Assembly: GCA_963854735.1 (NCBI GenBank)
Contig: OY978099.1
Location: 1,860,001 to 1,924,000, forward strand
Direction: 5' to 3'
Source of the DNA: Marvania coccoides
Taxonomy: Eukaryota > Chlorophyta > Trebouxiophyceae > Chlorellales > Chlorellaceae
DNA length: 64,000 bases
The position numbers were made by a program, and so were the translations under genes. Below the pieces are notes generated by a model that saw nothing but the letters and a program-made list of their open reading frames with translations, did not search any database and was not told where the DNA came from. Shown piece by piece: positions 1 to 64,000 of the stretch (position 1 is the first letter of the stretch; every line of letters begins with the position of its first letter).

Positions 1-383
1 GTCTTCTCGATCGTGATTAAATTTAATTCAGAAACAGCAGAGAGAATCATGCGAACTTCGCTCGAAACGTCATCCGAATTTTGCTCGAATTTTGGACTCT
101 TGTTTTTCGGCAAAAAACACTTTCCGTTGGCTCCCCCATTCATTATTAATAAATGTAATATAATTCAAGTTCAGGCACCCGTTGGATCTTGCCCAGAGGA
201 GAGGACATCCTGTGTGAAAATATATTCCGTGAAAAATCCAAGTCCTGTTCCCGCCTCATTTGAAGACCTGAGCCTCTGTTTATAATTTTTTTGCATCCGG
301 CTGGATGCGTTCGTGAAGCGGCATTGCTTCGCTGCATGCTGCCTTGTTTCTCACTGTGCAACCAACCTTGCCAACCACCACCG
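1..383. other. Left edge, no gene recognised
   Basis: No reading frame here resembles a known protein. The stretch is AT-rich on the left and becomes GC-rich towards the SLX1 start at 384. It probably holds the 5' flank and leader of SLX1. An in-frame ATG at 291 could extend SLX1 by 31 residues, but the added sequence does not look like the family's N-terminus. Confidence 0.4.
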
Positions 384-1903
384 ATGAGTGAGGGACGTGC
401 GCTGGGCTTCATAGGGTGCTACCTGCTGCAGTCCCTGCACGAAAAGGCAAAGGGAAGGTCCTACATCGGGTGAGCGAGCAAAACGTGTTCACCTTTTTTT
501 TTTGCGCAGTAAACAAAACACGAAACACGTCTCTCATTTTGCTTTCCCGCTCTCAGGTTCACCGTTAACCCACGCCGCCGCATCCGCCAGCACAATGGAG
601 AGATCACCAACGGGGCGGTCAGAACCAAAAAGTGAGGGGAAAGGGGCATCCATTTTTGGGTACCGACACTCCCCCTCCGTTTGCATTCATTATTAATTTT
701 ACTAAATTGTGCAGGTGGCGCCCCTGGGAGATGGTGCTGGTGGTGCACGGCTTTGCCACCCAGACCGCCGCCCTTCAGTTCGAGTGGGCGTGGCAGCACC
801 CAGAGCGTTCCCTGGACATGCGAGAGGCGGCGGCCAAGGTGGGGCGCAAGGCGAGGTACGGCGTCAAGGGCAAGGTGCTGATGCTGATGGAGATGCTGAA
901 CACCAGCCCTTGGAAGTACTACCCCCTGAAAGTGCAGTTTCTGAGCGGCGAGGGGGCGCGGCTGAGGGCCGGGGCCCCGCCGCTGCCTGCCCACATGGAC
1001 CTCAGGGTGGGCCCGCTGGAGGACCTGCCGGAAGAGTACAGCGACACTATGGGAGGATCAGGCAGCGGTGGAGACGACGTGTCTTTTGCGGGGGCGGGAG
1101 AGAGCTCAATGCTGGTTGGGGGGCTGGAAGACGCAGAAGAGCTGTCCCTGTCGCAGCGCCCCAAGAGCGGCAGGTCCACTTCATGCATCGTATGCGGCAG
1201 CGCCGCCACCCGCACCTGGGCTGTGTGCGCGCAGTGCAGCGTGCGCAGCCACCTTGGGTGCCTGGCCGAGCGCTTTTTGGAGGACTTGGGGGAGTCGGCG
1301 GAAAGCAGCAGCAGCATGCCCACTGCAGGGCGGTGCCCCTGCTGCGGCGAGGCCACCACGTGGGGCAAGGTGCTGGAGACCTCGCAGCACGCCGGCTGGG
1401 CAAAGCACAAGAAGACGGTGGCAACAAAGGCGCAGCAGCAGCAGCAGGAGGAGGGGGCCAGCAAGAAGTCAAAAGGGGCGGGTGCAGCAGAAGGGAGACG
1501 GCGCGCAGCAGCAGCTGCGCCGGAAGGCAGCGCCAGCCAGGTGGGGCTATCAGAAGCAAAAGTCTCGGAGGAGGAGGAGGAGGGCGAAGAGGACTGCGCA
1601 TTCTCCCCTCCGGCCTGGCTGGACGAGCGGCCTCCCTCAATGTCAGACGCAAGCGAGCCGTGCGAGGCTTTGCCATGGGAGGACTTTTGCAGCACTTCGC
1701 CCCACGGCAGCGAGCGCGGGTCTCAGCAGCAAGAAGAAGAAGAAGTAAAGCTGGGGGACAGTGAGGGCGGCGGTTGTGCCAGCAGCAGCAGCATCGAGGT
1801 GGTGGACCTGGTCAGCCCACCAACTGCAGCAGCGCAGCGCAGGCAGCGCTCAAAACCCCGACATGTAGAAGTCATCGAGCTGCTATCTGACGACAATGAG
1901 TAG
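384..1903 (+). CDS. SLX1: SLX1, structure-specific endonuclease subunit (GIY-YIG plus RING)
   Basis: Three exons: 384-469, 557-631 and 715-1903, giving 449 residues. SLX1 is the catalytic half of the SLX1-SLX4 nuclease, which cuts branched DNA such as Holliday junctions in the nucleus. The GIY-YIG fold is spread over the exons: GCYLL and SYIG in exon 1, FTVNPRRRIRQHNGE with the conserved Arg/His in exon 2, and FEWAWQHP with the metal-binding Glu in exon 3. A Cys-rich RING/PHD-like module (CIVCG, CAQCSVRSHLGC, CPCCG) follows at about residues 210-275. The C-terminal third is low complexity (poly-Q, poly-E, poly-A). It ends with two hydrophobic-acidic motifs, IEVVDL and VEVIELLSDD, that look like SUMO-interacting motifs. 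The splice sites restore one continuous frame. The long antisense frames over exon 3 are GC-bias shadows. Confidence 0.93.
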
Positions 1904-1963
1904 CACGCTGGCAACATTTCAGCTTTAGGATTTAGGGTTGTAGGCCATATAAGCTAGATTCAC

Positions 1964-2053
1964 GGTTCAGGCTACTACCCCCCCCCCCCCCCCCCTTCTC
2001 CCCCCCCCCTTCAACTGGGCGCAAAACCAGGTTTCGTTTGGCGAAACCGTCCA
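1964..2053. repeat. Poly-C tract and dispersed repeat copy in the SLX1/malic enzyme gap
   Basis: The gap between the convergent SLX1 and malic enzyme genes (1904-2329) holds no gene. It carries an 18-base C run at 1978-1995 and a second shorter C run. These lie inside an element reading GGTTCAGG, C-rich core, then GCAAAACCAGGTTT. A shorter relative with the same order lies at 41261-41320 (GGTTCAGG, C run, CACAAAACCAGGTTTT). The family is not one I recognise. Confidence 0.5.
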
Positions 2054-2329
2054 CAGTGCTTTGTTTCAAAAAAAAAAGTTGCACATAACGTGAATGCATG
2101 AAAAAGGGAGGCATATATGCAAAACATGAAAAGAACTGTTAAAAACTGAGTAAATAAGAACTCAGGGGGAGTGCCCCTGGGAGGTCCAGCTGCGGCAGGC
2201 CAGATCTGGGAAATCCCAAATAAGTATGTTAAAACCATTAACGGGAGAGGCTGAAAACTCAGCTTCAAAATACGTACTAGCTGATTTATATCATCGGTTC
2301 GTGTGTTCATTTTAAACAATATCTCTCAT

Positions 2330-4653
2330 TCAGTGCCCTGGCAACGGTGGCACCAGCGACCTGTATTCGGGCCAGTACATTCTTTCCTTGACGTACCACC
2401 GCAGAGCCTCCTCGCTTTTGCCCAGCGCATGCACGAGGGGAAGGTTTGCGAGGTGTCCCTCGTCTGCGGCGGCCTTGATCACCTCGCACGCCACTTTCAG
2501 CGAAATGTCCCTGATTTTTTCCATCGAGGGAAACACGAGTCCAGCGTCGAGCTCTTCCTGCGTGATCAGCCCGGGCAGCGCCTCTGCTGCCGCCATCAGC
2601 ATGTAGTCGCTCACAACGTTGCCCTGCGCCAGATGGGCGCCAAACGCCAGCCCGGGGAAGACATACATGTTGTTGGCCTGCGATGCTGCGCACACCCTGC
2701 CGCCAACTTCAACTTCAGGCTGGGGGCTGCCAGAGGCAAAAATTGCGCGGCCTCCTGTGGCTGCCTGCGCCTCTTCGTTCGTGCACTCCATCTTTGACGT
2801 GGGGTTGCTCATGGGGAAGATGATGGGGCGCTCGTTGATGTCGCCCATAAGCTTCAACACGTCGTGGGTGAACAGCCGCCCTGCGCCAGCCAAGCCAATA
2901 AGTATGGTGGGTTGCACACGGCGCACCACGTCGACCAGCTTCTCCCCCTCCACGCTGCCGGGGTCTTGGCGTGCAAACGGCTTCACGTGGGGAGCTAAGT
3001 TGTCTCGGGCAGCAGTGATGAGGCCTTGCGCGTCCACGATGTGGAACCGCCCTGCTGCCTGCTCGCTTGACAGCCCGTACTTCACCATCGCCTGCGCCAG
3101 CATGCGAACGACGCCCATGCCAGCACTGCCCGCACCCAGAACCACAATCTTTTGATCGACCAGCGCGCTGAGGGGGCGCCCCATCACCGACATTGCGCCA
3201 AAAAGCCCAGCCACAGCGGTGGCTGCCGTGCCCTGGATGTCGTCGTTGAACACGCAGTGGGAGTGCCGATAGCGCTGCAGCAGCGGCTCAGCGTGATCGA
3301 TGCTGAAGTCTTCAAACTGCAGCACCGCGTTTGGCCATCGACTCATCACCGCCGACACAAATTCATCGACCAGAGAGTAGTATTCGTCCCCCGTCAGCCG
3401 CGGCTGGCGCAGGCCCAGGTACCAAGGGTCGTTGCGCAGCAATTCCGTGTTGGTACCAACGTCAATCACGCAGGGCAACACGTTCCCAGGCTGAAATCCG
3501 GCTGCAGCAACATAAAGGTCCAGCTTGCCGATGCTGATGCCTAGACCGCACGCTCCCAAATCCCCCAGACCCAGAATTCTGGACCCATCTGACACGACAA
3601 TGGCGTCCACCTTCTCAGCTGGCCAGTTGTAGACCATGGTGGCCATTTCTCCGCGGTCTGCAGCGCTGAAGAACATGCCGCGAGGGCGGCGGTAGAATCT
3701 GTGAAAGTTCAAACAGACGTGCGCAACGGTGGGGGTGTATATTATTGGCGACATCTCTACGAAGTTATCAACAAGGAGGCGGTAAAAAAGCGTTTCATTG
3801 CGGTCCTGGAGCTCCTGCAGCACCGACCACTTGCGTAGGCTCTCGTGGGTGATGCTGCCCTCGCTCTGTTCATCATCAGTCAGCCTAAAAATTCGAGATT
3901 AAAGAAATAAAACTTAGGTGTGGACAAGGAGTGTTAATTAGAACGTTTACACTTTTGTTTCCCTCGCAAAAAGGCTGCATTTCTTGAAATAAAGAGCAGA
4001 AAGTGTCACATGAAAGTTGCGCTACTCACCAGTCTTGGCCGTACTTGTAACGGTCCAGAGAGCGCAGTAATTGCTGCTCCAAGTTTAAAACGCGGGGAGG
4101 CAGCAGCCCACGCAACCCCAGTCTTTCCCTCTCCACCAGCGGATGCGCTGTTCCCTTGTTTGTGACTGAATTAAAAAAATAAAGAAGGTGCACACAAATT
4201 ATTGGGGGTTCAGGAGGAAAGACGTGAAGGGAAACAAATTTGGGGCTTCGAGAACGGCCAACAGCAGTATGATATACAATCAACACCCACCAGGGTCGTG
4301 GAGCACCCCCAGGCCGTGCGTCCGTGCAACAGCGGTATCCGCCCAGTCCTTGGCATGGTACTCAAACGAGGGGAGGCTGGAAAGACCGACACGGCTTAGA
4401 CCGAGTTGCCATCTGTATGGGCAATGAAAGAAATGAAGGGGAGGAGCCAGGTGAAGATTTGCTATTGTTTTGGAGGCGAAGGCAGTAGGGTGTTCTGGCA
4501 ATGGCATAGGCTGCAAAAGAGAGAGAGGAGAGAGAATGCGGGTGCCGACGGTGAAATAGCAAAGAAACATTATTTGCCCTCCACAATGCGAGGTGCTGCT
4601 CACCTCCAGGCGACGGTCGCTAGACTGGCCGTCTTCTTTACAGATCCAAGCAT
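2330..4653 (-). CDS. NAD(P)-dependent malic enzyme, probably mitochondrial
   Basis: Four exons on the minus strand: 4653-4604, 4412-4291, 4165-4030 and 3884-2330, giving 620 residues. The enzyme oxidatively decarboxylates malate to pyruvate with reduction of NAD(P). Visible family motifs are [26 protein letters not shown] [36 protein letters not shown], the dinucleotide site [11 protein letters not shown], the metal site FNDDIQGTA, the second Rossmann motif [11 protein letters not shown] and [12 protein letters not shown]. Exon 1 encodes a basic, hydroxylated leader ([17 protein letters not shown]) typical of a mitochondrial presequence. All three introns keep the frame and carry GT-AG ends. 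The gene diverges from the RWP-RK gene across a 383-bp gap. Cofactor preference cannot be read from the sequence. Confidence 0.95.
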
Positions 4654-5036
4654 GTTTAGTACACGGAAACACGCGGGTATAGATTAATCGATTAATATAC
4701 TTGTTGGGAATGTGTATGCATGGGGTTTTTACGATTGCAACTAACTAACTCTGATATAACGAGTGCCATCAATGCAGTTTGCATTGTTAGATCCCAAACC
4801 CCCGGGCACGTGCACGGCATTAATTAGGGTGGAATTTTTCCGAACTTTTCTTCAATTATTGAATAAAACAGAATGTATTGCAATGGATGAAAATACTCTT
4901 GGTCAGCCGTGTTGACCGGCTGTTTCTAAAAGCATATGCGCATGATCAGATCGTGCTGCGCATTAAGGGAAGGAGAAGTACCGAAATTATCAACACTTCC
5001 CCCGATCAGAGGAGACCTCATTTTTTGGGTGCAAAG
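4654..5036. promoter_or_regulatory. Shared upstream region of malic enzyme and RWP-RK genes
   Basis: This 383-bp AT-rich gap separates two divergently transcribed genes, so it must contain both promoters unless they lie further inside. I see no recognisable operator or conserved box. No coding frame here resembles a protein. Confidence 0.35.
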
Positions 5037-5975
5037 ATGGGTCCAGAGGGCCAATATTACGACGATAGATACGCCCGGAGTGTGCCGCCCGCCTATCCGA
5101 GCCGCATGAAAAAAACAAAAATGGTGCGTTGCATTTCAAGGCATTGCCTGCGTTTTCGCCAGCTGCGCCGGATGTTTGTTCGTTTAAACGGTTCATCAAC
5201 ATCATATCCAACTGTATGCAGGGCCGCTTCATCAACGACATCACGCTGGCTGAGGTGCAACAATATTTTCACGTCCCGGCCAATGTTGCCTGCAAGCAGC
5301 TGGGCCTGGGACTCACGAGCTTCAAGCGGTGCTGTCGGCGGCTCGGCATCCCTGAGTGGCCCTACCGCAAAGACAGCTCCGCCCACCCCACAGTAGCAGC
5401 TACCCTGAACACAACAGCTGGCCTAGGCAGTGCTCTTCCCCCCATGCAGGACGCTCACCAGCAGTATCTTCAGTTGCACGCCCCCGAGCTCGACGTCATG
5501 TTGGCGATGGCTGGCATCCACTCCAGTGACGGCGGCGGTGGATTCGGACCCAGATTGGGAGGCAGCCCTGCCGCAGTGGGCAGCGCAGGGTACCACGACG
5601 GCTGCACAGTGACCGAGGACTCCCAGGAGAATGACACGCAGAACCACGACGTAGACACCACCTCTGTTGCGCCCCACGCTGAGAGCGACGGCACACCGCA
5701 GCCCTGCAGCAGCAGCAGTGTGATGGCCATGCTGCAGCAGGTGGAGCAGTTTAGCGCAGCGTGAGTGGATGATGCATGGCGTGCTTACATTGCACCGCGT
5801 TTTAAACGATTCAAGTGGATGTTTGTTAATCTACAGGATGAATGATGCGCTGGGATTTTCAATCATCAACAATGAGGCGGTGGAGTGGATCAAGAAGATG
5901 ATAGCGGGAGAGGAGATCGGCGTGAACAGCAAAAGAATGCAGGGGGGTGGGGATGGCAGCCACGAAGATGAATGA
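5037..5975 (+). CDS. RWP-RK domain transcription factor
   Basis: Three exons: 5037-5123, 5222-5760 and 5837-5975, giving 254 residues. RWP-RK proteins are DNA-binding factors of green plants and algae that control nitrogen responses or gametogenesis. The domain covers about residues 30-80: DITLAEVQQYFHVPANVACK, LGLGLTSFKRCCRRLG, then IPEWPYRKDS, the local version of the RWP(Y/H)RK signature. It is preceded only by a short N-terminus, so the protein is RKD/MID-like in size and lacks the PB1 domain of NIN-like proteins. The middle is Ser/His/Gly-rich and the last exon is an amphipathic acidic tail. Both introns are GT-AG (98 and 76 bp) and join in frame. The target genes are unknown. Confidence 0.9.
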
Positions 5976-6395
5976 CCAACAAACAATCCCCCCCTCATAT
6001 GCCATATATGTTTCAAACCACATTTTTTTCGTTGCAATGTGCTATACTTTTTTCTTTTTTTTTCGCTTTGGTCCTGAAAGAGGACAGTGTGATAATAAAT
6101 TAGTAGTAGAACTTTAATACTTTCTTGCTTTCGTTGCTCTGCTGCATCATGCCAATTTATGAAAACGACAGCAAACAGTTCTTTGGCAGAGAGTTGCATG
6201 CAGACGTGTCCTTTATTGATGAAAGCTTGCATTAAACCAACACTGTGCTGCTGCAAATTTCCACGTCCCAGGCTCCCCCGTCGTCCAGCATGGACAGGAC
6301 ACCATCAGGAGATAAGAAAAAAAAAGAACGAGAAGATGCAGGCTGCGAGATATTTATACTTTGCGCTGCTTTTCATTAACAACATTGAAAAAGAA
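5976..6395. other. Intergenic, nothing recognised
   Basis: This is the 3' flank of the RWP-RK gene and the 5' flank of the PsbP-domain gene. It contains AT-rich runs. An in-frame ATG at 6336 could extend the PsbP-domain protein by 20 residues. No other coding or RNA signal was seen. Confidence 0.35.
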
Positions 6396-7357
6396 ATGGT
6401 CGGAACGGTTGTGGGAGCATCGCACAGCCTGCGCCTGGCGCCGCGCGGCGCTTCAAACTACGCATCATTTCGATCACACACAATTTGCGCGGCGGACGCG
6501 AAGCCTGTTGTGCCCCAATCGGTGCATATTGATCGCAGAGAAGCGATGCTGAGCGCGATGGCGCTGGGGGCGTCCTTGGCGCTGTTTCCCCGCCCCACCT
6601 TGGCGGCCGGTAAGGAGCTCTCTGGTATTTCCTTCTTCGCAAACCGTTTGCCAACAATTTATTGCTGCTTCTCAATCACTCCGCAGAGGCTTCTCCTGTC
6701 ACAGCCACGACTGCAACCACCACCGACCGCCACATGTCCGACCCCATCCTTGCCTACGAGTTTGACTTCCCCGTGATGGACGCCAACGGCAAGGCCATCC
6801 CAATGGTGTTCTCGCGCAAACCCGAAAGGTACTCATCTGCAGCCCCGCTCACAGCTGATGCCCGCCAGCGCATCGTCTGCGAGCTTGCCGACTTCATTGA
6901 TGCTGTGACGGTTTCGGTGTCGGTGGGCCCACCCGCAGGCAGCCTACGCACCACCCCCGCATCAGAATGGACCGCTCGCCAGGTGGCTGAGCAGGTGCTC
7001 GCAGACAGGTCCACCGCGCGCGTCACCTCAGGGCAGCGCGTGAGCTTGAACTCGGTGGAGGACGCCACCAAGGTGGAGCGCGACGGTGTGGCCTACTTCA
7101 TCTACGAACACGTCAGCCAAGGGTCGCCCACCATGCAGAGCACGACGCGCGAGACGTACCGGCACTCGCTGGCGGTGACCGCGATGCGCCCTGGGTTGGA
7201 CGGCAGTCCATTTCTGTACACCCTCAACATGGCGTGCCCGCAGCAAGGGTGGGCGGCGCTGGAGGAGGGGTTTAGGAGGGGGGTGACGTCTTTCACGCTG
7301 TCCCAGCCTGGTTCTGACTACGTGGCACCTGACCAAGACTCGTGGCGATTCTTTTAA
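6396..7357 (+). CDS. PsbP-domain protein, thylakoid lumen
   Basis: Two exons: 6396-6609 and 6687-7357, giving 294 residues. The PsbP superfamily includes the photosystem II oxygen-evolving subunit and PPD/PPL assembly or accessory proteins of the lumen. The N-terminus is a bipartite plastid signal: a basic Ser/Arg-rich transit region, then a twin-arginine lumenal signal (DRREAMLSAMALGASLAL) ending at about PTLAA. The mature part shows a PsbP-like beta layout, with YEFDFPVMDANGKAIPMVFSRKPERY early, DAVTVSVSV in the middle and DSWRFF at the C-terminus. The sequence is far from canonical PsbP, so a PPD-type accessory protein is more likely than PsbP itself. The start at 6396 gives a normal transit peptide; 6336 is an alternative. 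Confidence 0.82.
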
Positions 7358-7612
7358 AAGAAGCACGACTTTCTTCATTTTTCATTTTTGCCTTCCAAAA
7401 CGAAACCAATGTTCATAACACACTGTGTAATTGTAACAAGCAAATCGACGGACTGGGCCGACCGACACGAGCAATAATACGTTTTGCTGCTGCAAGAAAG
7501 AAACGCTGTTCACAAGAATTCACAAATACAAGGAGGAGGGTAGCAGCAGCAGTATTCCCTCCAAATTCAGAGATTATAAATTTCTTCTCCTCCCCTCTGG
7601 GGATAGTGTTTC

Positions 7613-8503
7613 TCAGGCCTCGGAGGAAGGGGTGCCAAACAGCACTGCACGCAGCTCTGGCAGGCTTGAGCCATAGGCAATGCCCAGGCGGTCGTCCAGC
7701 GTGTTGGAGCACACGATGCGGCCGTCGTATGTGGTGACCACCACCCCTCCCGCGCAGGTGTCGAACTCCTCCGAGATTGTGCCCTTGGTGGGCGGAGGGG
7801 ACAGCGTCACCGCATCGTCAACCTCAATCACCACAGAAGCCACAGGAACGCCGGTGCGCGTGGCAAACTCAGCAGCCACCTCGGACAGCAGTCCGGTCAC
7901 CACTTGCTTGTCCACCGCGCGGCACCGCACCTTGGCCTTTGGCTCCCCCAGCCTGGCCAGCGCCTGCAGCATGAGGCCGCGAACCAGCTTGCGGTACGCG
8001 GGGGCGTCGTTGCACAGGGCGGCGAGGCGGGCCTGGGAGTCGCGGCGGATGGCCCGTACGGCGTCGTCCTGCGCCTGCAGGATCTTGAGCCTTGACTCGT
8101 TGAGCTGCTTGGAGTACTCGACCTTCTTCTTCACCTCAGTGGCGCCCTCGCGGCGCTCGTACTCGCGCCGAACCTTGGCCTTCTCGGCCTCGAGGAGCTG
8201 TAGTTTTGTGATGTTAAACTGCACAACCAGAAGGAAGTGGGGAGGGTTGGATGAAAAGTAAATTGGCAACGCCGCCAAAAAATAAACTAGTTACTTGCCT
8301 CTTCCTCTGCTGCCACCATGATCTCGCTGGCCTTCTCCTCTGCCTCCTGCTTGATGAACCTGCAATGCAGAGAGATGGTGTGTCAGCACAGAGGTCAATT
8401 TCACTTCCCAGACACAGATTAAAAAAAAAAGTCCCCGTTTTCTCAGTTGCGGCACGCACCTGACCATCTGCTGGATGGTTTTCGTGACTTCTGTATCATT
8501 CAT
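7613..8503 (-). CDS. VHA-E: V-type proton ATPase subunit E
   Basis: Three exons on the minus strand: 8503-8460, 8359-8299 and 8218-7613, giving 236 residues, normal for the family. Subunit E forms the peripheral stalk of the vacuolar/endomembrane proton pump and links the V1 head to the membrane sector. Diagnostic sequence includes MNDTEVTKTIQQMVRFIKQE, an EEKASEIMVAAEEEFNI helix, KLQLLEAEKAKVRREYERRE, SRLKILQAQDD, and the C-terminal GGVVVTTYDGRIVCSNTLDD. Intron 2 begins with GC rather than GT (GAG|GCAAGT). The nearby GT would break the family-conserved AEEEFNI junction, so this is a true GC-AG intron. The gene is divergent from trpE, and its 3' end converges on the PsbP-domain gene. Confidence 0.95.
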
Positions 8504-8815
8504 ATTGACGGATCTTGCGGTGCAACCAAGAAAGGGCTTTGGCACTGAAGAAAAATTGAACTATTTATACGAAACCCAACTGCAGCGCCAGGGGGTCGTT
8601 GATGTTGATCGTCGAATACCAATTTTTAATAATTAATTGCCCAAGGGTATCAGCAGGTCGCCCTGCCAAGAGGGTTTGGGTCCTTTCTTTTGTTGATAAA
8701 GATAAAAAGACGAAACAAAACTGCATTGCGAGTGCCACAATGCCATTTATACTCAATTGGATGAATCTATAGCTGAGGGTGAACGCGCGTGTTGCCGCCA
8801 TCGAGCCTGGTTTAG
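8504..8815. promoter_or_regulatory. Shared upstream region of V-ATPase E and trpE
   Basis: This 312-bp AT-rich gap lies between divergent genes. No conserved element is recognisable to me. Confidence 0.3.
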
Positions 8816-10879
8816 ATGCGAAACCAGAGCGTGCCGCATGCCCAGCTGGGCTTGTCTGTTTCAAAAGCCCCACAATGTTTTCCCAAATGCGTGAAGTCGC
8901 CGAGGAGGCCAGGGCAGCCCGCGCTGCCCGGCAGACCATCTCCAAGTAATCAATTCCAATCGTACGCTCGCACAGCAGCAGCAGCGCAGGAGAATGCCAC
9001 ATACACCACATCTGATGGTGGGTGCAGAGCACATGCCTTTGCCCGCGCAGTGAACACTGCGTGTTTTTTCCAAGTGAAAATCATAGTCTCCCCGCCACTG
9101 CGTCATAAGGCTTATTAAATTTCATTCTTTCCCTGCTTGAAGGTGCCGCTGGTGAGGTATTTGAGGGCCACTTTGACGCCTCTTTGGGCGAATTTGAAGA
9201 GTTCAAGGCTGCCGCTGCCCAGGGCACCCTGATCCCTCTCTACCGCCGCCTCATGGCCGACCAGCTCACCCCCGTGCTGGCCTACCGCTGCCTGGTCAAA
9301 GAGGACGACAGGGACGCGCCGTCCTTCTTGTTCGAGTCTGTGGTGGCAGGCGCGCAGCAGGGTCGTTACTCCTTTGTTGGCGCCCACCCCGCCGTGGAGG
9401 TTGTTGCCCACGGCCACCGCGTGGACATCATGGACCACCGCCACGGCAGCAGGCAAAGCATGACGGGGGTGGAGGACCCGTTGCGCATCCCCATCGACCT
9501 GTCCCAGGGTTGGGTGCCTGTGCCTGCTGACGGCCTCCCCCGCGTGTTCACTGGTGGGTGGGTGGGGTACTGCGGGTACGATACAGTCAGGTACGTCTAC
9601 GGAGGGAAACTACCATTTAAATCGGCCCCAGTGGATGACCGTGGGCTACCCGACATGCACCTGGCGCTGTACACTGAGTCGGTGCTCTTTGACCACGCTA
9701 CGAAGCTGGCGTACATCGTAACCTGGGTTAACACCGCAGACCACGCCACGCTGGAGGAAGCATACATGGAGGGGGTGCGGCGCATGGACGGCGTGGCTGC
9801 CAAGCTGTCTGCGGAGGTGTACCCCCACCTCAGCCTGGGCTCGGTGTCTCTCTCGCTGTCGTCGCGACCAACGCCGCCCCGCGACTCAAACATGACCAAG
9901 CAGCAGTTCATGGACGCAATAACAGACACAAAGGAGCACATCCAGGCCGGGGACGTGTTCCAGCTGGTGCTGTCGCAGCGTTTCGAGCGCCGCACCTTTG
10001 CCGACCCCTTTGAGATCTACCGGTCGCTGCGGGTGGTCAACCCGTCGCCCTACATGGCGTACCTGCAGGCCAGGGGATCCATCGTGGTCGCATCCTCCCC
10101 TGAGATACTGTGCAGAGTGGGGGAGGACGGCACCGTGACCAACCGCCCCCTCGCGGGGACCCGCAGGCGCGGCGCCACCCCAGAAGCCGATGCCGCGCTG
10201 GAGGCGGAACTGCTGGCGGACGAGAAGGAGTGCGCTGAGCACGTGATGCTGGTGGACCTGGGGCGCAACGACGTGGGCAAGGTGAGCTCCCATGGCAGTG
10301 TCGTTGTTGAGAAACTGATGGAGGTTGAGCGCTACTCCCACGTCATGCACATATCGTCAACAGTCACCGGCAAACTGCTGCCAAACCTCAGCTGCTGGGA
10401 CGCGTTGCGGGCGGCACTGCCCGCTGGCACCGTCTCTGGCGCCCCCAAAGTGCGTGCCATGCAGATCATCGACGAGCTGGAGGCGTCAAAGAGAGGGCCG
10501 TACGGGGGAGGCATCGGCCACGTTTCGTTCACAGGTCAGTGATTGGTTGCGTAATATCACTGCTTTCTTAAATGTATGAAAATATATATTACGGGGTTCA
10601 CTTGTCGCAATCCCTATGTTGCTAACAGGCGGGATGGACATGGCGCTGGCGCTGCGCACCATGGTGATTCCAACGGCAGGCAGGGACTCGCTGTACTGCT
10701 ACGACGGCCCCTCGCCACGCAAGGAGTGGACCGTGCACCTCCAGGCTGGCGCCGGCCTCGTTGCTGACTCTGTGCCGGAGAGCGAGTACGAGGAGACAGT
10801 GAACAAGGCGGCGGCGCTGGGGAGGGCCATCGACCTGGCGGAACAAGCATTTGTGGGGAAGAACGAGCGACGAAAATAG
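8816..10879 (+). CDS. trpE: Anthranilate synthase component I, plastid-targeted
   Basis: Three exons: 8816-9017, 9143-10534 and 10629-10879, giving 614 residues. The protein converts chorismate (with ammonia from component II) to anthranilate, the first committed step of tryptophan synthesis, in the plastid. The first roughly 65 residues are a Ser/Arg/Ala-rich transit peptide. [21 protein letters not shown] near the start of the mature domain is the usual Trp feedback region. Catalytic-core motifs include [80 protein letters not shown] and [22 protein letters not shown] across the last intron. Introns are GT-AG and frame-preserving. No glutaminase domain is fused, so component II must be elsewhere. 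Confidence 0.96.
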
Positions 10880-11029
10880 GAAAACTTGCTCTAATTACGT
10901 ACATTTAAACCCAGTATTTAATGAACTGTTGTATATAAAGTTTTGAGAGCGGCCCAGTGGTTCCGCTCTTAGCAATTCTGCCCCGCCCTTACACGTTGAG
11001 AAACGTTGAGTTGGGATACTCCCATAGGG

Positions 11030-11031
<2 letters not shown>

Positions 11032-11067
<36 letters not shown>
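11032..11067. repeat. (TC)18 microsatellite
   Basis: An uninterrupted TC dinucleotide run of 36 bases lies downstream of trpE. Confidence 0.95.
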
Positions 11068-11072
<5 letters not shown>

Positions 11073-11247
11073 ATAGCGTTCGAAGATCACCCTACCGCCG
11101 TCACATCCATATCAAAAGATAATTAACTAACAGGCAAAATCAAACTACTCGATGAAATCGAATCTTCGTCACAGAAGAAAAAACAGAGATTTATTTATTA
11201 TTATATTCTTCTCCCCTTATATCCTTTTTTTTTGGCCACGGCTCCAG

Positions 11248-11363
11248 CTCGTCACCTCCTCTGCAACCTTCTGCATGGCCATCGTCAACAGCCCTGTTTC
11301 CTTCATCATTGTGCGACTGGGAATCGGCTTCTCCCTGGCAACATTCGTTGCGTGCCAGTTCTG
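11248..11363 (+). pseudogene. Orphan NRT2-type nitrate transporter exon
   Basis: The stretch encodes ATFCMAIVNSPVSFIIVRLG followed by GFSLATFVACQFW. This matches the transmembrane 4-5 region of NRT2 high-affinity nitrate transporters, including the family signature GFSLATFVxxQxW. It is framed by plausible splice sites (CTCCAG acceptor, TG|GTGCGT donor). I find no neighbouring exons for the upstream helices or for the downstream NNP signature on either side. Either the rest is deleted or it lies beyond recognisable divergence, so I call it a gene remnant. The reading frame within the fragment is intact. Confidence 0.65.
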
Positions 11364-11375
11364 GTGCGTTAGTTA

Positions 11376-11702
11376 TTGTGACCTCTCGTGGGACACGTCC
11401 TGGTGCACCTCGCCCAAAAACACTTGTACCATCTCAGCCGAAGACCCAGTCCCGTGTAAGGCTTGTGCTGCTCCGTGTTGAGCAGCAGTCTCAGATCCAG
11501 TAGCAGCCGCGGCGGCCGCAGGGGTCACAGGCCCAGCGCCAATTGCCCAGACGCCGGCTATAAACAAGCGCCCCTGGGCCCTGTCAGCGGCCAGTTCTTG
11601 CCAGGAGATCCCCGTCTGTGTGCCGCCCTGGAGGAAAATGATGTCCTTGAGGAACAGATTGCACAGGGTGTGGAGGGGGGTTTGCCGATGGTGCGGGGCT
11701 TG
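11376..11702 (-). other. Open frame of 109 codons, function unknown
   Basis: The minus strand between in-frame stops reads a protein-like sequence containing LFLKDIIFLQGGTQTGISWQ and ELAADRAQGRLFIAGVWAIG, followed by an Ala/Thr-rich tail. The balanced hydrophobic pattern suggests a real exon or a decayed one. No ATG start and no clear flanking exon could be fixed. The family is not recognised. The rest of the interval to 12252 holds no gene I can support. Confidence 0.25.
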
Positions 11703-12252
11703 TCATACTGGTCGAAATGGGGTTAGTAAGAGAGCAAACAAGGCATTATTTAGAGAGTGGTGGGGGGGGGAGACCGCAAGCGTTTGCACGGTTACTCATT
11801 GGTAAAACAAAATGCAACTTTCACGAGTGCCGAGTGCAAGCTTGCTGAGTGTCGTACAAAGATCAACCATTTCTTCTGCGGCTCCGTCCCCATGAACGGC
11901 GGCTCCATGCTTCAACGAACGCACAATCAAAGCCGGGCTCTTTTTTGCAATGCACCTCTGCGTAAGCATCAAACACAGATTTTAAAATAGCTTCCCGCCA
12001 TAAAAACGAGTCGCGTGTCATTGGGTCATGCCACACTTCCTTGCACGTCGTCTTATTTTGTTATTGACTGAAAACATCGCTAGAAGGAAAATATATCACT
12101 TGAAACCAGCAGTTTATAGATATCCCAGCAGCTGCATTTGCCAACTTACCTTTAGTCAATGTCGATGTTTTGTGCTTAGTGAGCTCGCACTGTCCCATTT
12201 AAAACCCACAGCTTCATTTAACAACTGCCAGACTCAAACCACCTAGCGCAAA

Positions 12253-13937
12253 ATGGGACAAGGCGGCGAGCAGCCCCAAACACCTGAGGATCCGTTGTTT
12301 TTGGCTCCTATTCCTTCCCAAGATGACCGGAGCTTGGACCCCGAGGTGGGCGATGGTGGTGCTCTTCAACCATTTCTTTTTACAGCCTCTATTTTGCCGC
12401 CCACACTGCCTCCATGACCAACGTTTTGTTTTTTGTGGTTGTGTTGCTGCCGCAGGTGTGGGACCTCATCATTGTGGGCGCTGGCATCGCTGGAGCGGCA
12501 TTCGCATACGAGCAGGGGCTGCAGGGTCGCCGCACTCTGCTGCTGGAGCGCGACCTTCGCCAGCCCGACCGCATTGTTGGCGAGCTGCTGCAGCCGGGTG
12601 GGTACCTTGTGCTCAAGCGCCTGGGGCTGGAGTCGTGCGTGGAGGGCATCGACGCCCAGCGCGTCAAGGGCTACTGCCTGTACAAGGACGGCGCCGAAGC
12701 TGAGATGGGGTACCCGCTGGAGGGGCAGGCCGCGGACGTTGCCGGCCGTTCATTCCACCACGGACGCTTCGTGCAGAAACTGCGTGGCGCAGCCGCCGCC
12801 GCGCCCAATGTGACGGTTCGCCAGGGCACCGTGAAGCGCCTGATCAACGACAAGCGCGAGAACTGGGAGGAGGGTCAGGTGGTGACTGGCGTGCGCTACA
12901 GGGCGGCAGGGGACGGCGCCGAGGCGGTGGCCCTGGCGCACCTCACCGTCGTGTGCGACGGCATGTACTCCTCTTTCCGCACCAAGCTCAGCGTGCCCGA
13001 CATCGACCACCCCTCCTTCTTCGTTGCGCTGCTGCTGGAGGGAGTGGCGTTGCCCCACCCTGGGTACGGCCACGTGGTGCTGGCCAACCCCTCGCCCGTG
13101 CTGTTCTACCCTATCTCCTCCACCGCGGTGCGCTGCTTGGTGGACTACCCCGGCACAAATCTGCCCTCTGCCACTGCCGGCGACCTTCAAAAATACCTGC
13201 TGGAGAAGATCGCGCCGCAGGTGCCGCACGAGCTCAGGGAGGCGTTCGATGTGGCGGCCAAGTCGGGCCGCGTGCGTTCGCTGCAGAACTCTCAGATCAC
13301 TTCGGCGCCGCTGCACCCCCCTGGCGCCCTGCTCCTGGGCGACGCATTCAACATGCGGCACCCGCTGACTGGAGGGGGCATGACGGTGGCGCTGTCCGAC
13401 ACCGCGCTGCTGTGTGAGATGCTGCGCCCCCTCCCCGACCTGACAGACCCCATTGCCACCTCGGACGCCACGGCAGCGTTCTACGTGCGACGCAAACCGG
13501 TGTCGGCGACGATCAACACCCTCGCAAACGCGCTGTACAAGGTGTTCTGCTCCACGGGGTCCACCGCGCATGAGGAGATGCGGTCTGCGTGCTTTGACTA
13601 CCTCAAGCTGGGTGGCGTCTGCTCGTCAGGCCCGGTGTCGCTGCTGTCGGGGCTCAACCCGCGGCCCTCGGTGTTGGTCGCGCACTTCTTCATGGTGGCG
13701 CTGTACGGGGTGGGTCGCCTGCTGTGGCCCAGGCCCAGCGTGCGTGGGTTGTGGGTGGGGCTGCTGCTGCTGCATGCGGCCTGCTGCATCATCTTCCCCA
13801 TCATCAAGGCGGAGGGGGTGCGCGCGGTGTTCTTCCCGTTCCTGACAAGAACGCCCAAGACCAGCCCGCAGCTGCGAAAGGCAGCGAGCGAGCTCCGACT
13901 CAAAACGTTGGCTGGCGGCGATGCAAAGCAAGACTGA
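12253..13937 (+). CDS. SQE: Squalene monooxygenase (squalene epoxidase)
   Basis: Two exons, 12253-12345 and 12456-13937, giving 524 residues. It is an FAD monooxygenase that epoxidises squalene to 2,3-oxidosqualene, the oxygen-dependent step of sterol synthesis, on the ER membrane. Motifs are the FAD Rossmann site DLIIVGAGIAGAAFAYEQ, LLLERDL, the family signature GELLQPGGYLVL, VVCDGMYSSFR (DG motif), and GDAFNMRHPLTGGGMTVAL (GD motif with the squalene-site residues). A hydrophobic C-terminus with two helices near residues 430-485 is the usual monotopic anchor. Unlike many homologues it has only a short hydrophilic N-terminus (exon 1) and no N-terminal helix. The 273-codon antisense frame is a codon-bias shadow. 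Confidence 0.95.
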
Positions 13938-14232
13938 CACGGTTGCCAATTATTACGTTTGCTGCTGTGGTGTATACTCATACGAAGTATTCCATTATTC
14001 ATACATTCATTCATTTTCTTCTTTTATCCTATCCATTAATGAAGCATCTTTCCCTCAACTATGTCACTGCTGCTGCTGCTATTTTCCACTTCTGCTCCCT
14101 CCTCACAGCATGAGGCTTGGCGTCAATTGCCAACATCCATGTCCCATTATCCTGCTGTAAATATGAATTGAGAGTAAGTTGAAATACACTTGGAGCGAGT
14201 TGTCAGGCATAATACTATTATGTATATTATAT

Positions 14233-14278
14233 ATTGATATCATTTTCATATGATATTCAAATTGAAAATGATATCAAT
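14233..14278. repeat. Perfect 16-bp inverted repeat with 14-bp loop
   Basis: ATTGATATCATTTTCA at 14233-14248 is exactly complemented by TGAAAATGATATCAAT at 14263-14278. It sits in the 455-bp gap between the squalene monooxygenase stop and the next start at 14393, in AT-rich DNA where composition changes. It could be a transcript-end hairpin or a tiny terminal-inverted-repeat element. Nothing else was recognised in this gap. Confidence 0.7.
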
Positions 14279-14392
14279 CTCTGGAGCTGGCTGGGATGCA
14301 AATAAACAATTTCTTTATTTCATCCAAACAGTATGTGACCAGCAGCTATGGTCACTTAGCCACAGGGCATTGCATCGTTTAATAATAAGGAC

Positions 14393-17300
14393 ATGATTAA
14401 TTTTAATTCGTTTTTCATAGCCGCTCTCTTCACGAGCCTGCTTCTCCATCCCTGCATCGGAGCTACTCTGCCTGGAATTTTACATCAACCACGGCACAGG
14501 CAGCTTGAATCGCGACAGGAGCCCCGCTACTTTCAATTTATTTTGTGTTCGGACTTTGGCCACCAGGTGCGTTGCTTGTTCAGCCCTGGTGGCGTCAAAC
14601 AATTCGAAATTATTTATTCGATTTTTGCCATTTAACTCGCATAACATCTTCCTTATAGATTGATGCTTTTATGAATGGGGTGGCGTTGGCATATTTGCTC
14701 AACCTCACTATTGTCATTCCACCATGGTATCCAGCATGGAGGTGCGTGGGAGCAGAGAGCAGTAGAGATCCTGAAGATTGTATAACTCAATCTGTGCATT
14801 TCCTACCTGTCACGCAGTTCGCGGCATAAAAGTGCTGTTGCCGGACGAATGACCCACTTTGACACCCAAAGCCAATACGCGGTCAGAATGGAGGAGCTGT
14901 GGGACGTGCGACACCTTCATTCGGCATTAACAAGCTTTGTTAGAGTGAGATTGAATCATTTTATAAGTAGAAAGTGGCATTGCTATCGAAGCTCATCATT
15001 TTTGTTGCTGCTGCAGTTTGCATCATCGCTTCCTCAATATTTGAATACGAGCATTCCCGGAGCATGGGTCGACGCGTCGCCTGTCGATCCTACGAAACCC
15101 ACCTCGTTGGTTCGCTACCAGGAGATGCTGCAGTTCTCAAGAGTTTTGACAGTTGGCTGCACAGTAGGAAAAGTGGCATGGACGACCGAGGTATGCAAAT
15201 TTAATTTGAAATATGCCTTAAATTGTATTAAACCTTGTTATTATACGTTTCTACGAGCTTCTCACAACCAACTTTACTGAAATGCTGGAGGAACTGGGTC
15301 GGCTTCGTGCAGCGCTGTATCTGGGACTCAGGCCAAGCAACCAGGTTCTGTCGTCCGCTCGCTCGGCCCTTTATAGTAATGGATTTCTTCCACGAAATCG
15401 GCCTTATCTTGGGCTGCACCTCCGACACGACTTTGACTGGAAGTCGCACTGCGAGGCGCTAGACCTTGGCAACATCCACGAGTGCTACATGGAAGGCAGC
15501 CTGGTGGCGTCGCTGCTTCAAAACTATCGATTCCCAATTGCATACCGACACCTGGTAGTGGCGGCTGATGCTGGTACCTTCAGCGAAAATGAAGCTCTGT
15601 TGTTTTTGAACGCGGGGTTTGAGACGGTCTCGTATCCCTCGGGCACGTGTGCCATGCGCCATAATATCTCCATTTGCAAATCATTTCCAAAAGAAATTAC
15701 CGTTCCAGCTTCGCTGCAGCTCATGGCAGTTTCTGATTTTTTCGTTGGCAACTCGTTTTCTTTCTTCTCCAGCTTTGTGAGGTTCAAGAAGTTTGTCGTT
15801 CGTGATCCATTGGCAAGCCTTTCTGACACGCTGTTTTACAATTCCCCTATGGCTGCGTCCTCTGGCGACGCCGTGGCATTTGAGGCAAAGCTATATGGCA
15901 TTTACAGCGGGGTGCTCAAGCCGCATTTGTTCAGCGGGAAACGCGGCGCGGCCTACTTAGGCGTCCTTCGTCAGCAAGAAAGTAGTAGGCGATGCCTGCA
16001 CAAGTTGCAAGCCGATTTGGAGGGTTTGCTCTGTGACCATCGCATAACTGCTTCTCCTGAATTAAATCCTGTTCGCCGTGTTGCTCTTGGCTACGCAAAT
16101 AGCCTGCATACCGCAGCCTTGATAGCTGTTGAGGGCCACATTGTGACGACCGTTTTAAATTGGTATCCAAAAGTAGCGATTTTTCTCGACGGGCTTGAAA
16201 TCGGCTCATGCATCGCCAATTTAGAAGGGGGCAAGTTCGCAGTGCAGCTGCCTCATGTTTCGGAGACTGGCATTTCTTCAATAGTCGCCTGCGTGGTTGG
16301 GCCTGAGCGGGTGTGCTCAGACCCCACGCCAGTGCGCATTGAGCGTGCTTGGGCAAGGAGCTCCTTGCCTGGTGCAGCACCGACAGTGCACGTGTTCTTT
16401 TCGCGGTCGCATCATATTTCTGGAGGCTCTGAGTCTCTGCACCAGCTTCACCAAGAAATAAACTACTGGCACCAAAGTGGAGACCTTGCGCTGAAGTCGA
16501 CGTTTCCGGCAGGCGCCCTGCACTATCACAGGCGGTACGTTTGCTTGTTGTATTTTGCTTGCAAAAATAAATAGGAAGAATTCTCACTCTATCCTGTTTT
16601 TTTGCATTGCGCAGGTACTCAAACTTCATGCAGGTGGAAATCCCAACAGACCTTGCCTCCCAAGACTATTTCCTGGTACCTGAGCAAGCTAGCGGAGCAA
16701 ATAACTCCTGGGTTAATGCCTTTGTGTTCATTGGTGTGGTCCCCATGGTGTACCACCTGGGGCAGCACCACACACGAGTTCGTTCGGAGTTTCTGCCGCA
16801 TGCGGGGTTCAAGCCGCTCTGCCTCACCATTTACGGCGCCGCGCTGTACGGATGTGCAACACGCAGCGTCATTACCACGCCCATGAATGATTTCTTCCTC
16901 CGCTCAGCTGAACTGTGGGCGCTGTCTTACTCTGAGGATTGGGAGGCCAAGGTAATAATTTTCTACATGGTATTCACATACTATCTAATTTTTTGTACTG
17001 CGGAAAAATCCAACTTCAAGCCGCCCCTTCCCAAACTCTCTGTTCCCCGGGGTTTTCTTTTTCCAGGAAGATATTATTCTGTACGACCCGGATTCGTTAG
17101 ACCTGGATCTATCTCGCATCCAAGTGAGTGGGTAGCCTTTTCTGCTTTGTTTTTTTTAGAATATGCAATGAGCAACTGGTGCTAAACTGCATGTTATTTC
17201 CCACTCTGTGCAGTTGCCGCCAGGTGCAAAGATTGTGGAGATGAGCGGCTACGATAGAAATGGCATGGTAGGGATGTACAAGCGGGCAAAGATTCTGTTG

Positions 17301-18380
17301 GACGGGTACTTTCCTGGGAGGGAGCGCTCAGTTCTCGAGAGTTCTCTGTTCAACGTGATTCCTCTTGTTGCGAACCATGGCCATGCCGCTGAATTTGAGA
17401 TTCCAAGGGAGTGGAAGTGGGAAATGTTTGACTACGAATCGCTGAGCTCCAAAGTTGGGAAGCTTTTGCGCCATCATGCCTCTGAGATCCCTAAACTGCT
17501 TCCCTTTCAAGCCAGGGTCAAGGCCATGCGGCAGGCTTTCTCCCGCCAGGTCCTGGACTATTTTCAGGTTTGGGGTCTCCTATTGAATTACTTGGTCCTT
17601 CTTAAACATGCATGCATATAACCAGCTCACTTTTAAACCCTGCAGGACGATGTTCATGTGATGATCCCGGCATTTGCGCCCTCATCTGACGCCATTTTGG
17701 GCGTGCATGCCGACCTCGCCGTGGCCAATGCAGCTATTTTTCAGCACCGATCCCCTTTTTCGTCACAAGAAATACTGACCTTGCACCGCCACTACTTTGA
17801 GTTTGAGTTTGCTGGCGTGCTGTCAGCAATGAGTCGCCAGAGCGCTTTTGAGCTCAAGGTGACCACACTTTTGCCCGAATATTTATTCCAAGCGCAGGTG
17901 GGCGGCTTCATGCAGCCCCCTCAGTTTCGACACCAGCGAGATTTTGTTCTCATCTTGCCTCCATTCCATCTTGCACTCGACACTGCTTTTGTTGGTTCGA
18001 TGTTTCGCCAAGCTCTCCGAGAGCAGGTTGATATCATAATAGGCCCCCAAAATACGCTGCTTGTTCGTCAAAGATGGTATTACGGTGCGATACGGGAATT
18101 AGTGGGTAACAAACAATTTTATTCGGTGTCTGGTGTGCTCGAGGTACTTCGCCAGGAGCACGGCGTTCGAGCAGCTGTGTGGCGCCCTGATTTTGATTTT
18201 GACTGTGATATCTTTCTTTTGGACTTTTACAAGACGGAAAACAGCAGGTGCTGCCCAAGGTTGTTAAAATCGTTGCACTGGCAGGCCTCTTTAAGTAATT
18301 CTTTTCTAGACCAGTTTCTAGGACGGAGCAGCGCTGTACATTCGTTTGTTCGAGGTTTCATTGAACGCTGCAATGTGTAG
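14393..18380 (+). CDS. Secreted/Golgi multidomain glycosyltransferase-like protein
   Basis: Nine exons: 14393-14566, 14659-14741, 14818-14944, 15017-15190, 15258-16534, 16615-16951, 17067-17123, 17214-17567 and 17646-18380, giving 1105 residues. Every junction is GT-AG and frame-preserving. A signal peptide or anchor (FFIAALFTSLLLHP) opens the protein. Residues about 50-370 resemble O-fucosyltransferase-like GT-B proteins: CSDFGHQIDAFMNGVALAY, YLGLHLRHDFDW, an acceptor-like YxHLVVAADAG segment and DFFVGNSFSFFSSFVRF. About 400-600 is a possible beta-sandwich linker. About 740-860 looks like a nucleotide-sugar-binding GT half (MYKRAKILLDGYFPGRERSVLES, NVIPLVANHG). The last 245 residues are a separate unrecognised domain. 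The exact sugar and acceptor are unknown. It is the first glycan gene after the housekeeping block. Confidence 0.75.
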
Positions 18381-18549
18381 TGCATTGAAATCCATTTATG
18401 TTCGAAATTATTTGTACACTGCATATATTCTGTGATATTATTTATACATGTTTTTCTCCTGCAACAAATAATGACATTTACTTGATATAAAATATGTAAG
18501 TACAATCATATAATATGCTGACTACTGGTAGTGGCAGTTTATTTAAAAG

Positions 18550-21500
18550 TTAAATAGACAGAGCTATTTTCCTTGAATTCAGCCATTGCAAAATTGTAGC
18601 AAATGCATCGCCTTTTGATGGATCATAGCCAGTTTCAGGAGCAGGCAGCGACCACAGCTTGGGTTCATCTTTCTCCCTGCTCGCCCGCTGCTCTTCAAGA
18701 TACCGCGTTACGGTCGCATTGTAGGGGCGATAGCCGCTGTAAAAGTACCGCCGCCATACTTTGCCGAGAGCAAGCTGCTTGGACTTGATCTCTTCTTCCG
18801 AAACAGCCTTCAGCAGCTTTGGCAGCTCTTTCAAGTCATCAAAGGGAGAGAACCTCAAAGAGAATTTGGCGACGTCCAGAATTGACTCGAATCCGACATG
18901 AACGTCCTCCATCAAAATCACGGGAATGCAACTGAAGGGCAGACGGTGAAAACAGCGATTAGTAAATTCAATTATAAGCACCGTTAGTGTATGTGTCCTC
19001 AAAGAGCTTCGGCAGTACTCACCCGTGCACCACAGCATCGTCAAAGCGAGCAGACCAGCCATCGCCCATAATGACAAGGCAAAACAAGGAAGACGCCAGC
19101 AGATCCGAGTAAGAATGGAATTTCATGTCAGGCGGGGAACCGTCCCCGAAATAAATCCTGTGCTTATCCCACCATTTCTTATCTTTTGACAGTTTTCCTA
19201 ATTTCTGCCTCACTCCGCGAGAATACCTGGGGAAGTCCTGTTGGATGCGACCCTTATGAAATGCAAGGATTGTGCGATTCCGAGTTGGTGCACCAAACAT
19301 AGGGGCGCTAGAGTATCTGCAAAGCAGCCCAGGAAACACACGCAGAGATTAGAAAGTGTAGTGTGGAGAGTGCTGGGCAGTATTCGGAGGACTGCCCAGT
19401 GCTCTCTAATGTAATGTTAATGTCTAATGTACAGCGTAGGGTGGCAGTGACTCACTTGTTTGGTGGCCACATTAAGGGAACAACGAGATCCTGTGCAGCG
19501 ATGTTTGACAGACGGGTGTTGTTGAGAATGTCCGCCGGAATAAACAAAATGTAAAAACAATAATAGCACAACTCTTAAAAATCAGGCAACTTACCTTGGA
19601 AGAGTTGTAGCATGGATAATTGCCAAGCTTTGCCAAGTGGCCCTCTGGCTGGTACACCGGGTGAATAAACTCTTGGGTGAAGTCGTCCGCCATGTACGCA
19701 GTAAAGCTCTGGTTATTAAACCCGGTGTATCCCCAGTGTGCCAAGACAATCGCCGGGCGCAACACCTCAGGAACATAACAGGAGCCCTCATCGTGCGTTG
19801 TCAACTGCACATCGGCATAGGCGGAGATTGAGATTGAATTTTTGATTTCATCGAGCGTTGGTTGCAAAAACTAAATAAAAAGAAATCAAAGGAGGCTGCG
19901 AAACTGGCGTACCACGATGTGATCGACGCCACCTTTTCTGTCCCAGTAAGGATAGTGTGAGCGAATCCAGGACCACGCTTCTATCATCATGTTTGTGGCC
20001 CCGTGCGCCCTGTTCCCTCCAGGGCCACCATGGAACCAGGGGAAGTCGTTGAACCCGTAAATGGGATGGGCGTTGCACGATGTATATACTGGCAGATAAA
20101 AGAAATCGGCTTCCTGCAGAAGGGGAAGACGTGAATTAGCATTTCCCCCCAAAAGATGAAATTATCTTTTGTGCGTAACAAAACAAAGGAGGGCTCACTT
20201 CAGGATCCAACGTCCGGTGTTCGCTTTGCAGAAGGAATTCGTGCAAACCGAGCTCTAGGTTGTAGGTCCATCCAGTGAAATGGGTGTCATTTGGGCCACC
20301 AAATAGCCGGTGCACGCACGAATGGGCATCCACCCGGTACTGCAACAGCAGCTGGTTGTATATCGGCGGCAGCTCGTAAACGTATATTAAAGGCCGTCTC
20401 CGAGTGGTCGCCGGGGGCGGATCTTGAGCTGCAGGCGTGTGGACATGGAGGTCCAACCATGGCCGCTCCAACTCAAGCCCAGGCTCCCAGGATGTGTTTG
20501 ACGTGCGATACGCACAGTCCTGGCCAAACCAGCCATCATGACACCTGCACCACCCGGATTGGCATTCCCCATGACCTGCAGCAGGGACCACAGATCCTCA
20601 ACATTTGGAAAGCTACAGCTGAAGTTTGGAAAATTCTCAAAAGAAAATCGGCGAGCTCACCATTGCATTGGTTCAAGCACACTTGCTCCGAGTTCATTTC
20701 GCAGTGCATCCCTCCGAGTCCATCCATGTAGCAAGGGCAGCGGTAGCTAGGCGTTTTGGCGTTGCACCAGCCATCGGGCCCAGTGAGGTTGTCAGGGTGG
20801 ACTATCCCGATGGCGGCCTTGCTGCCGTCAGGGGCAATGCTCGGCTGGCAGTGGTACCCCAGCGGCCGCCCATACTGCTTTGGTGGTGACCCTGTAGGCA
20901 ATGGCGCCCATTTTAGATATATTGATAAACCGTTCTATGCTTTTGCTTGAGAAATATTTTTCTATGCCAACCTGGTGGGTCATACTCGCTGGCTGGCTTT
21001 CTGCCGTACGTTGTGTTTGAGGGGCAGAAGCACATTCCGATGTCTTCATCGCAGTACCCAGCGCATCGGGAGTGGATGCCATACGGCCCCTTCCAATCCA
21101 ACGGCTTGCCATGAGGCTCAAAGCCGTGCGTGCGGTAGTACTGGCTGCAGCGCCGTGGCATTCGCACATCGCAGGCGTCTCCTCTCCAGCCAGCAGGGCA
21201 GCGGCACCAGCCCACTGCAGCATCACACACCTGGAAACCATTGTTTGTTCTTACCAGTTTGTCGACACAACGATAAGAAGAACAAATATGCATCAAGACT
21301 CACCCCAACGCTGTTGCAGTTCCATAGGCATTGCTTTTCACCCTGCGGCGGAGGCTTCCATGGGATGGTGTCCCTGTCGTCCCATTGCTGGCACCAGCTG
21401 CCTTTGACCGCAAAGCAAGAGTGAACCCCACGTGTGCTGCTGCTGTGCGATCTCGCAAGCTCTTGCAACCCTTTTCCGATTGATGAAACTGAAGATGGCA

Positions 21501-21678
21501 AAACTAAAACGGATCTTTTTGCTGCCACATGTTTCCTTGCATCACTATGTGTGCTCCATATCTCCCGAAAGTTAAATAATAATATTAACAGAATAAGTCC
21601 AGCAGCTGCAGCAAAAAAACGTCGAAATCGATGCAAGCAGCCCGCTTTGCCAGTGTATGCAGAGTTTAAAATTTTCAT
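18550..21678 (-). CDS. Exostosin-family glycosyltransferase (GT47) with EGF-like repeats
   Basis: Nine minus-strand exons: 21678-21304, 21230-20972, 20891-20661, 20575-20199, 20113-19913, 19870-19595, 19490-19456, 19316-19023 and 18931-18550, giving 809 residues. It has type II topology, with an anchor at about 20-37 (AAAGLILLILLF). Residues about 125-310 hold Cys-rich EGF-like units (GWCRCPAGWRGDACD, CNGHGECQSGWCRCHDGWFG). The exostosin domain follows: RPLIYVYELPPIYN, EADFFYLPVYTSC, DHIVFLQ, an exon 7 segment DLVVPLMWPPN, RNRTILAFHKG and the nucleotide-sugar loop DAVVHGCIPVILMEDV. Exon 7 is only 35 nt. GT47 enzymes build beta-linked wall or proteoglycan chains in the Golgi. EGF-plus-exostosin architecture is known from green algae. 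The donor sugar is not predictable. Confidence 0.9.
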
Positions 21679-22082
21679 GGCGAAGGTAACATTAAATTCA
21701 TAGTGAAAACAGAGTTACACATGTGGTGGGATTCGATAAAAGTACATTTTTGTATTTTTTTGTTTTTGTGTATGCTTTCTTCATTCCTAATTAGAAAGCA
21801 GCAGCATGAAGAAAAAAGGGCGAGGGTCATTGCCTGACTTGCGCACACAACTCCAATTTTGTCATGCCGTTGTGCTTGAAATAGGCTCATATGATGTCTC
21901 CGTTGTTGCGGCGGCCGCTCCTGGCTCCGGCAGCTACTCGACGGCCACGCCCGGAGCACCTGGTTTGGGACCAATCTTGTATTTTCTTCTGCGCATAATC
22001 GTTTATTATTAAATAGTACAACAAATCGTATAATTTATTATATACATAAATGGTAAAATTATTTGTGACAGAGATGAACAGT
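21679..22082. other. Intergenic between two minus-strand genes
   Basis: AT-rich, with a 68-codon plus-strand frame that resembles nothing. It presumably contains the exostosin promoter and the 3' end of the FkbM gene. Confidence 0.35.
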
Positions 22083-23237
22083 TTAATACTTGGTAAACCA
22101 GAGGTTGGTATTGAACGCCTTTTTTATCCGTTGTATAAATCTCTGCCTAGAAATAACAGAGGAGAAAAGCAAATAATTTTCTTCATAGCTGTGAACGTCG
22201 ACGTCGTTTATTGCCAGCCCCTGTTTAGCAATGGCCCATGGCACCTCGATAGCTGCGTACTTCAATTTATAAAGCAGCGCCAGCATCTCGCCCAGGCCAG
22301 CAGTGCCGTAGCCAGGAGAGAACTCAATCATGACATGCTTCACCTTGCCAGAGTTCAGAAGCTTTGCTGCAGACAAAATCACTGTGGGCTCTGATCCTTC
22401 GGCGTCAGCTTTCAGCACACAGACTTGGGGGAGCGATTCCACCGGAAAGAGCTTGTCAAACCGTTTCTGCTCGACTAGAATGCCCTCGGTAGCATTTGGA
22501 TCGACGCGAGCCACCCCCAGGACGCCTTGCATTGGCACACGCATGTGCACGTGGCCCTCGGTCTTTCCCAGAGCGTAGGGGTACACGGTACCACGGGATG
22601 TGAAGCCGTTGAGAACGAGGTTCATCTCAAGCACGGAGCGAAACAGAGGAACCGGCTCAACAGCGGCGAACTTGCAGCCCAAACTGGCTCCAAGCAGTGC
22701 GTAGTATCCAAAATGGCTACCAATATCAATCACCATGCCACCGGCCTCACAGCAAGTTGTCAACTTGTGGACCCAGAGGGCTGAGAGGCCCGGCTCCAGA
22801 GCTCTGCATCAGAAAATGGAAAATCTTCAGAGGCGGCCAATAGTGAGCAGCAGCTGCGCCATCACACACACCTGCCTACCTAATTTTTTCATCTTTGACC
22901 TGGTAAGAATCGGCGTCATGACCAAGGAATCCGTAGAGAAAAGAGTTGTTGACCTGGCAAATGGAGGAAGTAACAAGGTTGATTAGTACCTAGCGCACAA
23001 TTCCAGTCTTAATGCAACACTTGCACATACTCGTATTTTTGCCACGCTAACGCCCAATGGCGGAAGATTGTCTTTTGTCTGGCTGCTGACCCCTTGGCCT
23101 TGGAGAGAAGGGGGAGGCTCTTTTAGGAAATTCTTCCGTTGCGACCATTGTAATGCTGCAACGCCCAAGAAGACAGCCAGGCCAATAAATAGCAGTGGCT
23201 GCAACCGGCGGTAGCACAGCTTCTCATTACGCCGCAT
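22083..23237 (-). CDS. FkbM-type methyltransferase, membrane-anchored
   Basis: Three exons: 23237-23031, 22953-22880 and 22803-22083, giving 333 residues. FkbM enzymes are SAM-dependent O-methyltransferases, often acting on sugars. Residues about 13-30 form a type II anchor (LLFIGLAVFLGVAAL). The SAM site is GMVIDIGSHFGYYALLGASL, followed by AAVEPVPLFRSVLEMN, the central VCVLKADAEGSEP and HVMIEFSPGYG. Exon 2 was set at 22953-22880 because its ATTAG|GTAGGC donor gives the right phase for ALEPGLSALWVHKL in exon 3; the nearer CAG|GTCAAA does not. It lies tail-to-head with the exostosin gene on the same strand, consistent with a shared glycan role. Confidence 0.88.
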
Positions 23238-23731
23238 CACCGCCGTTGGTCGCCGTTGGGGAGCACCTGCTTGCCTACAGCGGCAGACACATCATAAATG
23301 CATCCTCTCCTGAGGACCGCAACTTAGGCCAGTACGTTTTGAAGCACCATCAGACGCATTAAATGATTGGCTTTACCTCAAGTAAAAAAAAAAAACAGAA
23401 AAAATACCAGATAATAATAAAACAGTTAATACGTAACGCGTGGAATTTTGGCAGATAATTGCTGACAGAGCTCAATCCGCAGCAATTTTAATTATTTGTG
23501 TGTAAGACAGTTTCCCCCTTCTCTCTCCGCGAGCAAAAATACCAGTTTTAATTAGTTCAGTCACCCCCCAATGAGGGTGACTTCCCATTTGACATATATA
23601 TATATACATATATATATATATTTATGCACACGGCGGACTGGCAACATGGCGTTCGCAATAGAACCAATCTGCAGTTCCACTTGGTACTCGCGGCGGACGT
23701 TCTTCAGGTCCGCCCCACCCTCCACTCGACC
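23238..23731. other. Intergenic with TA-rich microsatellite
   Basis: A (TA)-rich run at about 23598-23622 and AT-rich sequence. No gene is recognised. Confidence 0.4.
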
Positions 23732-24230
23732 TCAGCTTGTGGCCAAAGTGCCGCTTTGCCTGCATACATTCACCATCCTACTAATTGAGATAGCGTTACA
23801 ACTTACGTTGAACGGATGCCATAGCTGCCCGCATGTACAGCGAACTACTGGCAGCGAGATTTCCCGGAACCATTTCAATATTATATATAGCCATGCCTTC
23901 CTTTTGCGAATACAACTAGGCCACCGCCGCCTACGAATGGCATTTACTAAAAAGCCCCCCCCTTTCCCCCCCAGATCCCACACAGCATTCTGGAGGTTGT
24001 CTTCTCCATCAAACGGCTGTGGGTTCTTGAACACTTGAATGTCGGTGGCGTTCTTCAGGTTGACTTGAATCAGCGTGTAGTTGTAAAACTTGACAAACTG
24101 GCCATCGATCATAATCTGGTGTAGCCCTCGAGGTACTTGTCAAGCGTCTGCTTGAGAGATCATCGACGACTTTGCCGAGGTCATGCCTGCCGCGCGTTAC
24201 AATCGTTTGGGGTGGTCGTGGTGGCATCTG
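23732..24230 (-). pseudogene. Frameshifted gene remnant, family unknown
   Basis: On the minus strand three overlapping frames read as one protein if two frameshifts are allowed: first HDLGKVVDDL, then LKQTLDKYLEGYT, then MIDGQFVKFYNYTLIQVNLK, NATDIQVFKNPQPFDGEDNL and QNAVWDLG. The last part is well ordered and could be a genuine exon ending at 23960-23980, beyond which the frame is poor. No intron model removes the shifts. I do not recognise the family. Confidence 0.4.
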
Positions 24231-24542
24231 GTTGGCGCTTTACTATTGAAATTGCATAAGCTAGCCAAAAAGTTTTGCATTGTCGCAATTGCAGACAGCA
24301 TGCACACAGTTTGAAAGGGTAGGTAAGAGGACGTGAACAACTATGCAATTCCTATTGAAATTTTGAATTGTGAAGGGGGAGGGAAAGACCAGCAGCAGCA
24401 GAACAAAAATTAGCTGAATTGTGTTTCTATAAGTCAGGGGAGTTTAATTTTGAATATAATTTTGATTCAGGGAGATGAAAACCAAGGAGCAAATACAAGA
24501 AAATAATATGTTTCCAATGAAAAAAATATTAATTCTATCTTC

Positions 24543-26375
24543 TTAACGGATCTTTTTAAGCCTAAACACGGCGTTGTGCTCACCGCTGCCGCCATACGCG
24601 AGGCCGTTGCAGTCGTCGCCAACGCCCAAGTACTTGGATGCCTTGCTGGTGACGATGTAGACGGTGTTGCAGTCTGTGCCGGTGGGCATGATCTTGAAAC
24701 CACCCAAGTACGAGGTGGACGCAAGCTTGCCGGCGGCACCAGTCATGTACTTGGTGGGGCAGTTGCGGTTTGCTCTGATTGCGCCGCTGGTGGTGGCGCC
24801 CTCAGAGTTGAAAGAGCTGCCAAGGAACCACTCCTTGCGGGCACCCTTGGCCTGGCGAGAGGTGCGCAGGTTGATGGTGGACTGGCCACAGTCGGCGATG
24901 GAGAAGGACAGCAGCTTCTTGGGGCAGAACTGCATTGCGAGAAGGGAAGGGGCGAAATAGTCAGGCAGAGGTGGAACGGAAAAAAATTGTTTGGCACTTT
25001 TTCATATTCACAGTTGGGTGTTTGCGCATTTCACTTTGCTCTCATCGCGCGGTTTCTCACCTTGGACTCGATGGCGTAGACGCCCTTGTAGGTGCACTTG
25101 GTAGGGTCGGGGGTGGGCAGCTCGGCGAGGCAGCCGCGGATTCCGTAGGCGGCCTTCTCGCCAATGGCAAAAGCGGACCAGTAGGAGTCGGGGAAGTTGT
25201 AGTACTTGCTGGCGGGCTCGTTGTCGGAGTTCAGGAAGATCTGGCAGGTGGGGTTGTCAAAGTCCTGGGCGTGGGCTACGATGGTCTGCTCTCCGCTGCC
25301 GTACTCGGTGTCCTCCTCGACAACCTCCTCCTCAGAGCCCTCCTCCTCGAGCAGCGCCAACAGCTCCTCTTCGGTGAGCTCCTCCTCGGCGGCCATAAGC
25401 TTGCGCTTGCGCCAGTCGCCCTCGGTGGTCTCCTCCTCGGCGGTTCCGTACTCGACAATGTCGACATCGTAATAGCAGGGGCAGCCCTTGCCGCCAAAAT
25501 ATATGAATGGAGGGGTGGGCACAAATTCTGACGAGTCGGGGAGCACGTCAGGGGGCGACGGGTGGGGCTCCCAGTAGGTGAACTCGTACTCGAAAGGGTC
25601 GGAGGTGTAGGTGTCGTAGCCGTACATGAACGCAGCGCAGTTCTCCAGGGTGGTGACGTCGCCGTCCCAGTGGATGGCCTTCTGCACCTTGGCTTCCAGG
25701 GTGGGCTGGTAGGACAGCACAGACATGAGCTTGGTGCGGTTCTTGGCGGCGTAGTCGTACCATTTCTGCTGGTTCGGCAGCTGGGGGATGCCGAATTTGA
25801 TGCTGAGGAAGACCACAGTGGAGGGGTTCTCTCCAGCAACGACACCCTCCAGCAGAGCGGGGAGCTCATTGCTGGAACGGTAGCCGTAGCGGTAAACGAA
25901 CTCGCACTTCGCGTACTTGTAGGGGGTCATGGAGCGGATGGCCTTGCAGACAGCAGCGCCCTCCTCGTTGCCAAAGTTCAGGTAGGAGTACTGGTGCAGC
26001 ACGAAAGCCAGCTCGAGCTGCGCGCGAGGGTTTGGGTGGGGGGGAAGAAGTGAAATTGAGTGCCAAATGGCCTTAAAGCAGCGAGTTGAGGTAGGGATAT
26101 GAAATAGTTTCCCATTTGATCACGCAGCCTTACCGACGGGCAGCCGAAGCCAGTCATCGGCGGCGGCGGGGGCGAGGGAGGGGCGAATGTGGGGAGAACC
26201 AGGCTCTCGGCCTTGCCGGCTGCAGGGTTGCAAAGGAAGCATGATGATGATGATGCGGGTGTTACAAGCCTAAATTGCCGCAGGCGGGAAAAAAATGATC
26301 AATCGTAGGGCGTCACATACCGTATGCCGAAGCAATGCAGCCTGCAAGCAGCAGGAAGGCAAATGTGGCCTTCAT
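24543..26375 (-). CDS. Secreted protein of unknown function, probably extracellular matrix
   Basis: Four exons: 26375-26321, 26219-26134, 26017-25061 and 24929-24543, giving 494 residues. Exon 1 is a classic signal peptide (MKATFAFLLLAGCIASAYG). Exon 2 encodes a Pro-rich linker (APPSPPPPP). The large exon 3 has aromatic-rich sequence with paired Cys (GGKGCPCYYDVD) and a very acidic insert at about residues 205-250 (TEEELLALLEEEGSEEEVVE). The C-terminal domain is Cys-containing and beta-rich (FCPKKLLSFSIADCGQSTIN, GARKEWFLGSSFNSEG, YLGGFKIMPTGTDCNTVYIV, KYLGVGDDCNGLAYGG). Codon use is strongly GC-biased, as in abundant host proteins, unlike the neighbouring glycan genes. Pherophorin-like wall protein was considered, but the Cys pattern does not fit. 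It has a frameshifted relative at 27475-27908. Confidence 0.7.
26259..26288 (+). repeat. 30-bp dispersed repeat, copy 1 (in intron 1 of the secreted-protein gene)
   Basis: GTGTTACAAGCCTAAATTGC followed by CGCAGGCGGG. It matches 48827-48855 at about 27 of 30 bases. Confidence 0.6.
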
Positions 26376-27474
26376 GGCTGCCTATATACCTATTAATTTT
26401 GAGTAAGATCTACGAATGAAGCTTTGCGACTCCCTTTTTACGAAGGCAGGAAGAAAAACGACGGGGGGAAGCTGGCTGCCCCCTCCCCCTGCTTTGATTT
26501 TGGTCCTGCCCCCGCATCACGCGGGGTTTTAACGCGCGATGAAAATGGCTAGTTGACGCTAGGAACTTCGCGCCACGCTCGTATTGAACACAAATGTTAT
26601 AACGAAAAATTTGCAGCTTTTCAGCAATATATCGCGATTTTTTTGTTATTTCTCACCTGAATGCATATTTGACATCAGAAGACGGTTTCCTATCGTTCTA
26701 CGGACTAGCATCACATAAAGGAGCAATCTTGCGGAAATTTTATTTGGCAAAATGCCATGTTCTCACGATATTAAGTTGCAATCCATCACGTTGAGTCCGG
26801 AGAAGTATTTGAAACCATCCAAATAATGATTGGTGCTCTGATCTCTCCCGCCGCCCCTCACTTGAAATCCTGCGGAATCATGAGATCATCGGCTCAAGAG
26901 GAGTCCCAGCGTGGGGCTTCGGCCGCTGCTGCCAAGAAAAAAGAAGGGGCAAACACAAATGGCAATCGAGGTAAGCATTGAAGGTGGAAATCCACATGCC
27001 AGGTTTAGGTTTCAGTATCGCTGTCGACTCTCTGTAGGTGACCACTGTACGCTCATAATCGCGTCCTTCTCACAATAATATTTGCATGCGGAAATCCCCG
27101 CCCACATGCGGACCCTGAAAAGCGAACTGCTTTCTTGGCGAGACATGTACAAACTGTTTGTAGCCATTGACCCCGTTTGCCGACGGTGATTTTTCTGAAT
27201 GTCAGGCTGCGTGAAGCCAGCAGGCTGCTTCTGCATGGTGCCTGCATCCTGTGCTATCAGTTTTTTCTCTCCCACTATTCTATTCAATATTGACGTGCTG
27301 AATTTTGTTTTATTATCTCTAGAATTTGCTGTCAGTAATTTTGCTCCTTTAGTTGAGCTGTGATCCTTGCTGACATTTGCTTCCTAGGAACTGTATGTGC
27401 TACTGTGGCTGTAAAGAGCAGGTCTGCAAAGGCCCACAGCGCCTGCCATGGCTTCCTTCCACAATTGACAGTAA
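26376..27474. other. Upstream region with possible small exons
   Basis: The first 500 bp is the promoter side of the secreted-protein gene. At 26880 a plus-strand ATG opens a short hydrophilic frame (MRSSAQEESQRGA...) that ends at a good donor (CGAG|GTAAGC, about 26970). Near 27103 a second exon-like frame (HMRTLKSELLSWRDMYKLFV) runs into CG|GTGATT, and a matching acceptor continues it (RLREASRLLLHGACILCYQF). These could be 5' exons of the damaged gene that follows, but I cannot connect them reliably. Confidence 0.25.
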
Positions 27475-27908
27475 GTAAAGAGGCTATTTCGAGGAGCTAG
27501 CACGAAGTTTGTCATCACCGCTGCGCATTTCTGGTATAATGGTATTCCATATGTTGTTTTTGAGGGAGCCATGGCTGATGCTCGCAAGGATTGGATCACC
27601 AACTCCAAATTCAATTCCGACGGTCCCAATGCCACAGCAACGCACTTCTTTAAGGCCAACCGCGGACGCCCCAAAATTTCCTCTCCGGAGCTGCCTCCAA
27701 TCTTTTCTCCACAGCAAAACAGTTCAGCATCACCCCTGCCCGCACTGACTGCAATCATGTCTGCCTCCATGCTGCCAGCAGAAAATATGTGTCAACCCCA
27801 CCCTACTGCAGCGGCTTGACGTTCACTGCCGGGGCTGGTGCAGGAAGCGTCGCCAAAATGCGCAAGCTGCCCTTCAATTCCATCGAAAAATTGTTTGCAT
27901 GCTGTTAG
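27475..27908 (+). pseudogene. Frameshifted paralogue of the secreted protein's C-terminal domain
   Basis: Frame one reads KFVITAAHFWYNGIPYVVFE and then ARKDWITNSKFNSDGPNATA, THFFKANRGRP. From about 27711 the match continues one frame over: AKQFSITPARTDCNHVCLHA, SRKYVSTPPYCSGLTF and MRKLPF to a stop at 27906. This parallels the secreted gene's ARKEWFLGSSFNSEGATTSG, AIRANRNCP, FKIMPTGTDCNTVYIVTSKA, SKYLGVGDDCNGL and LKKI. One indel near 27705 explains the break; a sequencing error would give the same picture. An intron using GACG|GT and CCACAG would drop the conserved ANR segment, so I prefer a frameshift. Confidence 0.6.
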
Positions 27909-28426
27909 TGTAATAACATGAATTATAAACTTTGCGTGGCCCAGGGGGGTGATTCATTTTGGTTTTACAATAAATGATAACTAATGACAACTGCTGCTGC
28001 CGTGCATTGTTTAAAATTTGCATTCCTTTTGAGGTCGAGCAGCTGTGGGTGCTGTTGAATTCTCCATTGATTTTTTCCTGCTTCCTTTTCTTGGGTATTT
28101 TTTTTTTATGCATGCTTTCCACTTACCATTTAAATGTCTCTGTGTTGTATCATAAGGCGATCATCCTGTTTTTTATTTTATTTTTCAAATCCTGAGAGGT
28201 CAATTCATGTGCAACTTACAACTTTTTAGGAATCGGCGCGTATATTCTAATTATCCAAGAACCTGGCATTCCGTGTAGCTATTCAAGTGTATGGGAATGT
28301 CTATTGGGCTTTGCTGCCTTTGAAATTTCGTTTTTTTGGGGTTCGATGGGTCTTTAAATTAGTTTTTTAGGCTGCACATAGTTTCTTATCTGTTCGTTCT
28401 TTTTTGTACAGTTCTGCAACGCTTAA
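27909..28426. other. Intergenic, AT-rich
   Basis: Start of the low-GC zone. It contains T-rich runs before the ATG at 28427. No gene or RNA was recognised. Confidence 0.4.
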
Positions 28427-29995
28427 ATGGCTGTACTGACGCGCGCCCCAGCCGCTTCCCGGTTTCCCAAGATTTTGAACAGGGTGTCGCCACGCCTGTT
28501 GTGGAGCATCCCTCTTGCTGCTGCTGTACTCCTGCTCTTATTGCTAGGGCAAACTTCTCCATCTAGGAGTTTTAGTGGCTCTGATTCCTTCTCGTCTCCT
28601 TCTCCTTCTCCTTCTCCCCAACCATCAAGGCTTGGAAACAGAAACAAATGGATGGTGTACTATAGCGTTGGCGGAGACAATGTATCCTACGTTGAGATGT
28701 TGCGGTTCAGCCTTACGACTTTGCGATCATTTAGAGAAAACGACAACATCGACGTATTTGTCCTGGCAGACCGGAGATTTGCCAAGGCAACGGCCCGCAT
28801 TGCGCCCAAGTCTGTCACAATAATACCCAAAGAGCTGGATCTCAGCAGGTGTCGAGGCTATGTTGGAGGCCCGTGCATTGGTGTTCTTGCCAGCATGCGG
28901 AAGACTGAAGTCTTTGACATAGTTCCAAACATTGAAAGCTACAAAGCCGTGCTCTTTCTGGATGCAGACATCGCTGTGTTCGGCCCACTGGAGCCTCTGC
29001 TGACGAAAGTGAGCGAGGAGGAAACACTTCTTCACGTTAAGCGCGACGAATTTGCTCCGCCAAACCTCACACAGGCGCACAGTATGAATTTTTGGAGCCA
29101 CGAAGATTACACTTCAAAGGAAATGGACCTGTTGCTGTCTCATAAAATCCGCCCTTTCAATGCCGGCCAATTTGCGTTTGTCCCCACAAAAGCCATGCGC
29201 GAACACTTTTCTGGGCTTAATGATGCGATTGAGAAGGCGATGGGCAACACCCACTTTTACGAACAATCCCACATGAACCGTTACTTCAATCCGCGGCTGC
29301 TGACCGTGGATTCCCTGCACCAGTTTGTGTCGTTCAACGATTTTATTAAGACGAAGGTCATCATCCACGTCCCTAACAACTTTTTGACGTTGGACATGAA
29401 GCTGGACAAATTGAAGGCCGCATGGAAGGCGGTGGTGGCCCACAATGCACCAACTGCGGTGCCCAACCGGTTTCTGCTGCACACCTCTATTGCTGCCTCG
29501 CGAGTTGTGGATGTCGGTGCTTTTGATGGAAACTTCTCTGCTTATTTGTACAGGACGCTCCGACCAAAGGAGATGTGGCTCCTCGACTCTTGGGAAGACT
29601 CAAATATCGAAACTTATGTGAATGGCATGTCCGTGACGCACAATGGGTTCTCTCTGTACAAGAGTATATCAAGCCAGTACTCTTCCAAGCCCAACGTTCA
29701 CATATATCGCGACCCAAGCTGTATTTTGTGCGACGAATATTCTTTTGACAATCGCAGCGTGGACCTTGTTTATGTCCAGGGTAGCAGGCAATCGATGGAA
29801 AGAGTTAGAGAAAACCTGGAGGCGGCGCGGCGGGTCATTGAGCCTGGCTCTGGATGGCTGGCAGGCGATCGGTACGAGTGCAGTAATGGACAATCTGATT
29901 TTAAGGATGTTGTTGACGAATTTTGTTCAATGCACGGGCTGCGCATCTGGTATGAGTTTGCAGGGGACTGCTCAGGCTATGCTGTACGAATGTAA
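28427..29995 (+). CDS. Bifunctional glycosyltransferase (GT-A) and methyltransferase fusion
   Basis: Single exon, 522 residues. Type II anchor at about 25-42 (LLWSIPLAAAVLLLLLLG), then a Ser/Pro stem. Residues about 70-330 are a GT-A nucleotide-sugar transferase: WMVYYSVGGDNVSYVEMLRF, YKAVLFLDADIAVFGPL with the DxD metal motif, NAGQFAFVPTKAM, and an asparagine-rich end (NHFYEQ-like THFYEQSHMNRYF). Residues about 345-520 form a class I methyltransferase: ASRVVDVGAFDGNFSAYLYR is the SAM loop, then EMWLLDSWEDSNIETYVNG, VDLVYVQGSRQSMERVRENL and a C-terminal strand pair. The pairing suggests that one protein adds a sugar and then methylates it or its neighbour. It marks the left end of the intronless glycan island. 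Confidence 0.8.
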   Translation: MAVLTRAPAASRFPKILNRVSPRLLWSIPLAAAVLLLLLLGQTSPSRSFSGSDSFSSPSPSPSPQPSRLGNRNKWMVYYSVGGDNVSYVEMLRFSLTTLRSFRENDNIDVFVLADRRFAKATARIAPKSVTIIPKELDLSRCRGYVGGPCIGVLASMRKTEVFDIVPNIESYKAVLFLDADIAVFGPLEPLLTKVSEEETLLHVKRDEFAPPNLTQAHSMNFWSHEDYTSKEMDLLLSHKIRPFNAGQFAFVPTKAMREHFSGLNDAIEKAMGNTHFYEQSHMNRYFNPRLLTVDSLHQFVSFNDFIKTKVIIHVPNNFLTLDMKLDKLKAAWKAVVAHNAPTAVPNRFLLHTSIAASRVVDVGAFDGNFSAYLYRTLRPKEMWLLDSWEDSNIETYVNGMSVTHNGFSLYKSISSQYSSKPNVHIYRDPSCILCDEYSFDNRSVDLVYVQGSRQSMERVRENLEAARRVIEPGSGWLAGDRYECSNGQSDFKDVVDEFCSMHGLRIWYEFAGDCSGYAVRM

Positions 29996-30469
29996 AAACA
30001 ATAGACTCTTTGACAAATACATTTTGAGCTCAGGGCTTTTCTTCTAAGCCTTTTATTTGGCCACCGTGACTGACCCATGTATTTTTGACGCGTATGCTGC
30101 ATTCTGCACATTTTAAATTCGGGAAATAAATATATATTTAATCTTAATACTAATTGTACCAATAAGCTCGTATATTTATTGAATATTAGTGCATCTGAGC
30201 TTTAGCAAAGAAAATAGCAAAGCAAAAAGAAATGAGATAGATAAAATGCTATTGCTGCGTTGCATTGGGTACAGCTGGAAATATTAAGAGGATTTCCAGC
30301 TGCGCTGATCTATTTCCTATTTCCCTAGCACAAATAATGAACTAACTTTGAGTATTCTACATTAAGTAGTCAGAAAAAAATCCTGAATTGCTACTTAAAG
30401 GGCGCAATATTTGTGCAGCTTCCTTTTGTAGCCAGCCAATTCCTAAGAATAAAATAAAATAAAAACTCA
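29996..30469. other. Gap between convergent genes, with a short hairpin
   Basis: CAGCTGGAAAT at 30272-30282 and ATTTCCAGCTG at 30292-30302 form a perfect 11-bp stem with a 9-bp loop, about midway between two convergent stop codons. Otherwise AT-rich without features. Confidence 0.5.
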
Positions 30470-31477
30470 TTACACCGCTGTGGTTTTGGCTTTCTTGACA
30501 GGGGCACACGGAGCTTTTGCGTTTCTGGGGTCCCAGCGAACATTGACGAAGCCCAGCTCAAACTGCCCAGTGCAAAAAGAGCAAACTGGTTCGACGCTGT
30601 ACAGCCTGAACCCAGCGTCTTCCAAATGTTCAAACAATTTGACAAGATAGGGAAGGCGGCGGGACCCCCCACGATCGTGAACTTCAACCAAAATTTGACC
30701 AATGCACATGTCGTCCCACTCAGTTTGTTCCAAAACCGGCCATTCAGACTCTTCAATATCAATTTTCAAGACATCAACGTGAGAATGCTTCAATTCGTCC
30801 ATAATTGTCGCCAGAGTTTTCACAGGGTGCTTTTGGCCCATCAATACAATCTCTCCGTCCTCTGCGCTGAGGCCATACGAATGGTAGTTCCAGCGAGGCA
30901 ACGGCGACGAAGTTGGATCAAACACGTGAATGTCACAGTTCCCTGCCACAGCGTGCACGCTTTTCTCGAATGCGTCGTTGTTGTTCGAACCGAACGAGTA
31001 AACCACGCAGCTCTTGCTCGATTTCCGCTCAGCAAGCTCCTCCAGGCCGCAGGTCCACTTGCCGCCATCGTACATGACCTTGGTGCTGGGGTCTTTGACC
31101 ATGGAGAAGGGACATGGGTAGGCCGGCGACAAGAGCGCCAGCGCTTTCGCCTCGTGCAGCGTTATATTCCGATAGTATGCCGCTTCACCCTCAATGCACG
31201 TCATAAATGCCGTCCGCTCTCTCACTTTGTTCATGTAATTTTTTTCGAGCGTGTCTTTTGACACCATTCTATTAACCTCTCTAACTTTGGCATCCAGTTG
31301 CTGCGCCAGCGCATTATTCCGCGAAACTAAAAAGAAGATCGCCGTGATTGAAATTGAAAGAACAAAAATTAGTACGGATGGGCTCTTCGCCGCTGGCAGC
31401 GGAATCTGACGCAAGAAGCTCATCCCAACAAATGGATTGCTCCGGAAAAAACTGTCTGACGGCTTGGAAATTTTCAT
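30470..31477 (-). CDS. METTL24/FkbM-like methyltransferase, type II membrane protein
   Basis: Single exon. The first ATG (31477) gives 335 residues with an anchor at about 32-50 (VLIFVLSISITAIFFLV) followed by a coiled stem. The catalytic part has KSCVVYSFGSNNNDAFEKSV as the SAM loop, CDIHVFDPTSSPLPRW and VDVLKIDIEESEWPVLEQ, the FkbM-type central acidic motif. It then has QILVEVHDRGG and a C-terminal FELGFVNVRW strand. Conserved Cys pairs suggest lumenal folding. It probably methylates a glycan in the Golgi. The same fold as the enzymes at 22083, 47050 and 58037, but sequence similarity looks low, so these are old paralogues or separate acquisitions. Confidence 0.85.
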   Translation of the reverse strand: MKISKPSDSFFRSNPFVGMSFLRQIPLPAAKSPSVLIFVLSISITAIFFLVSRNNALAQQLDAKVREVNRMVSKDTLEKNYMNKVRERTAFMTCIEGEAAYYRNITLHEAKALALLSPAYPCPFSMVKDPSTKVMYDGGKWTCGLEELAERKSSKSCVVYSFGSNNNDAFEKSVHAVAGNCDIHVFDPTSSPLPRWNYHSYGLSAEDGEIVLMGQKHPVKTLATIMDELKHSHVDVLKIDIEESEWPVLEQTEWDDMCIGQILVEVHDRGGSRRLPYLVKLFEHLEDAGFRLYSVEPVCSFCTGQFELGFVNVRWDPRNAKAPCAPVKKAKTTAV

Positions 31478-31856
31478 CGGGGGTCGAAACAGATTTTGAA
31501 AACCAACAGCCAAATAACTCGCAACCAGGCGCAGATACAGATATAATTTTCAAACAGACCGAACAGCTTAATAAAATTGAAGGCCGCTGGGTTCCAGCAT
31601 AATTTTGAATTTCCAGCATTTTTTTGCACGGTTCAGGGTGGTGCCGAGCAAGAAAAAAACTTAAAATTTTGATTTATAGAGCAGAGGTCGATGCTTTGAA
31701 ACCAATTGAGATGGTACACGTTGAGCACGCCGTTTTTTTTTTCAGTCGGAGAGCTGCATTGATAATTGCGTGTGCTTTATTTTGGAAAATTTCATCACAA
31801 ACATCAGTTGTTTGATGCATATTTGATGTTTAAAAACCCCTTTACACCGAAATGAA
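31478..31856. promoter_or_regulatory. Shared upstream region of two divergent glycan genes
   Basis: This 379-bp AT-rich gap lies between the methyltransferase (minus) and the GT61 gene (plus). No motif was identified. Confidence 0.3.
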
Positions 31857-34247
31857 ATGCATGTTAGGTATGCCGTTGTTTCACAAATGCCATCGCACTT
31901 GTATTTTATATTTAACCCCCTTTTTAACCCCATCAATCCCTTTTGTCCAGCACCCCCAAACGGCAATTCCAAACACAGCGCGTGTGGACCCTATCTCTGT
32001 CAATTCTGATCGTCGTATTCATTTGGAGCGGCTATTCTGAACATAGGAGCAGCCAGCCTCGTGCGCAGTTCCATGGCGGTGAGTGCCAGTTTTGTTTTAA
32101 GCCCTGTTTATAAAGCATAAATAGAAATGTGAGTGTAACGTAGCTTTTCATTGGGTGCATGCAGGTCGAGCGACCCAGCTGCGGCATCCAGAGTCGCCAC
32201 CTCAACACCGCGACACTACTACTCTGCCGTCTCCTTCTCCCTCACTGCCGCGCATGACCTCACCACCGCCCGCGTCCCCCACCCTATGCGACGGCTGCGT
32301 CACATCCACTGTCACCCTCATGGCTAGCTTGGACTACTGCGGCCGCTTCACCCACCAGCGGTACCGCTATGACAATGTGTACCTCGCAGATGCCCGCACA
32401 CTTGCAGTCTACCTCCCAGAGAGCGTGGCCCTCCCTAGGAGGCAGCGTACCGTGGACACTGTGCAAGGCACCATTCGCGGCAACGGTTCTTCTGCGCGGC
32501 TACCCACGCGTGTCAAGTCGTGGGGGATGAAGGACAGCGAGTTTGCGGTCAAGTATGTGCGCCCTGTCACCACACAGCCGCACTGCTTGAGGTGGGTGGA
32601 GCGCCCGGTGTACGTGCTGTATACCCCGCACTCTGACAACATCTGGCACATGCTGAATGATGCGCTGATGGGGGCCTACCAAACGCTGCGAGAGGAGGGG
32701 CTGCTGCCGCTGGCTGAGATTGATGCAGAGGGCAACATGGTGGAGTACACTGCTGACCTGGAGGAAGGGTGCCCGCTGGTGGTCGATCCAGGGGAACGCA
32801 ATGCGCCGTATCGCCCTGCTGCATGCCGCCCTAGGAAAGGGTTGGTCACCGCAAAGACGTGCAACCCTCAGCAGGACTCGTGGTGCCGACCTGGGCTGGT
32901 GGCGGTGAATCGCAGCTCTGGGCCCATATTCTTGCTGGCACCTGGCGGCGCACCACCCCCACCTCACTGGCAGCATCTTTTTGATGCTGTGAGTGAGGAC
33001 ATGCGGGAATGGGAGTCAATGGAGGGGCTGTGCTTCAGGGAGCTCTACGTTGGCAAGAGTAACACCCTGAACCTGTACACCCGCGTGCTGGACGCCTCGA
33101 CAGCCACCCCGGAAACGGATCCCACAATAGGCATGCGGCAGCGTGCGTTGGCAGCATTCAAGCGCCTGGTCCACGCTGCCGAGCTGGAGAAGCGGACGGT
33201 TCGTCGAAAGGAGACGCCCAAGCTCAAGCAGTGGCCTGGATACTCCGACCCCACAATGGAAAAGCTGCGGCAGGGCATTGGACCAGAGGAAATAGAGGTG
33301 CTCAAGGTGCTGCGCCATATGCGAGGCGCAGCCATAGAGGCGCACCGGGGTTACACCGCAGAAGAAAAGAAAGAGGTTTTTGGGCTAATTGATAAGGAGG
33401 CCGAAAAGCTGCAGCACGTGCTGGAAGGACTCAAAGAGGAGCGCAGCAGCAAAGGGACAGCAGGAGCAGCAGCAGCAGCAGCAGGAAGGGCTGCAGAAGG
33501 GAAGCAGCAGGGTGTTCGTACAGAACCGCCTACTGCTTGGGATAAGAGCGCATCGCTTCGCCCGACGGTAACATTTATGTGGCGCGACATGAGGTAATTG
33601 ATTTACTGTTTTTTACTTCTCCTTCTTAAAGAGTGATTTTGAACTAAAACATGATTTCATTGCATTGATTTCCCTCTTCGCATCACCTCTTTCTTTCTAC
33701 TATGTACAGCCGGTGCATTCTGAATGAGGCCACCGTGTTGGAGTACATCCTGGCCAGGTACAACGTGACCCTCCGCGTCACCACGTTTCAAGAACCAATC
33801 TTGGAGATGATGGAGATCATGAACAGCACTGACGTGCTGTTTGGGGTGCACGGTGCGGGCTGGACAAATGCGCTGTTCCTTCGGCCATCAGCGGCTGCCC
33901 TCCAGCTCATGCCGTACGGCTGGAAGTTTGAGGATTCGCGGACGGACCGAGTGTTTGAGTACATCAGGGGATCTGCGTACAGAAACGTCATCGCCATGCA
34001 GGGTGGGACGCATTTGGCGTGGGTGAACAAACTTGCGAGCCATGCGTTCATGAATAGGGTGGATTTTGGGAGGTCGGAGAAAACCTCGTTTGCGCTGCAC
34101 CCACAGCCAGGCTGGACTCGGCCAGTCAATGCTTTGCCCCACAACAAATGGATTTACCAGAACACGGTGGCGAGCATCGAAGATTTGGCACCGGTGCTGG
34201 ACGAGCTCATGTCAGCAAAAGGCATTTCACCGTTGTCTACTTTTTAA
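31857..34247 (+). CDS. GT61-family glycosyltransferase, type II membrane protein
   Basis: Four exons: 31857-31867, 31951-32078, 32165-33593 and 33710-34247, giving 701 residues. The 11-nt first exon (Met-His-Val plus two bases) is inferred. It supplies a start in the right phase through an 83-bp intron, and without it the membrane anchor WTLSLSILIVVFIW has no ATG. The GT61 domain shows RPVYVLYTPHSDNIWHMLND early. Exon 4 has SRCILNEATVLEYILARYNV, TTFQEPILEMMEIMNSTDVL and FGVHGAGWTNALFL, the signature G-x-H-G-A loop. A low-complexity Ala/Gln insert (about 455-480) precedes the last exon. GT61 members transfer xylose, arabinose or GlcNAc to wall chains or glycoproteins. Exon 3 is GC-rich, like host genes. 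Confidence 0.85.
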
Positions 34248-34551
34248 ATTTGTTTTTTGCTATCTATCATTGTGTTTTCTATGATAGAAATCACCATATA
34301 AAACACACAAACGGTAAAAAAAATGATAAAGCAGCAAATACATTTAAAGGTATGAAAAAAGTAGCACGCTGATCGATAGAAAACAACTTGCAGAATACAT
34401 AGGAAACATGTAGATCGTGTTTTCTACTTTTTTATTGAGTAGTTGTCTAATGTGGCAGTTTATATATCAGTTTTTTGCCATATATAACACGCAGAACACA
34501 GGTATAAAATTTTACAATAAAGTAGCAACATGTCTAAAACAACTGCTAGTG
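34248..34551. other. Gap between convergent genes
   Basis: AT-rich 304 bp with short imperfect palindromes around TAGAAAACA/TGTTTTCTA. No gene was seen. Confidence 0.35.
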
Positions 34552-36798
34552 TCAGCCACCAGCAGTTGCCGTATTATTCAGTGTCAGCAAAGCTTGCGCG
34601 TACGTTTTGGTAACTTCATTCCAATTTCGCTGCTCAACAACCCACTGGCGTGCTGCACGTCCCAGGCGCTGGCGTTCTTCCGAGCTTGCCAAAAGAAAAC
34701 TCAAAGTCTCACCGAGCGATGAAACATTGTCCTTTCGGAACAGCAGGGCACGTTCGTTGTTGCCTGCTATGGTTTTATGAGGAGAGACATCAGACAGCAC
34801 AACTGATTTGCCCATGGCCATTGCCTCCAGAGGTTTGAGCGCAGAGACCATTTCGGTCACCGTGGATGAAAGCCGTGGCACAGGCATAATATCCATGCAT
34901 GCAATGTACCGAGATACACGGTCAAAAGGGATCCTGCCAGTAAACCGACAATTTGACTCAATGCCAAGTTGGCTAGCCTGGCTTTTCACAGTTTCAAACA
35001 CAGCCCCGTCGCCCACCAAAAGAAAGGTATAGGCAACCCCATTGCGAGTCAAACCGGCCAATGCCGAAACAAGCAATTCCAGCCCTTCGTATGCAATTGC
35101 ACTGCCAGCAAAACCTATCACAGGGACCTCCAAATTCAACTGTAACTCCTGGACAACATCTCGGTCACAAGATTGCGGTTTGAATCGGTCAGCATCAGCG
35201 GCATTAGGCACAAAAACGATCCTCTTACGATGAACGCCTCGAGAAACTAACTCATCAGCTAATTCCGACGTCAGCGTGACCACTAAATCAGCATTTTTGG
35301 CGGCTTGCGCCTCTAACGTACGCATGATATGGAAATGCTCTGAATCAGCCCAATCTGGATGCAAAGAAGCGTGCGTTACCTCCCAAAGACCACGAACCTC
35401 GTATACAAATGGCAAGCCGAGCCGTCGGGCTGCTGCTAGTGCTGGTAAGGCTGTAAGGTGATTAGACGCGGCAACAATCACTTCAACACGCTTGCCTTGG
35501 GCCTCCCGGAAGAAATGATCTGCTATTGCAGCTAATTGAGAATCCAACGGAATAGCGATAGTTCCTATTGGCCACCCTGTGGCTGCTGAGTAGGTAACGT
35601 TTTCTATCACGAGTTCACGATAGCTGGAAGCCAAATCTTCTGGAAACCCTGGGCGAGTGGTGGCCCAGACCTTCCAACCAGAGTTTTGTAAACCAACTGC
35701 AACGCCATGCGACCGGGTAGCGTACCCGTCGGTTCGATTTGGAATGGAATGGGAGAGACAATAAAGGAGCGCTTTGTTGTGGATTGGTACGGCAGCGGCG
35801 GGCCTCCGGCGAGGGATGATCCACCCGTCTTTCAGCCGATGCAAGCTTTGAAGGTAATCAAATGCTATACGCTCAATATGCCCGCCTCGTTCGCGCAGCT
35901 GTTTCAGAGTATCCAGTAGGGAAGTTAGCTTTCCAAACATTCTATAATGGTCCCACGCAGCACCTACTTCTATTTGCCAGAACGGATCTGGCGATACTTT
36001 GCACTCCATGACGACATCCCAAAATTTAACATCATGTCCATCGAGAATTAAACGTGCGTTTAGATCAACGCCTTGGCCCTTATCCAGCTGACCATTATAT
36101 AAATATTTCATGAAAGACTCCCGGCCGTACGAGCCCCAGCCACAGGCATTGGTATTCGTCGAGGCACTGCGTGGTTCTGTAAGCATGCTTGATTCATTTT
36201 GTAATTGGACGATGTTATCAGGTGCCGAGCAATTTCCCACTATAGAGCTAAAAACAATGCCTTCAAGAGAGGGGTATTTTTTCAACGCATGCCTTATGAA
36301 TTTGAATCGAGCTGGGTGGGGAATAGAGCTCATATCGAAGAATGTGACGAACGCCGTGGTCGCCATCGAAGCCCCAATATTGTTACACGTGGCAGCACTG
36401 TGTGGTGCAAATAATGGCAAAATTTCAACGTTTGTGTTAACCGCATGGGATGGTAGCTGTATGATGGAATTTCGAGGAACTGCCGAGACAATTATTATAA
36501 TCGATAGGGGCGGTGCCTCCACATTATGAAGGCGTTGGAAAAAAGCTGCTGAATAATACATATATTCCCTGTATGTGGTGGAAACAATTAGAGACAGGTC
36601 ATCTACATTATTATTGCGTGCTACAAAAACTACACCAGTACCATACAGATGAGAAAGCCATGGCAAATAAGGGGCCGCCACTGGGAATGCCAAAGTAAGA
36701 AGGCCAACAGATATAGCCAGCAACAACCCCGCCACCGACACATGGTTTCTTGTCTTTTTGCGCACAGACGGGCTTTGGGGCGGTTTTCTTGATCCCAT
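34552..36798 (-). CDS. Two-domain glycosyltransferase with C-terminal GT4 (GT-B) domain
   Basis: Single exon, 748 residues. An anchor lies at about 22-45 (VAGLLLAISVGLLTLAF). Residues about 55-330 look like a degenerate GT2-like GT-A domain, of the sort that starts with a VARNNNVDDLSLIVSTTYRE segment; no clear DxD is seen. Residues about 345-748 are a bacterial-style GT4 enzyme: SIPNRTDGYATRSHGVA, GLPFVYEVRGLWEVTHAS, VVTLTSELADELVSRGV, VFVPNAADADRFKP, VIGFAGSAIAYEGLELLVSA, FTGRIPFDRVSRYIACMDI and PLEAMAMGKSVVLSDV with the donor-binding Glu. The layout matches large capsule or lipopolysaccharide glycosyltransferases of bacteria. Lack of introns and lower GC make horizontal origin plausible, but the added N-terminal anchor is a eukaryotic trait. 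Confidence 0.85.
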   Translation of the reverse strand: MGSRKPPQSPSVRKKTRNHVSVAGLLLAISVGLLTLAFPVAAPYLPWLSHLYGTGVVFVARNNNVDDLSLIVSTTYREYMYYSAAFFQRLHNVEAPPLSIIIIVSAVPRNSIIQLPSHAVNTNVEILPLFAPHSAATCNNIGASMATTAFVTFFDMSSIPHPARFKFIRHALKKYPSLEGIVFSSIVGNCSAPDNIVQLQNESSMLTEPRSASTNTNACGWGSYGRESFMKYLYNGQLDKGQGVDLNARLILDGHDVKFWDVVMECKVSPDPFWQIEVGAAWDHYRMFGKLTSLLDTLKQLRERGGHIERIAFDYLQSLHRLKDGWIIPRRRPAAAVPIHNKALLYCLSHSIPNRTDGYATRSHGVAVGLQNSGWKVWATTRPGFPEDLASSYRELVIENVTYSAATGWPIGTIAIPLDSQLAAIADHFFREAQGKRVEVIVAASNHLTALPALAAARRLGLPFVYEVRGLWEVTHASLHPDWADSEHFHIMRTLEAQAAKNADLVVTLTSELADELVSRGVHRKRIVFVPNAADADRFKPQSCDRDVVQELQLNLEVPVIGFAGSAIAYEGLELLVSALAGLTRNGVAYTFLLVGDGAVFETVKSQASQLGIESNCRFTGRIPFDRVSRYIACMDIMPVPRLSSTVTEMVSALKPLEAMAMGKSVVLSDVSPHKTIAGNNERALLFRKDNVSSLGETLSFLLASSEERQRLGRAARQWVVEQRNWNEVTKTYAQALLTLNNTATAGG

Positions 36799-37475
36799 TT
36801 ATGTATACTGTAAAGAGCTGCCCAGACGGCGTGGCAGGAACACGAATGAATGTGCCGGGTTGGTTTCACAAACGGATCATTTCGAAGAAACACTTTCTCG
36901 ATTTATCAAGTAAACATGTTTATCGACAATCTATAATAGCTGGATATACTACGAGAGAAATTCGTCAGTTCACAGCACACGAAAAATAGACCCCACAATT
37001 AATTGAAAAATGCATAAAGTAAATTGGATAAAGATGAAAAACTACTGCATGCAGTTCAATTGTCAAGTGTATAGCTGAGAACTAATATAAACAACGCTTG
37101 TACGGAAATGCACATTAACGCGATAGGATAATTCGTGTTTTGGGGGACCAGGTCAGGGCAATCATCCCTAGGAAGATGAGAAAGATATATAAAATCAATT
37201 GTTTTAAAGACTCCATATTTATTATTTAGGATTAATTGCCTTAAATTCTGAGATGCTTTAAATTTGTTGTTCTGAGTCGGTGTGCGCGAGGTTGAAATTA
37301 ATTGCCCTGGCCGCAGTGCCTGATGGACGTGTTACCTCCCCTCCCGTTTCCAGAATGCGAAATTGTGTATAGATTATAAATATGTTTTTTCTCTTTCCCC
37401 CTTCCTTCTCTTCTTTCAATTCGAACATCGTTATCAGCGGCGACTTATGCTTGTTAACACCCTCATCATCATCTT
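36799..37475. other. Intergenic, nothing recognised
   Basis: AT-rich 5' flank of the GT4 gene. No coding or RNA signal was seen. Confidence 0.4.
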
Positions 37476-37765
37476 CACTTTTTACCTTTTCTCTTTTTAA
37501 AGTTTAAAAACACACGGGTGTGTGAAATTTCTGGACCATTATATATATTTTACACATACTGCGACGGCAACGCCACAATCTACAGAAGAATTGGAATCGG
37601 TCGTTGATTGTGGTACACTCGATAAGTGACTGGACGAGGGAAACCTTTGAGTAGGAACTGTGCACCTACTATAGGGAGTCCTCCCCCTGGGGTCTCTTTA
37701 AATATTATTTTTGTCGAGAAATAAGACTGAGCTTAATTACCCTCGGTGCTTATCGGGCATATGAA
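37476..37765 (+). repeat. Near-identical long repeat, copy 1
   Basis: The segment from CACTTTTTACCTTTT through GGACCATTATATATATTTTA, GTAGGAACTGTGCACCTACT and TAATTACCCTCGGTGCTTAT to GGGCATATGAA recurs at 57453-57730 in the same orientation with few substitutions and small indels. It has no long open frame. The 190 bases that follow, up to the wecC-like stop, show no features. Confidence 0.9.
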
Positions 37766-37956
37766 AAATCATCTGGAGGGAAGCTCTTAGAATGCTCTCC
37801 ACAGACAAAAGTGACGGAAAATGCTGGGCTTTGCTATAAAGTCCATCTTAGGCTCCCCAGCTGCGAGTTTTGAGAGACAAAAAACATGCGATTTTGAGAT
37901 TATTTTTAACTTGATGTTTTCTTAAAGTAAAATACTTGAAAAAATAATTTCATCGA

Positions 37957-39225
37957 TTAACCGCATCTCAAACCAACTGCATCAATCACATGCTTATGTC
38001 TTGCAATTGACTCTCTCGCATCAACAAATTCCTGATGCTTTACCAACACACAGACAATGTCGGCATCGTTCAGTGCAGTCTGCAGTGTGCACAGAAGCAT
38101 ACTGGGAGGGGCTGCTGCTGGTAGGTGAGCAATATTGGGCTCAACTGCCAATACTGTGCAACCTAGCGACGATGCTGCCCTAGCGATTGCCAGAGCAGGA
38201 CTCTCACGCAAGTCGTCAATGTTTGGCTTGAAAGCCAAACCAAGGCAAGCAATCTTGACGTCAGTTATGTGTAGTAAATTTGGCTGAGAAACCATTGCAT
38301 CTGTAATTGCAGCCTTGATCTTTTCCAACATCCATGTGGACTTGAACTCGTTCACTTCTCTAGCTTTGCGAATCAACCGAGCATCACGCGGGCAGGACTC
38401 CACAAGAAACCATGGGTCCACAGCGATACAATGTCCACCTACTCCAGGACCAGGCTGAAGAATATTGACGCGCGGGTGGCGATTTGCCAGGGAAATAAGC
38501 TCCCAAACGTTGATGCCAAAAGTATCACTAAGTATTGATATCTCGTTTGCAAATGCAATGTTAACGTCACGAAAGCAGTTTTCTGTTAATTTGCACATTT
38601 CCGCGGTTGGTGCATTTGTCACAACGCACTCGCCCTGCACAAAAATCTTGTACAGCTCAACAGCCATTGCACTTGCGGTGGGAGACATCCCTCCGATGAC
38701 GCGGTCGTTTGATACTAGTTCCGTCAAAATTTTACCAGGCAACACCCGCTCAGGGCAATATGCAATCTGAATATCAGCCGCGTCTCCAGCATGCTGTGGG
38801 AACGTCAAATCCGGCCGCGCTTCAGCTAGCCATGCAGCCAGTTCTTGAGTGGTTGTTCCCACTGGTGAGGTGGACTCTAAAATGACAAGATTGCCTGCGT
38901 TTAGTACCGGTGCCATCGACAAGGATGCTGCTTTAATGAAGCTTAGATTTACTTTATGATCCTCTTTGAATGGTGTTGGAACTGCAATTAGAAACGCATC
39001 AGCACATTCTGGCGTTGACGTTGCGCATAGATATCCTCCACGCACTGTGCTCTCGACCAAGCTATCCAGTCCTGGTTCCACATTCATAATCTTGCCACAA
39101 TTAATTGCATTGACCACCTCCTCGACAACATCGACACCGATGACTTTTTTCTCTCTAGAGGCAAATAGGGCCGCTGTTGGCAAACCGATGTACCCAAGCC
39201 CAATTACTGAAATAGTGTCAAACAT
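37957..39225 (-). CDS. wecC: UDP-N-acetyl-D-mannosamine dehydrogenase (WecC type)
   Basis: Single exon, 422 residues, equal to bacterial WecC length. It oxidises UDP-ManNAc at C6 to UDP-ManNAcA with two NAD. The NAD site is ISVIGLGYIGLPTAALFASR. The intermediate signatures are AVPTPFKEDHKVNLSFI, ESTSPVGTT and YCPERVLPGKILTEL. The helix bundle has PTAEMCKLTENCFRDVNIAF with the catalytic-region Lys. The catalytic Cys lies in PGPGVGGHCIAVDPWFLVES, and the C-terminal domain has LGLAFKPNIDDLRESPALA. The WecC-specific GGHCIAVDPWF form separates it from UDP-glucose dehydrogenase. There is no targeting signal, so it is cytosolic. It diverges from the epimerase at 39999, whose product is its substrate. 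Intronless and lower in GC than host genes, it is probably of bacterial origin. Confidence 0.93.
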   Translation of the reverse strand: MFDTISVIGLGYIGLPTAALFASREKKVIGVDVVEEVVNAINCGKIMNVEPGLDSLVESTVRGGYLCATSTPECADAFLIAVPTPFKEDHKVNLSFIKAASLSMAPVLNAGNLVILESTSPVGTTTQELAAWLAEARPDLTFPQHAGDAADIQIAYCPERVLPGKILTELVSNDRVIGGMSPTASAMAVELYKIFVQGECVVTNAPTAEMCKLTENCFRDVNIAFANEISILSDTFGINVWELISLANRHPRVNILQPGPGVGGHCIAVDPWFLVESCPRDARLIRKAREVNEFKSTWMLEKIKAAITDAMVSQPNLLHITDVKIACLGLAFKPNIDDLRESPALAIARAASSLGCTVLAVEPNIAHLPAAAPPSMLLCTLQTALNDADIVCVLVKHQEFVDARESIARHKHVIDAVGLRCG

Positions 39226-39998
39226 CGTGTCTTTTCCTAAAGAAGTGTGTATTAATGTATATTTTTCCGCCGGCAGGCAGAGAAAATGTTTAGCAACACA
39301 GAAAGCTTCAAAGAGATGAACACAGAGGAAAAAAATGTGGACGTTTCCTTTAGGGGGCAGGGCCGCTGATGCCAGTCAAGGTGGGAAATAACTAGTTAAT
39401 TCAATTCAAATTGGTTTTATTTGCAATTAAATATATGTAAAAGTAGGATAAATAATTAAAAGCAGCTTATTTCTCTTTCTTTCAACGCGTGAAAATAACG
39501 CCTTATTATACTGATTTCTGACTTTTCTGACACGGCTTCGCGATGTTCGAGTAGCGAAATATAATATTTCTGCAGGTAATTTCTGCCAGACAGATATGGA
39601 GGGCCAGATATGCCAGACAGATATTTCAAAACATCCCGTCTCCTTAATTTCTACATGTTTTATTTCTCGTTCGTCTTTTCAATTGCAAGTAATTGTCGTA
39701 AGTGGCGCTGGTTTAGATTCCATGGTTCGTTTCAATCCCCCCCCCCCCCCCCCCCCGCGTCGATTATTCGCCTCTCTGGAAGTGAACTCTGCATAATTGG
39801 GAGAGTGCATTGTCAGATTGCGAACGTTTTTGATCATATGTGTTAATTTAAGCAGCAATATTCATCTTAGCGACCATTTACCCAATCCACTCTTTGGGCC
39901 TTCGCCTGCCCAATACTGTGGGGCATCGTGCCAGTAGTTGCCTGGACCCCGTTCTACCTCAAGCTGAACTGCGCTCCATAGATATATATAGTTCAATA
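39226..39998. promoter_or_regulatory. Shared upstream region of wecC-like and wecB-like genes
   Basis: This 773-bp gap between divergent pathway genes should contain both promoters. It carries a 20-base C run (39737-39756) directly followed by GCGTCG, and TATA-rich sequence (GATATATATAG) just before the epimerase ATG. No defined operator was seen. Confidence 0.45.
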
Positions 39999-41141
39999 AT
40001 GGTCGTAGAGATTAAAAAAGTTCTCGCCGTTTTCGGCACTCGCCCTGAGGCAATCAAAATGGCTCCTGTACTGAACGCATTGAAGCTGATACGGAGTATC
40101 CAAACCGAAATTTGCGTGACTGGGCAGCACCGGCACATGCTGGACCAGGTGCTTGACGCCTTTGATATAATTCCCGATTTTGACATGAATTTGATGAAAC
40201 CCGGCCAGGACTTGACCGATATCACCACACGCATTCTGCTGGAGCTGCGTAGCCTGTTCGCAGAGCAGCATTATGACCTTTTATTGGTGCACGGCGACAC
40301 CACCTCAGCAATGGCTGCCAGCCTAGCTGGATTCTATGCCGGAATTCCCGTCGCTCATGTCGAAGCAGGTTTGCGCACAGGAAATATGTATGCACCTTGG
40401 CCGGAAGAAATAAATCGAAGCATCATTGGTCGCATTGCTACACTGCACTTTGCACCCACCGAACACGCGCGCCAGTTTCTCATTAAGGAAGGCATTGATA
40501 CATGCAGCATCCATGTTACCGGGAACACAGTGATAGACGCCCTGCAGCAGGCGCTGACCAATCTTAAGTCTTCGCCAGCAAAATTGCAACACATTGAAGG
40601 TAGCTTTGATTTTCTGGAAGCCAACAAGCGCATTATTTTAGTTACAAGTCATCGGCGAGAAAATTTTGGCAATGATCTGGCACGAATATGTGCCGCCATG
40701 AAGTGTTTGAGTGAACGTAATGACGTCCAAATTGTATACCCTGTTCACCTGAATCCTGCTGTACTGTTGCCAGTGCATCAGATTTTGAGAAATCAGGAAA
40801 ATATTCATTTACTTGGGCCGCAAGATTATTTGCCATTCATTTATCTCATGAGTCGGACATATATGATTCTGACCGACTCTGGGGGTATACAAGAAGAAGC
40901 GGCCTTCCTGGGCAAGCCGGTCCTAGTGCTACGTGCTACAACTGAACGATCTGAAGCGATCGATACTGGCGCAGTCAAACTAGTGGGCACAGATCATGAC
41001 ACCATAGTGCGAGAAGCGCTTCATCTGCTTGACGATGACAATGCATACCATGCTATGGCGAACGCTTCAAATCCGTTTGGGGATGGTTTGGCGTCTGGAC
41101 GTATTGTCAACGCAATTCAAAAATTTGTTGGAACGAATTGA
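39999..41141 (+). CDS. wecB: UDP-N-acetylglucosamine 2-epimerase, non-hydrolysing (WecB type)
   Basis: Single exon, 380 residues, as in bacterial WecB/MnaA. It interconverts UDP-GlcNAc and UDP-ManNAc in the cytosol. The GT-B-like fold signatures are all present: VFGTRPEAIKMAPVLNAL, TGQHRHMLDQVL, LLVHGDTTSAMAASLAGFY, VAHVEAGLRTG, WPEEINRSIIGRIA, VTGNTVIDALQ, VTSHRRENFG, YPVHLNPAV, LTDSGGIQEEAAFLGKPVLV and the UDP loop TTERSEAIDTGA. The last has Ser where most bacterial enzymes have Pro. The kinase half of animal GNE is absent, so this is the non-hydrolysing form that feeds UDP-ManNAcA rather than free ManNAc. Start chosen at 39999, since the 35 codons upstream in frame do not resemble the family. 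Confidence 0.94.
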   Translation: MVVEIKKVLAVFGTRPEAIKMAPVLNALKLIRSIQTEICVTGQHRHMLDQVLDAFDIIPDFDMNLMKPGQDLTDITTRILLELRSLFAEQHYDLLLVHGDTTSAMAASLAGFYAGIPVAHVEAGLRTGNMYAPWPEEINRSIIGRIATLHFAPTEHARQFLIKEGIDTCSIHVTGNTVIDALQQALTNLKSSPAKLQHIEGSFDFLEANKRIILVTSHRRENFGNDLARICAAMKCLSERNDVQIVYPVHLNPAVLLPVHQILRNQENIHLLGPQDYLPFIYLMSRTYMILTDSGGIQEEAAFLGKPVLVLRATTERSEAIDTGAVKLVGTDHDTIVREALHLLDDDNAYHAMANASNPFGDGLASGRIVNAIQKFVGTN

Positions 41142-41260
41142 GATGGTTCACTGCTGTTTGTAATATATATATCGTAATATATATATCGCCATTCTGTAAG
41201 CCACATGTCCAGGAGTCTGCAAAGCGTTTACCTCTGTAAGGATGACTACACTACATTCCC

Positions 41261-41320
41261 GGTTCAGGTTCCCCCCCTCCTCTTGGGCACAAAACCAGGT
41301 TTTGCTCGTCAGAACCATCC
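41261..41320. repeat. Dispersed repeat, copy 2 (relative of 1964-2053)
   Basis: GGTTCAGG, a C-rich stretch, GGGCACAAAACCAGGTTTT and GAACCATCC parallel the element downstream of SLX1 in the same orientation, with a much shorter C tract. Confidence 0.5.
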
Positions 41321-41404
41321 ATGTCAAATTTTGGCCTCTCTCGGGCCTGTGACTCTATATATCACGTAAGCAGATAATAATATTTACGGCGGCTGGTGAG
41401 CTTT

Positions 41405-42290
41405 TTTAGCGCCACGTGAGAGAGTCGCCCTATTGCTCCCAAGTGCGCAAGGTGGAAGGGTGCACCTGCGCTGGGTGCATGGCATGCCTGCTGAAGCCGG
41501 TGCATGGCTGCTCCTGATTTCCAGTCGGTGTTTTTTTTAGCGCTGCCGCTGGAGCGCGTCGACCCTGGGGAGGGCGGCGAGGTCCACTAGAACTTCGACG
41601 ACGTGAACGACCAGGAGCCCAAATTGCAAGGATCAGCCCAGCCGGAGGGGAGTAGGCGGGAGGCGCCCTGGCGGTGGTGGGAGCAGCATGTGGCGGGCTG
41701 AAATGAGTGGAGCAGTGCGCGCTGTGATTGCGGCAAGAAAGTCTGTGCGACAAGCAGCGCTGTATTGTCTCTACGAAGGAGCTGGACAGGGCAGTTCTGC
41801 ATCGGCTGCGGGGTCTGCTGGAGGATATGCACTTCGGTTTCGGCAGCGTGGTGTTCGACCCCGATATTCCCGAAACCGGGGGCACATGAGGTGGCGCAGA
41901 TACTGTGCAAGGAGGTGTACGCGAAACCAGAGCTGAATTGCGGGATGGAGATGGAGACGCAGTTTTTAACATGCGTGGCAGCTGGCAGGTAAAACGATCT
42001 GTGCGTCGTGTGCGTTCTGGACGAGCTTTTTGGCCCTCCAGCAGAGGTGATGTAGGTGCACATCAAGGTTATATTTATCTGTACCACTTGCCGTGGGCTG
42101 ATCAAGCAGTCCCCCCACGGTGAGGAACGGCCGAGCGGTGGTGGGCGGGGGAGGCGGGCATTGCCCGGCGATGGCGCCCGGGGTAGCGACGAGGAGACAG
42201 CGTACACGACGGCAGATTCGGATGAGGAGGGTGGTGAGGAGGAGAGCGAGGAAGAGAGTGAAGGTTAGAGGCGGAGGGTGCAGAAATATT
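41405..42290 (+). pseudogene. Decayed GC-rich gene, possibly a Cys-rich zinc-finger protein
   Basis: GC-rich DNA inside the AT-rich island reads protein-like segments in shifting frames. They include VEGCTCAGCMACLLKPVHG (C-x2-C-x2-C), KELDRAVLHRLRGLLEDMHF followed by GFGSVVFDPDIPETGG, DLCVVCVLDELFGPPAEVM followed by a stop, then VHIKVIFICTTCRGLIKQ and an acidic tail (DSDEEGGEEESEEESEG). In-frame stops and frame changes, with no splice sites that repair them, indicate a pseudogene. CXXC-like fingers are a guess. Composition matches the host's housekeeping genes, so it may be a translocated fragment. Confidence 0.45.
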
Positions 42291-42299
42291 TACCTCGTG

Positions 42300-43400
42300 T
42301 TTTTTTGTCTGTGACTCAAATCTTATATGAACATACGTTTAAAGTTTTAAATTTGCACGTTAACACGTAGACGATGCCAATAGCTCTTCCATCCACAGGT
42401 TGGACGGGGTTAGGCAAATTTGCCTTTAAAGGCAGCTTTCTTCGCGGCCTGTCTGCAATGAGAGCATGCTTTCTTCTATCCATCTATCGAAGCAGGACTG
42501 ATTCGATGTAACCGCTCCCTCCGTCGCTCCCTTCAGCTTTGGATTACTCTCAGTTCGTGCTCTCCCACTGGGAGACACAAACTGCCATTCGCCCACCCCC
42601 CCCACCCTTCATTGGCAGGTCTGTTCCTCACCACCTTTCTCACAGTGCATTCTTTAGACGATTGGGGCAAAGGTGCACCTGGGGGAGCACCTGGAAGCAG
42701 CAGGGAGGAGTGCGGCGGTACAAGGAAGAAGAGGGATATCGGCCAGGCGGAGGGATACCGGCGGAGGCGGCGCAGAGCGGCGATGACGGGAAATTAAATT
42801 ACATGATGACTAAGAGAAGAAGAAGATTACATGACTGAATGATTTAACTGCGTGTGAGACATTACCTTAGCAATAATCCGAAAATGCATCCCTGTGTAAC
42901 TACGCAACTAGAAGAAAGGCCCTCTTAAGACTAAGAATTTTAGGTAGCCCAGGCTCCCTAAAATTAATTAATTTAAATTTGGTCGAAAATTTCCAAACCC
43001 AAGATTTATTAGAGGAAGTCGTATTTGGAGGTCGCAGTATTTTTCATCTCTGCAAGATTAGTTTATGTTCATATTTTATTTATTTGTTAAAGTGACAACT
43101 ATTTGCGTTTTCAGGGGATGAACCACTGTTTTTTCAATAACATGTTTACAGGGATGCATTTGCAAGATAATCAAGATGCATTTTGCAGTGTACAGCCAAA
43201 AAGAACTCTGGAGCGGTTAGCAACCTTTTCAGCTTCCTATTTGGCGACTGTCCCCTCCATTGCCAGGCGCTGTACCACCAGCTCCCAACTCTGCCACATG
43301 CGGCTAATATTCTTTTAAAGATCTGAAGGGGCAATTTATCGCCCCTCCAGAAATGGGATCTTTGTCCTTTTTTTTTTTTTTTTTCCTCTGTCCTCATAAC
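42300..43400. other. Intergenic, nothing convincing
   Basis: It contains a GC-rich patch at about 42600-42800 with short Arg/Gly-rich frames and an 18-base T run at 43366-43384. No gene could be supported. An in-frame ATG at 43353 lies upstream of the T run and would give the next protein a poly-Phe leader. Confidence 0.35.
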
Positions 43401-44558
43401 ATGGAGGCAAAGGAGCGATGTCATTTGGAAGCAAACCCAACAGATGTCTGGCTCAAAAAGCCGACGGGAGAACTGGCGGCAGGCATAATCCCTTGGCCCA
43501 ACCCTCCCCCTGGAAGGGTTATGCAACTCATTTGTTGGATACTTGCAGTTTGCACTGGCCTTATTGGCGTGATGAGCTTACACAACAATGCAATGGGCAC
43601 CTCTAATTATGGCGCTTCCAATATTTCTTCTCAACATAGCAAACGTATGAAATGTTCTCTGCAGTCATATACACACGGCTCCTGGAGGAAGTCTCAAATC
43701 GCACAGTATTATCGGGGATACGATTACTGTGCAGTCGATTATCGCCAAGCATGCAAAGCATCGAACAGAACTATTACTGATTCCAGTTTGCTGACACAAT
43801 ATTTTGTTCCAGATGATAAAAATTGCCCCATCATGTCCCTGTCTCCACATGAAATCAAGCGATGTATGGAGAACAGAAGTATGGTATTTGTTGGCGACTC
43901 CCTCTCCCGCAACCAGCAGCAATCTTTGCAGTGCATGCTGCTGGAAAGTCCTGATGTTGCTCGGCGCTTCAACAGTCATGGCTGGAAAATTAATTATAAC
44001 TCAACGTACCCGGATTATAACATGGGCGTTCTATATTACACACAGAAACTTCTTGAAAACATTGCTGAAATTTGCGCCAAATCTGGAGACGTTATTATTT
44101 TTGGAACGGGCCCTTGGTGGACACACGATTTAGAATATATTCACCTCACATCAAATTCCGCTGATGGAAATGTCACAGCTGAAGATTATATCGACAGGCG
44201 TATTCGTGAAAGGATACGTACTATCCTGGAACATTTCCCCAAGGGCGTAAGACTCATTTTTCGAACGCCTGAATTTAGACATTTGATCAACACCAATGGA
44301 GATGGATGCACATTCCCTCCAGACGAGTATTATGTCACTTTGCCTTTTTTTCAAATTCAGAAGTGGGTGCACAAAAGCGTGCTGCGCCATGCTCGCAACA
44401 CAAGGATTGAGATATTTGACGTCACTATGCTGAGTAGTCCTCGCCTTGATGCTCACCCAACCTCACATTTTCAAAACGTCTCCGATTGTCTGCACTGGTG
44501 CCTGCCTGGCATTCCAGACACATGGAATGCAGCTCTTTTGACTTGGTTGTGCACGTGA
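43401..44558 (+). CDS. PC-esterase (TBL-like) protein, probable sugar O-acetyltransferase 1
   Basis: Single exon, 385 residues from the ATG at 43401; 43353 or 43521 are possible starts. Type II anchor at about 41-60 (MQLICWILAVCTGLIGVMSL). The GDSL-type block is RSMVFVGDSLSRNQQQSLQC with the nucleophilic Ser. The closing block is SDCLHWCLPGIPDTWNAALL with the Asp-x-x-His pair. Together these define the plant TBL/PC-esterase fold that O-acetylates wall polysaccharides in the Golgi using an acetyl donor. A Cys-rich CxxY...YDYCAVDYRQAC segment between anchor and GDS block resembles the TBL domain. Related folds occur at 54486 and 61639. The substrate is unknown. Confidence 0.85.
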   Translation: MEAKERCHLEANPTDVWLKKPTGELAAGIIPWPNPPPGRVMQLICWILAVCTGLIGVMSLHNNAMGTSNYGASNISSQHSKRMKCSLQSYTHGSWRKSQIAQYYRGYDYCAVDYRQACKASNRTITDSSLLTQYFVPDDKNCPIMSLSPHEIKRCMENRSMVFVGDSLSRNQQQSLQCMLLESPDVARRFNSHGWKINYNSTYPDYNMGVLYYTQKLLENIAEICAKSGDVIIFGTGPWWTHDLEYIHLTSNSADGNVTAEDYIDRRIRERIRTILEHFPKGVRLIFRTPEFRHLINTNGDGCTFPPDEYYVTLPFFQIQKWVHKSVLRHARNTRIEIFDVTMLSSPRLDAHPTSHFQNVSDCLHWCLPGIPDTWNAALLTWLCT

Positions 44559-44638
44559 TCAAATTCATGGCTTTCACAAGCCCAAGGGGATGATGATTAT
44601 CAACTGTTGTTTCAACCTACTGTGCTCCTATTTAAATA

Positions 44639-46552
44639 TCAGACGTTCCAATGGCAAAGATCTCGTAACTCATCAAGCATTACGTATTTTGTGGAATTTA
44701 TTCTTCTCCAGAGAGCAGTCGAATTAAAAATCCCGCGGGAAGTAACATTTGAATTTGTACGTGTCCCCAGGCTGTTGACTCCAGGTAATCGAATCCGCCG
44801 AGTTCTCCACCCCAGTTTATGCACCACGTAAGAGAGCCACAAGTCTTCGACAAACATGTATTTTTGGGGAATCTGGAAAAACACTTTCAGTGGTTTAGCT
44901 ATTCCGCAGTGGAATTCAATAGAACAGTGGACGCATATATGCTTGGCGCTCTTACCTTTTCGATCAAATTGTGATAAAAACGCACTATGTTCGCATCTAT
45001 GATGCTGAGGCCGATGCCACCATAGTGAAATGCATCGTGAATACCCTGCCCTGAATATATATCATCCACTTTCAATTCAGAGTACCCATAGGCTGCGAAA
45101 GGCTTATAGACACGTCCCCACCAGGTGCTGTACTGCTCAGGACCTGCTGTAGCCAAAATCTCCAGGAGCGAGGAATTTCTTCCAAGCAGAAGATCGTCGT
45201 CCAAACAAATAATGTAATCAACAGGGTACAGCTGCACCGCATATTTCATCATGTAGAATCGTGCGAATGGACCAGGATTATGGGCGAACGTTTTTAAATG
45301 CAGTTTGGATATCGCGCTGACTGCAGATACTGCTTTACGGATTGCCTCTTCTTGTCCGCTATCACCGTTGTTGCACACATGGAGAATTACGTTGCGACCT
45401 TGGGTGGATTGCATTTGTATGCTGCTGTCCAGTATTCGCGGCAATTCAAAGATTCTCTGAAAGACGCACATAACTATGTGTATATCAATGGGAACGACTT
45501 GGGCCACGGGATTACTCGATGCAAGATACCTAATTGTATCCTCTTGGACCTCTTGTGGCACTGTAAACCGTGTCCAACCCTGCATGCGCATCATTTTATA
45601 AAAATGTAAATCAAACCAGATTAAAACGACATATGCTTTCAGCAGACAAGGTACTCGCCTGATGAACTCGAAAGTAGTAGAGAGGCTTCGTGTTGGAGAT
45701 GTACAAGATGCGCTCCTTGCCTGCAGAAAACGCATCATAGCTGTTTGGCGTTGGGCAAATTACTACCACGAATTACGCACTGAGTGCTGCCGCATTACCT
45801 GCTAGTTCTACTAATTTATAGACCATGAGACGCTCTGCATATATCTGGAGCCATTTGCCATCCAGCGCACGGAAATCGTCTGCATTCAAGTAGTGCAACA
45901 AAAATGCTCTTGCCATGCGTGGTGGACAAAACACCCAGGTAGAGTTTCGCAAATTGACTTCCAGTGGTGGGGGCGGAGCACACTCGGATTCAAAATAACC
46001 TCGATGGACTCCATACGCAAACCATGGTTTGTGGCGCTTGAATTCAAAATCAATGGTGCGCAATGCATCATGACGAAACAGCATGTCATCCCCATCTACC
46101 CATACGACGATGTCCATTGGAGTTGCGACATTTCGAATATATTTCGAAATTCGCCATTTACACAACCCAGGCCCAGTTCTGTTTCTGTTCTCGAGCAAGA
46201 CTATAGGAAATGGAGATGAACTACGCCGCCGTTCAATCCATTCTGGCGTGCCATCTGATGATGCATCGTCACAGAACACTAAGGTCATAGGGTAATAATT
46301 CTGCTCGACTAAGCTTCCGTAAAACGCAGGCAGGAAATTGATGGCATTCCGAGCTGAGGAGGCAATAAACACATGATGATTGGAGGAGGCTTGGATATCG
46401 CTCTGGCTGATGCAGAAATTTTCACCTTGCCTCAAGTCTTCAGCATTTAAAACCTTGCCTCGAAGAGTAGGCCCCAAAAATGAATGCAATTGCCAAGAAA
46501 TAAACAATGTCAACAGGATCGCAATGTTTCTGTTTATAAATACATTTGGCAT
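44639..46552 (-). CDS. Double GT-A (GT2-like) glycosyltransferase
   Basis: Four minus-strand exons: 46552-45799, 45720-45659, 45579-44956 and 44872-44639, giving 557 residues. There is an N-terminal anchor (NIAILLTLFISWQLHSFL). The first GT-A domain has HHVFIASSARNAINFLPAFY, LVFCDDASSDGTPEWIERRR and DIVVWVDGDDMLF. The second, from about residue 290, has IHIVMCVFQRIFELPRIL, HVCNNGDSGQEEAIRKAV, DYIICLDDDLLLG, FHYGGIGLSIIDANI and the closing EDLWLSYVVHKLGWRTRRI. Intron 2 starts with GC (CATCAG|GCGAGT); the alternative GT three bases on shifts the frame to a stop. Two-domain architecture is typical of polymerising enzymes that alternate two sugars, but the donors are unknown. It is the only intron-rich gene between 34.5 and 50 kb. 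Confidence 0.85.
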
Positions 46553-47049
46553 GGTGCCCCCAATTCAAGAAGCCTCTAGGCTAATAAATGCTGCTATGGG
46601 CTGAGGAGGAGCGCATTGCCAGTAGCTGCCGAGTGAGGCACTGCCATTCCAACCAACCAAATTTGGAGCTTGATGCATACAACTGATCGCACAACAATGA
46701 GCTGCTGCGAACGCTGGCGGCGCATGGTGGGGTGATACACCCATCAAAACTTAATAAGACGGACTTCATATCGAACAGACTATACGCATACTACAGGAAG
46801 CTCAGCGATTTGAATTTCAGAACGACGCTACTGCATTTCTGGATAAGTTCTTAACGAATGCGAAAGTATTAAATTTTATCAGAGGGTGCCCTAAACCCCA
46901 ATTGGTAATTTGCAAATTAGTTTATAAACCATTTATATATACATTTTTGTTCTTGGTGATGCAAATTTGAGACTGAATTGATTTTAATAATACGAATTAT
47001 ACTCGTAATACTATTATGAGAATCCCTCTACTACACGCCAAAACTCACC
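46553..47049. promoter_or_regulatory. Shared upstream region of divergent glycan genes
   Basis: This 497-bp gap between the double GT-A gene (minus) and a methyltransferase (plus) has no recognisable element. Confidence 0.3.
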
Positions 47050-47937
47050 ATGTTGATCTCCTTGTTTTCCCTCGAAAATTCAGCAAAAATTCTCCTGTGC
47101 GTTTTGTTGGTGGCTTATCTTCTGAGGGCTCCCCGCTTTAAAAACACTTCAACACGTTTAGGATGCGGACTGGCGTTTGATTTTTTGGAAATTGGGACCA
47201 GCAATTTCGATACAATGGTTCAAAATGCCACCGACACCTCAAAAGGAATCAGCGTTGAAGCACTAGATATGTATTTACAGCAACTACCCAATCCTCCTTT
47301 AGTTACCAAAGTAAATGCAGCAGTAGTAGGCTTAGCGCCTCACAAATTGCACCTGCCAGTATTTTTTATAGAACCCGCAGATATTGTGAAATACAATCTC
47401 CCAAAGTGGTTGAGAGGATGCAACAAAGTGGGGGCGGTGCATCCAACTGCCCAGCGGTTGCTCGTGGAAAACAAACTAGAGCATTTAATGCGGACAGAAA
47501 CTGTGCCGGTGTTCTCTATCGCCGAAATTATGACAAAATATAAAGTCTGCCGAGTAAAAATTCTAAAATTAGACGTGGAAGGATTAGATGCCGAATTACT
47601 CGTAGGTTACGCAATGTTTCTTTGGCGCTACCCGCACTGCTACGCAAATGCAGTTTATTTTGAAGATAACATATTGACGCCACCTGGTGAAATAATGCGT
47701 GCTCAGCTCGCATTGTCGATGGTTGGGTATTCCCTATCGACTCAGGCTGATGGTAATATGACCTTGGGTCGATATAATAAAAAAATGCAATATAACTTCC
47801 TTTTAGACTCTCGGCGGTGGAGTTCTTTGCCAAACAGCATGCCTATGGAATCCCAACAGTTTTTATCGCATTATTTGAACCGTAGCATTGATAAAACTGG
47901 TGGCAATGGCTCACATCTGAGGCCAGCGTGCTTGTAG
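47050..47937 (+). CDS. FkbM-like methyltransferase with short anchor
   Basis: Single exon, 295 residues. A hydrophobic anchor lies at about 12-26 (AKILLCVLLVAYLLRAP). The SAM loop is degenerate but recognisable (DFLEIGTSNFDTMVQNATDT), followed by GISVEALDMYLQQLPN. The central FkbM motif is VKILKLDVEGLDAELLVGYA, and the C-terminal strands include YANAVYFEDN. It lies close to the anchor without a stem, so the catalytic domain would sit at the membrane. Probably a sugar O-methyltransferase of the island. Confidence 0.8.
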   Translation: MLISLFSLENSAKILLCVLLVAYLLRAPRFKNTSTRLGCGLAFDFLEIGTSNFDTMVQNATDTSKGISVEALDMYLQQLPNPPLVTKVNAAVVGLAPHKLHLPVFFIEPADIVKYNLPKWLRGCNKVGAVHPTAQRLLVENKLEHLMRTETVPVFSIAEIMTKYKVCRVKILKLDVEGLDAELLVGYAMFLWRYPHCYANAVYFEDNILTPPGEIMRAQLALSMVGYSLSTQADGNMTLGRYNKKMQYNFLLDSRRWSSLPNSMPMESQQFLSHYLNRSIDKTGGNGSHLRPACL

Positions 47938-47978
47938 AGATTTTTTTTTCCTCGTTAGGTTTTGTGAGTTTACTTATA

Positions 47979-48031
47979 CTAGCTGTGAGGCCCCGCGCTC
48001 CGCTAGCGGGATGTGTGGCCAAGAGAAACTG
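47979..48031 (+). repeat. Dispersed repeat family, copy 1
   Basis: CTAGCTGTGAGG, CTCCGCTAGCGGG and TGTGTGGCCAAGAGAAACTG occur in this order. The reverse complement of 56446-56501 has the same order with few changes, so the two copies are inverted relative to each other, 8.4 kb apart. Confidence 0.65.
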
Positions 48032-49138
48032 GAAATAAATAACGTACAGCCAATTTTGCTGCGCAAAGAGGGGATCCGGGTGGAAGCAGGGAGCGTAGTG
48101 CATCGCATTTTGCACTCGCAGAAAGCGCGACTTCTCGCCCTGCTCGGGCCGAAATCCCAACTGAAGGCCACAGGAAGCAGGAAATGCCCGCGATGTATGC
48201 TGGAGCTGGGACCTCCTAACGCTCAAACTTTGTCTATTATATATAGGATTTTATCCTCTTGATGCGGAGGTGGCGTTTCAGCTTGCGAGATCTGTTTTCT
48301 TCGTTGGAGGCCAGGCTGACTGCCAGACGCTGTAGTATTTTAACAGGGTTTCGAACCCGGCACTGGTGAGTGCAGAATCCAGGGGCATTTAAGGCCAGCC
48401 ACCAAGGCCTAGTGCTGTTGGGAGCGGAAGTGCATGAGAGAACTGGCTCGCCCAGTGGTGCCTGTATCTTGCCATCATGCGTGCGTGGGGATTTCAGATG
48501 TATTATAAACGAAATACCTGCAAATATATGATTGAATACTTCGAACCTTTTGACTGGTTTTCAATTTAGTGACAAAAAGTTTTTTATCTACAAATTTTAT
48601 CGATGACATGCTTAGACGAAGCGATAAACAGAGCCAGATGTGCACCAAAATGCGCCGCACGAGCCGTGTGCAAGTGTCATCTGGTGCTGGTTGGCAAAGA
48701 GTTACAAACGAAAAATGAGTACCAGACATTCCATTGGTCCCCCGGCTGATGGCTCTTAAGGCTCGATCCAGGAGGAATCCGCTATTCAATCGATGATAAA
48801 GGGGACCCTCAAGGGGATGGATGGAAGTGTTACAAGCCTAAGTCGCCGCAGGCGGTGCAGGGATAAAAATCCCGGGGGTCGGCACAAAAAATATTTAGAA
48901 TAAACTGTAAAAATGACGGATATCTCCAATCAGCTGCTGCCCATCGGGAATACAGAGCGGGGACCCGGGAGTTTGCAGCATGGTGCGGCCGTTGTCCCCA
49001 CTCCCCCCCCAGTGGGAGGCGGTGGGCTGGAGTCAAAACACAGCCACGAAATTCCAGGCACAGCTAGAGCCGCTGTCCGGATCACACAACCGGAAGGAAA
49101 CAAAACAGCCAATCAATGAATTGGGCTGAAATTAATAT
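48032..49138. other. Repeat-bearing intergenic region
   Basis: It contains a tRNA-like B-box sequence on the minus strand (GGGTTCGAAACCC at about 48345-48357) without a foldable tRNA, and the repeat at 48827-48855. A 104-codon minus frame at 48475-48789 resembles nothing. Confidence 0.35.
48827..48855 (+). repeat. 30-bp dispersed repeat, copy 2
   Basis: GTGTTACAAGCCTAAGTCGC then CGCAGGCGG, matching the copy in the secreted-protein gene's first intron at 26259-26288. Confidence 0.6.
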
Positions 49139-50271
49139 TCAATCCATGCAGAAATAACAAAAAAACCAAAAACTATAGGAAAAATCATTGGGCCGGGGGC
49201 CCCGCCACCCAGCACTCGGTAGCAGGGTCCCAGCGCAGGAAGGGGTTTGTAGCAGCCCCCACCGGCCGCCTCCACGCGGTCGGCAGCGGCGCCCTACTAG
49301 CCTCCTCCAGTAATTCCCAAAACACTTCTCGGGCCATATTGACGCCGGCGGCTTCCAGTGCAGCGCCCCTCGCCACGTGGTGGTTGCCCTCAGGTGTGTG
49401 GTGGCAGAAGTGGTGGCGTACGAGCCGCAAGTTGATATGCAGCTGGCCCACCTCACACGCCGTGGGGAGGCAGCCCCGCACCTCAGCACCCACCGCTTGA
49501 GCGACCGCGTACTCCAGGAAGTGGTGTTTGCGGTCAGGCATTTGGTGCTGTAGCCAGTTTGAACACCCGCAGGGCGAGCGCTTCTTCATGCGGGCCGCTG
49601 TGGGGAGGCCTTGCAGGAAGCACCGCCAGAACGGTTCCTTCATCTTGTTGGGGACAGGGAGGCGCCACAGCCTACGCAGAATGCAGCGCATTGCTGATGC
49701 TGTAGGCACGTCTTGGGGCAGCGCTCCACCACGAAATCCACGAATCGTTGGGCTCTCTCCTCCATCGCGGGGGCGGTGAGGAGGTGGGTGCCAACCTTGA
49801 CTCGGAAGCGCCAGGGCGAGTAGCCACTCGGCCGACCTGGGAGTGACGCTGGTCCAGCCCACGCTACGCCGCCCAGCCTCAGCATCGCGGCCGGTACAAC
49901 CGCCACCGCACGAGCGCCATTCGGGGCAGCCAATCTACCTCCAAGCGAGTGTACTGCACCGATACTGTTACCCGCCGGCCCAGCATCGGCATCGCCGCCA
50001 AGGCTCCCAAGAGCCGGGACAGCGGTGGTGACAACCCATACAGCGGCAGGCCGGCATCTTCTTGCAGGAGGAGGTGCTGTGAGAGCGGAAGGGGATAAAA
50101 GGGAGATCGATCTTCTAGAACTTCGAGAAGAAGGCCGCAGGCAAGCACGCCGACCCCTTTAGTTAGTAAATATACGCAACATTTATATAAATAAAACGTA
50201 ACTACCGAGTTTTGTTTGTTTTCCATACAGTATATAGTATGTACATGTCCCCAGACGCGCCGATTTTCCAC
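49139..50271 (-). mobile_element. Degraded retroelement-like sequence
   Basis: A GC-rich block in AT-rich surroundings reads on the minus strand, with frame changes, as MPMLGRRVTVSVQYTRLEVD, then SPWRFRVKVGTHLLTAPAME and ERAQRFVDFVVERCPKTC, then FWRCFLQGLPTAARMKKRSP, CGCSNWLQHQMPDRKHHFLE and YAVAQAVGAEVRGCLPTACE. The pattern of W...GLPTA..R..., a Cys cluster and DRKHHF..YAVA resembles the zinc-binding region found after reverse transcriptases of plant and algal retroelements. No intact polymerase motif is visible. Terminal features were not found. Confidence in the class is limited. Confidence 0.35.
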
Positions 50272-50495
50272 CCCCCAGAATTTCGTCTTTTAGGCTGCTT
50301 TCATCATCTTGATAAGGCTGCTTTCAACATCTCGAATCCCAAACCAGGCGCCGCATTGAATAATTAACGCACACGATCGTGGGTCTGGCAATGGTGGAGA
50401 ACGAGCGTATGTGCCGGCCGGTCAGGCTCCAAATACAACTTGAATATATTGATTCCAGCATCGATATGCTATTTTGAAGAAGAAAAACGGCATCA

Positions 50496-51937
50496 ATGCG
50501 CTCAATTCTCGGAATTGTATTTGTGGCGGTATCCCTGGTTCTTTCAATCGTATTTATAATTGCCTTCCATACCCACAGCGGGTTATTATCACGCGCTCCA
50601 CCCTCTCATGTGGTTTATCACACATTACTGAACTCGCAACATTCTGGAAAATGCCCTGGATTTGCCGAGTACATTGAATTACACAACCGAATTTTGGCTG
50701 GAAGGGCGGCGCCTCGTTACGTCGTCTCGGTGTCCGTGCCATCGGGAGCTGCTGATCGCATAAGCGGCATTATCAGTGCATTTTATTTTGCTCTGCTCTC
50801 AGGTAGAGCGTTTCAAATATTGACCTTTGAGGACACGCCACCTTTTGAATGGGCCTATGACCTACCAACGCGTATCGACACAGAGGTACAGCACCAGTAT
50901 CTTCCCCCGAGACGACTTCTGGCACCGTTGCAGTTCAAACCAAAGAGCCATGCTGCCATAGTGAACTTCACGGATGGGTATCCATCCCATGAAGACAATC
51001 TCAAGTACTGGCCAGTGTGTCACACTAACAATGACGCAGCCGCCATCAATTTTTTCATGAGATCCAACCTTTCTGTCCAGCCATTGCCCAATCCTGAGGT
51101 ACCTCATGTGTTGTTCGCCTCGAACCGTGGTTTAGTCTATCGGTTGTTTCATAACCCATACCACAAGGAGCAGCTCAACAACTTGGGGCTGCATCCCGAG
51201 AATGGATTTCGGTGCGCTTTCGATTTCCTGTTCAAGCCCAACACGGAGACCCTGGCCCTTGCGCAGCCCTTTTTGGAGCCTTTGAAAGCCCCCGGCGTTC
51301 TGAAGATAGGCATTAGCATTCGAACTGGGGACGAATTAATGTCCAACTCCTCCCTTGATAATTTCACTGTTGCTCAGTTCCGTAACTTTTTTGATTGTGC
51401 TCGGGTAAGCATCTGCTCTGAATGCTTTGATTTGCGTTTTTTTTTTTTTTCAACGGTGGTGTATTTTTTGCGCAGGAAATCGAAAGAACCCGGAGGCTGC
51501 CTGGCCAAACAGTTGTGTGGTACTTGATCAGCGACTCTCTGTCTTTACGGCGTTCGGCAAAGATAACTTTTGGGGACAAGTTGCTGACCGATATTGACAG
51601 AACCACTGTTCACATTCATTGCAAGCAATTCAATAACGCAACGTGCAACGATCCCACCATGAAAGACGCGATGCAGTGGTCTGCTGCAGACTTGCATGCG
51701 TTCCGGCATGCCGACTATCATGTGGTGACCAGAAATTCTGGCTTTGGAATGATAGGGGCGTGGCTATCACCTAATTGGAACCACATTTACGCTCTGTTCC
51801 CTCAAACCACGGATCCTCGTTTTTCTATGAATTCCGCGCGCTTGAAGCGCAGTATAAATCGCAGAAAATCAGACCTGTGCGGCGTGTTCGACTACGATTC
51901 TCTTTTAGATTTGGCCACAATATGGCAAGGACTGTAA
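50496..51937 (+). CDS. Fucosyltransferase-like GT-B protein 1
   Basis: Two exons, 50496-51404 and 51476-51937, giving 456 residues. Type II anchor at about 5-24 (LGIVFVAVSLVLSIVFIIAF). The middle has the donor-binding type motif VLKIGISIRTGDELM. The end has TVVWYLISDSLSLRR and DADLHAFRHADYHVV-like LHAFRHADYHVVTRNSGFGM followed by IGAWLSPNWNHIYALFP. This is the S-GFG-x-x-GAW loop shared by GT37/O-fucosyltransferase-like proteins. The 71-bp intron has a long T tract before its acceptor. It probably transfers fucose or a similar deoxysugar in the Golgi; the acceptor is unknown. Confidence 0.75.
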
Positions 51938-52090
51938 GAAAAAATAAAAGACTGTTTATGCATGTTGCACCAGGTTGGGGGTGTGCACCGAAGTGAGTGG
52001 ACTTCCTCCAAATAAATGAGAATTTTATGTTGCGGGTCCTGAACACCTTGTGTGTTCTTTTACACTTTTGAAATAATTGGTTCAAAGATA

Positions 52091-52420
52091 AAACTACTGC
52101 TGTTGGTATTCATACGACGAAGAGGAGTGCTTCCCTCTGCCAAACATTATTTCAGGGTGACTGCACTGTGATGTATTCGCATGACTAGCATACAAACGCG
52201 AAATTGGATGGTGCGGCAAAAACATGCCATTTGGGGAAGATTCTAAGCGCATTGCAAGGGCGGGCACCAGATCTCGGTGCGAGCTGCCCAAGCTCAGGAG
52301 CGCCTATAAATAGTGCCCAGCAGACTCTGTCGGCTGCATGGGAGATGCTCCCAAACTAGACCAATTACTTTATGCCAGGGAAAAAAAAACATGCAGCCGA
52401 GCACGGATGATGCCATGCAA
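52091..52420 (-). pseudogene. Deletion remnant of a sulfotransferase gene
   Basis: The minus strand encodes GSSHRDLVPALAMRLESSPN, GMFLPHHPISRLYASHANTS and QCSHPE. These match the C-terminal part of the sulfotransferase at 59976-60884 (GSGNSHRELVATLANRLRPP, NDMFLYHPISLLHPGHVQTN). Directly beside it, 52320-52400 matches the 5' part of the same gene (GGCTGCATGGGAGATG, AACATGCAG...AGC). The catalytic middle, including the PAPS P-loop, is missing, so this is a copy with a large internal deletion. Confidence 0.75.
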
Positions 52421-52531
52421 CCGTCAAAGCCAAATGCGTGTTTCGACGCGCTCTTCGAATTTGGAAAAGCCCTAATAATGTTCGTTGTATCAAGAGTTTT
52501 ATCAAGAGAATACAAGCTAAGCTTCTGGACC

Positions 52532-53668
52532 CTACACTGGCCCCTTTACAACAATTTCGGAACATCTGGTGACGCCTAACGGAGTCGGTGTCAATAACAT
52601 AGCTACCCATTCTTCTGCACTATTGGTGTGGTTTGAAAAATGGGAATATGGCTTTCTCCAAATTATTCGAAACAGTTGAACACCTTTTCTATACATGCTG
52701 CAATGATAGTTAAACATCTCTGCAGCAAACCCAAAATTTATTAATGTTGCGAAACTTGAGTGAGTTAAAACAATAGAATGCGCACATAGTAATAATTTGA
52801 TATCATACCGGAATGATGATTGTGCTTCCGGCTGAAAAGTCAGCGGAAGAACTCGAGTGTCATTCAGTACCTTCATGGCGGAATAAACAGGGTTATGAAG
52901 ATCAGAAGGTTCTGCCACAACGATTATTTCTCTCCAAGGTTTCCACGAAAATGCCGCAAGAAAATATGACAATGGGGGCTGTCCCATATTAGAGTAGCGC
53001 GATTTATTAAAGTTTGAAGGAAAGATATCACCGTTTCGAACGTGTGCCACTAAAACATCTGGATCTGCACTCGGGATATCTTTGCAGAAAGAAGGAGCAC
53101 AAAACCCAAGATATTGCCTCAAACAATTGGCGAGGTCTTCTATGTCACTACTGTAGTTATCCGGAACCGCCCAATTTCTATTCCATATGCTTGTATTTAA
53201 AATGCCGATGTTGCCAGTCATACTTGTAGGAAAATTGCATAAATGATGATTGCCTCCAGGTCTATTTCTGAAATCAAAGTGAAAAAAATTATTGCTTGGC
53301 TCAAATGCACCAAATGCATCAGTCTGTGGTAAAGACACGATTCCTTTACACGCATGCGCTTGTATCACAGCTCTCCACAGACGAATAACAACATTGCCCG
53401 TTCTTCCTGCTCCCTTTGTGCTGTTGACAACGATGACATAGTCTGATGAGTCCAGAACTGCACCAATGCGCCGCGATAGAGTATATTTACAATGTTTGCA
53501 AACATTTTGTGAGCTCACAGAGCGAGAGAGTTTAAGAAAACCGGGCTGAACACCCGGCATCTTGGAATGTATCTGGCACTTTACGAAAATAAGAAAAAAA
53601 TAAGCGCTTCCGTACATTGCCAAACAAATTATGGGAATGAGAAATCTGGGTTGGACATTGCATAGCAT
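52532..53668 (-). CDS. Fucosyltransferase-like GT-B protein 2
   Basis: Single exon, 378 residues. Anchor at about 8-28 (FLIPIICLAMYGSAYFFLIF). Motifs include STKGAGRTGNVVIRLWRAVI near the N-terminus, DPDVLVAHVRNGDIFPSNF (the H-x-R-x-GD donor-site type of fucosyltransferases), GQPPLSYFLAAFSW, EIIVVAEPSDLHNPV, and IKLLLCAHSIVLTHSSFATL near the end. The layout fits alpha-fucosyltransferase-like GT-B enzymes, and similar proteins are common in algal glycan clusters. A run capable of forming a G-quadruplex lies about 60 bp upstream of the start on the opposite strand. Confidence 0.7.
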   Translation of the reverse strand: MLCNVQPRFLIPIICLAMYGSAYFFLIFVKCQIHSKMPGVQPGFLKLSRSVSSQNVCKHCKYTLSRRIGAVLDSSDYVIVVNSTKGAGRTGNVVIRLWRAVIQAHACKGIVSLPQTDAFGAFEPSNNFFHFDFRNRPGGNHHLCNFPTSMTGNIGILNTSIWNRNWAVPDNYSSDIEDLANCLRQYLGFCAPSFCKDIPSADPDVLVAHVRNGDIFPSNFNKSRYSNMGQPPLSYFLAAFSWKPWREIIVVAEPSDLHNPVYSAMKVLNDTRVLPLTFQPEAQSSFRYDIKLLLCAHSIVLTHSSFATLINFGFAAEMFNYHCSMYRKGVQLFRIIWRKPYSHFSNHTNSAEEWVAMLLTPTPLGVTRCSEIVVKGPV

Positions 53669-54485
53669 TGTGTCGTCTCCCCTCAGAAGTGCTTGTTAAG
53701 GGAAAACTGCTGGAACAAAGTTGTAAAGGGGTGGGTGGGTGGGTGGGGGTAAAAATAAACGAAGAGCGGCCGGTCAAGGAAAAAAGATACAGGCCACAGG
53801 TCCGCCGCTACATTAACAATACTTTGGGTAGTTTTTTTGTTTTAATAGAAAGTGCCAGCCACCAAAACTATATATTTGAGATCGGAAAACAAATAATTAA
53901 ATAAACAAATAAATACATAAATACATATAGATCGATTATCTTGTGTAATCTATAGACAAGATATTCTAAATAATCTAAATAATACTAATGTCACTAGGGC
54001 AGTCCTTGAAATATATGTGGGAAAATAAACGAAGAGAAAAATAAATATAGCAATTTATAGCAGCACGATGAAGGTTGTAAAGAATCATCCCCTTTAGGGT
54101 CTTTGTTTGTTTTTTTCGATTTATTTATTCGTTTGTTGTTTTGCATCTTTTGAGCTGCCAGCTGTCTCTCTGGAGATGTCTCATCTCCACGGGTTGATTT
54201 TGCAGGTGAGCAGGGCACTTGCCATCCTCGCTTTAGCCTATGCCGGCTGCTAAGTCGAATGGCCCAAGAAGTTTGGACCTGATTATATTGGAGTTATGAT
54301 GCCGCTGTGGGGATGCTCGCTGAAAACTTTGGCTGCTTCTGGTAGGAGGAAGCAGATGGGGCGGCAGCAGGTAGATGGACTGCTGGAAGGTTTGCTTGCT
54401 GGCAGGTTTCTTGGAGGCAGTGCGACAGGTGTTAATTTTGCATCGCAATCTCATTAGTAACTGCTCATGTCCCGTCTTGACAAAA
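53669..54485. other. Intergenic with G-rich tract
   Basis: GGGGTGGGTGGGTGGGTG followed by GGGG at 53728-53749 is the only clear feature. The rest is AT-rich without a gene. Confidence 0.5.
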
Positions 54486-56090
54486 TTATTGCTTTTGTTC
54501 TTTTGGCAAGTAATTGTGGCATTGTGGTCGTTCAATATTTGCGACATTTATTGTAAACGGTACCAGACTTCGAGGACAACTCAAACAAAATTTGAAAGGC
54601 GGGTCTTTTCTGTCTGTCGAGGTTGGCAGCTTCAAAGATGAATGTTTAAAGGAAATGTGCAACAGCATCTGAGCCGCCATGTCGCAAACTGGCGAGCATG
54701 AATGCACCCCGTTTAAATCACAAGTATGGTGGTAGTGCTGTCCAATATGCAGTGGGTTTGTTTGATTGAAAGGGTGTATTTCCATTGTGTGCATGAATGG
54801 CACAGCCATGTGGTCCTCGTCAATATAAATGTATCCAAGGTCTGGGTGCTGCTCTAGTAATGAAAGCAGGCTAGTTTTCTGGAATGTTGTCATAGCGGAC
54901 TTGGGACGCCCAATTAACGGTTTTGCAACGGTGACGGCCAGCAGCCCTTTCCACTCGAGACCAAACCACGATTTTATAACAAGGAGATCATCAGCCTGCC
55001 ACGAAGAGCGGCTCATTTCAAGATAGAATACATCAGGACCGCGATTATTGTCCTGCCTCATCAGCGCGCGCACTGCTTGCATGGCATGCTTGAAATACTC
55101 CACTTCAACATTGGCTGTTATATTATGTTGAAACATACGAACAACTCGAAAATCAAGATAGCTGACTCTAAAGTTCCCTTGAGAAAAATCCATCCACCCC
55201 CAACATTTCCAAAATGATGACTGGGTTAAATTAGCGGCTCTGTGTTTCAAAATCGAGTCAACCAGTGAAAAAAAAGTGCCACGCTGTACAGAAGTCCCGG
55301 CAATCACTATCCACATGGGCTTTGGCAGAAGAGCCAAACTAGAAGGTGAATAGTGAGGGAAAAAACATTCATATGGGACCCACATCCAGCCACTGCGTGG
55401 ACAACTCGGCCCAGAGCACGGCAACCAACGGCCAGATCGCCACGCTCCATCTGGGCAGGCCAAGCGAGGCAGAATGCACTGCTGTGCAATGCGACCGTCG
55501 TGCACAATCTTCAATTGATGTATCTCTTTAGAACGGAATATCGACGATGGAGATTTACAAGAAGGGTCCAAAGAAACTATGCGCATCGTACAGTCAAGCC
55601 GACTAAATTTGAAAAGGTAAATGTACACTTCGTAGTCACCAGCATCGGCTGCAAAATACTGAACAGTCGCCATCGTGGCATTTCGAGTAATGTTTGATGC
55701 TGTAAAGATTGCTGGCCCCTGAAACCAAACATACAATTCATGACATTGCTGTGCTGTGCAAGGCTCGCGCACATAAAATTGTTGTATTTGTCCAGAAAAG
55801 ACCTTTTGCAATCCAGGGCCCCATGAATTTATATTTATGAGCGGCGTTATTTCTTTCTCTCTGGGAAAACGAAAATGCCGAGAATCATTTCGAAACTGAG
55901 GCAAATTGTGAATGCCCGGCGAATAAGAGCATGGCTGTATGCCACTTAAAGAACGGATGCTGCTTTCAGCACGTATTCTGCTCACATATTTTTGTGAATG
56001 AGAGGACCCAAGCCATGAAAGCAATAAGAAAAAAAACAATGCACTGCCAGTTTGCAGAGCAAACTGCCAAGATTTGTTATGAGAGCCCAT
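54486..56090 (-). CDS. PC-esterase-like protein 2, probable sugar O-acetyltransferase
   Basis: Single exon; the ATG at 56090 gives 534 residues. Anchor at about 15-30 (SALFFFLLLSWLG). A lumenal beta-rich N-terminal domain of about 180 residues contains several N-glycosylation sites and Cys (NITRNATMATVQYFAADAGD). The GDS block reads WIVIAGTSVQRGTFFSLVD, with Thr replacing Asp next to the Ser. The closing block is HYHHTCDLNGVHSCSPVCDM with Asp-x-x-x-His spacing. This layout resembles NXPE/CASD1-like PC-esterases more than plant TBL proteins. The GTS for GDS change may still allow catalysis, since the Ser is kept. The acetyl acceptor is unknown. Confidence 0.7.
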   Translation of the reverse strand: MGSHNKSWQFALQTGSALFFFLLLSWLGSSHSQKYVSRIRAESSIRSLSGIQPCSYSPGIHNLPQFRNDSRHFRFPREKEITPLININSWGPGLQKVFSGQIQQFYVREPCTAQQCHELYVWFQGPAIFTASNITRNATMATVQYFAADAGDYEVYIYLFKFSRLDCTMRIVSLDPSCKSPSSIFRSKEIHQLKIVHDGRIAQQCILPRLACPDGAWRSGRWLPCSGPSCPRSGWMWVPYECFFPHYSPSSLALLPKPMWIVIAGTSVQRGTFFSLVDSILKHRAANLTQSSFWKCWGWMDFSQGNFRVSYLDFRVVRMFQHNITANVEVEYFKHAMQAVRALMRQDNNRGPDVFYLEMSRSSWQADDLLVIKSWFGLEWKGLLAVTVAKPLIGRPKSAMTTFQKTSLLSLLEQHPDLGYIYIDEDHMAVPFMHTMEIHPFNQTNPLHIGQHYHHTCDLNGVHSCSPVCDMAAQMLLHISFKHSSLKLPTSTDRKDPPFKFCLSCPRSLVPFTINVANIERPQCHNYLPKEQKQ

Positions 56091-56445
56091 TTTCTGAGCG
56101 TGCAGGATTCCTAACAAAGTTTTTCTATGGCTGAAGATAAAACAACAATGAATAAATGCGCCATTGTACTAATTAAGCCGGTCATTCAAATCACTTGTGA
56201 ATAGCTAAATTTAATTAAACATGCAGACCCGCGCTGCTTCGCAGCTGTTTCAGTTTTTTTTTTTAATTCTCTGTAGCGCGGTGTGAGACGTTTATTTGTA
56301 CTTTTGTTGCAGCACTTGGTATGCATCATGTTGGTGCTGTGCTGCTAGTCAAGGTCTACAAAGGTTTTACACCATGGAGTAGTACCCTGCTTGCACACCT
56401 GACCCCCCTCTCCGTGCACATAAATTGTCTCAATATTGTTTGTTA

Positions 56446-56501
56446 CAGTTTCTCTTGGCCACACACACCCGCTAGCGGAGAGCAGGGTCTCACAGCTAGC
56501 G
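56446..56501 (-). repeat. Dispersed repeat family, copy 2 (inverted)
   Basis: Reverse complement reads CGCTAGCTGTGAGACC, CTCCGCTAGCGGGTG and TGTGGCCAAGAGAAACTG, matching 47979-48031. Confidence 0.65.
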
Positions 56502-57452
56502 TCAATGATAATTTGTTCGACTGTGGTCATTCATGAATTGACTATATATCATTCACGCCATCTATACTCAACCGTCCTCGTTCTTCGTCGCTCCTACACC
56601 AACTCCTACTCCTGATCCTACTCCTTCTACAGCACCATCACAACCTGCTAATGCACCCGCTGCCCCGCCCGCCCAAACGGGGCCATTTTGGGGGCATGAT
56701 TCTTTTCTCACAACCGCCCTCTGGTTTCTTTTCTTTGGCAAATATTCTTTTTTTTTTTGACCGGTTTCGTACCTACAATCTTAGCCGGATCCTATGTACT
56801 CTTCAAACGCCTGCTTCTTCTGATATTGGAGCCACCGGCGGTGAATGGACCGTCCTTATTATGAAAAAGCGCTACATGCGCGATTTCCTACAAAACTTGA
56901 CGGGGATCCAATGGGACACATTCTTCTAATTTTTTAAGACGGAAATTATACACCATCGATTTCAAAACATTTCTTCAAAAATCCCTCGAGTCTCAGCTCG
57001 GCGTCCATCGATTAACCTGAAGAGCCACAGTGAGTGTGGTGCGATAAATACAGCAAAATTGCCGACATGGCGTGCAAAAAGGATGCACGATGGGAGCAGC
57101 GCTTTTTCAGTGAGAACCACAATATATGAATTATTACAAATAAACGATAGAAAGAAAGTTGTTCATAAAATGCCATTTCACGTGTGAAAATAAAATGGTT
57201 TGCAATTTGTACAGGAGCGTTGACACCCATGGCTATGCCTTGGATTTGATGGTAAATTCACACCAATAATGCTCGGGTTGTCTGTCGTTTTTGTTTTCTT
57301 TTTTTTCCCCGTCACCAAATTTGAATCCAGCATTCGAACACGTGCGCCGCATGCGTTTTATTTCTTATTGCTGAGTTATCCTTGGTGATTCAAATGAACG
57401 TCGCTGTTGTTGACAATTTATTTACCTCGGTACAACGCTCATGGATCCAACA
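56502..57452. other. Intergenic, one short unassigned frame
   Basis: A plus-strand frame at 56651-56929 ends in a protein-like stretch (GGEWTVLIMKKRYMRDFLQN) but has no recognised family. It could be the tail of a decayed gene. Confidence 0.3.
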
Positions 57453-57730
57453 ACACTTTTTACCTTTTCCCTTTAAACACACGGGGGTGTGAAATTTCTG
57501 GACCATTATATATATTTTACACATACTGCGACGGCAACGCCACAATCTACAGAAGAATTGGAATCGGTCTTTGATTGTGGTACACTCGACAAGTGACTGG
57601 ACGAGGCAAACCTTTGAGTAGGAACTGTGCACCTACTATAGGGCGTTCCTCCTGGGGTCTCTTTAAATCTTATTTTTGTCGAGAAATAAGACTGAGCTTA
57701 ATTACCCTCGGTGCTTATCGGGCATATGAA
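57453..57730 (+). repeat. Near-identical long repeat, copy 2
   Basis: Same element as 37476-37765, same orientation. Differences are scattered single bases and small indels near the CCTCCTGGGG segment. Flanking sequence is unrelated on the right and partly similar (T/C-rich) on the left. The interval from here to 58036 holds no gene. Confidence 0.9.
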
Positions 57731-58036
57731 TCCAACAAATTTTGGTTTGACACAATTCAGCAGAGCTGTCGATCAAGAAAGCATCCACATTCTTCTCCAG
57801 TATGCATCAACGCATCGAAAATAGTTATGCCAGCTACCACGATTTAGAAGCTTGCCCTGAGAATAGACGAGGGGCCGAATAGCGCCATTGGACTACCCTG
57901 GAGCGTTTATAATAAATATATATACGATATAGCAGATCTTTTAATGGACACATCTTGTTACGCAGCTCGTCATAAGGTTCTAGTCAGCAGGGACGTCAAC
58001 AGCTTTGTGATTACACTTGCACAGCACTCTCAGCGC

Positions 58037-58885
58037 TTAATTCGAGTTCGATACACGAATAAGAGCATCTTTTAGGTTTGGAAAGCTATCATGGATGTAC
58101 AGCAAATCTCCAAAAGTGCCATGCTCTTTGACAAAGATATACCCACTCTTAGAGAGGCGCTCGCGAAGTTCAAGATTAGGCCTCTCAACCGTGAGAGACA
58201 AAAAAACGTAATCGTCGAATGGGAAATCTTGAAGAACGATATGCTCGGCACCTTCAACATCTAATGACAAATAGTCAATTATTTTTGGAGCATCGCATAA
58301 TCTCAACATATCTACTAAAGAAACTGTTGGCAAGCCAATCGAGGGCGAGCTGGACTTGCGGTTGTCAGTTTCATTGGATACAACTCCTCCACGCACCTTG
58401 TTCAGCGCAAAATGCACAGTAGAACCAGTGGAGTTCCATGCAACACCCCAGACAAGCTGACATTTCCTGTGTGCGAGACCCCACATATACATACTATTAG
58501 CTTCAATGCAAATTCCATTCCAATTGTAAAACATTTCTAATGACAAGGTGTTACTGATATTCACAGCATCGTTGGCAGCTAAATCAACAAAAAATCCATT
58601 TTTTCTCTCATTAAATAGTGCTACGATTGTTTTGTCTTGTCCGACTTGACTATTCCATTTTTGTGGCTGAACAGTTGGAAATGAAGAATCTCCAACAAAT
58701 ATCGAGACAGTTTTCCACCCTGGAGGGGACTCAATATGTCTCGATCGCAATCCATCGAAATTTATGTAGCTAATGTGATGAATTAATCCTAACAAAACCG
58801 AGAAACATATTATCACTGCAGCAATGCACTGCATCCCCTGCGTCCCCACAGACACGGACTTGCGAACAGCAAGTGCCGTGTTCAT
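58037..58885 (-). CDS. FkbM methyltransferase, type II membrane protein
   Basis: Single exon, 282 residues. Anchor at about 18-37 (MQCIAAVIICFSVLLGLI). Clear FkbM family sequence: NSQVGQDKTIVALF, GFFVDLAANDAVNISNTLSL, EMFYNWNGICIEAN, the acidic motif IIDYLSLDVEGAEHIVLQDF and a C-terminal RLSKSGYIFVKEHGTFGDLL. The GVAWNSTGSTVHF strand is also typical. This is the best match to the family in the window. It probably methylates a sugar hydroxyl in the Golgi. The sequence differs strongly from the other methyltransferases of the island. Confidence 0.92.
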   Translation of the reverse strand: MNTALAVRKSVSVGTQGMQCIAAVIICFSVLLGLIHHISYINFDGLRSRHIESPPGWKTVSIFVGDSSFPTVQPQKWNSQVGQDKTIVALFNERKNGFFVDLAANDAVNISNTLSLEMFYNWNGICIEANSMYMWGLAHRKCQLVWGVAWNSTGSTVHFALNKVRGGVVSNETDNRKSSSPSIGLPTVSLVDMLRLCDAPKIIDYLSLDVEGAEHIVLQDFPFDDYVFLSLTVERPNLELRERLSKSGYIFVKEHGTFGDLLYIHDSFPNLKDALIRVSNSN

Positions 58886-59911
58886 GCTTACTTTAAACGT
58901 GTGAATTATGATTGCTTAAACCAACGATAGCTACAATTTAACAATTGCATACATATCCAGTGTAAATTGTGAGCTCAGGCACCTATACTAATCACACACA
59001 CACAGACACAACTCCAGACATTAAGAGGGGGCGGGGCGTATGGGGCAGGGCCCGGTTTCATGAAACCAAGCCGTATTCAAAATACTATTTTACTATTCGA
59101 TTCAGCTTTCAAATCTGAAAAAAAGGCTTTCAATCTTACTTTGCTGTACACACAAGCATTTGCACTTCCTGCGTAGGATAGGGAGTTCTGGCGCCAACTC
59201 GGCATTTCAGCCGGGGCGGTTTTTTTACTGTGGGCGGCATATCTTCTGCATACTTTTTTTTTTTTTGCCATCTTGGGGGTAACAGCAATTCCTTTCACTA
59301 TATATAATTAGTAACCCCCCTTTTTTCAACAGGTTTTCGAACTTTTGCCTCAGATCTTGAATCCTAAATAAATATTCTGCATTCTGGGTACAACGGTGGG
59401 GTGGGGGAGATACCAATGATGCAAAAAACGGGAGGGGAAACAATACACCAGGCCCGGCCAGGGCACTTTATTCCAGCCTCACGCAAACCTTGGCGAAATC
59501 GCGATTCCTGATGCTTGAAAATCCTTTAAGAACGCTGCGGATATGTTGCACTTTCAGAAATTCATCAATTCGCCTGTTAGCCTCAGAGCCCAACGGTGCA
59601 TACAGTATACACGGTCTTGTAGCCAGAAGGTTGACCGCTTCTTTCAGATCAAATGGAGTTGCATTAGGGTTTTTAGGGTTGCCATTGCCCTGTTGCCTGT
59701 TCCGGGGGGAGTCTCAAAATTAATCAAGTTTTTTAGTTTTTGCTCCGCATATTCGTTCGCTGCCCCTGGCTCTGCACTTGGGTACAAACGCAATAGGTAC
59801 CGCCTTACATCTACTCGCACTCAGTGCGCCTCTGTTATTTTGCCCATTTCTGTACGGAGGCTAAACTGTAAATGTTTGATTGCATGGATGCCCCGGAGGT
59901 TTTATGAAATC
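58886..59911. other. Intergenic, low complexity
   Basis: A CA-rich microsatellite at about 58993-59007 and T runs at about 59254. No gene was recognised. Short plus-strand frames at 59490-59920 resemble nothing. Confidence 0.35.
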
Positions 59912-59975
59912 CAGTTCTGATTGGATATGGATATAGATCAAACGCAGAATATACTATGTACTATGGTTTTGCTGC

Positions 59976-60884
59976 TTACGAAACGTTAGAAGGAGAGTAC
60001 TTTCCTCCACGGAGATGCCACGCATTACAGGCTGCATCGTTCTCGAGAATGCTGGTCACGTAACTGCACTCTGTTTTGTTGGTCTGAACGTGGCCAGGAT
60101 GCAAAAGTGAAATTGGGTGGTACAAAAACATGTCATTTGGGGGAGGCCTCAAGCGGTTTGCAAGGGTGGCCACCAGCTCACGGTGCGAGTTGCCCGAGCC
60201 CAGGAACACCTGCAGTTTTGAAATAGTATCCAGCAGACCGCTGCGGGATGAGAAATTTTCGTAATTGATATCAATCCAACGGCGCCCCGACGCTTCCACA
60301 GCTTGTATGGCAACGCTTTGAGATCTTTTAAAGTTGTTGCACATCGTGACAATGTGCGTTTCATTGCGTATATACCTCTTTTGCGACATCAAAAGTGTGT
60401 AGTTGTGTTTTAACTTTTTTTGAGACATCAAAAGTGCGCTGCAGACGCTGTCAAACGGATCTCGGTGCGAAAATATGAAAAAATCGGTGGAGTTTATAAG
60501 GGTGCTGTTTATGCTATGGGATTTATACACGAATGAAATGTTCTTGTGAGCGACAGATATCCAATTAACCAACGACTTTCCGCCTATTTTATCCATCCAC
60601 CAGCCACTGATTGCATTCGGATTCTCCAATGACACCATGATCCGCACAAGATTGTAGAGGAACGTTGAGCCAGTTCGGGGGAAGCCAACAATGCCTACTG
60701 TGAATGGAGAAGAAACAAATGCCGGCTGCATGGGAGATGATGCTACCAAACTAATATTTTTATGGCAGGAGGTAAAAAACATGCAGACGAGCAGCGCAAC
60801 AACTGAAAGCATAATGATTGATCTATGCATTTTGCGATACGCCATATTAATAGGGACAGAATTTGGAGTCAAGGGGAGTAACAT
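59976..60884 (-). CDS. Sulfotransferase, Golgi type
   Basis: Single exon, 302 residues from the first ATG; 60845 is another plausible start. Anchor at about 20-38 (IIMLSVVALLVCMFF). The 5'-phosphosulfate loop that binds PAPS is TVGIVGFPRTGSTFLYNLVR. The 3'-phosphate region is DFFIFSHRDPFDSVCSALL, followed by a conserved YENFSSRSGLLDTISKLQVF. Between them a short internal repeat, LLMSQKKLKHNYT then LLMSQKRYIRNET, looks like a recent in-frame tandem duplication. The protein would sulfate a glycan or tyrosine in the Golgi. Two truncated copies lie at 52091 and 63001 and another family member begins at the right edge. Confidence 0.85.
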   Translation of the reverse strand: MLLPLTPNSVPINMAYRKMHRSIIMLSVVALLVCMFFTSCHKNISLVASSPMQPAFVSSPFTVGIVGFPRTGSTFLYNLVRIMVSLENPNAISGWWMDKIGGKSLVNWISVAHKNISFVYKSHSINSTLINSTDFFIFSHRDPFDSVCSALLMSQKKLKHNYTLLMSQKRYIRNETHIVTMCNNFKRSQSVAIQAVEASGRRWIDINYENFSSRSGLLDTISKLQVFLGSGNSHRELVATLANRLRPPPNDMFLYHPISLLHPGHVQTNKTECSYVTSILENDAACNAWHLRGGKYSPSNVS

Positions 60885-61638
60885 GAGCAAAAGGGTGCGC
60901 CACGGCAAAACGACTAAACCCCCAAAATAGCCTGTTATCGAATTTGGCTTGGATGTTCACCATTCACGTTCGAAAATCAGTTTATATATGCCAAAAAAGC
61001 AAAATTTTGGGCTGGCAGGCTCCTGAACTCGTCGGGTGAGAGTGCTGAGCGTCGAACTGTCGAATTTTGAAACATTTTAGTTTATATATCTTGGCGGGGA
61101 TTATACTGCGAATGAAAATGATTAACGTAACAAGCGTGGCTAAAGGGATACACGCTAGAAGACCCCTTCTTGATCACTTCACGCGCACACCTGCCGCTGA
61201 ATCCCGCGTCACCTATTACAATGCGTTGTTCCGCAAGGTGCTGTTCCAGTCACTAACCCCCCCGAGCGCAGCGACTCCCAAAATTCCCTTAATTTTAATC
61301 AATGTGACGCGCGCCCTGTGAGCGCCGTATTTATAGGGCCCCTCCCCCCCCACCCCCCGCTGTGGGTTAAGTTGTTCGTTGTTTAGTTATGTTATTGTTT
61401 AATTTAATGCAACAAACGACGTGTCCGAAATTGCTATTCACGATGCTTGACAATCGTATCAAGAACGCCAATTCGATCTCGAAATTGCATTCTGAAGTGC
61501 ATGCCCTTCTCAGATTCCCAGGCATTCAGTTATTTATTTTATTTTATATTTATTCCATTTTATAGCATATGCTCGCGCTGTAGTATACTACATACCTATT
61601 CAATTGCCAGGCAAGCATTGCCGCTCTGACTACACACC
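60885..61638. promoter_or_regulatory. Shared upstream region of sulfotransferase and PC-esterase 3
   Basis: This 754-bp gap between divergent genes has a C-rich patch at 61340-61360. An 84-codon frame at 61067-61321 resembles nothing. Confidence 0.3.
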
Positions 61639-62814
61639 ATGGAAAAGAGCCACTGGCTGTTTGCACCAAAGATAGTATTGTTGATAAATGAGTGTAAATC
61701 AATCCCGAAGTGCTCGCTCGTTGGTCTGGTGTCAGCTGTAGCGGTGTTCACATTTTTTGCCAGCCTTTCCCAGCATCGCGGTTGGTATTTTCCACGCTCC
61801 GCTGTCACAGATGTTAGTAGCATGTGCACCATCGATAAATCATCTGTTCCTTTGTTGAATTTTACAGGGTGGGAATCAGACTGGTGGCCACAGTCACTTT
61901 GTGACAAAAGTGTTTCCGAACGTGTGCAGCAGAACCTCCCCATCCCCATAGATACGCTTCGTTCATTCACCCCATGCCAGTTATTTGAAGCAATCCGAGG
62001 GAAAACCATCTATTTTATTGGCGACAGCCAATCAAATGCATTTTTTTTGACAACGGCGTTTTTTCTCCGGCAGTTTGCCTTATTCCGCCCTCAGCCTGGT
62101 GTTGACTATAAAGCCGACGATGATCGAACTGTTCCTATATTAAACGATGACAAGCTCACAGAATTGTTAGAAAAAGAGCAAAGCAGAACGGCGTGGAACC
62201 CTCCACCAGGCTGCCGCGAGTTTCTCGATGGCACAAAAATATGCAACATTCGTCCTGGGCTTGGAAACAGAGCAGGATCGTACACAGCGCTTGCAATTGA
62301 TCTGTTGACGCAGTCTTCAAGGTTTACGAGGTGGAGAGACACGGTTGTTGTGTTCAACTTTGGGTTGCATTATCCCAGGCAAGGTGATGGGTATGATTAC
62401 AACTATGACCTGCGGCTGGTAAAACAATACCGTAAATGGAAACTAGCGAACCAAAAAAGTCTACCACTGATGGTATGGATGGAGACGCCGCCTCAACACT
62501 TTTCGACTGCAGACGGTCACTTCAGCTGGTCTGGCGACAAAACAGATCCATGTCGCCGTTTGAACCTCACGAACCCCGTGGTTGCTGTGGGCCAATATTG
62601 GAACAATGCTTCACAGGCGTATCTGGATGGCATTGCTGACCTTCATCTCCCAATTTATCAAGTATTGAAAGGGTTTTGGTTTGCGCACAATAAGCCTGGC
62701 GATTGCACTCATTATTGCCACCCATCAGCGCCTGAAATGTGGCTGTATCAACTGTATAGTCTTCTCGTGAGCCCAGCAGCACGTACTTTGTTTCAAGGGC
62801 AGCGAACACGTTAA
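61639..62814 (+). CDS. PC-esterase-like protein 3, probable sugar O-acetyltransferase
   Basis: Single exon, 391 residues, with ATG in good context (ACACCATGG). Anchor at about 25-45 (SLVGLVSAVAVFTFFASL). The GDS block is RGKTIYFIGDSQSNAFFLTT. The closing block is KPGDCTHYCHPSAPEMWLYQ with Asp-x-x-His (DCTH), and CxxxH cysteines around it. Between them lie TVVVFNFGLHYP and PLMVWMETPPQHF, strands typical of the SGNH fold as seen in NXPE/PMR5-like proteins. It is the most canonical of the three PC-esterases in the window. Confidence 0.85.
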   Translation: MEKSHWLFAPKIVLLINECKSIPKCSLVGLVSAVAVFTFFASLSQHRGWYFPRSAVTDVSSMCTIDKSSVPLLNFTGWESDWWPQSLCDKSVSERVQQNLPIPIDTLRSFTPCQLFEAIRGKTIYFIGDSQSNAFFLTTAFFLRQFALFRPQPGVDYKADDDRTVPILNDDKLTELLEKEQSRTAWNPPPGCREFLDGTKICNIRPGLGNRAGSYTALAIDLLTQSSRFTRWRDTVVVFNFGLHYPRQGDGYDYNYDLRLVKQYRKWKLANQKSLPLMVWMETPPQHFSTADGHFSWSGDKTDPCRRLNLTNPVVAVGQYWNNASQAYLDGIADLHLPIYQVLKGFWFAHNKPGDCTHYCHPSAPEMWLYQLYSLLVSPAARTLFQGQRTR

Positions 62815-63000
62815 AGCTCCTGTTTTGATATTACTACCTGTACCTGCAGGCAGTGGGTTTAAGTCACCTGGTGAAAAGAGGGGGCGATTGGGTTGCGGAA
62901 ATTCTGCACCGCTTTGTGCAAGCATAACCAATGTCGAATGATCATGGAATGCGGATAGCACAATGGTGCTCTTTAAAAGGCAAACATGAGCTGGGCGATG

Positions 63001-63270
63001 CAGTTCTGATTGGATACAGTTATAGATCAAACGTAGAATATATTATGGTTTTGCTGCTTACGAAACGTGAGAAGGAGAGTACTTTCCTCCACAGAGATGC
63101 CACGCATTACAGCAACATGCCATTTGGGGGAGGCCTCAGGCGCTTTGCAAGGGTGGCCACCAGCTCACGGTGCGAGTTGCCCGAGCCCAGGGTCACCTGC
63201 AGTTTTGAAATCGAATCCGGCAGTCTGCTGCGGGATGAGAAATTTTCGTAATTGATATAAATCCAACGGA
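63001..63270 (-). pseudogene. Truncated copy of the sulfotransferase 3' end
   Basis: Nearly identical to 59912-60283, including the non-coding 3' flank (TTCTGATTGGATA...ATAGATCAAACG) and the coding part around GAGCTGGTGGCCACCCTTGC (reverse complement). It lacks about 96 bp corresponding to 60031-60126, and stops where the match to the middle of the gene ends. It is a recent partial duplication with deletion. Confidence 0.85.
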
Positions 63271-63329
63271 TAATAGTATTACACTAGTAACAAACCTAAA
63301 AGCTGGCGTACATCACTCAATTCGTTCAA

Positions 63330-64000
63330 TTAGCAGTTATAGCCATGTTTTTTCTGCCATGTACAAAAGCGGTTTGAAATTGCGTCGCTCATTGAAGTTG
63401 AAATCGCGTTTTTGTTTTGCAGCCCAGAAAATCTTCGACCAGGTATTTTAGGGTTTGCATCCATGTGTTGAAAGACTCGAGCATCATGAAGCAATTGTTG
63501 AATCGAGATATTTTTGGCGGATACGTTGAGGGCAGAGCCGATTGCAGCAACGATTTCAAGTGCAGCCCATTCGGTATCTTTGCCCAAAGCTTTATATGAC
63601 ATACTCACTGCGTCATGGCTAGTCCAGCAATTGTGATGACGCACACTCTTTTCGAGGTATGGAATTGCGTCTAGGCAAGAATTGTCTATGGGACGGGCAT
63701 CCCCAACGTCAGACCTGTTGCAGAAAGCGCTGGACAATGAGCCGTAGACATCGAATACGTCGCGGTGTGTTGTGAAAAAGATGCGGTCGCGACAGTAATG
63801 CAATAATTTTGGGTCGAATTCGTGGGATTTCAGAAGAACAACGCTGTCAGGATCTCTCGCTACTCTCCATGCGAAATCGCGTTGCTTCTTTAGTAACAGC
63901 ATCCGGTGCGATGCGTTGATAGACGGCAAATGAAGATGAGCATTCCAGTACGTACGATGAACATTTGTGACATTTAAATGTTGTAACGACAACACTATGA
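63330..64000 (-). CDS. Sulfotransferase-like protein, 5' end beyond the window
   Basis: An open minus-strand frame of at least 221 codons runs off the right edge. No ATG near the edge is convincing, so the start lies outside. Visible parts include WRVARDPDSVVLLKSHEFDP and RDRIFFTTHRDVFDVYGSLS, the 3'-phosphate type motif with Arg-Asp. A helical tail follows (KDTEWAALEIVAAIGSALNV, HDARVFQHMDANPKIPG). The PAPS loop must be upstream. It resembles the sulfotransferase at 59976 in layout but not closely in sequence. Confidence 0.7.
   Translation of the reverse strand, partial: IVLSLQHLNVTNVHRTYWNAHLHLPSINASHRMLLLKKQRDFAWRVARDPDSVVLLKSHEFDPKLLHYCRDRIFFTTHRDVFDVYGSLSSAFCNRSDVGDARPIDNSCLDAIPYLEKSVRHHNCWTSHDAVSMSYKALGKDTEWAALEIVAAIGSALNVSAKNISIQQLLHDARVFQHMDANPKIPGRRFSGLQNKNAISTSMSDAISNRFCTWQKKHGYNC

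Follow-up and report, generated by a model that had tools for sequence, protein, structure and literature searches.

Why do genes for glycan synthesis and decoration lie together in the nuclear genome of a green alga, how far does the cluster reach, and what might it make? The initial annotation of the window analysed here (the whole 64,000-nucleotide stretch of DNA) described a 36-kb island starting at 28.4 kb. Our follow-up suggests, with a probability of about 0.6, that the window is the left end of a ~425-kb low-GC locus for the construction and decoration of surface glycans, in an alga that looks trebouxiophyte.

Extent of the low-GC island

GC content in 2-kb windows is 0.52-0.62 over the first 14 kb and falls past the squalene epoxidase gene, whose end lies at 13.9 kb, to 0.41-0.53 from 15 kb, with patches up to 0.57. 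The low-GC stretch runs from ~14.5 kb, with the same type of content continuing past the window edge, to ~2.30 Mb of contig C3, a length of ~425 kb, of which the part beyond 2.124 Mb was traced by sampling. Normal-GC DNA flanks it on both sides, and the far side ends in a telomere cap. The island is a block within C3 (2,312,286 bases) and not a whole small low-GC chromosome; its low GC and GC3 were judged by comparison with the flank and with a few loci elsewhere. The low GC originally reported was confirmed. The start at 28.4 kb was set too late, given the GC drop after 13.9 kb, GT47 matches at 18.8-20.1 kb and, at 22.1-22.8 kb, an FkbM gene; the 36-kb size had its end at the window edge only. 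The window contains no N; 200 N lie within C3:1936001-1940000. The left part of the window comprises the following features.

1..13937: normal-GC flank with ordinary genes (GC 0.52-0.62; GC3 0.73-0.83; Pfam matches: SLX1-like, malic enzyme, PsbP-like, V-ATPase E, anthranilate synthase, squalene epoxidase)
14500..64000: in-window part of the low-GC glycan island, extending past the window edge (GC profile and gene content)
15222..18380, plus strand: successive open frames, an intron-bearing or decayed gene (first frame O-fucosyltransferase, PF10250 E 0.0021, below cut-off; later frames no match)
18805..20116, minus strand: GT47 (exostosin) gene in pieces (three PF03016 rows at C3:1878805-1880116, two totalling 59.3 bits)
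22083..22808, minus strand: FkbM methyltransferase, no N-terminal anchor seen (PF05050 1.7e-7)

Glycan genes in the window

Between 28.4 and 64 kb we distinguished 17 gene models, mostly intronless as first described. Thirteen matched glycan or sugar-nucleotide families (E <0.01), nine of them above curated cut-offs (Methyltransf_22/FkbM at 30.5 kb, GT61, GT4, WecC, WecB, the PC-esterase at 43.3 kb, GT2, and FkbM at 47.0 and 58.0 kb) and four below (GT8-like, the sulfotransferase at 60.0 kb, the PC-esterase at 61.6 kb and the fucosyltransferase-like gene at 50.5 kb). The remaining four, at 44.9, 52.5, 54.5 and 63.3 kb (the last scanned for its in-window part only), had no family match, and none of the 17 matched a non-glycan family significantly, in agreement with the claim that every confidently identified gene here is glycan-related. 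Two more ORFs in GC-richer patches (41.6 and 49.2 kb) gave no family match. Apart from wecB and wecC, the models are:

28427..29995, plus strand: GT8-like glycosyltransferase with N-terminal anchor (PF01501 7.7e-5, just below cut-off)
30470..31549, minus strand: methyltransferase (Methyltransf_22/FkbM) with N-terminal anchor (PF13383 2.2e-26)
32125..34247, plus strand: GT61 glycosyltransferase, two exons, intron 33594-33709 (PF04577 4.6e-11 on exon 2; GT-AG intron, joined frame open)
34552..36798, minus strand: GT4 glycosyltransferase, 748 aa, N-terminal anchor and extra N-terminal region (PF00534 2.3e-23; PDB glycosyltransferase matches)
43308..44558, plus strand: PC-esterase, Pmr5/Cas1p-type (PF13839 3.5e-36)
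44899..45759, minus strand: probable GT-A glycosyltransferase, by eye only (no family match)
45773..46564, minus strand: GT2 glycosyltransferase (PF00535 1e-7)
47020..47937, plus strand: FkbM methyltransferase with N-terminal anchor (PF05050 5.6e-5, 23.8 vs 22.7 bits)
50478..51937, plus strand: fucosyltransferase-like gene, two exons, intron 51405-51475 (PF03254 0.0066, below cut-off; joined frame open; no PDB match)
52532..53695, minus strand: membrane-anchored protein, fucosyltransferase-like by eye only (no Pfam match; nothing meaningful in PDB)
54486..56168, minus strand: 560-aa protein, SGNH/NXPE-like by eye only (no Pfam match; nothing meaningful in PDB)
58037..58915, minus strand: FkbM methyltransferase with N-terminal anchor (PF05050 6.5e-5, 23.6 vs 22.7 bits)
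59976..60956, minus strand: sulfotransferase with N-terminal anchor (PF13469 7.5e-6, 26.8 bits vs cut-off 27)
61630..62814, plus strand: PC-esterase-like protein with N-terminal anchor (PF13839 5.3e-5, below cut-off)
63330..64000, minus strand: sulfotransferase-like gene (by eye) with N-terminal anchor, truncated at the window edge (its open frame extends to C3:1924337)

The GT8-like gene has a paralogue at C3:2106515 (43% identical), and the C-terminal part of its product resembles a SAM methyltransferase by eye. The GT4 protein scored 273 bits against TIGR04063, short of the cut-off of 442. By eye, the full frame of the sulfotransferase-like gene at the edge contains a P-loop-like motif; its in-window part has no Pfam match.

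The debris seen earlier has to be divided. Two broken-looking genes, for GT61 and the fucosyltransferase-like protein, contain introns with GT-AG borders (116 and 71 nt) and have open joined frames, so these genes (32.1-34.2 and 50.5-51.9 kb) need not be debris; decayed copies were found outside the window, with in-frame stops in GT47 genes at 2.066 and 2.085 Mb, a DegT gene at 2.247 Mb and an FkbM gene at 2.182 Mb, and part of the island may therefore not work. GT61 exon 1 alone gave a chance-level NuDC match (E 0.043).

A hydrophobic segment close to the N terminus occurs in 26 of the 32 ORFs from 28.4 kb onward that encode transferases or unknown proteins, and in one of six flanking genes (squalene epoxidase). 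Three ORFs scored at 15-26 kb have no anchor, which brings the count for the whole island to 26/35. WecB, WecC, and the DegT aminotransferase and acetyltransferase encoded past the window likewise show no clear segment of this kind.

Bacterial wecB and wecC

Two divergent genes and a dispersed repeat occupy the middle of the window.

37476..37765: dispersed repeat that adjoins the 3′ end of wecC (93% identical to 57454-57730; more copies past the window)
37957..39225, minus strand: wecC, UDP-N-acetyl-D-mannosamine dehydrogenase, read from Met (NF008286 equivalog, 642.4 bits, cut-off 459)
39999..41141, plus strand: wecB, non-hydrolysing UDP-GlcNAc 2-epimerase, read from Met (TIGR00236 equivalog, 480.1 bits, cut-off 210.15)
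57454..57730: second repeat copy, flanking an FkbM gene on its 3′ side

Near-invariant columns are kept at 168 of 181 positions in WecC, including a GVGGHCIAVDP segment whose Cys we take to be catalytic, and at 142 of 158 in WecB, the sole match of its kind in the genome. Scores far above the equivalog cut-offs agree with the first reading of both enzymes, and judged by sequence wecB and wecC are genuine bacterial-type UDP-ManNAcA genes. In trees both proteins are placed among Pseudomonadota on long branches (WecC 1.56, WecB 1.22); they are of bacterial descent. Codon usage of both lies within the range of island genes, for WecB with a small margin over five bacterial wecC genes. The sugar is typical of bacterial capsules, and wecB lies just upstream of wecC in all 80 bacterial wecC loci kept. 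Compared with bacterial wecB-wecC pairs (enterobacterial common antigen, capsule loci), the island genes also exceed equivalog cut-offs and adjoin each other, but they lie on a eukaryotic chromosome, are divergent with ~770 bp between start codons, and have no bacterial neighbours.

Clustering, repeats and decay beyond the window

From the window edge to C3:2124000 we scanned 79 of 85 selected ORFs, 20 chosen by GC <=0.50 and 59 others. Among the 20, 11 matched glycan or sugar-nucleotide families (E <0.001), two gave weak glycan matches (sulfotransferase 0.015, GT8 0.043), one a weak reverse transcriptase match, and six had no meaningful match. Families matched by the other 59 were mobile-element types and one more GT47 only, and no housekeeping gene was identified among the 79.

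The island makes up ~1.9% of the genome and holds 10 of 29 FkbM matches, 10 of 16 GT47 rows (6 of ~10 loci) and 9 of 12 matches to Ty3-type retroelements (RT_RNaseH), compared with 0 of 21 light-harvesting control matches. Clustering of FkbM, GT47 and retroelements exceeds chance in an interval drawn post hoc, after the matches were seen; within that limit, the nuclear clustering of glycan genes claimed at the outset stands. Enrichment is modest for GT61 (3/18), DegT (2/6) and PC-esterases (2/9 rows, both from one gene), and none of the genome's five Sulfotransfer_3 matches falls in the island. Glycan genes occur elsewhere too, with 8 of 18 GT61 matches on contig C8, seven of those at 120-141 kb. 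Diverse and for the most part unrelated genes are brought together in the island with retroelements; it is not one expanded tandem family.

Repeats cover 20-100% of 24 of the 25 8-kb bins in C3:1924001-2124000 (10% in the other) and 0-6% of the window's eight bins, as measured in a self-comparison limited to these 264 kb. This load, together with a low-GC sub-region between normal-GC sides, would fit an island that is mainly a non-recombining mating-type region, comparable to the low-GC part of the big outlier chromosome (BOC) of Mamiellales, in which low recombination lets glycan genes and retroelements accumulate. An RWP-RK gene, of the family of the algal MID regulator, lies at window positions 5069-5764, ~9 kb left of the island edge, but it is outside the island at a normal GC of 0.60, and the only one of 16 RWP-RK rows in the genome to fall inside is a sub-threshold fragment (C3:2202786, 27.2 vs 29.3 bits). 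The scan of island ORFs turned up no housekeeping gene, whereas such genes are clustered in the Mamiellales BOC region (PMC3491373). A mating-type region accounts for the repeats, not for the retained genes being glycan genes, and we consider it unlikely.

Retroelements, several copies with in-frame stops and a telomere-capped end nearby would also fit a sink for acquired genes, a passive repeat-rich region such as heterochromatin, a centromere or a subtelomere, where these genes decay and share no function. Yet the anchored ORFs are long and intact, WecB and WecC retain near-invariant columns, the introns are clean, and the non-mobile content is of glycan type wherever identifiable. RT_RNaseH is confined to 2 of 15 contigs and is therefore not a general centromere signature. 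Such a sink seems improbable.

Past the window, a putative viosamine-type aminotransferase (DegT) gene adjoins a gene for a NeuD/PglB/VioB-type acetyltransferase. The best PDB chain for the former is Mimivirus L136 (3.5e-43; next molecule 3.2e-13), and it reaches no NCBIfam equivalog cut-off (best score DesI, 58.8 vs 650). Mimivirus has a Vio4NAc cluster (R141, L136, L142) according to PMC10117803, so that a giant virus might have delivered the glycan genes together, as an endogenised viral element. The likeness covers two genes outside the window, and the island acetyltransferase has no glycosyltransferase fusion whereas L142 is fused. Scans of viral contigs with WecC, WecB, DegT and the acetyltransferase, by a method that detects close relatives only, gave no confirmed relative, WecB and WecC are bacterial, and PDB coverage is too thin to support conclusions on phylogeny; we regard a viral package as very improbable. 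An assembly chimera or bacterial contamination, which the strongly bacterial wecBC and the 200 N past the window might evoke, is hardly credible, as the window is free of N, the repeat adjoining wecC is common to several island loci, WecB and WecC codon usage lies in the island-gene range (narrowly for WecB), and long branches speak against a present-day contaminant.

A putative surface-glycan pathway

For the surface-glycan locus that we favor, cytosolic island enzymes would make unusual activated sugars. We infer that in the alga WecB would convert UDP-GlcNAc to UDP-ManNAc and WecC would convert UDP-ManNAc to UDP-ManNAcA, and the aminotransferase/acetyltransferase pair would probably yield a viosamine-type sugar that is 4-amino-6-deoxy and N-acetylated. 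The island also encodes a triose-phosphate-family transporter. Nucleotide-sugar transporters belong to this family, and the island protein may bring such sugars, its putative cargo, into the Golgi. There, single-pass anchored GT2, GT4, GT8, GT47, GT61 and fucosyltransferase-like enzymes would assemble a polysaccharide, and FkbM methyltransferases, PC-esterases and sulfotransferases would decorate it. The presumed end product is a secreted or cell-surface polysaccharide, made in part with bacterial genes that the island has acquired. Since wecB, wecC, the aminotransferase/acetyltransferase pair and the transporter are concrete genes, and sugar analysis offers a check on what they make, the cell-surface role of such islands becomes testable.

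By analogy, we hypothesize that the island could have a role in virus evasion. A bolder reading, which we offer tentatively and think somewhat doubtful, is that green algae outside Mamiellales independently evolved a fast-turnover, retroelement-rich "glycan immunity" island resembling a capsule locus. It would take in bacterial sugar-nucleotide genes (ManNAcA, viosamine-type) and give bacterial- or giant-virus-like surface sugars that alter attachment of viruses or partners. In that case this could be the first nuclear genome of a eukaryote known to specify ManNAcA synthesis.

Comparison with outlier chromosomes

In content the island resembles the small outlier chromosome (SOC) of Mamiellales, in layout the big one. 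According to sections of PMC5082852 and PMC3491373, the SOC of Ostreococcus, Bathycoccus and Micromonas is low in GC and dominated by glycosyltransferases and methyltransferases, including an FkbM, and also carries epimerases, sugar transporters, pyridoxal enzymes, transposon-related genes and many unknown and acquired genes. Mobile elements apart, glycosyltransferases and methyltransferases dominate the island too, and its GC is below that of the rest, with transposons (RT_RNaseH 9/12). The island differs in being a ~425-kb block in a 2.31-Mb contig, whereas the SOC is given in those sections as a 102-290-kb chromosome, and in having wecBC, PC-esterases and sulfotransferases, of which the same sections make no mention. 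BOC1, likewise of low GC, occupies part of a large chromosome between stretches of normal GC, but contains clustered, highly expressed housekeeping genes and more introns (PMC3491373, in part); no housekeeping gene was identified among the scanned ORFs of the island.

The suggested likeness to Mamiellales outlier chromosomes stands for the functional repertoire, which is close to the SOC, and does not extend to the host, which looks trebouxiophyte. In a tree of squalene epoxidase, a single gene, the alga falls within Trebouxiophyceae beside Chlorella, Micractinium and Auxenochlorella (support 98/92), and a mamiellalean host is not supported. In the portions of the literature examined, Mamiellales are the only group for which outlier chromosomes linked to virus resistance are described; similar content in a trebouxiophyte, of the class that also hosts the well-studied chloroviruses, would suggest that eukaryotes have converged on a capsule-like strategy. 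Chlorella, also a trebouxiophyte, has low-GC chromosome regions, but these are scattered across different chromosomes and contrasted with the Mamiellales outliers in a passage of PMC3491373 that is silent on glycan genes. The host's light-harvesting proteins are LHCII-like by eye.

Extent and gene content of the island

The low-GC block rich in glycan genes and retroelements on contig C3 is a real and unusual nuclear feature, larger than had been claimed and in a different algal class than had been supposed. The window covers C3:1860001-1924000 of a genome comprising 22,462,713 bases in 15 contigs. As measured in 2-kb windows, GC content was 0.52-0.62 up to ~14 kb of the window, where ordinary genes fill a GC-normal left flank of which a squalene epoxidase gene, ending at 13.9 kb, is the last, and 0.41-0.53 after that point, with patches up to 0.57. 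In the next, contiguous 200 kb past the window, AT-rich ORFs, mostly of GC 0.37-0.46, alternate with GC-rich retroelement sequence. Right of C3:2124000, which was covered by eight 4-kb samples, GC was 0.43-0.52 in samples up to 2.297 Mb of C3 and 0.59 in the final 4 kb, at whose end stands a TTTAGGG telomere array. From this profile and the end samples, the island therefore spans about C3:1.8745-2.30 Mb, its right half interpolated between samples, and the 36 kb assigned to it in the initial annotation (28.4-64 kb) proved too small. Inside the low-GC stretch of the window, two GC-richer patches (41430-42300 and 48240-50300) hold no identified gene, and parts near them are similar to DNA past the window edge. 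Some 180 kb to the left of the island, C3:1684007-1696443 carries a PC-esterase gene set in DNA of low GC (0.42-0.45), along with an FkbM match containing a single in-frame stop; this tract is possibly an outlying patch of the island.

We identified 17 gene models between 28.4 and 64 kb, of which nine exceed a curated cut-off, four have glycan matches below it, and four are without a match. None of the 17 significantly matched a non-glycan family, so that the claim that all identified genes here are of glycan type holds, with 13 models matching such families. More glycan genes lie to the left, at 18.8-22.8 kb. Clean introns were found in 2 of the 17 models, the GT61 and fucosyltransferase-like genes, which rules these two out as obvious debris. 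PDB searches with the proteins of the genes at 50.5 (joined exons), 52.5 and 54.5 kb returned no meaningful match, a search with the PsbP-like flank protein found no chain, and neither the tRNA nor the Rfam scan of the window gave a hit.

Beyond the window, 85 ORFs up to C3:2124000 were chosen by codon score and 79 were scanned; the six left out cross boundaries between sequence segments, and a GT61 match lies in one of them. Among the 20 scanned ORFs with GC of 0.50 or less, 11 matched glycan or sugar-nucleotide families at E < 0.001 (a TPT-type transporter, a PglD-type acetyltransferase, a DegT aminotransferase, three FkbM, three GT47, LicD under its cut-off, and STELLO), two gave weak glycan matches, one a weak reverse-transcriptase match, and six no meaningful match. 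The remaining 59 comprised one Ty3-type polyprotein, one ORF without a match, and 57 others, among which the 17 families found are transposon-like or those of mobile elements (reverse transcriptase, gag, integrase, protease, Replitron HUH, endonuclease and a zinc finger), plus one GT47. Since the scanned ORFs matched only glycan and mobile families, no housekeeping gene was identified in these 79 of 85 ORFs. Four ORFs scanned in the samples right of C3:2124000 gave two FkbM-type matches (one just under the cut-off), one GT61, and one without a match. The Replitron_HUH match, a rolling-circle-type endonuclease domain, occurs in one ORF of C3:1944001-2124000.

Clustering across the genome

Genome-wide searches returned 29 FkbM matches, 12 of them on C3 and 10 in the island. 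The island also holds 10 of 16 GT47 match rows (about six of ten loci, of which two carry in-frame stops), 9 of 12 Ty3-type RT_RNaseH matches, 3 of 18 GT61 matches, 2 of 6 DegT matches, 2 of 9 PC-esterase rows (both from a single gene), and none of five Sulfotransfer_3 matches; the controls gave 0 of 21 for LHC and 1 of 16 for RWP-RK. The PC-esterase and sulfotransferase counts are lower bounds, because these searches missed weak island genes, and binomial values for enrichment are descriptive only, because the interval was picked after the matches were seen. Simple tandem expansion was ruled out by BLASTP among 39 island proteins, which yielded only four paralogous pairs, and a general centromere signature by the confinement of retroelement matches to 2 of 15 contigs.

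Outside C3, the only RT_RNaseH matches are in two long Ty3-type frames (1211 and 1129 aa) at C11:983811-997201. Contig C8 has two further glycan clusters, one of seven GT61 matches within 21 kb (120628-141382) and the other of three FkbM matches spanning 10.4 kb (1192004-1202344). Within the window, a 290-bp dispersed repeat (37476-37765 and 57454-57730, 93% identical, with further copies beyond) adjoins the 3′ ends of wecC and of an FkbM gene. Short duplicated segments, 88-92% identical, lie at and beside the 3′ end of the 60.0 kb sulfotransferase gene (59909-60282) and just downstream of the 63.3 kb sulfotransferase-like gene (62998-63269); the two encoded proteins did not match each other in BLASTP.

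Sugar-nucleotide genes of bacterial and viral likeness

Of the unexpected findings, the firmest is the presence of a bacterial pair of UDP-ManNAcA genes within this nuclear island. The genes considered here are:

37957..39225, minus strand: wecC, UDP-ManNAc dehydrogenase
39999..41141, plus strand: wecB, UDP-GlcNAc 2-epimerase
C3:1955111-1957147, outside the window: adjacent acetyltransferase and DegT aminotransferase

Both UDP-ManNAcA assignments were borne out, with equivalog cut-offs well exceeded (642 bits vs 459 for WecC, 480 vs 210 for WecB), and near-invariant columns were kept at 168 of 181 positions in WecC and 142 of 158 in WecB. Among the best 120 of 8000 scored relatives, the closest share 70% (WecC) and 67% (WecB) identity, those named (most are unnamed) are bacteria, all of genera or groups within Pseudomonadota, and the sole row of eukaryote source (P0137) is named Limnohabitans. 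In midpoint-rooted trees the algal WecC and WecB have long branches (1.56 and 1.22) and fall among Pseudomonadota; the fork holding WecB comprises 22 rows (SH-aLRT 90), two Comamonadaceae among them. Directly upstream of wecC is where wecB stands in all 80 bacterial loci kept (of 588 found), and the simplest reading would be that the pair was transferred once and then rearranged into its divergent orientation. Codon usage of both genes fits that of island genes; GC by itself cannot be taken as a sign of adaptation, because two Comamonadaceae wecC genes have GC3 of 0.40 and 0.52. No paper on ManNAcA in a eukaryote was recognized by title or abstract start among the open-licence papers listed, which is weak evidence of absence.

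The acetyltransferase is of the NeuD/PglB/VioB type (187 bits vs a cut-off of 160.8; VioB PDB chain, 3.2e-34). The best PDB chain for the DegT aminotransferase is L136, which we take from the chain name to be a Mimivirus protein. L136 and L142 are described as producing Vio4NAc in Mimivirus (PMC10117803), and the algal pair may possibly represent a viosamine-type sugar pathway, the product in the alga being a prediction. A second DegT match, at 2.247 Mb of C3, has one in-frame stop. Viral-contig scans, which detect close relatives only, confirmed none for WecC, WecB, DegT or the acetyltransferase.

Type II Golgi enzymes have a hydrophobic segment close to their N-terminus. Scored as mean hydropathy > 1.6 across 19 residues, such a segment was found in 26 of the 32 ORFs of transferase or unknown type from 28.4 kb on, in none of three ORFs at 15-26 kb (26 of 35 in total), and in one of six flanking genes. 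One unanchored ORF resembles a reverse-transcriptase fragment by eye. WecB, WecC, DegT and the acetyltransferase have no clear anchor; marginal hydrophobic stretches in WecC and the acetyltransferase lie inside the fold.

Host placement and comparison with outlier chromosomes

A host of Mamiellales type was ruled out by the squalene epoxidase tree (one gene), which groups the alga with Chlorella, Micractinium and Auxenochlorella in Trebouxiophyceae (support 98/92). Two light-harvesting proteins appear LHCII-like by eye. Two papers (PMC5082852, PMC3491373) give the repertoire of the Mamiellales small outlier chromosome as glycosyltransferases, methyltransferases, epimerases, sugar transporters, pyridoxal enzymes and transposon-related genes. 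The island mirrors this repertoire, whereas its layout, a low-GC block within a big chromosome, is nearer to that of the big outlier chromosome (PMC5082852, PMC3491373). Such outliers had not been found in Chlamydomonas, Volvox or Chlorella, according to PMC3491373. Among the open-licence papers listed, none could be recognized by title or abstract start as describing an outlier block rich in glycan genes in Trebouxiophyceae, again weak evidence of absence. A virus role of the island may be proposed only by analogy.

A reading of the island as a mating-type region is kept alive by dense repeats beyond the window and by a small nearby RWP-RK gene (window 5069-5764, plus strand; 231-aa open frame, 64.4 bits), although this gene lies ~9 kb outside the island, to the left of its low-GC boundary and in normal-GC DNA. 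The RWP-RK gene is itself a candidate MID-like or RKD-type regulator.
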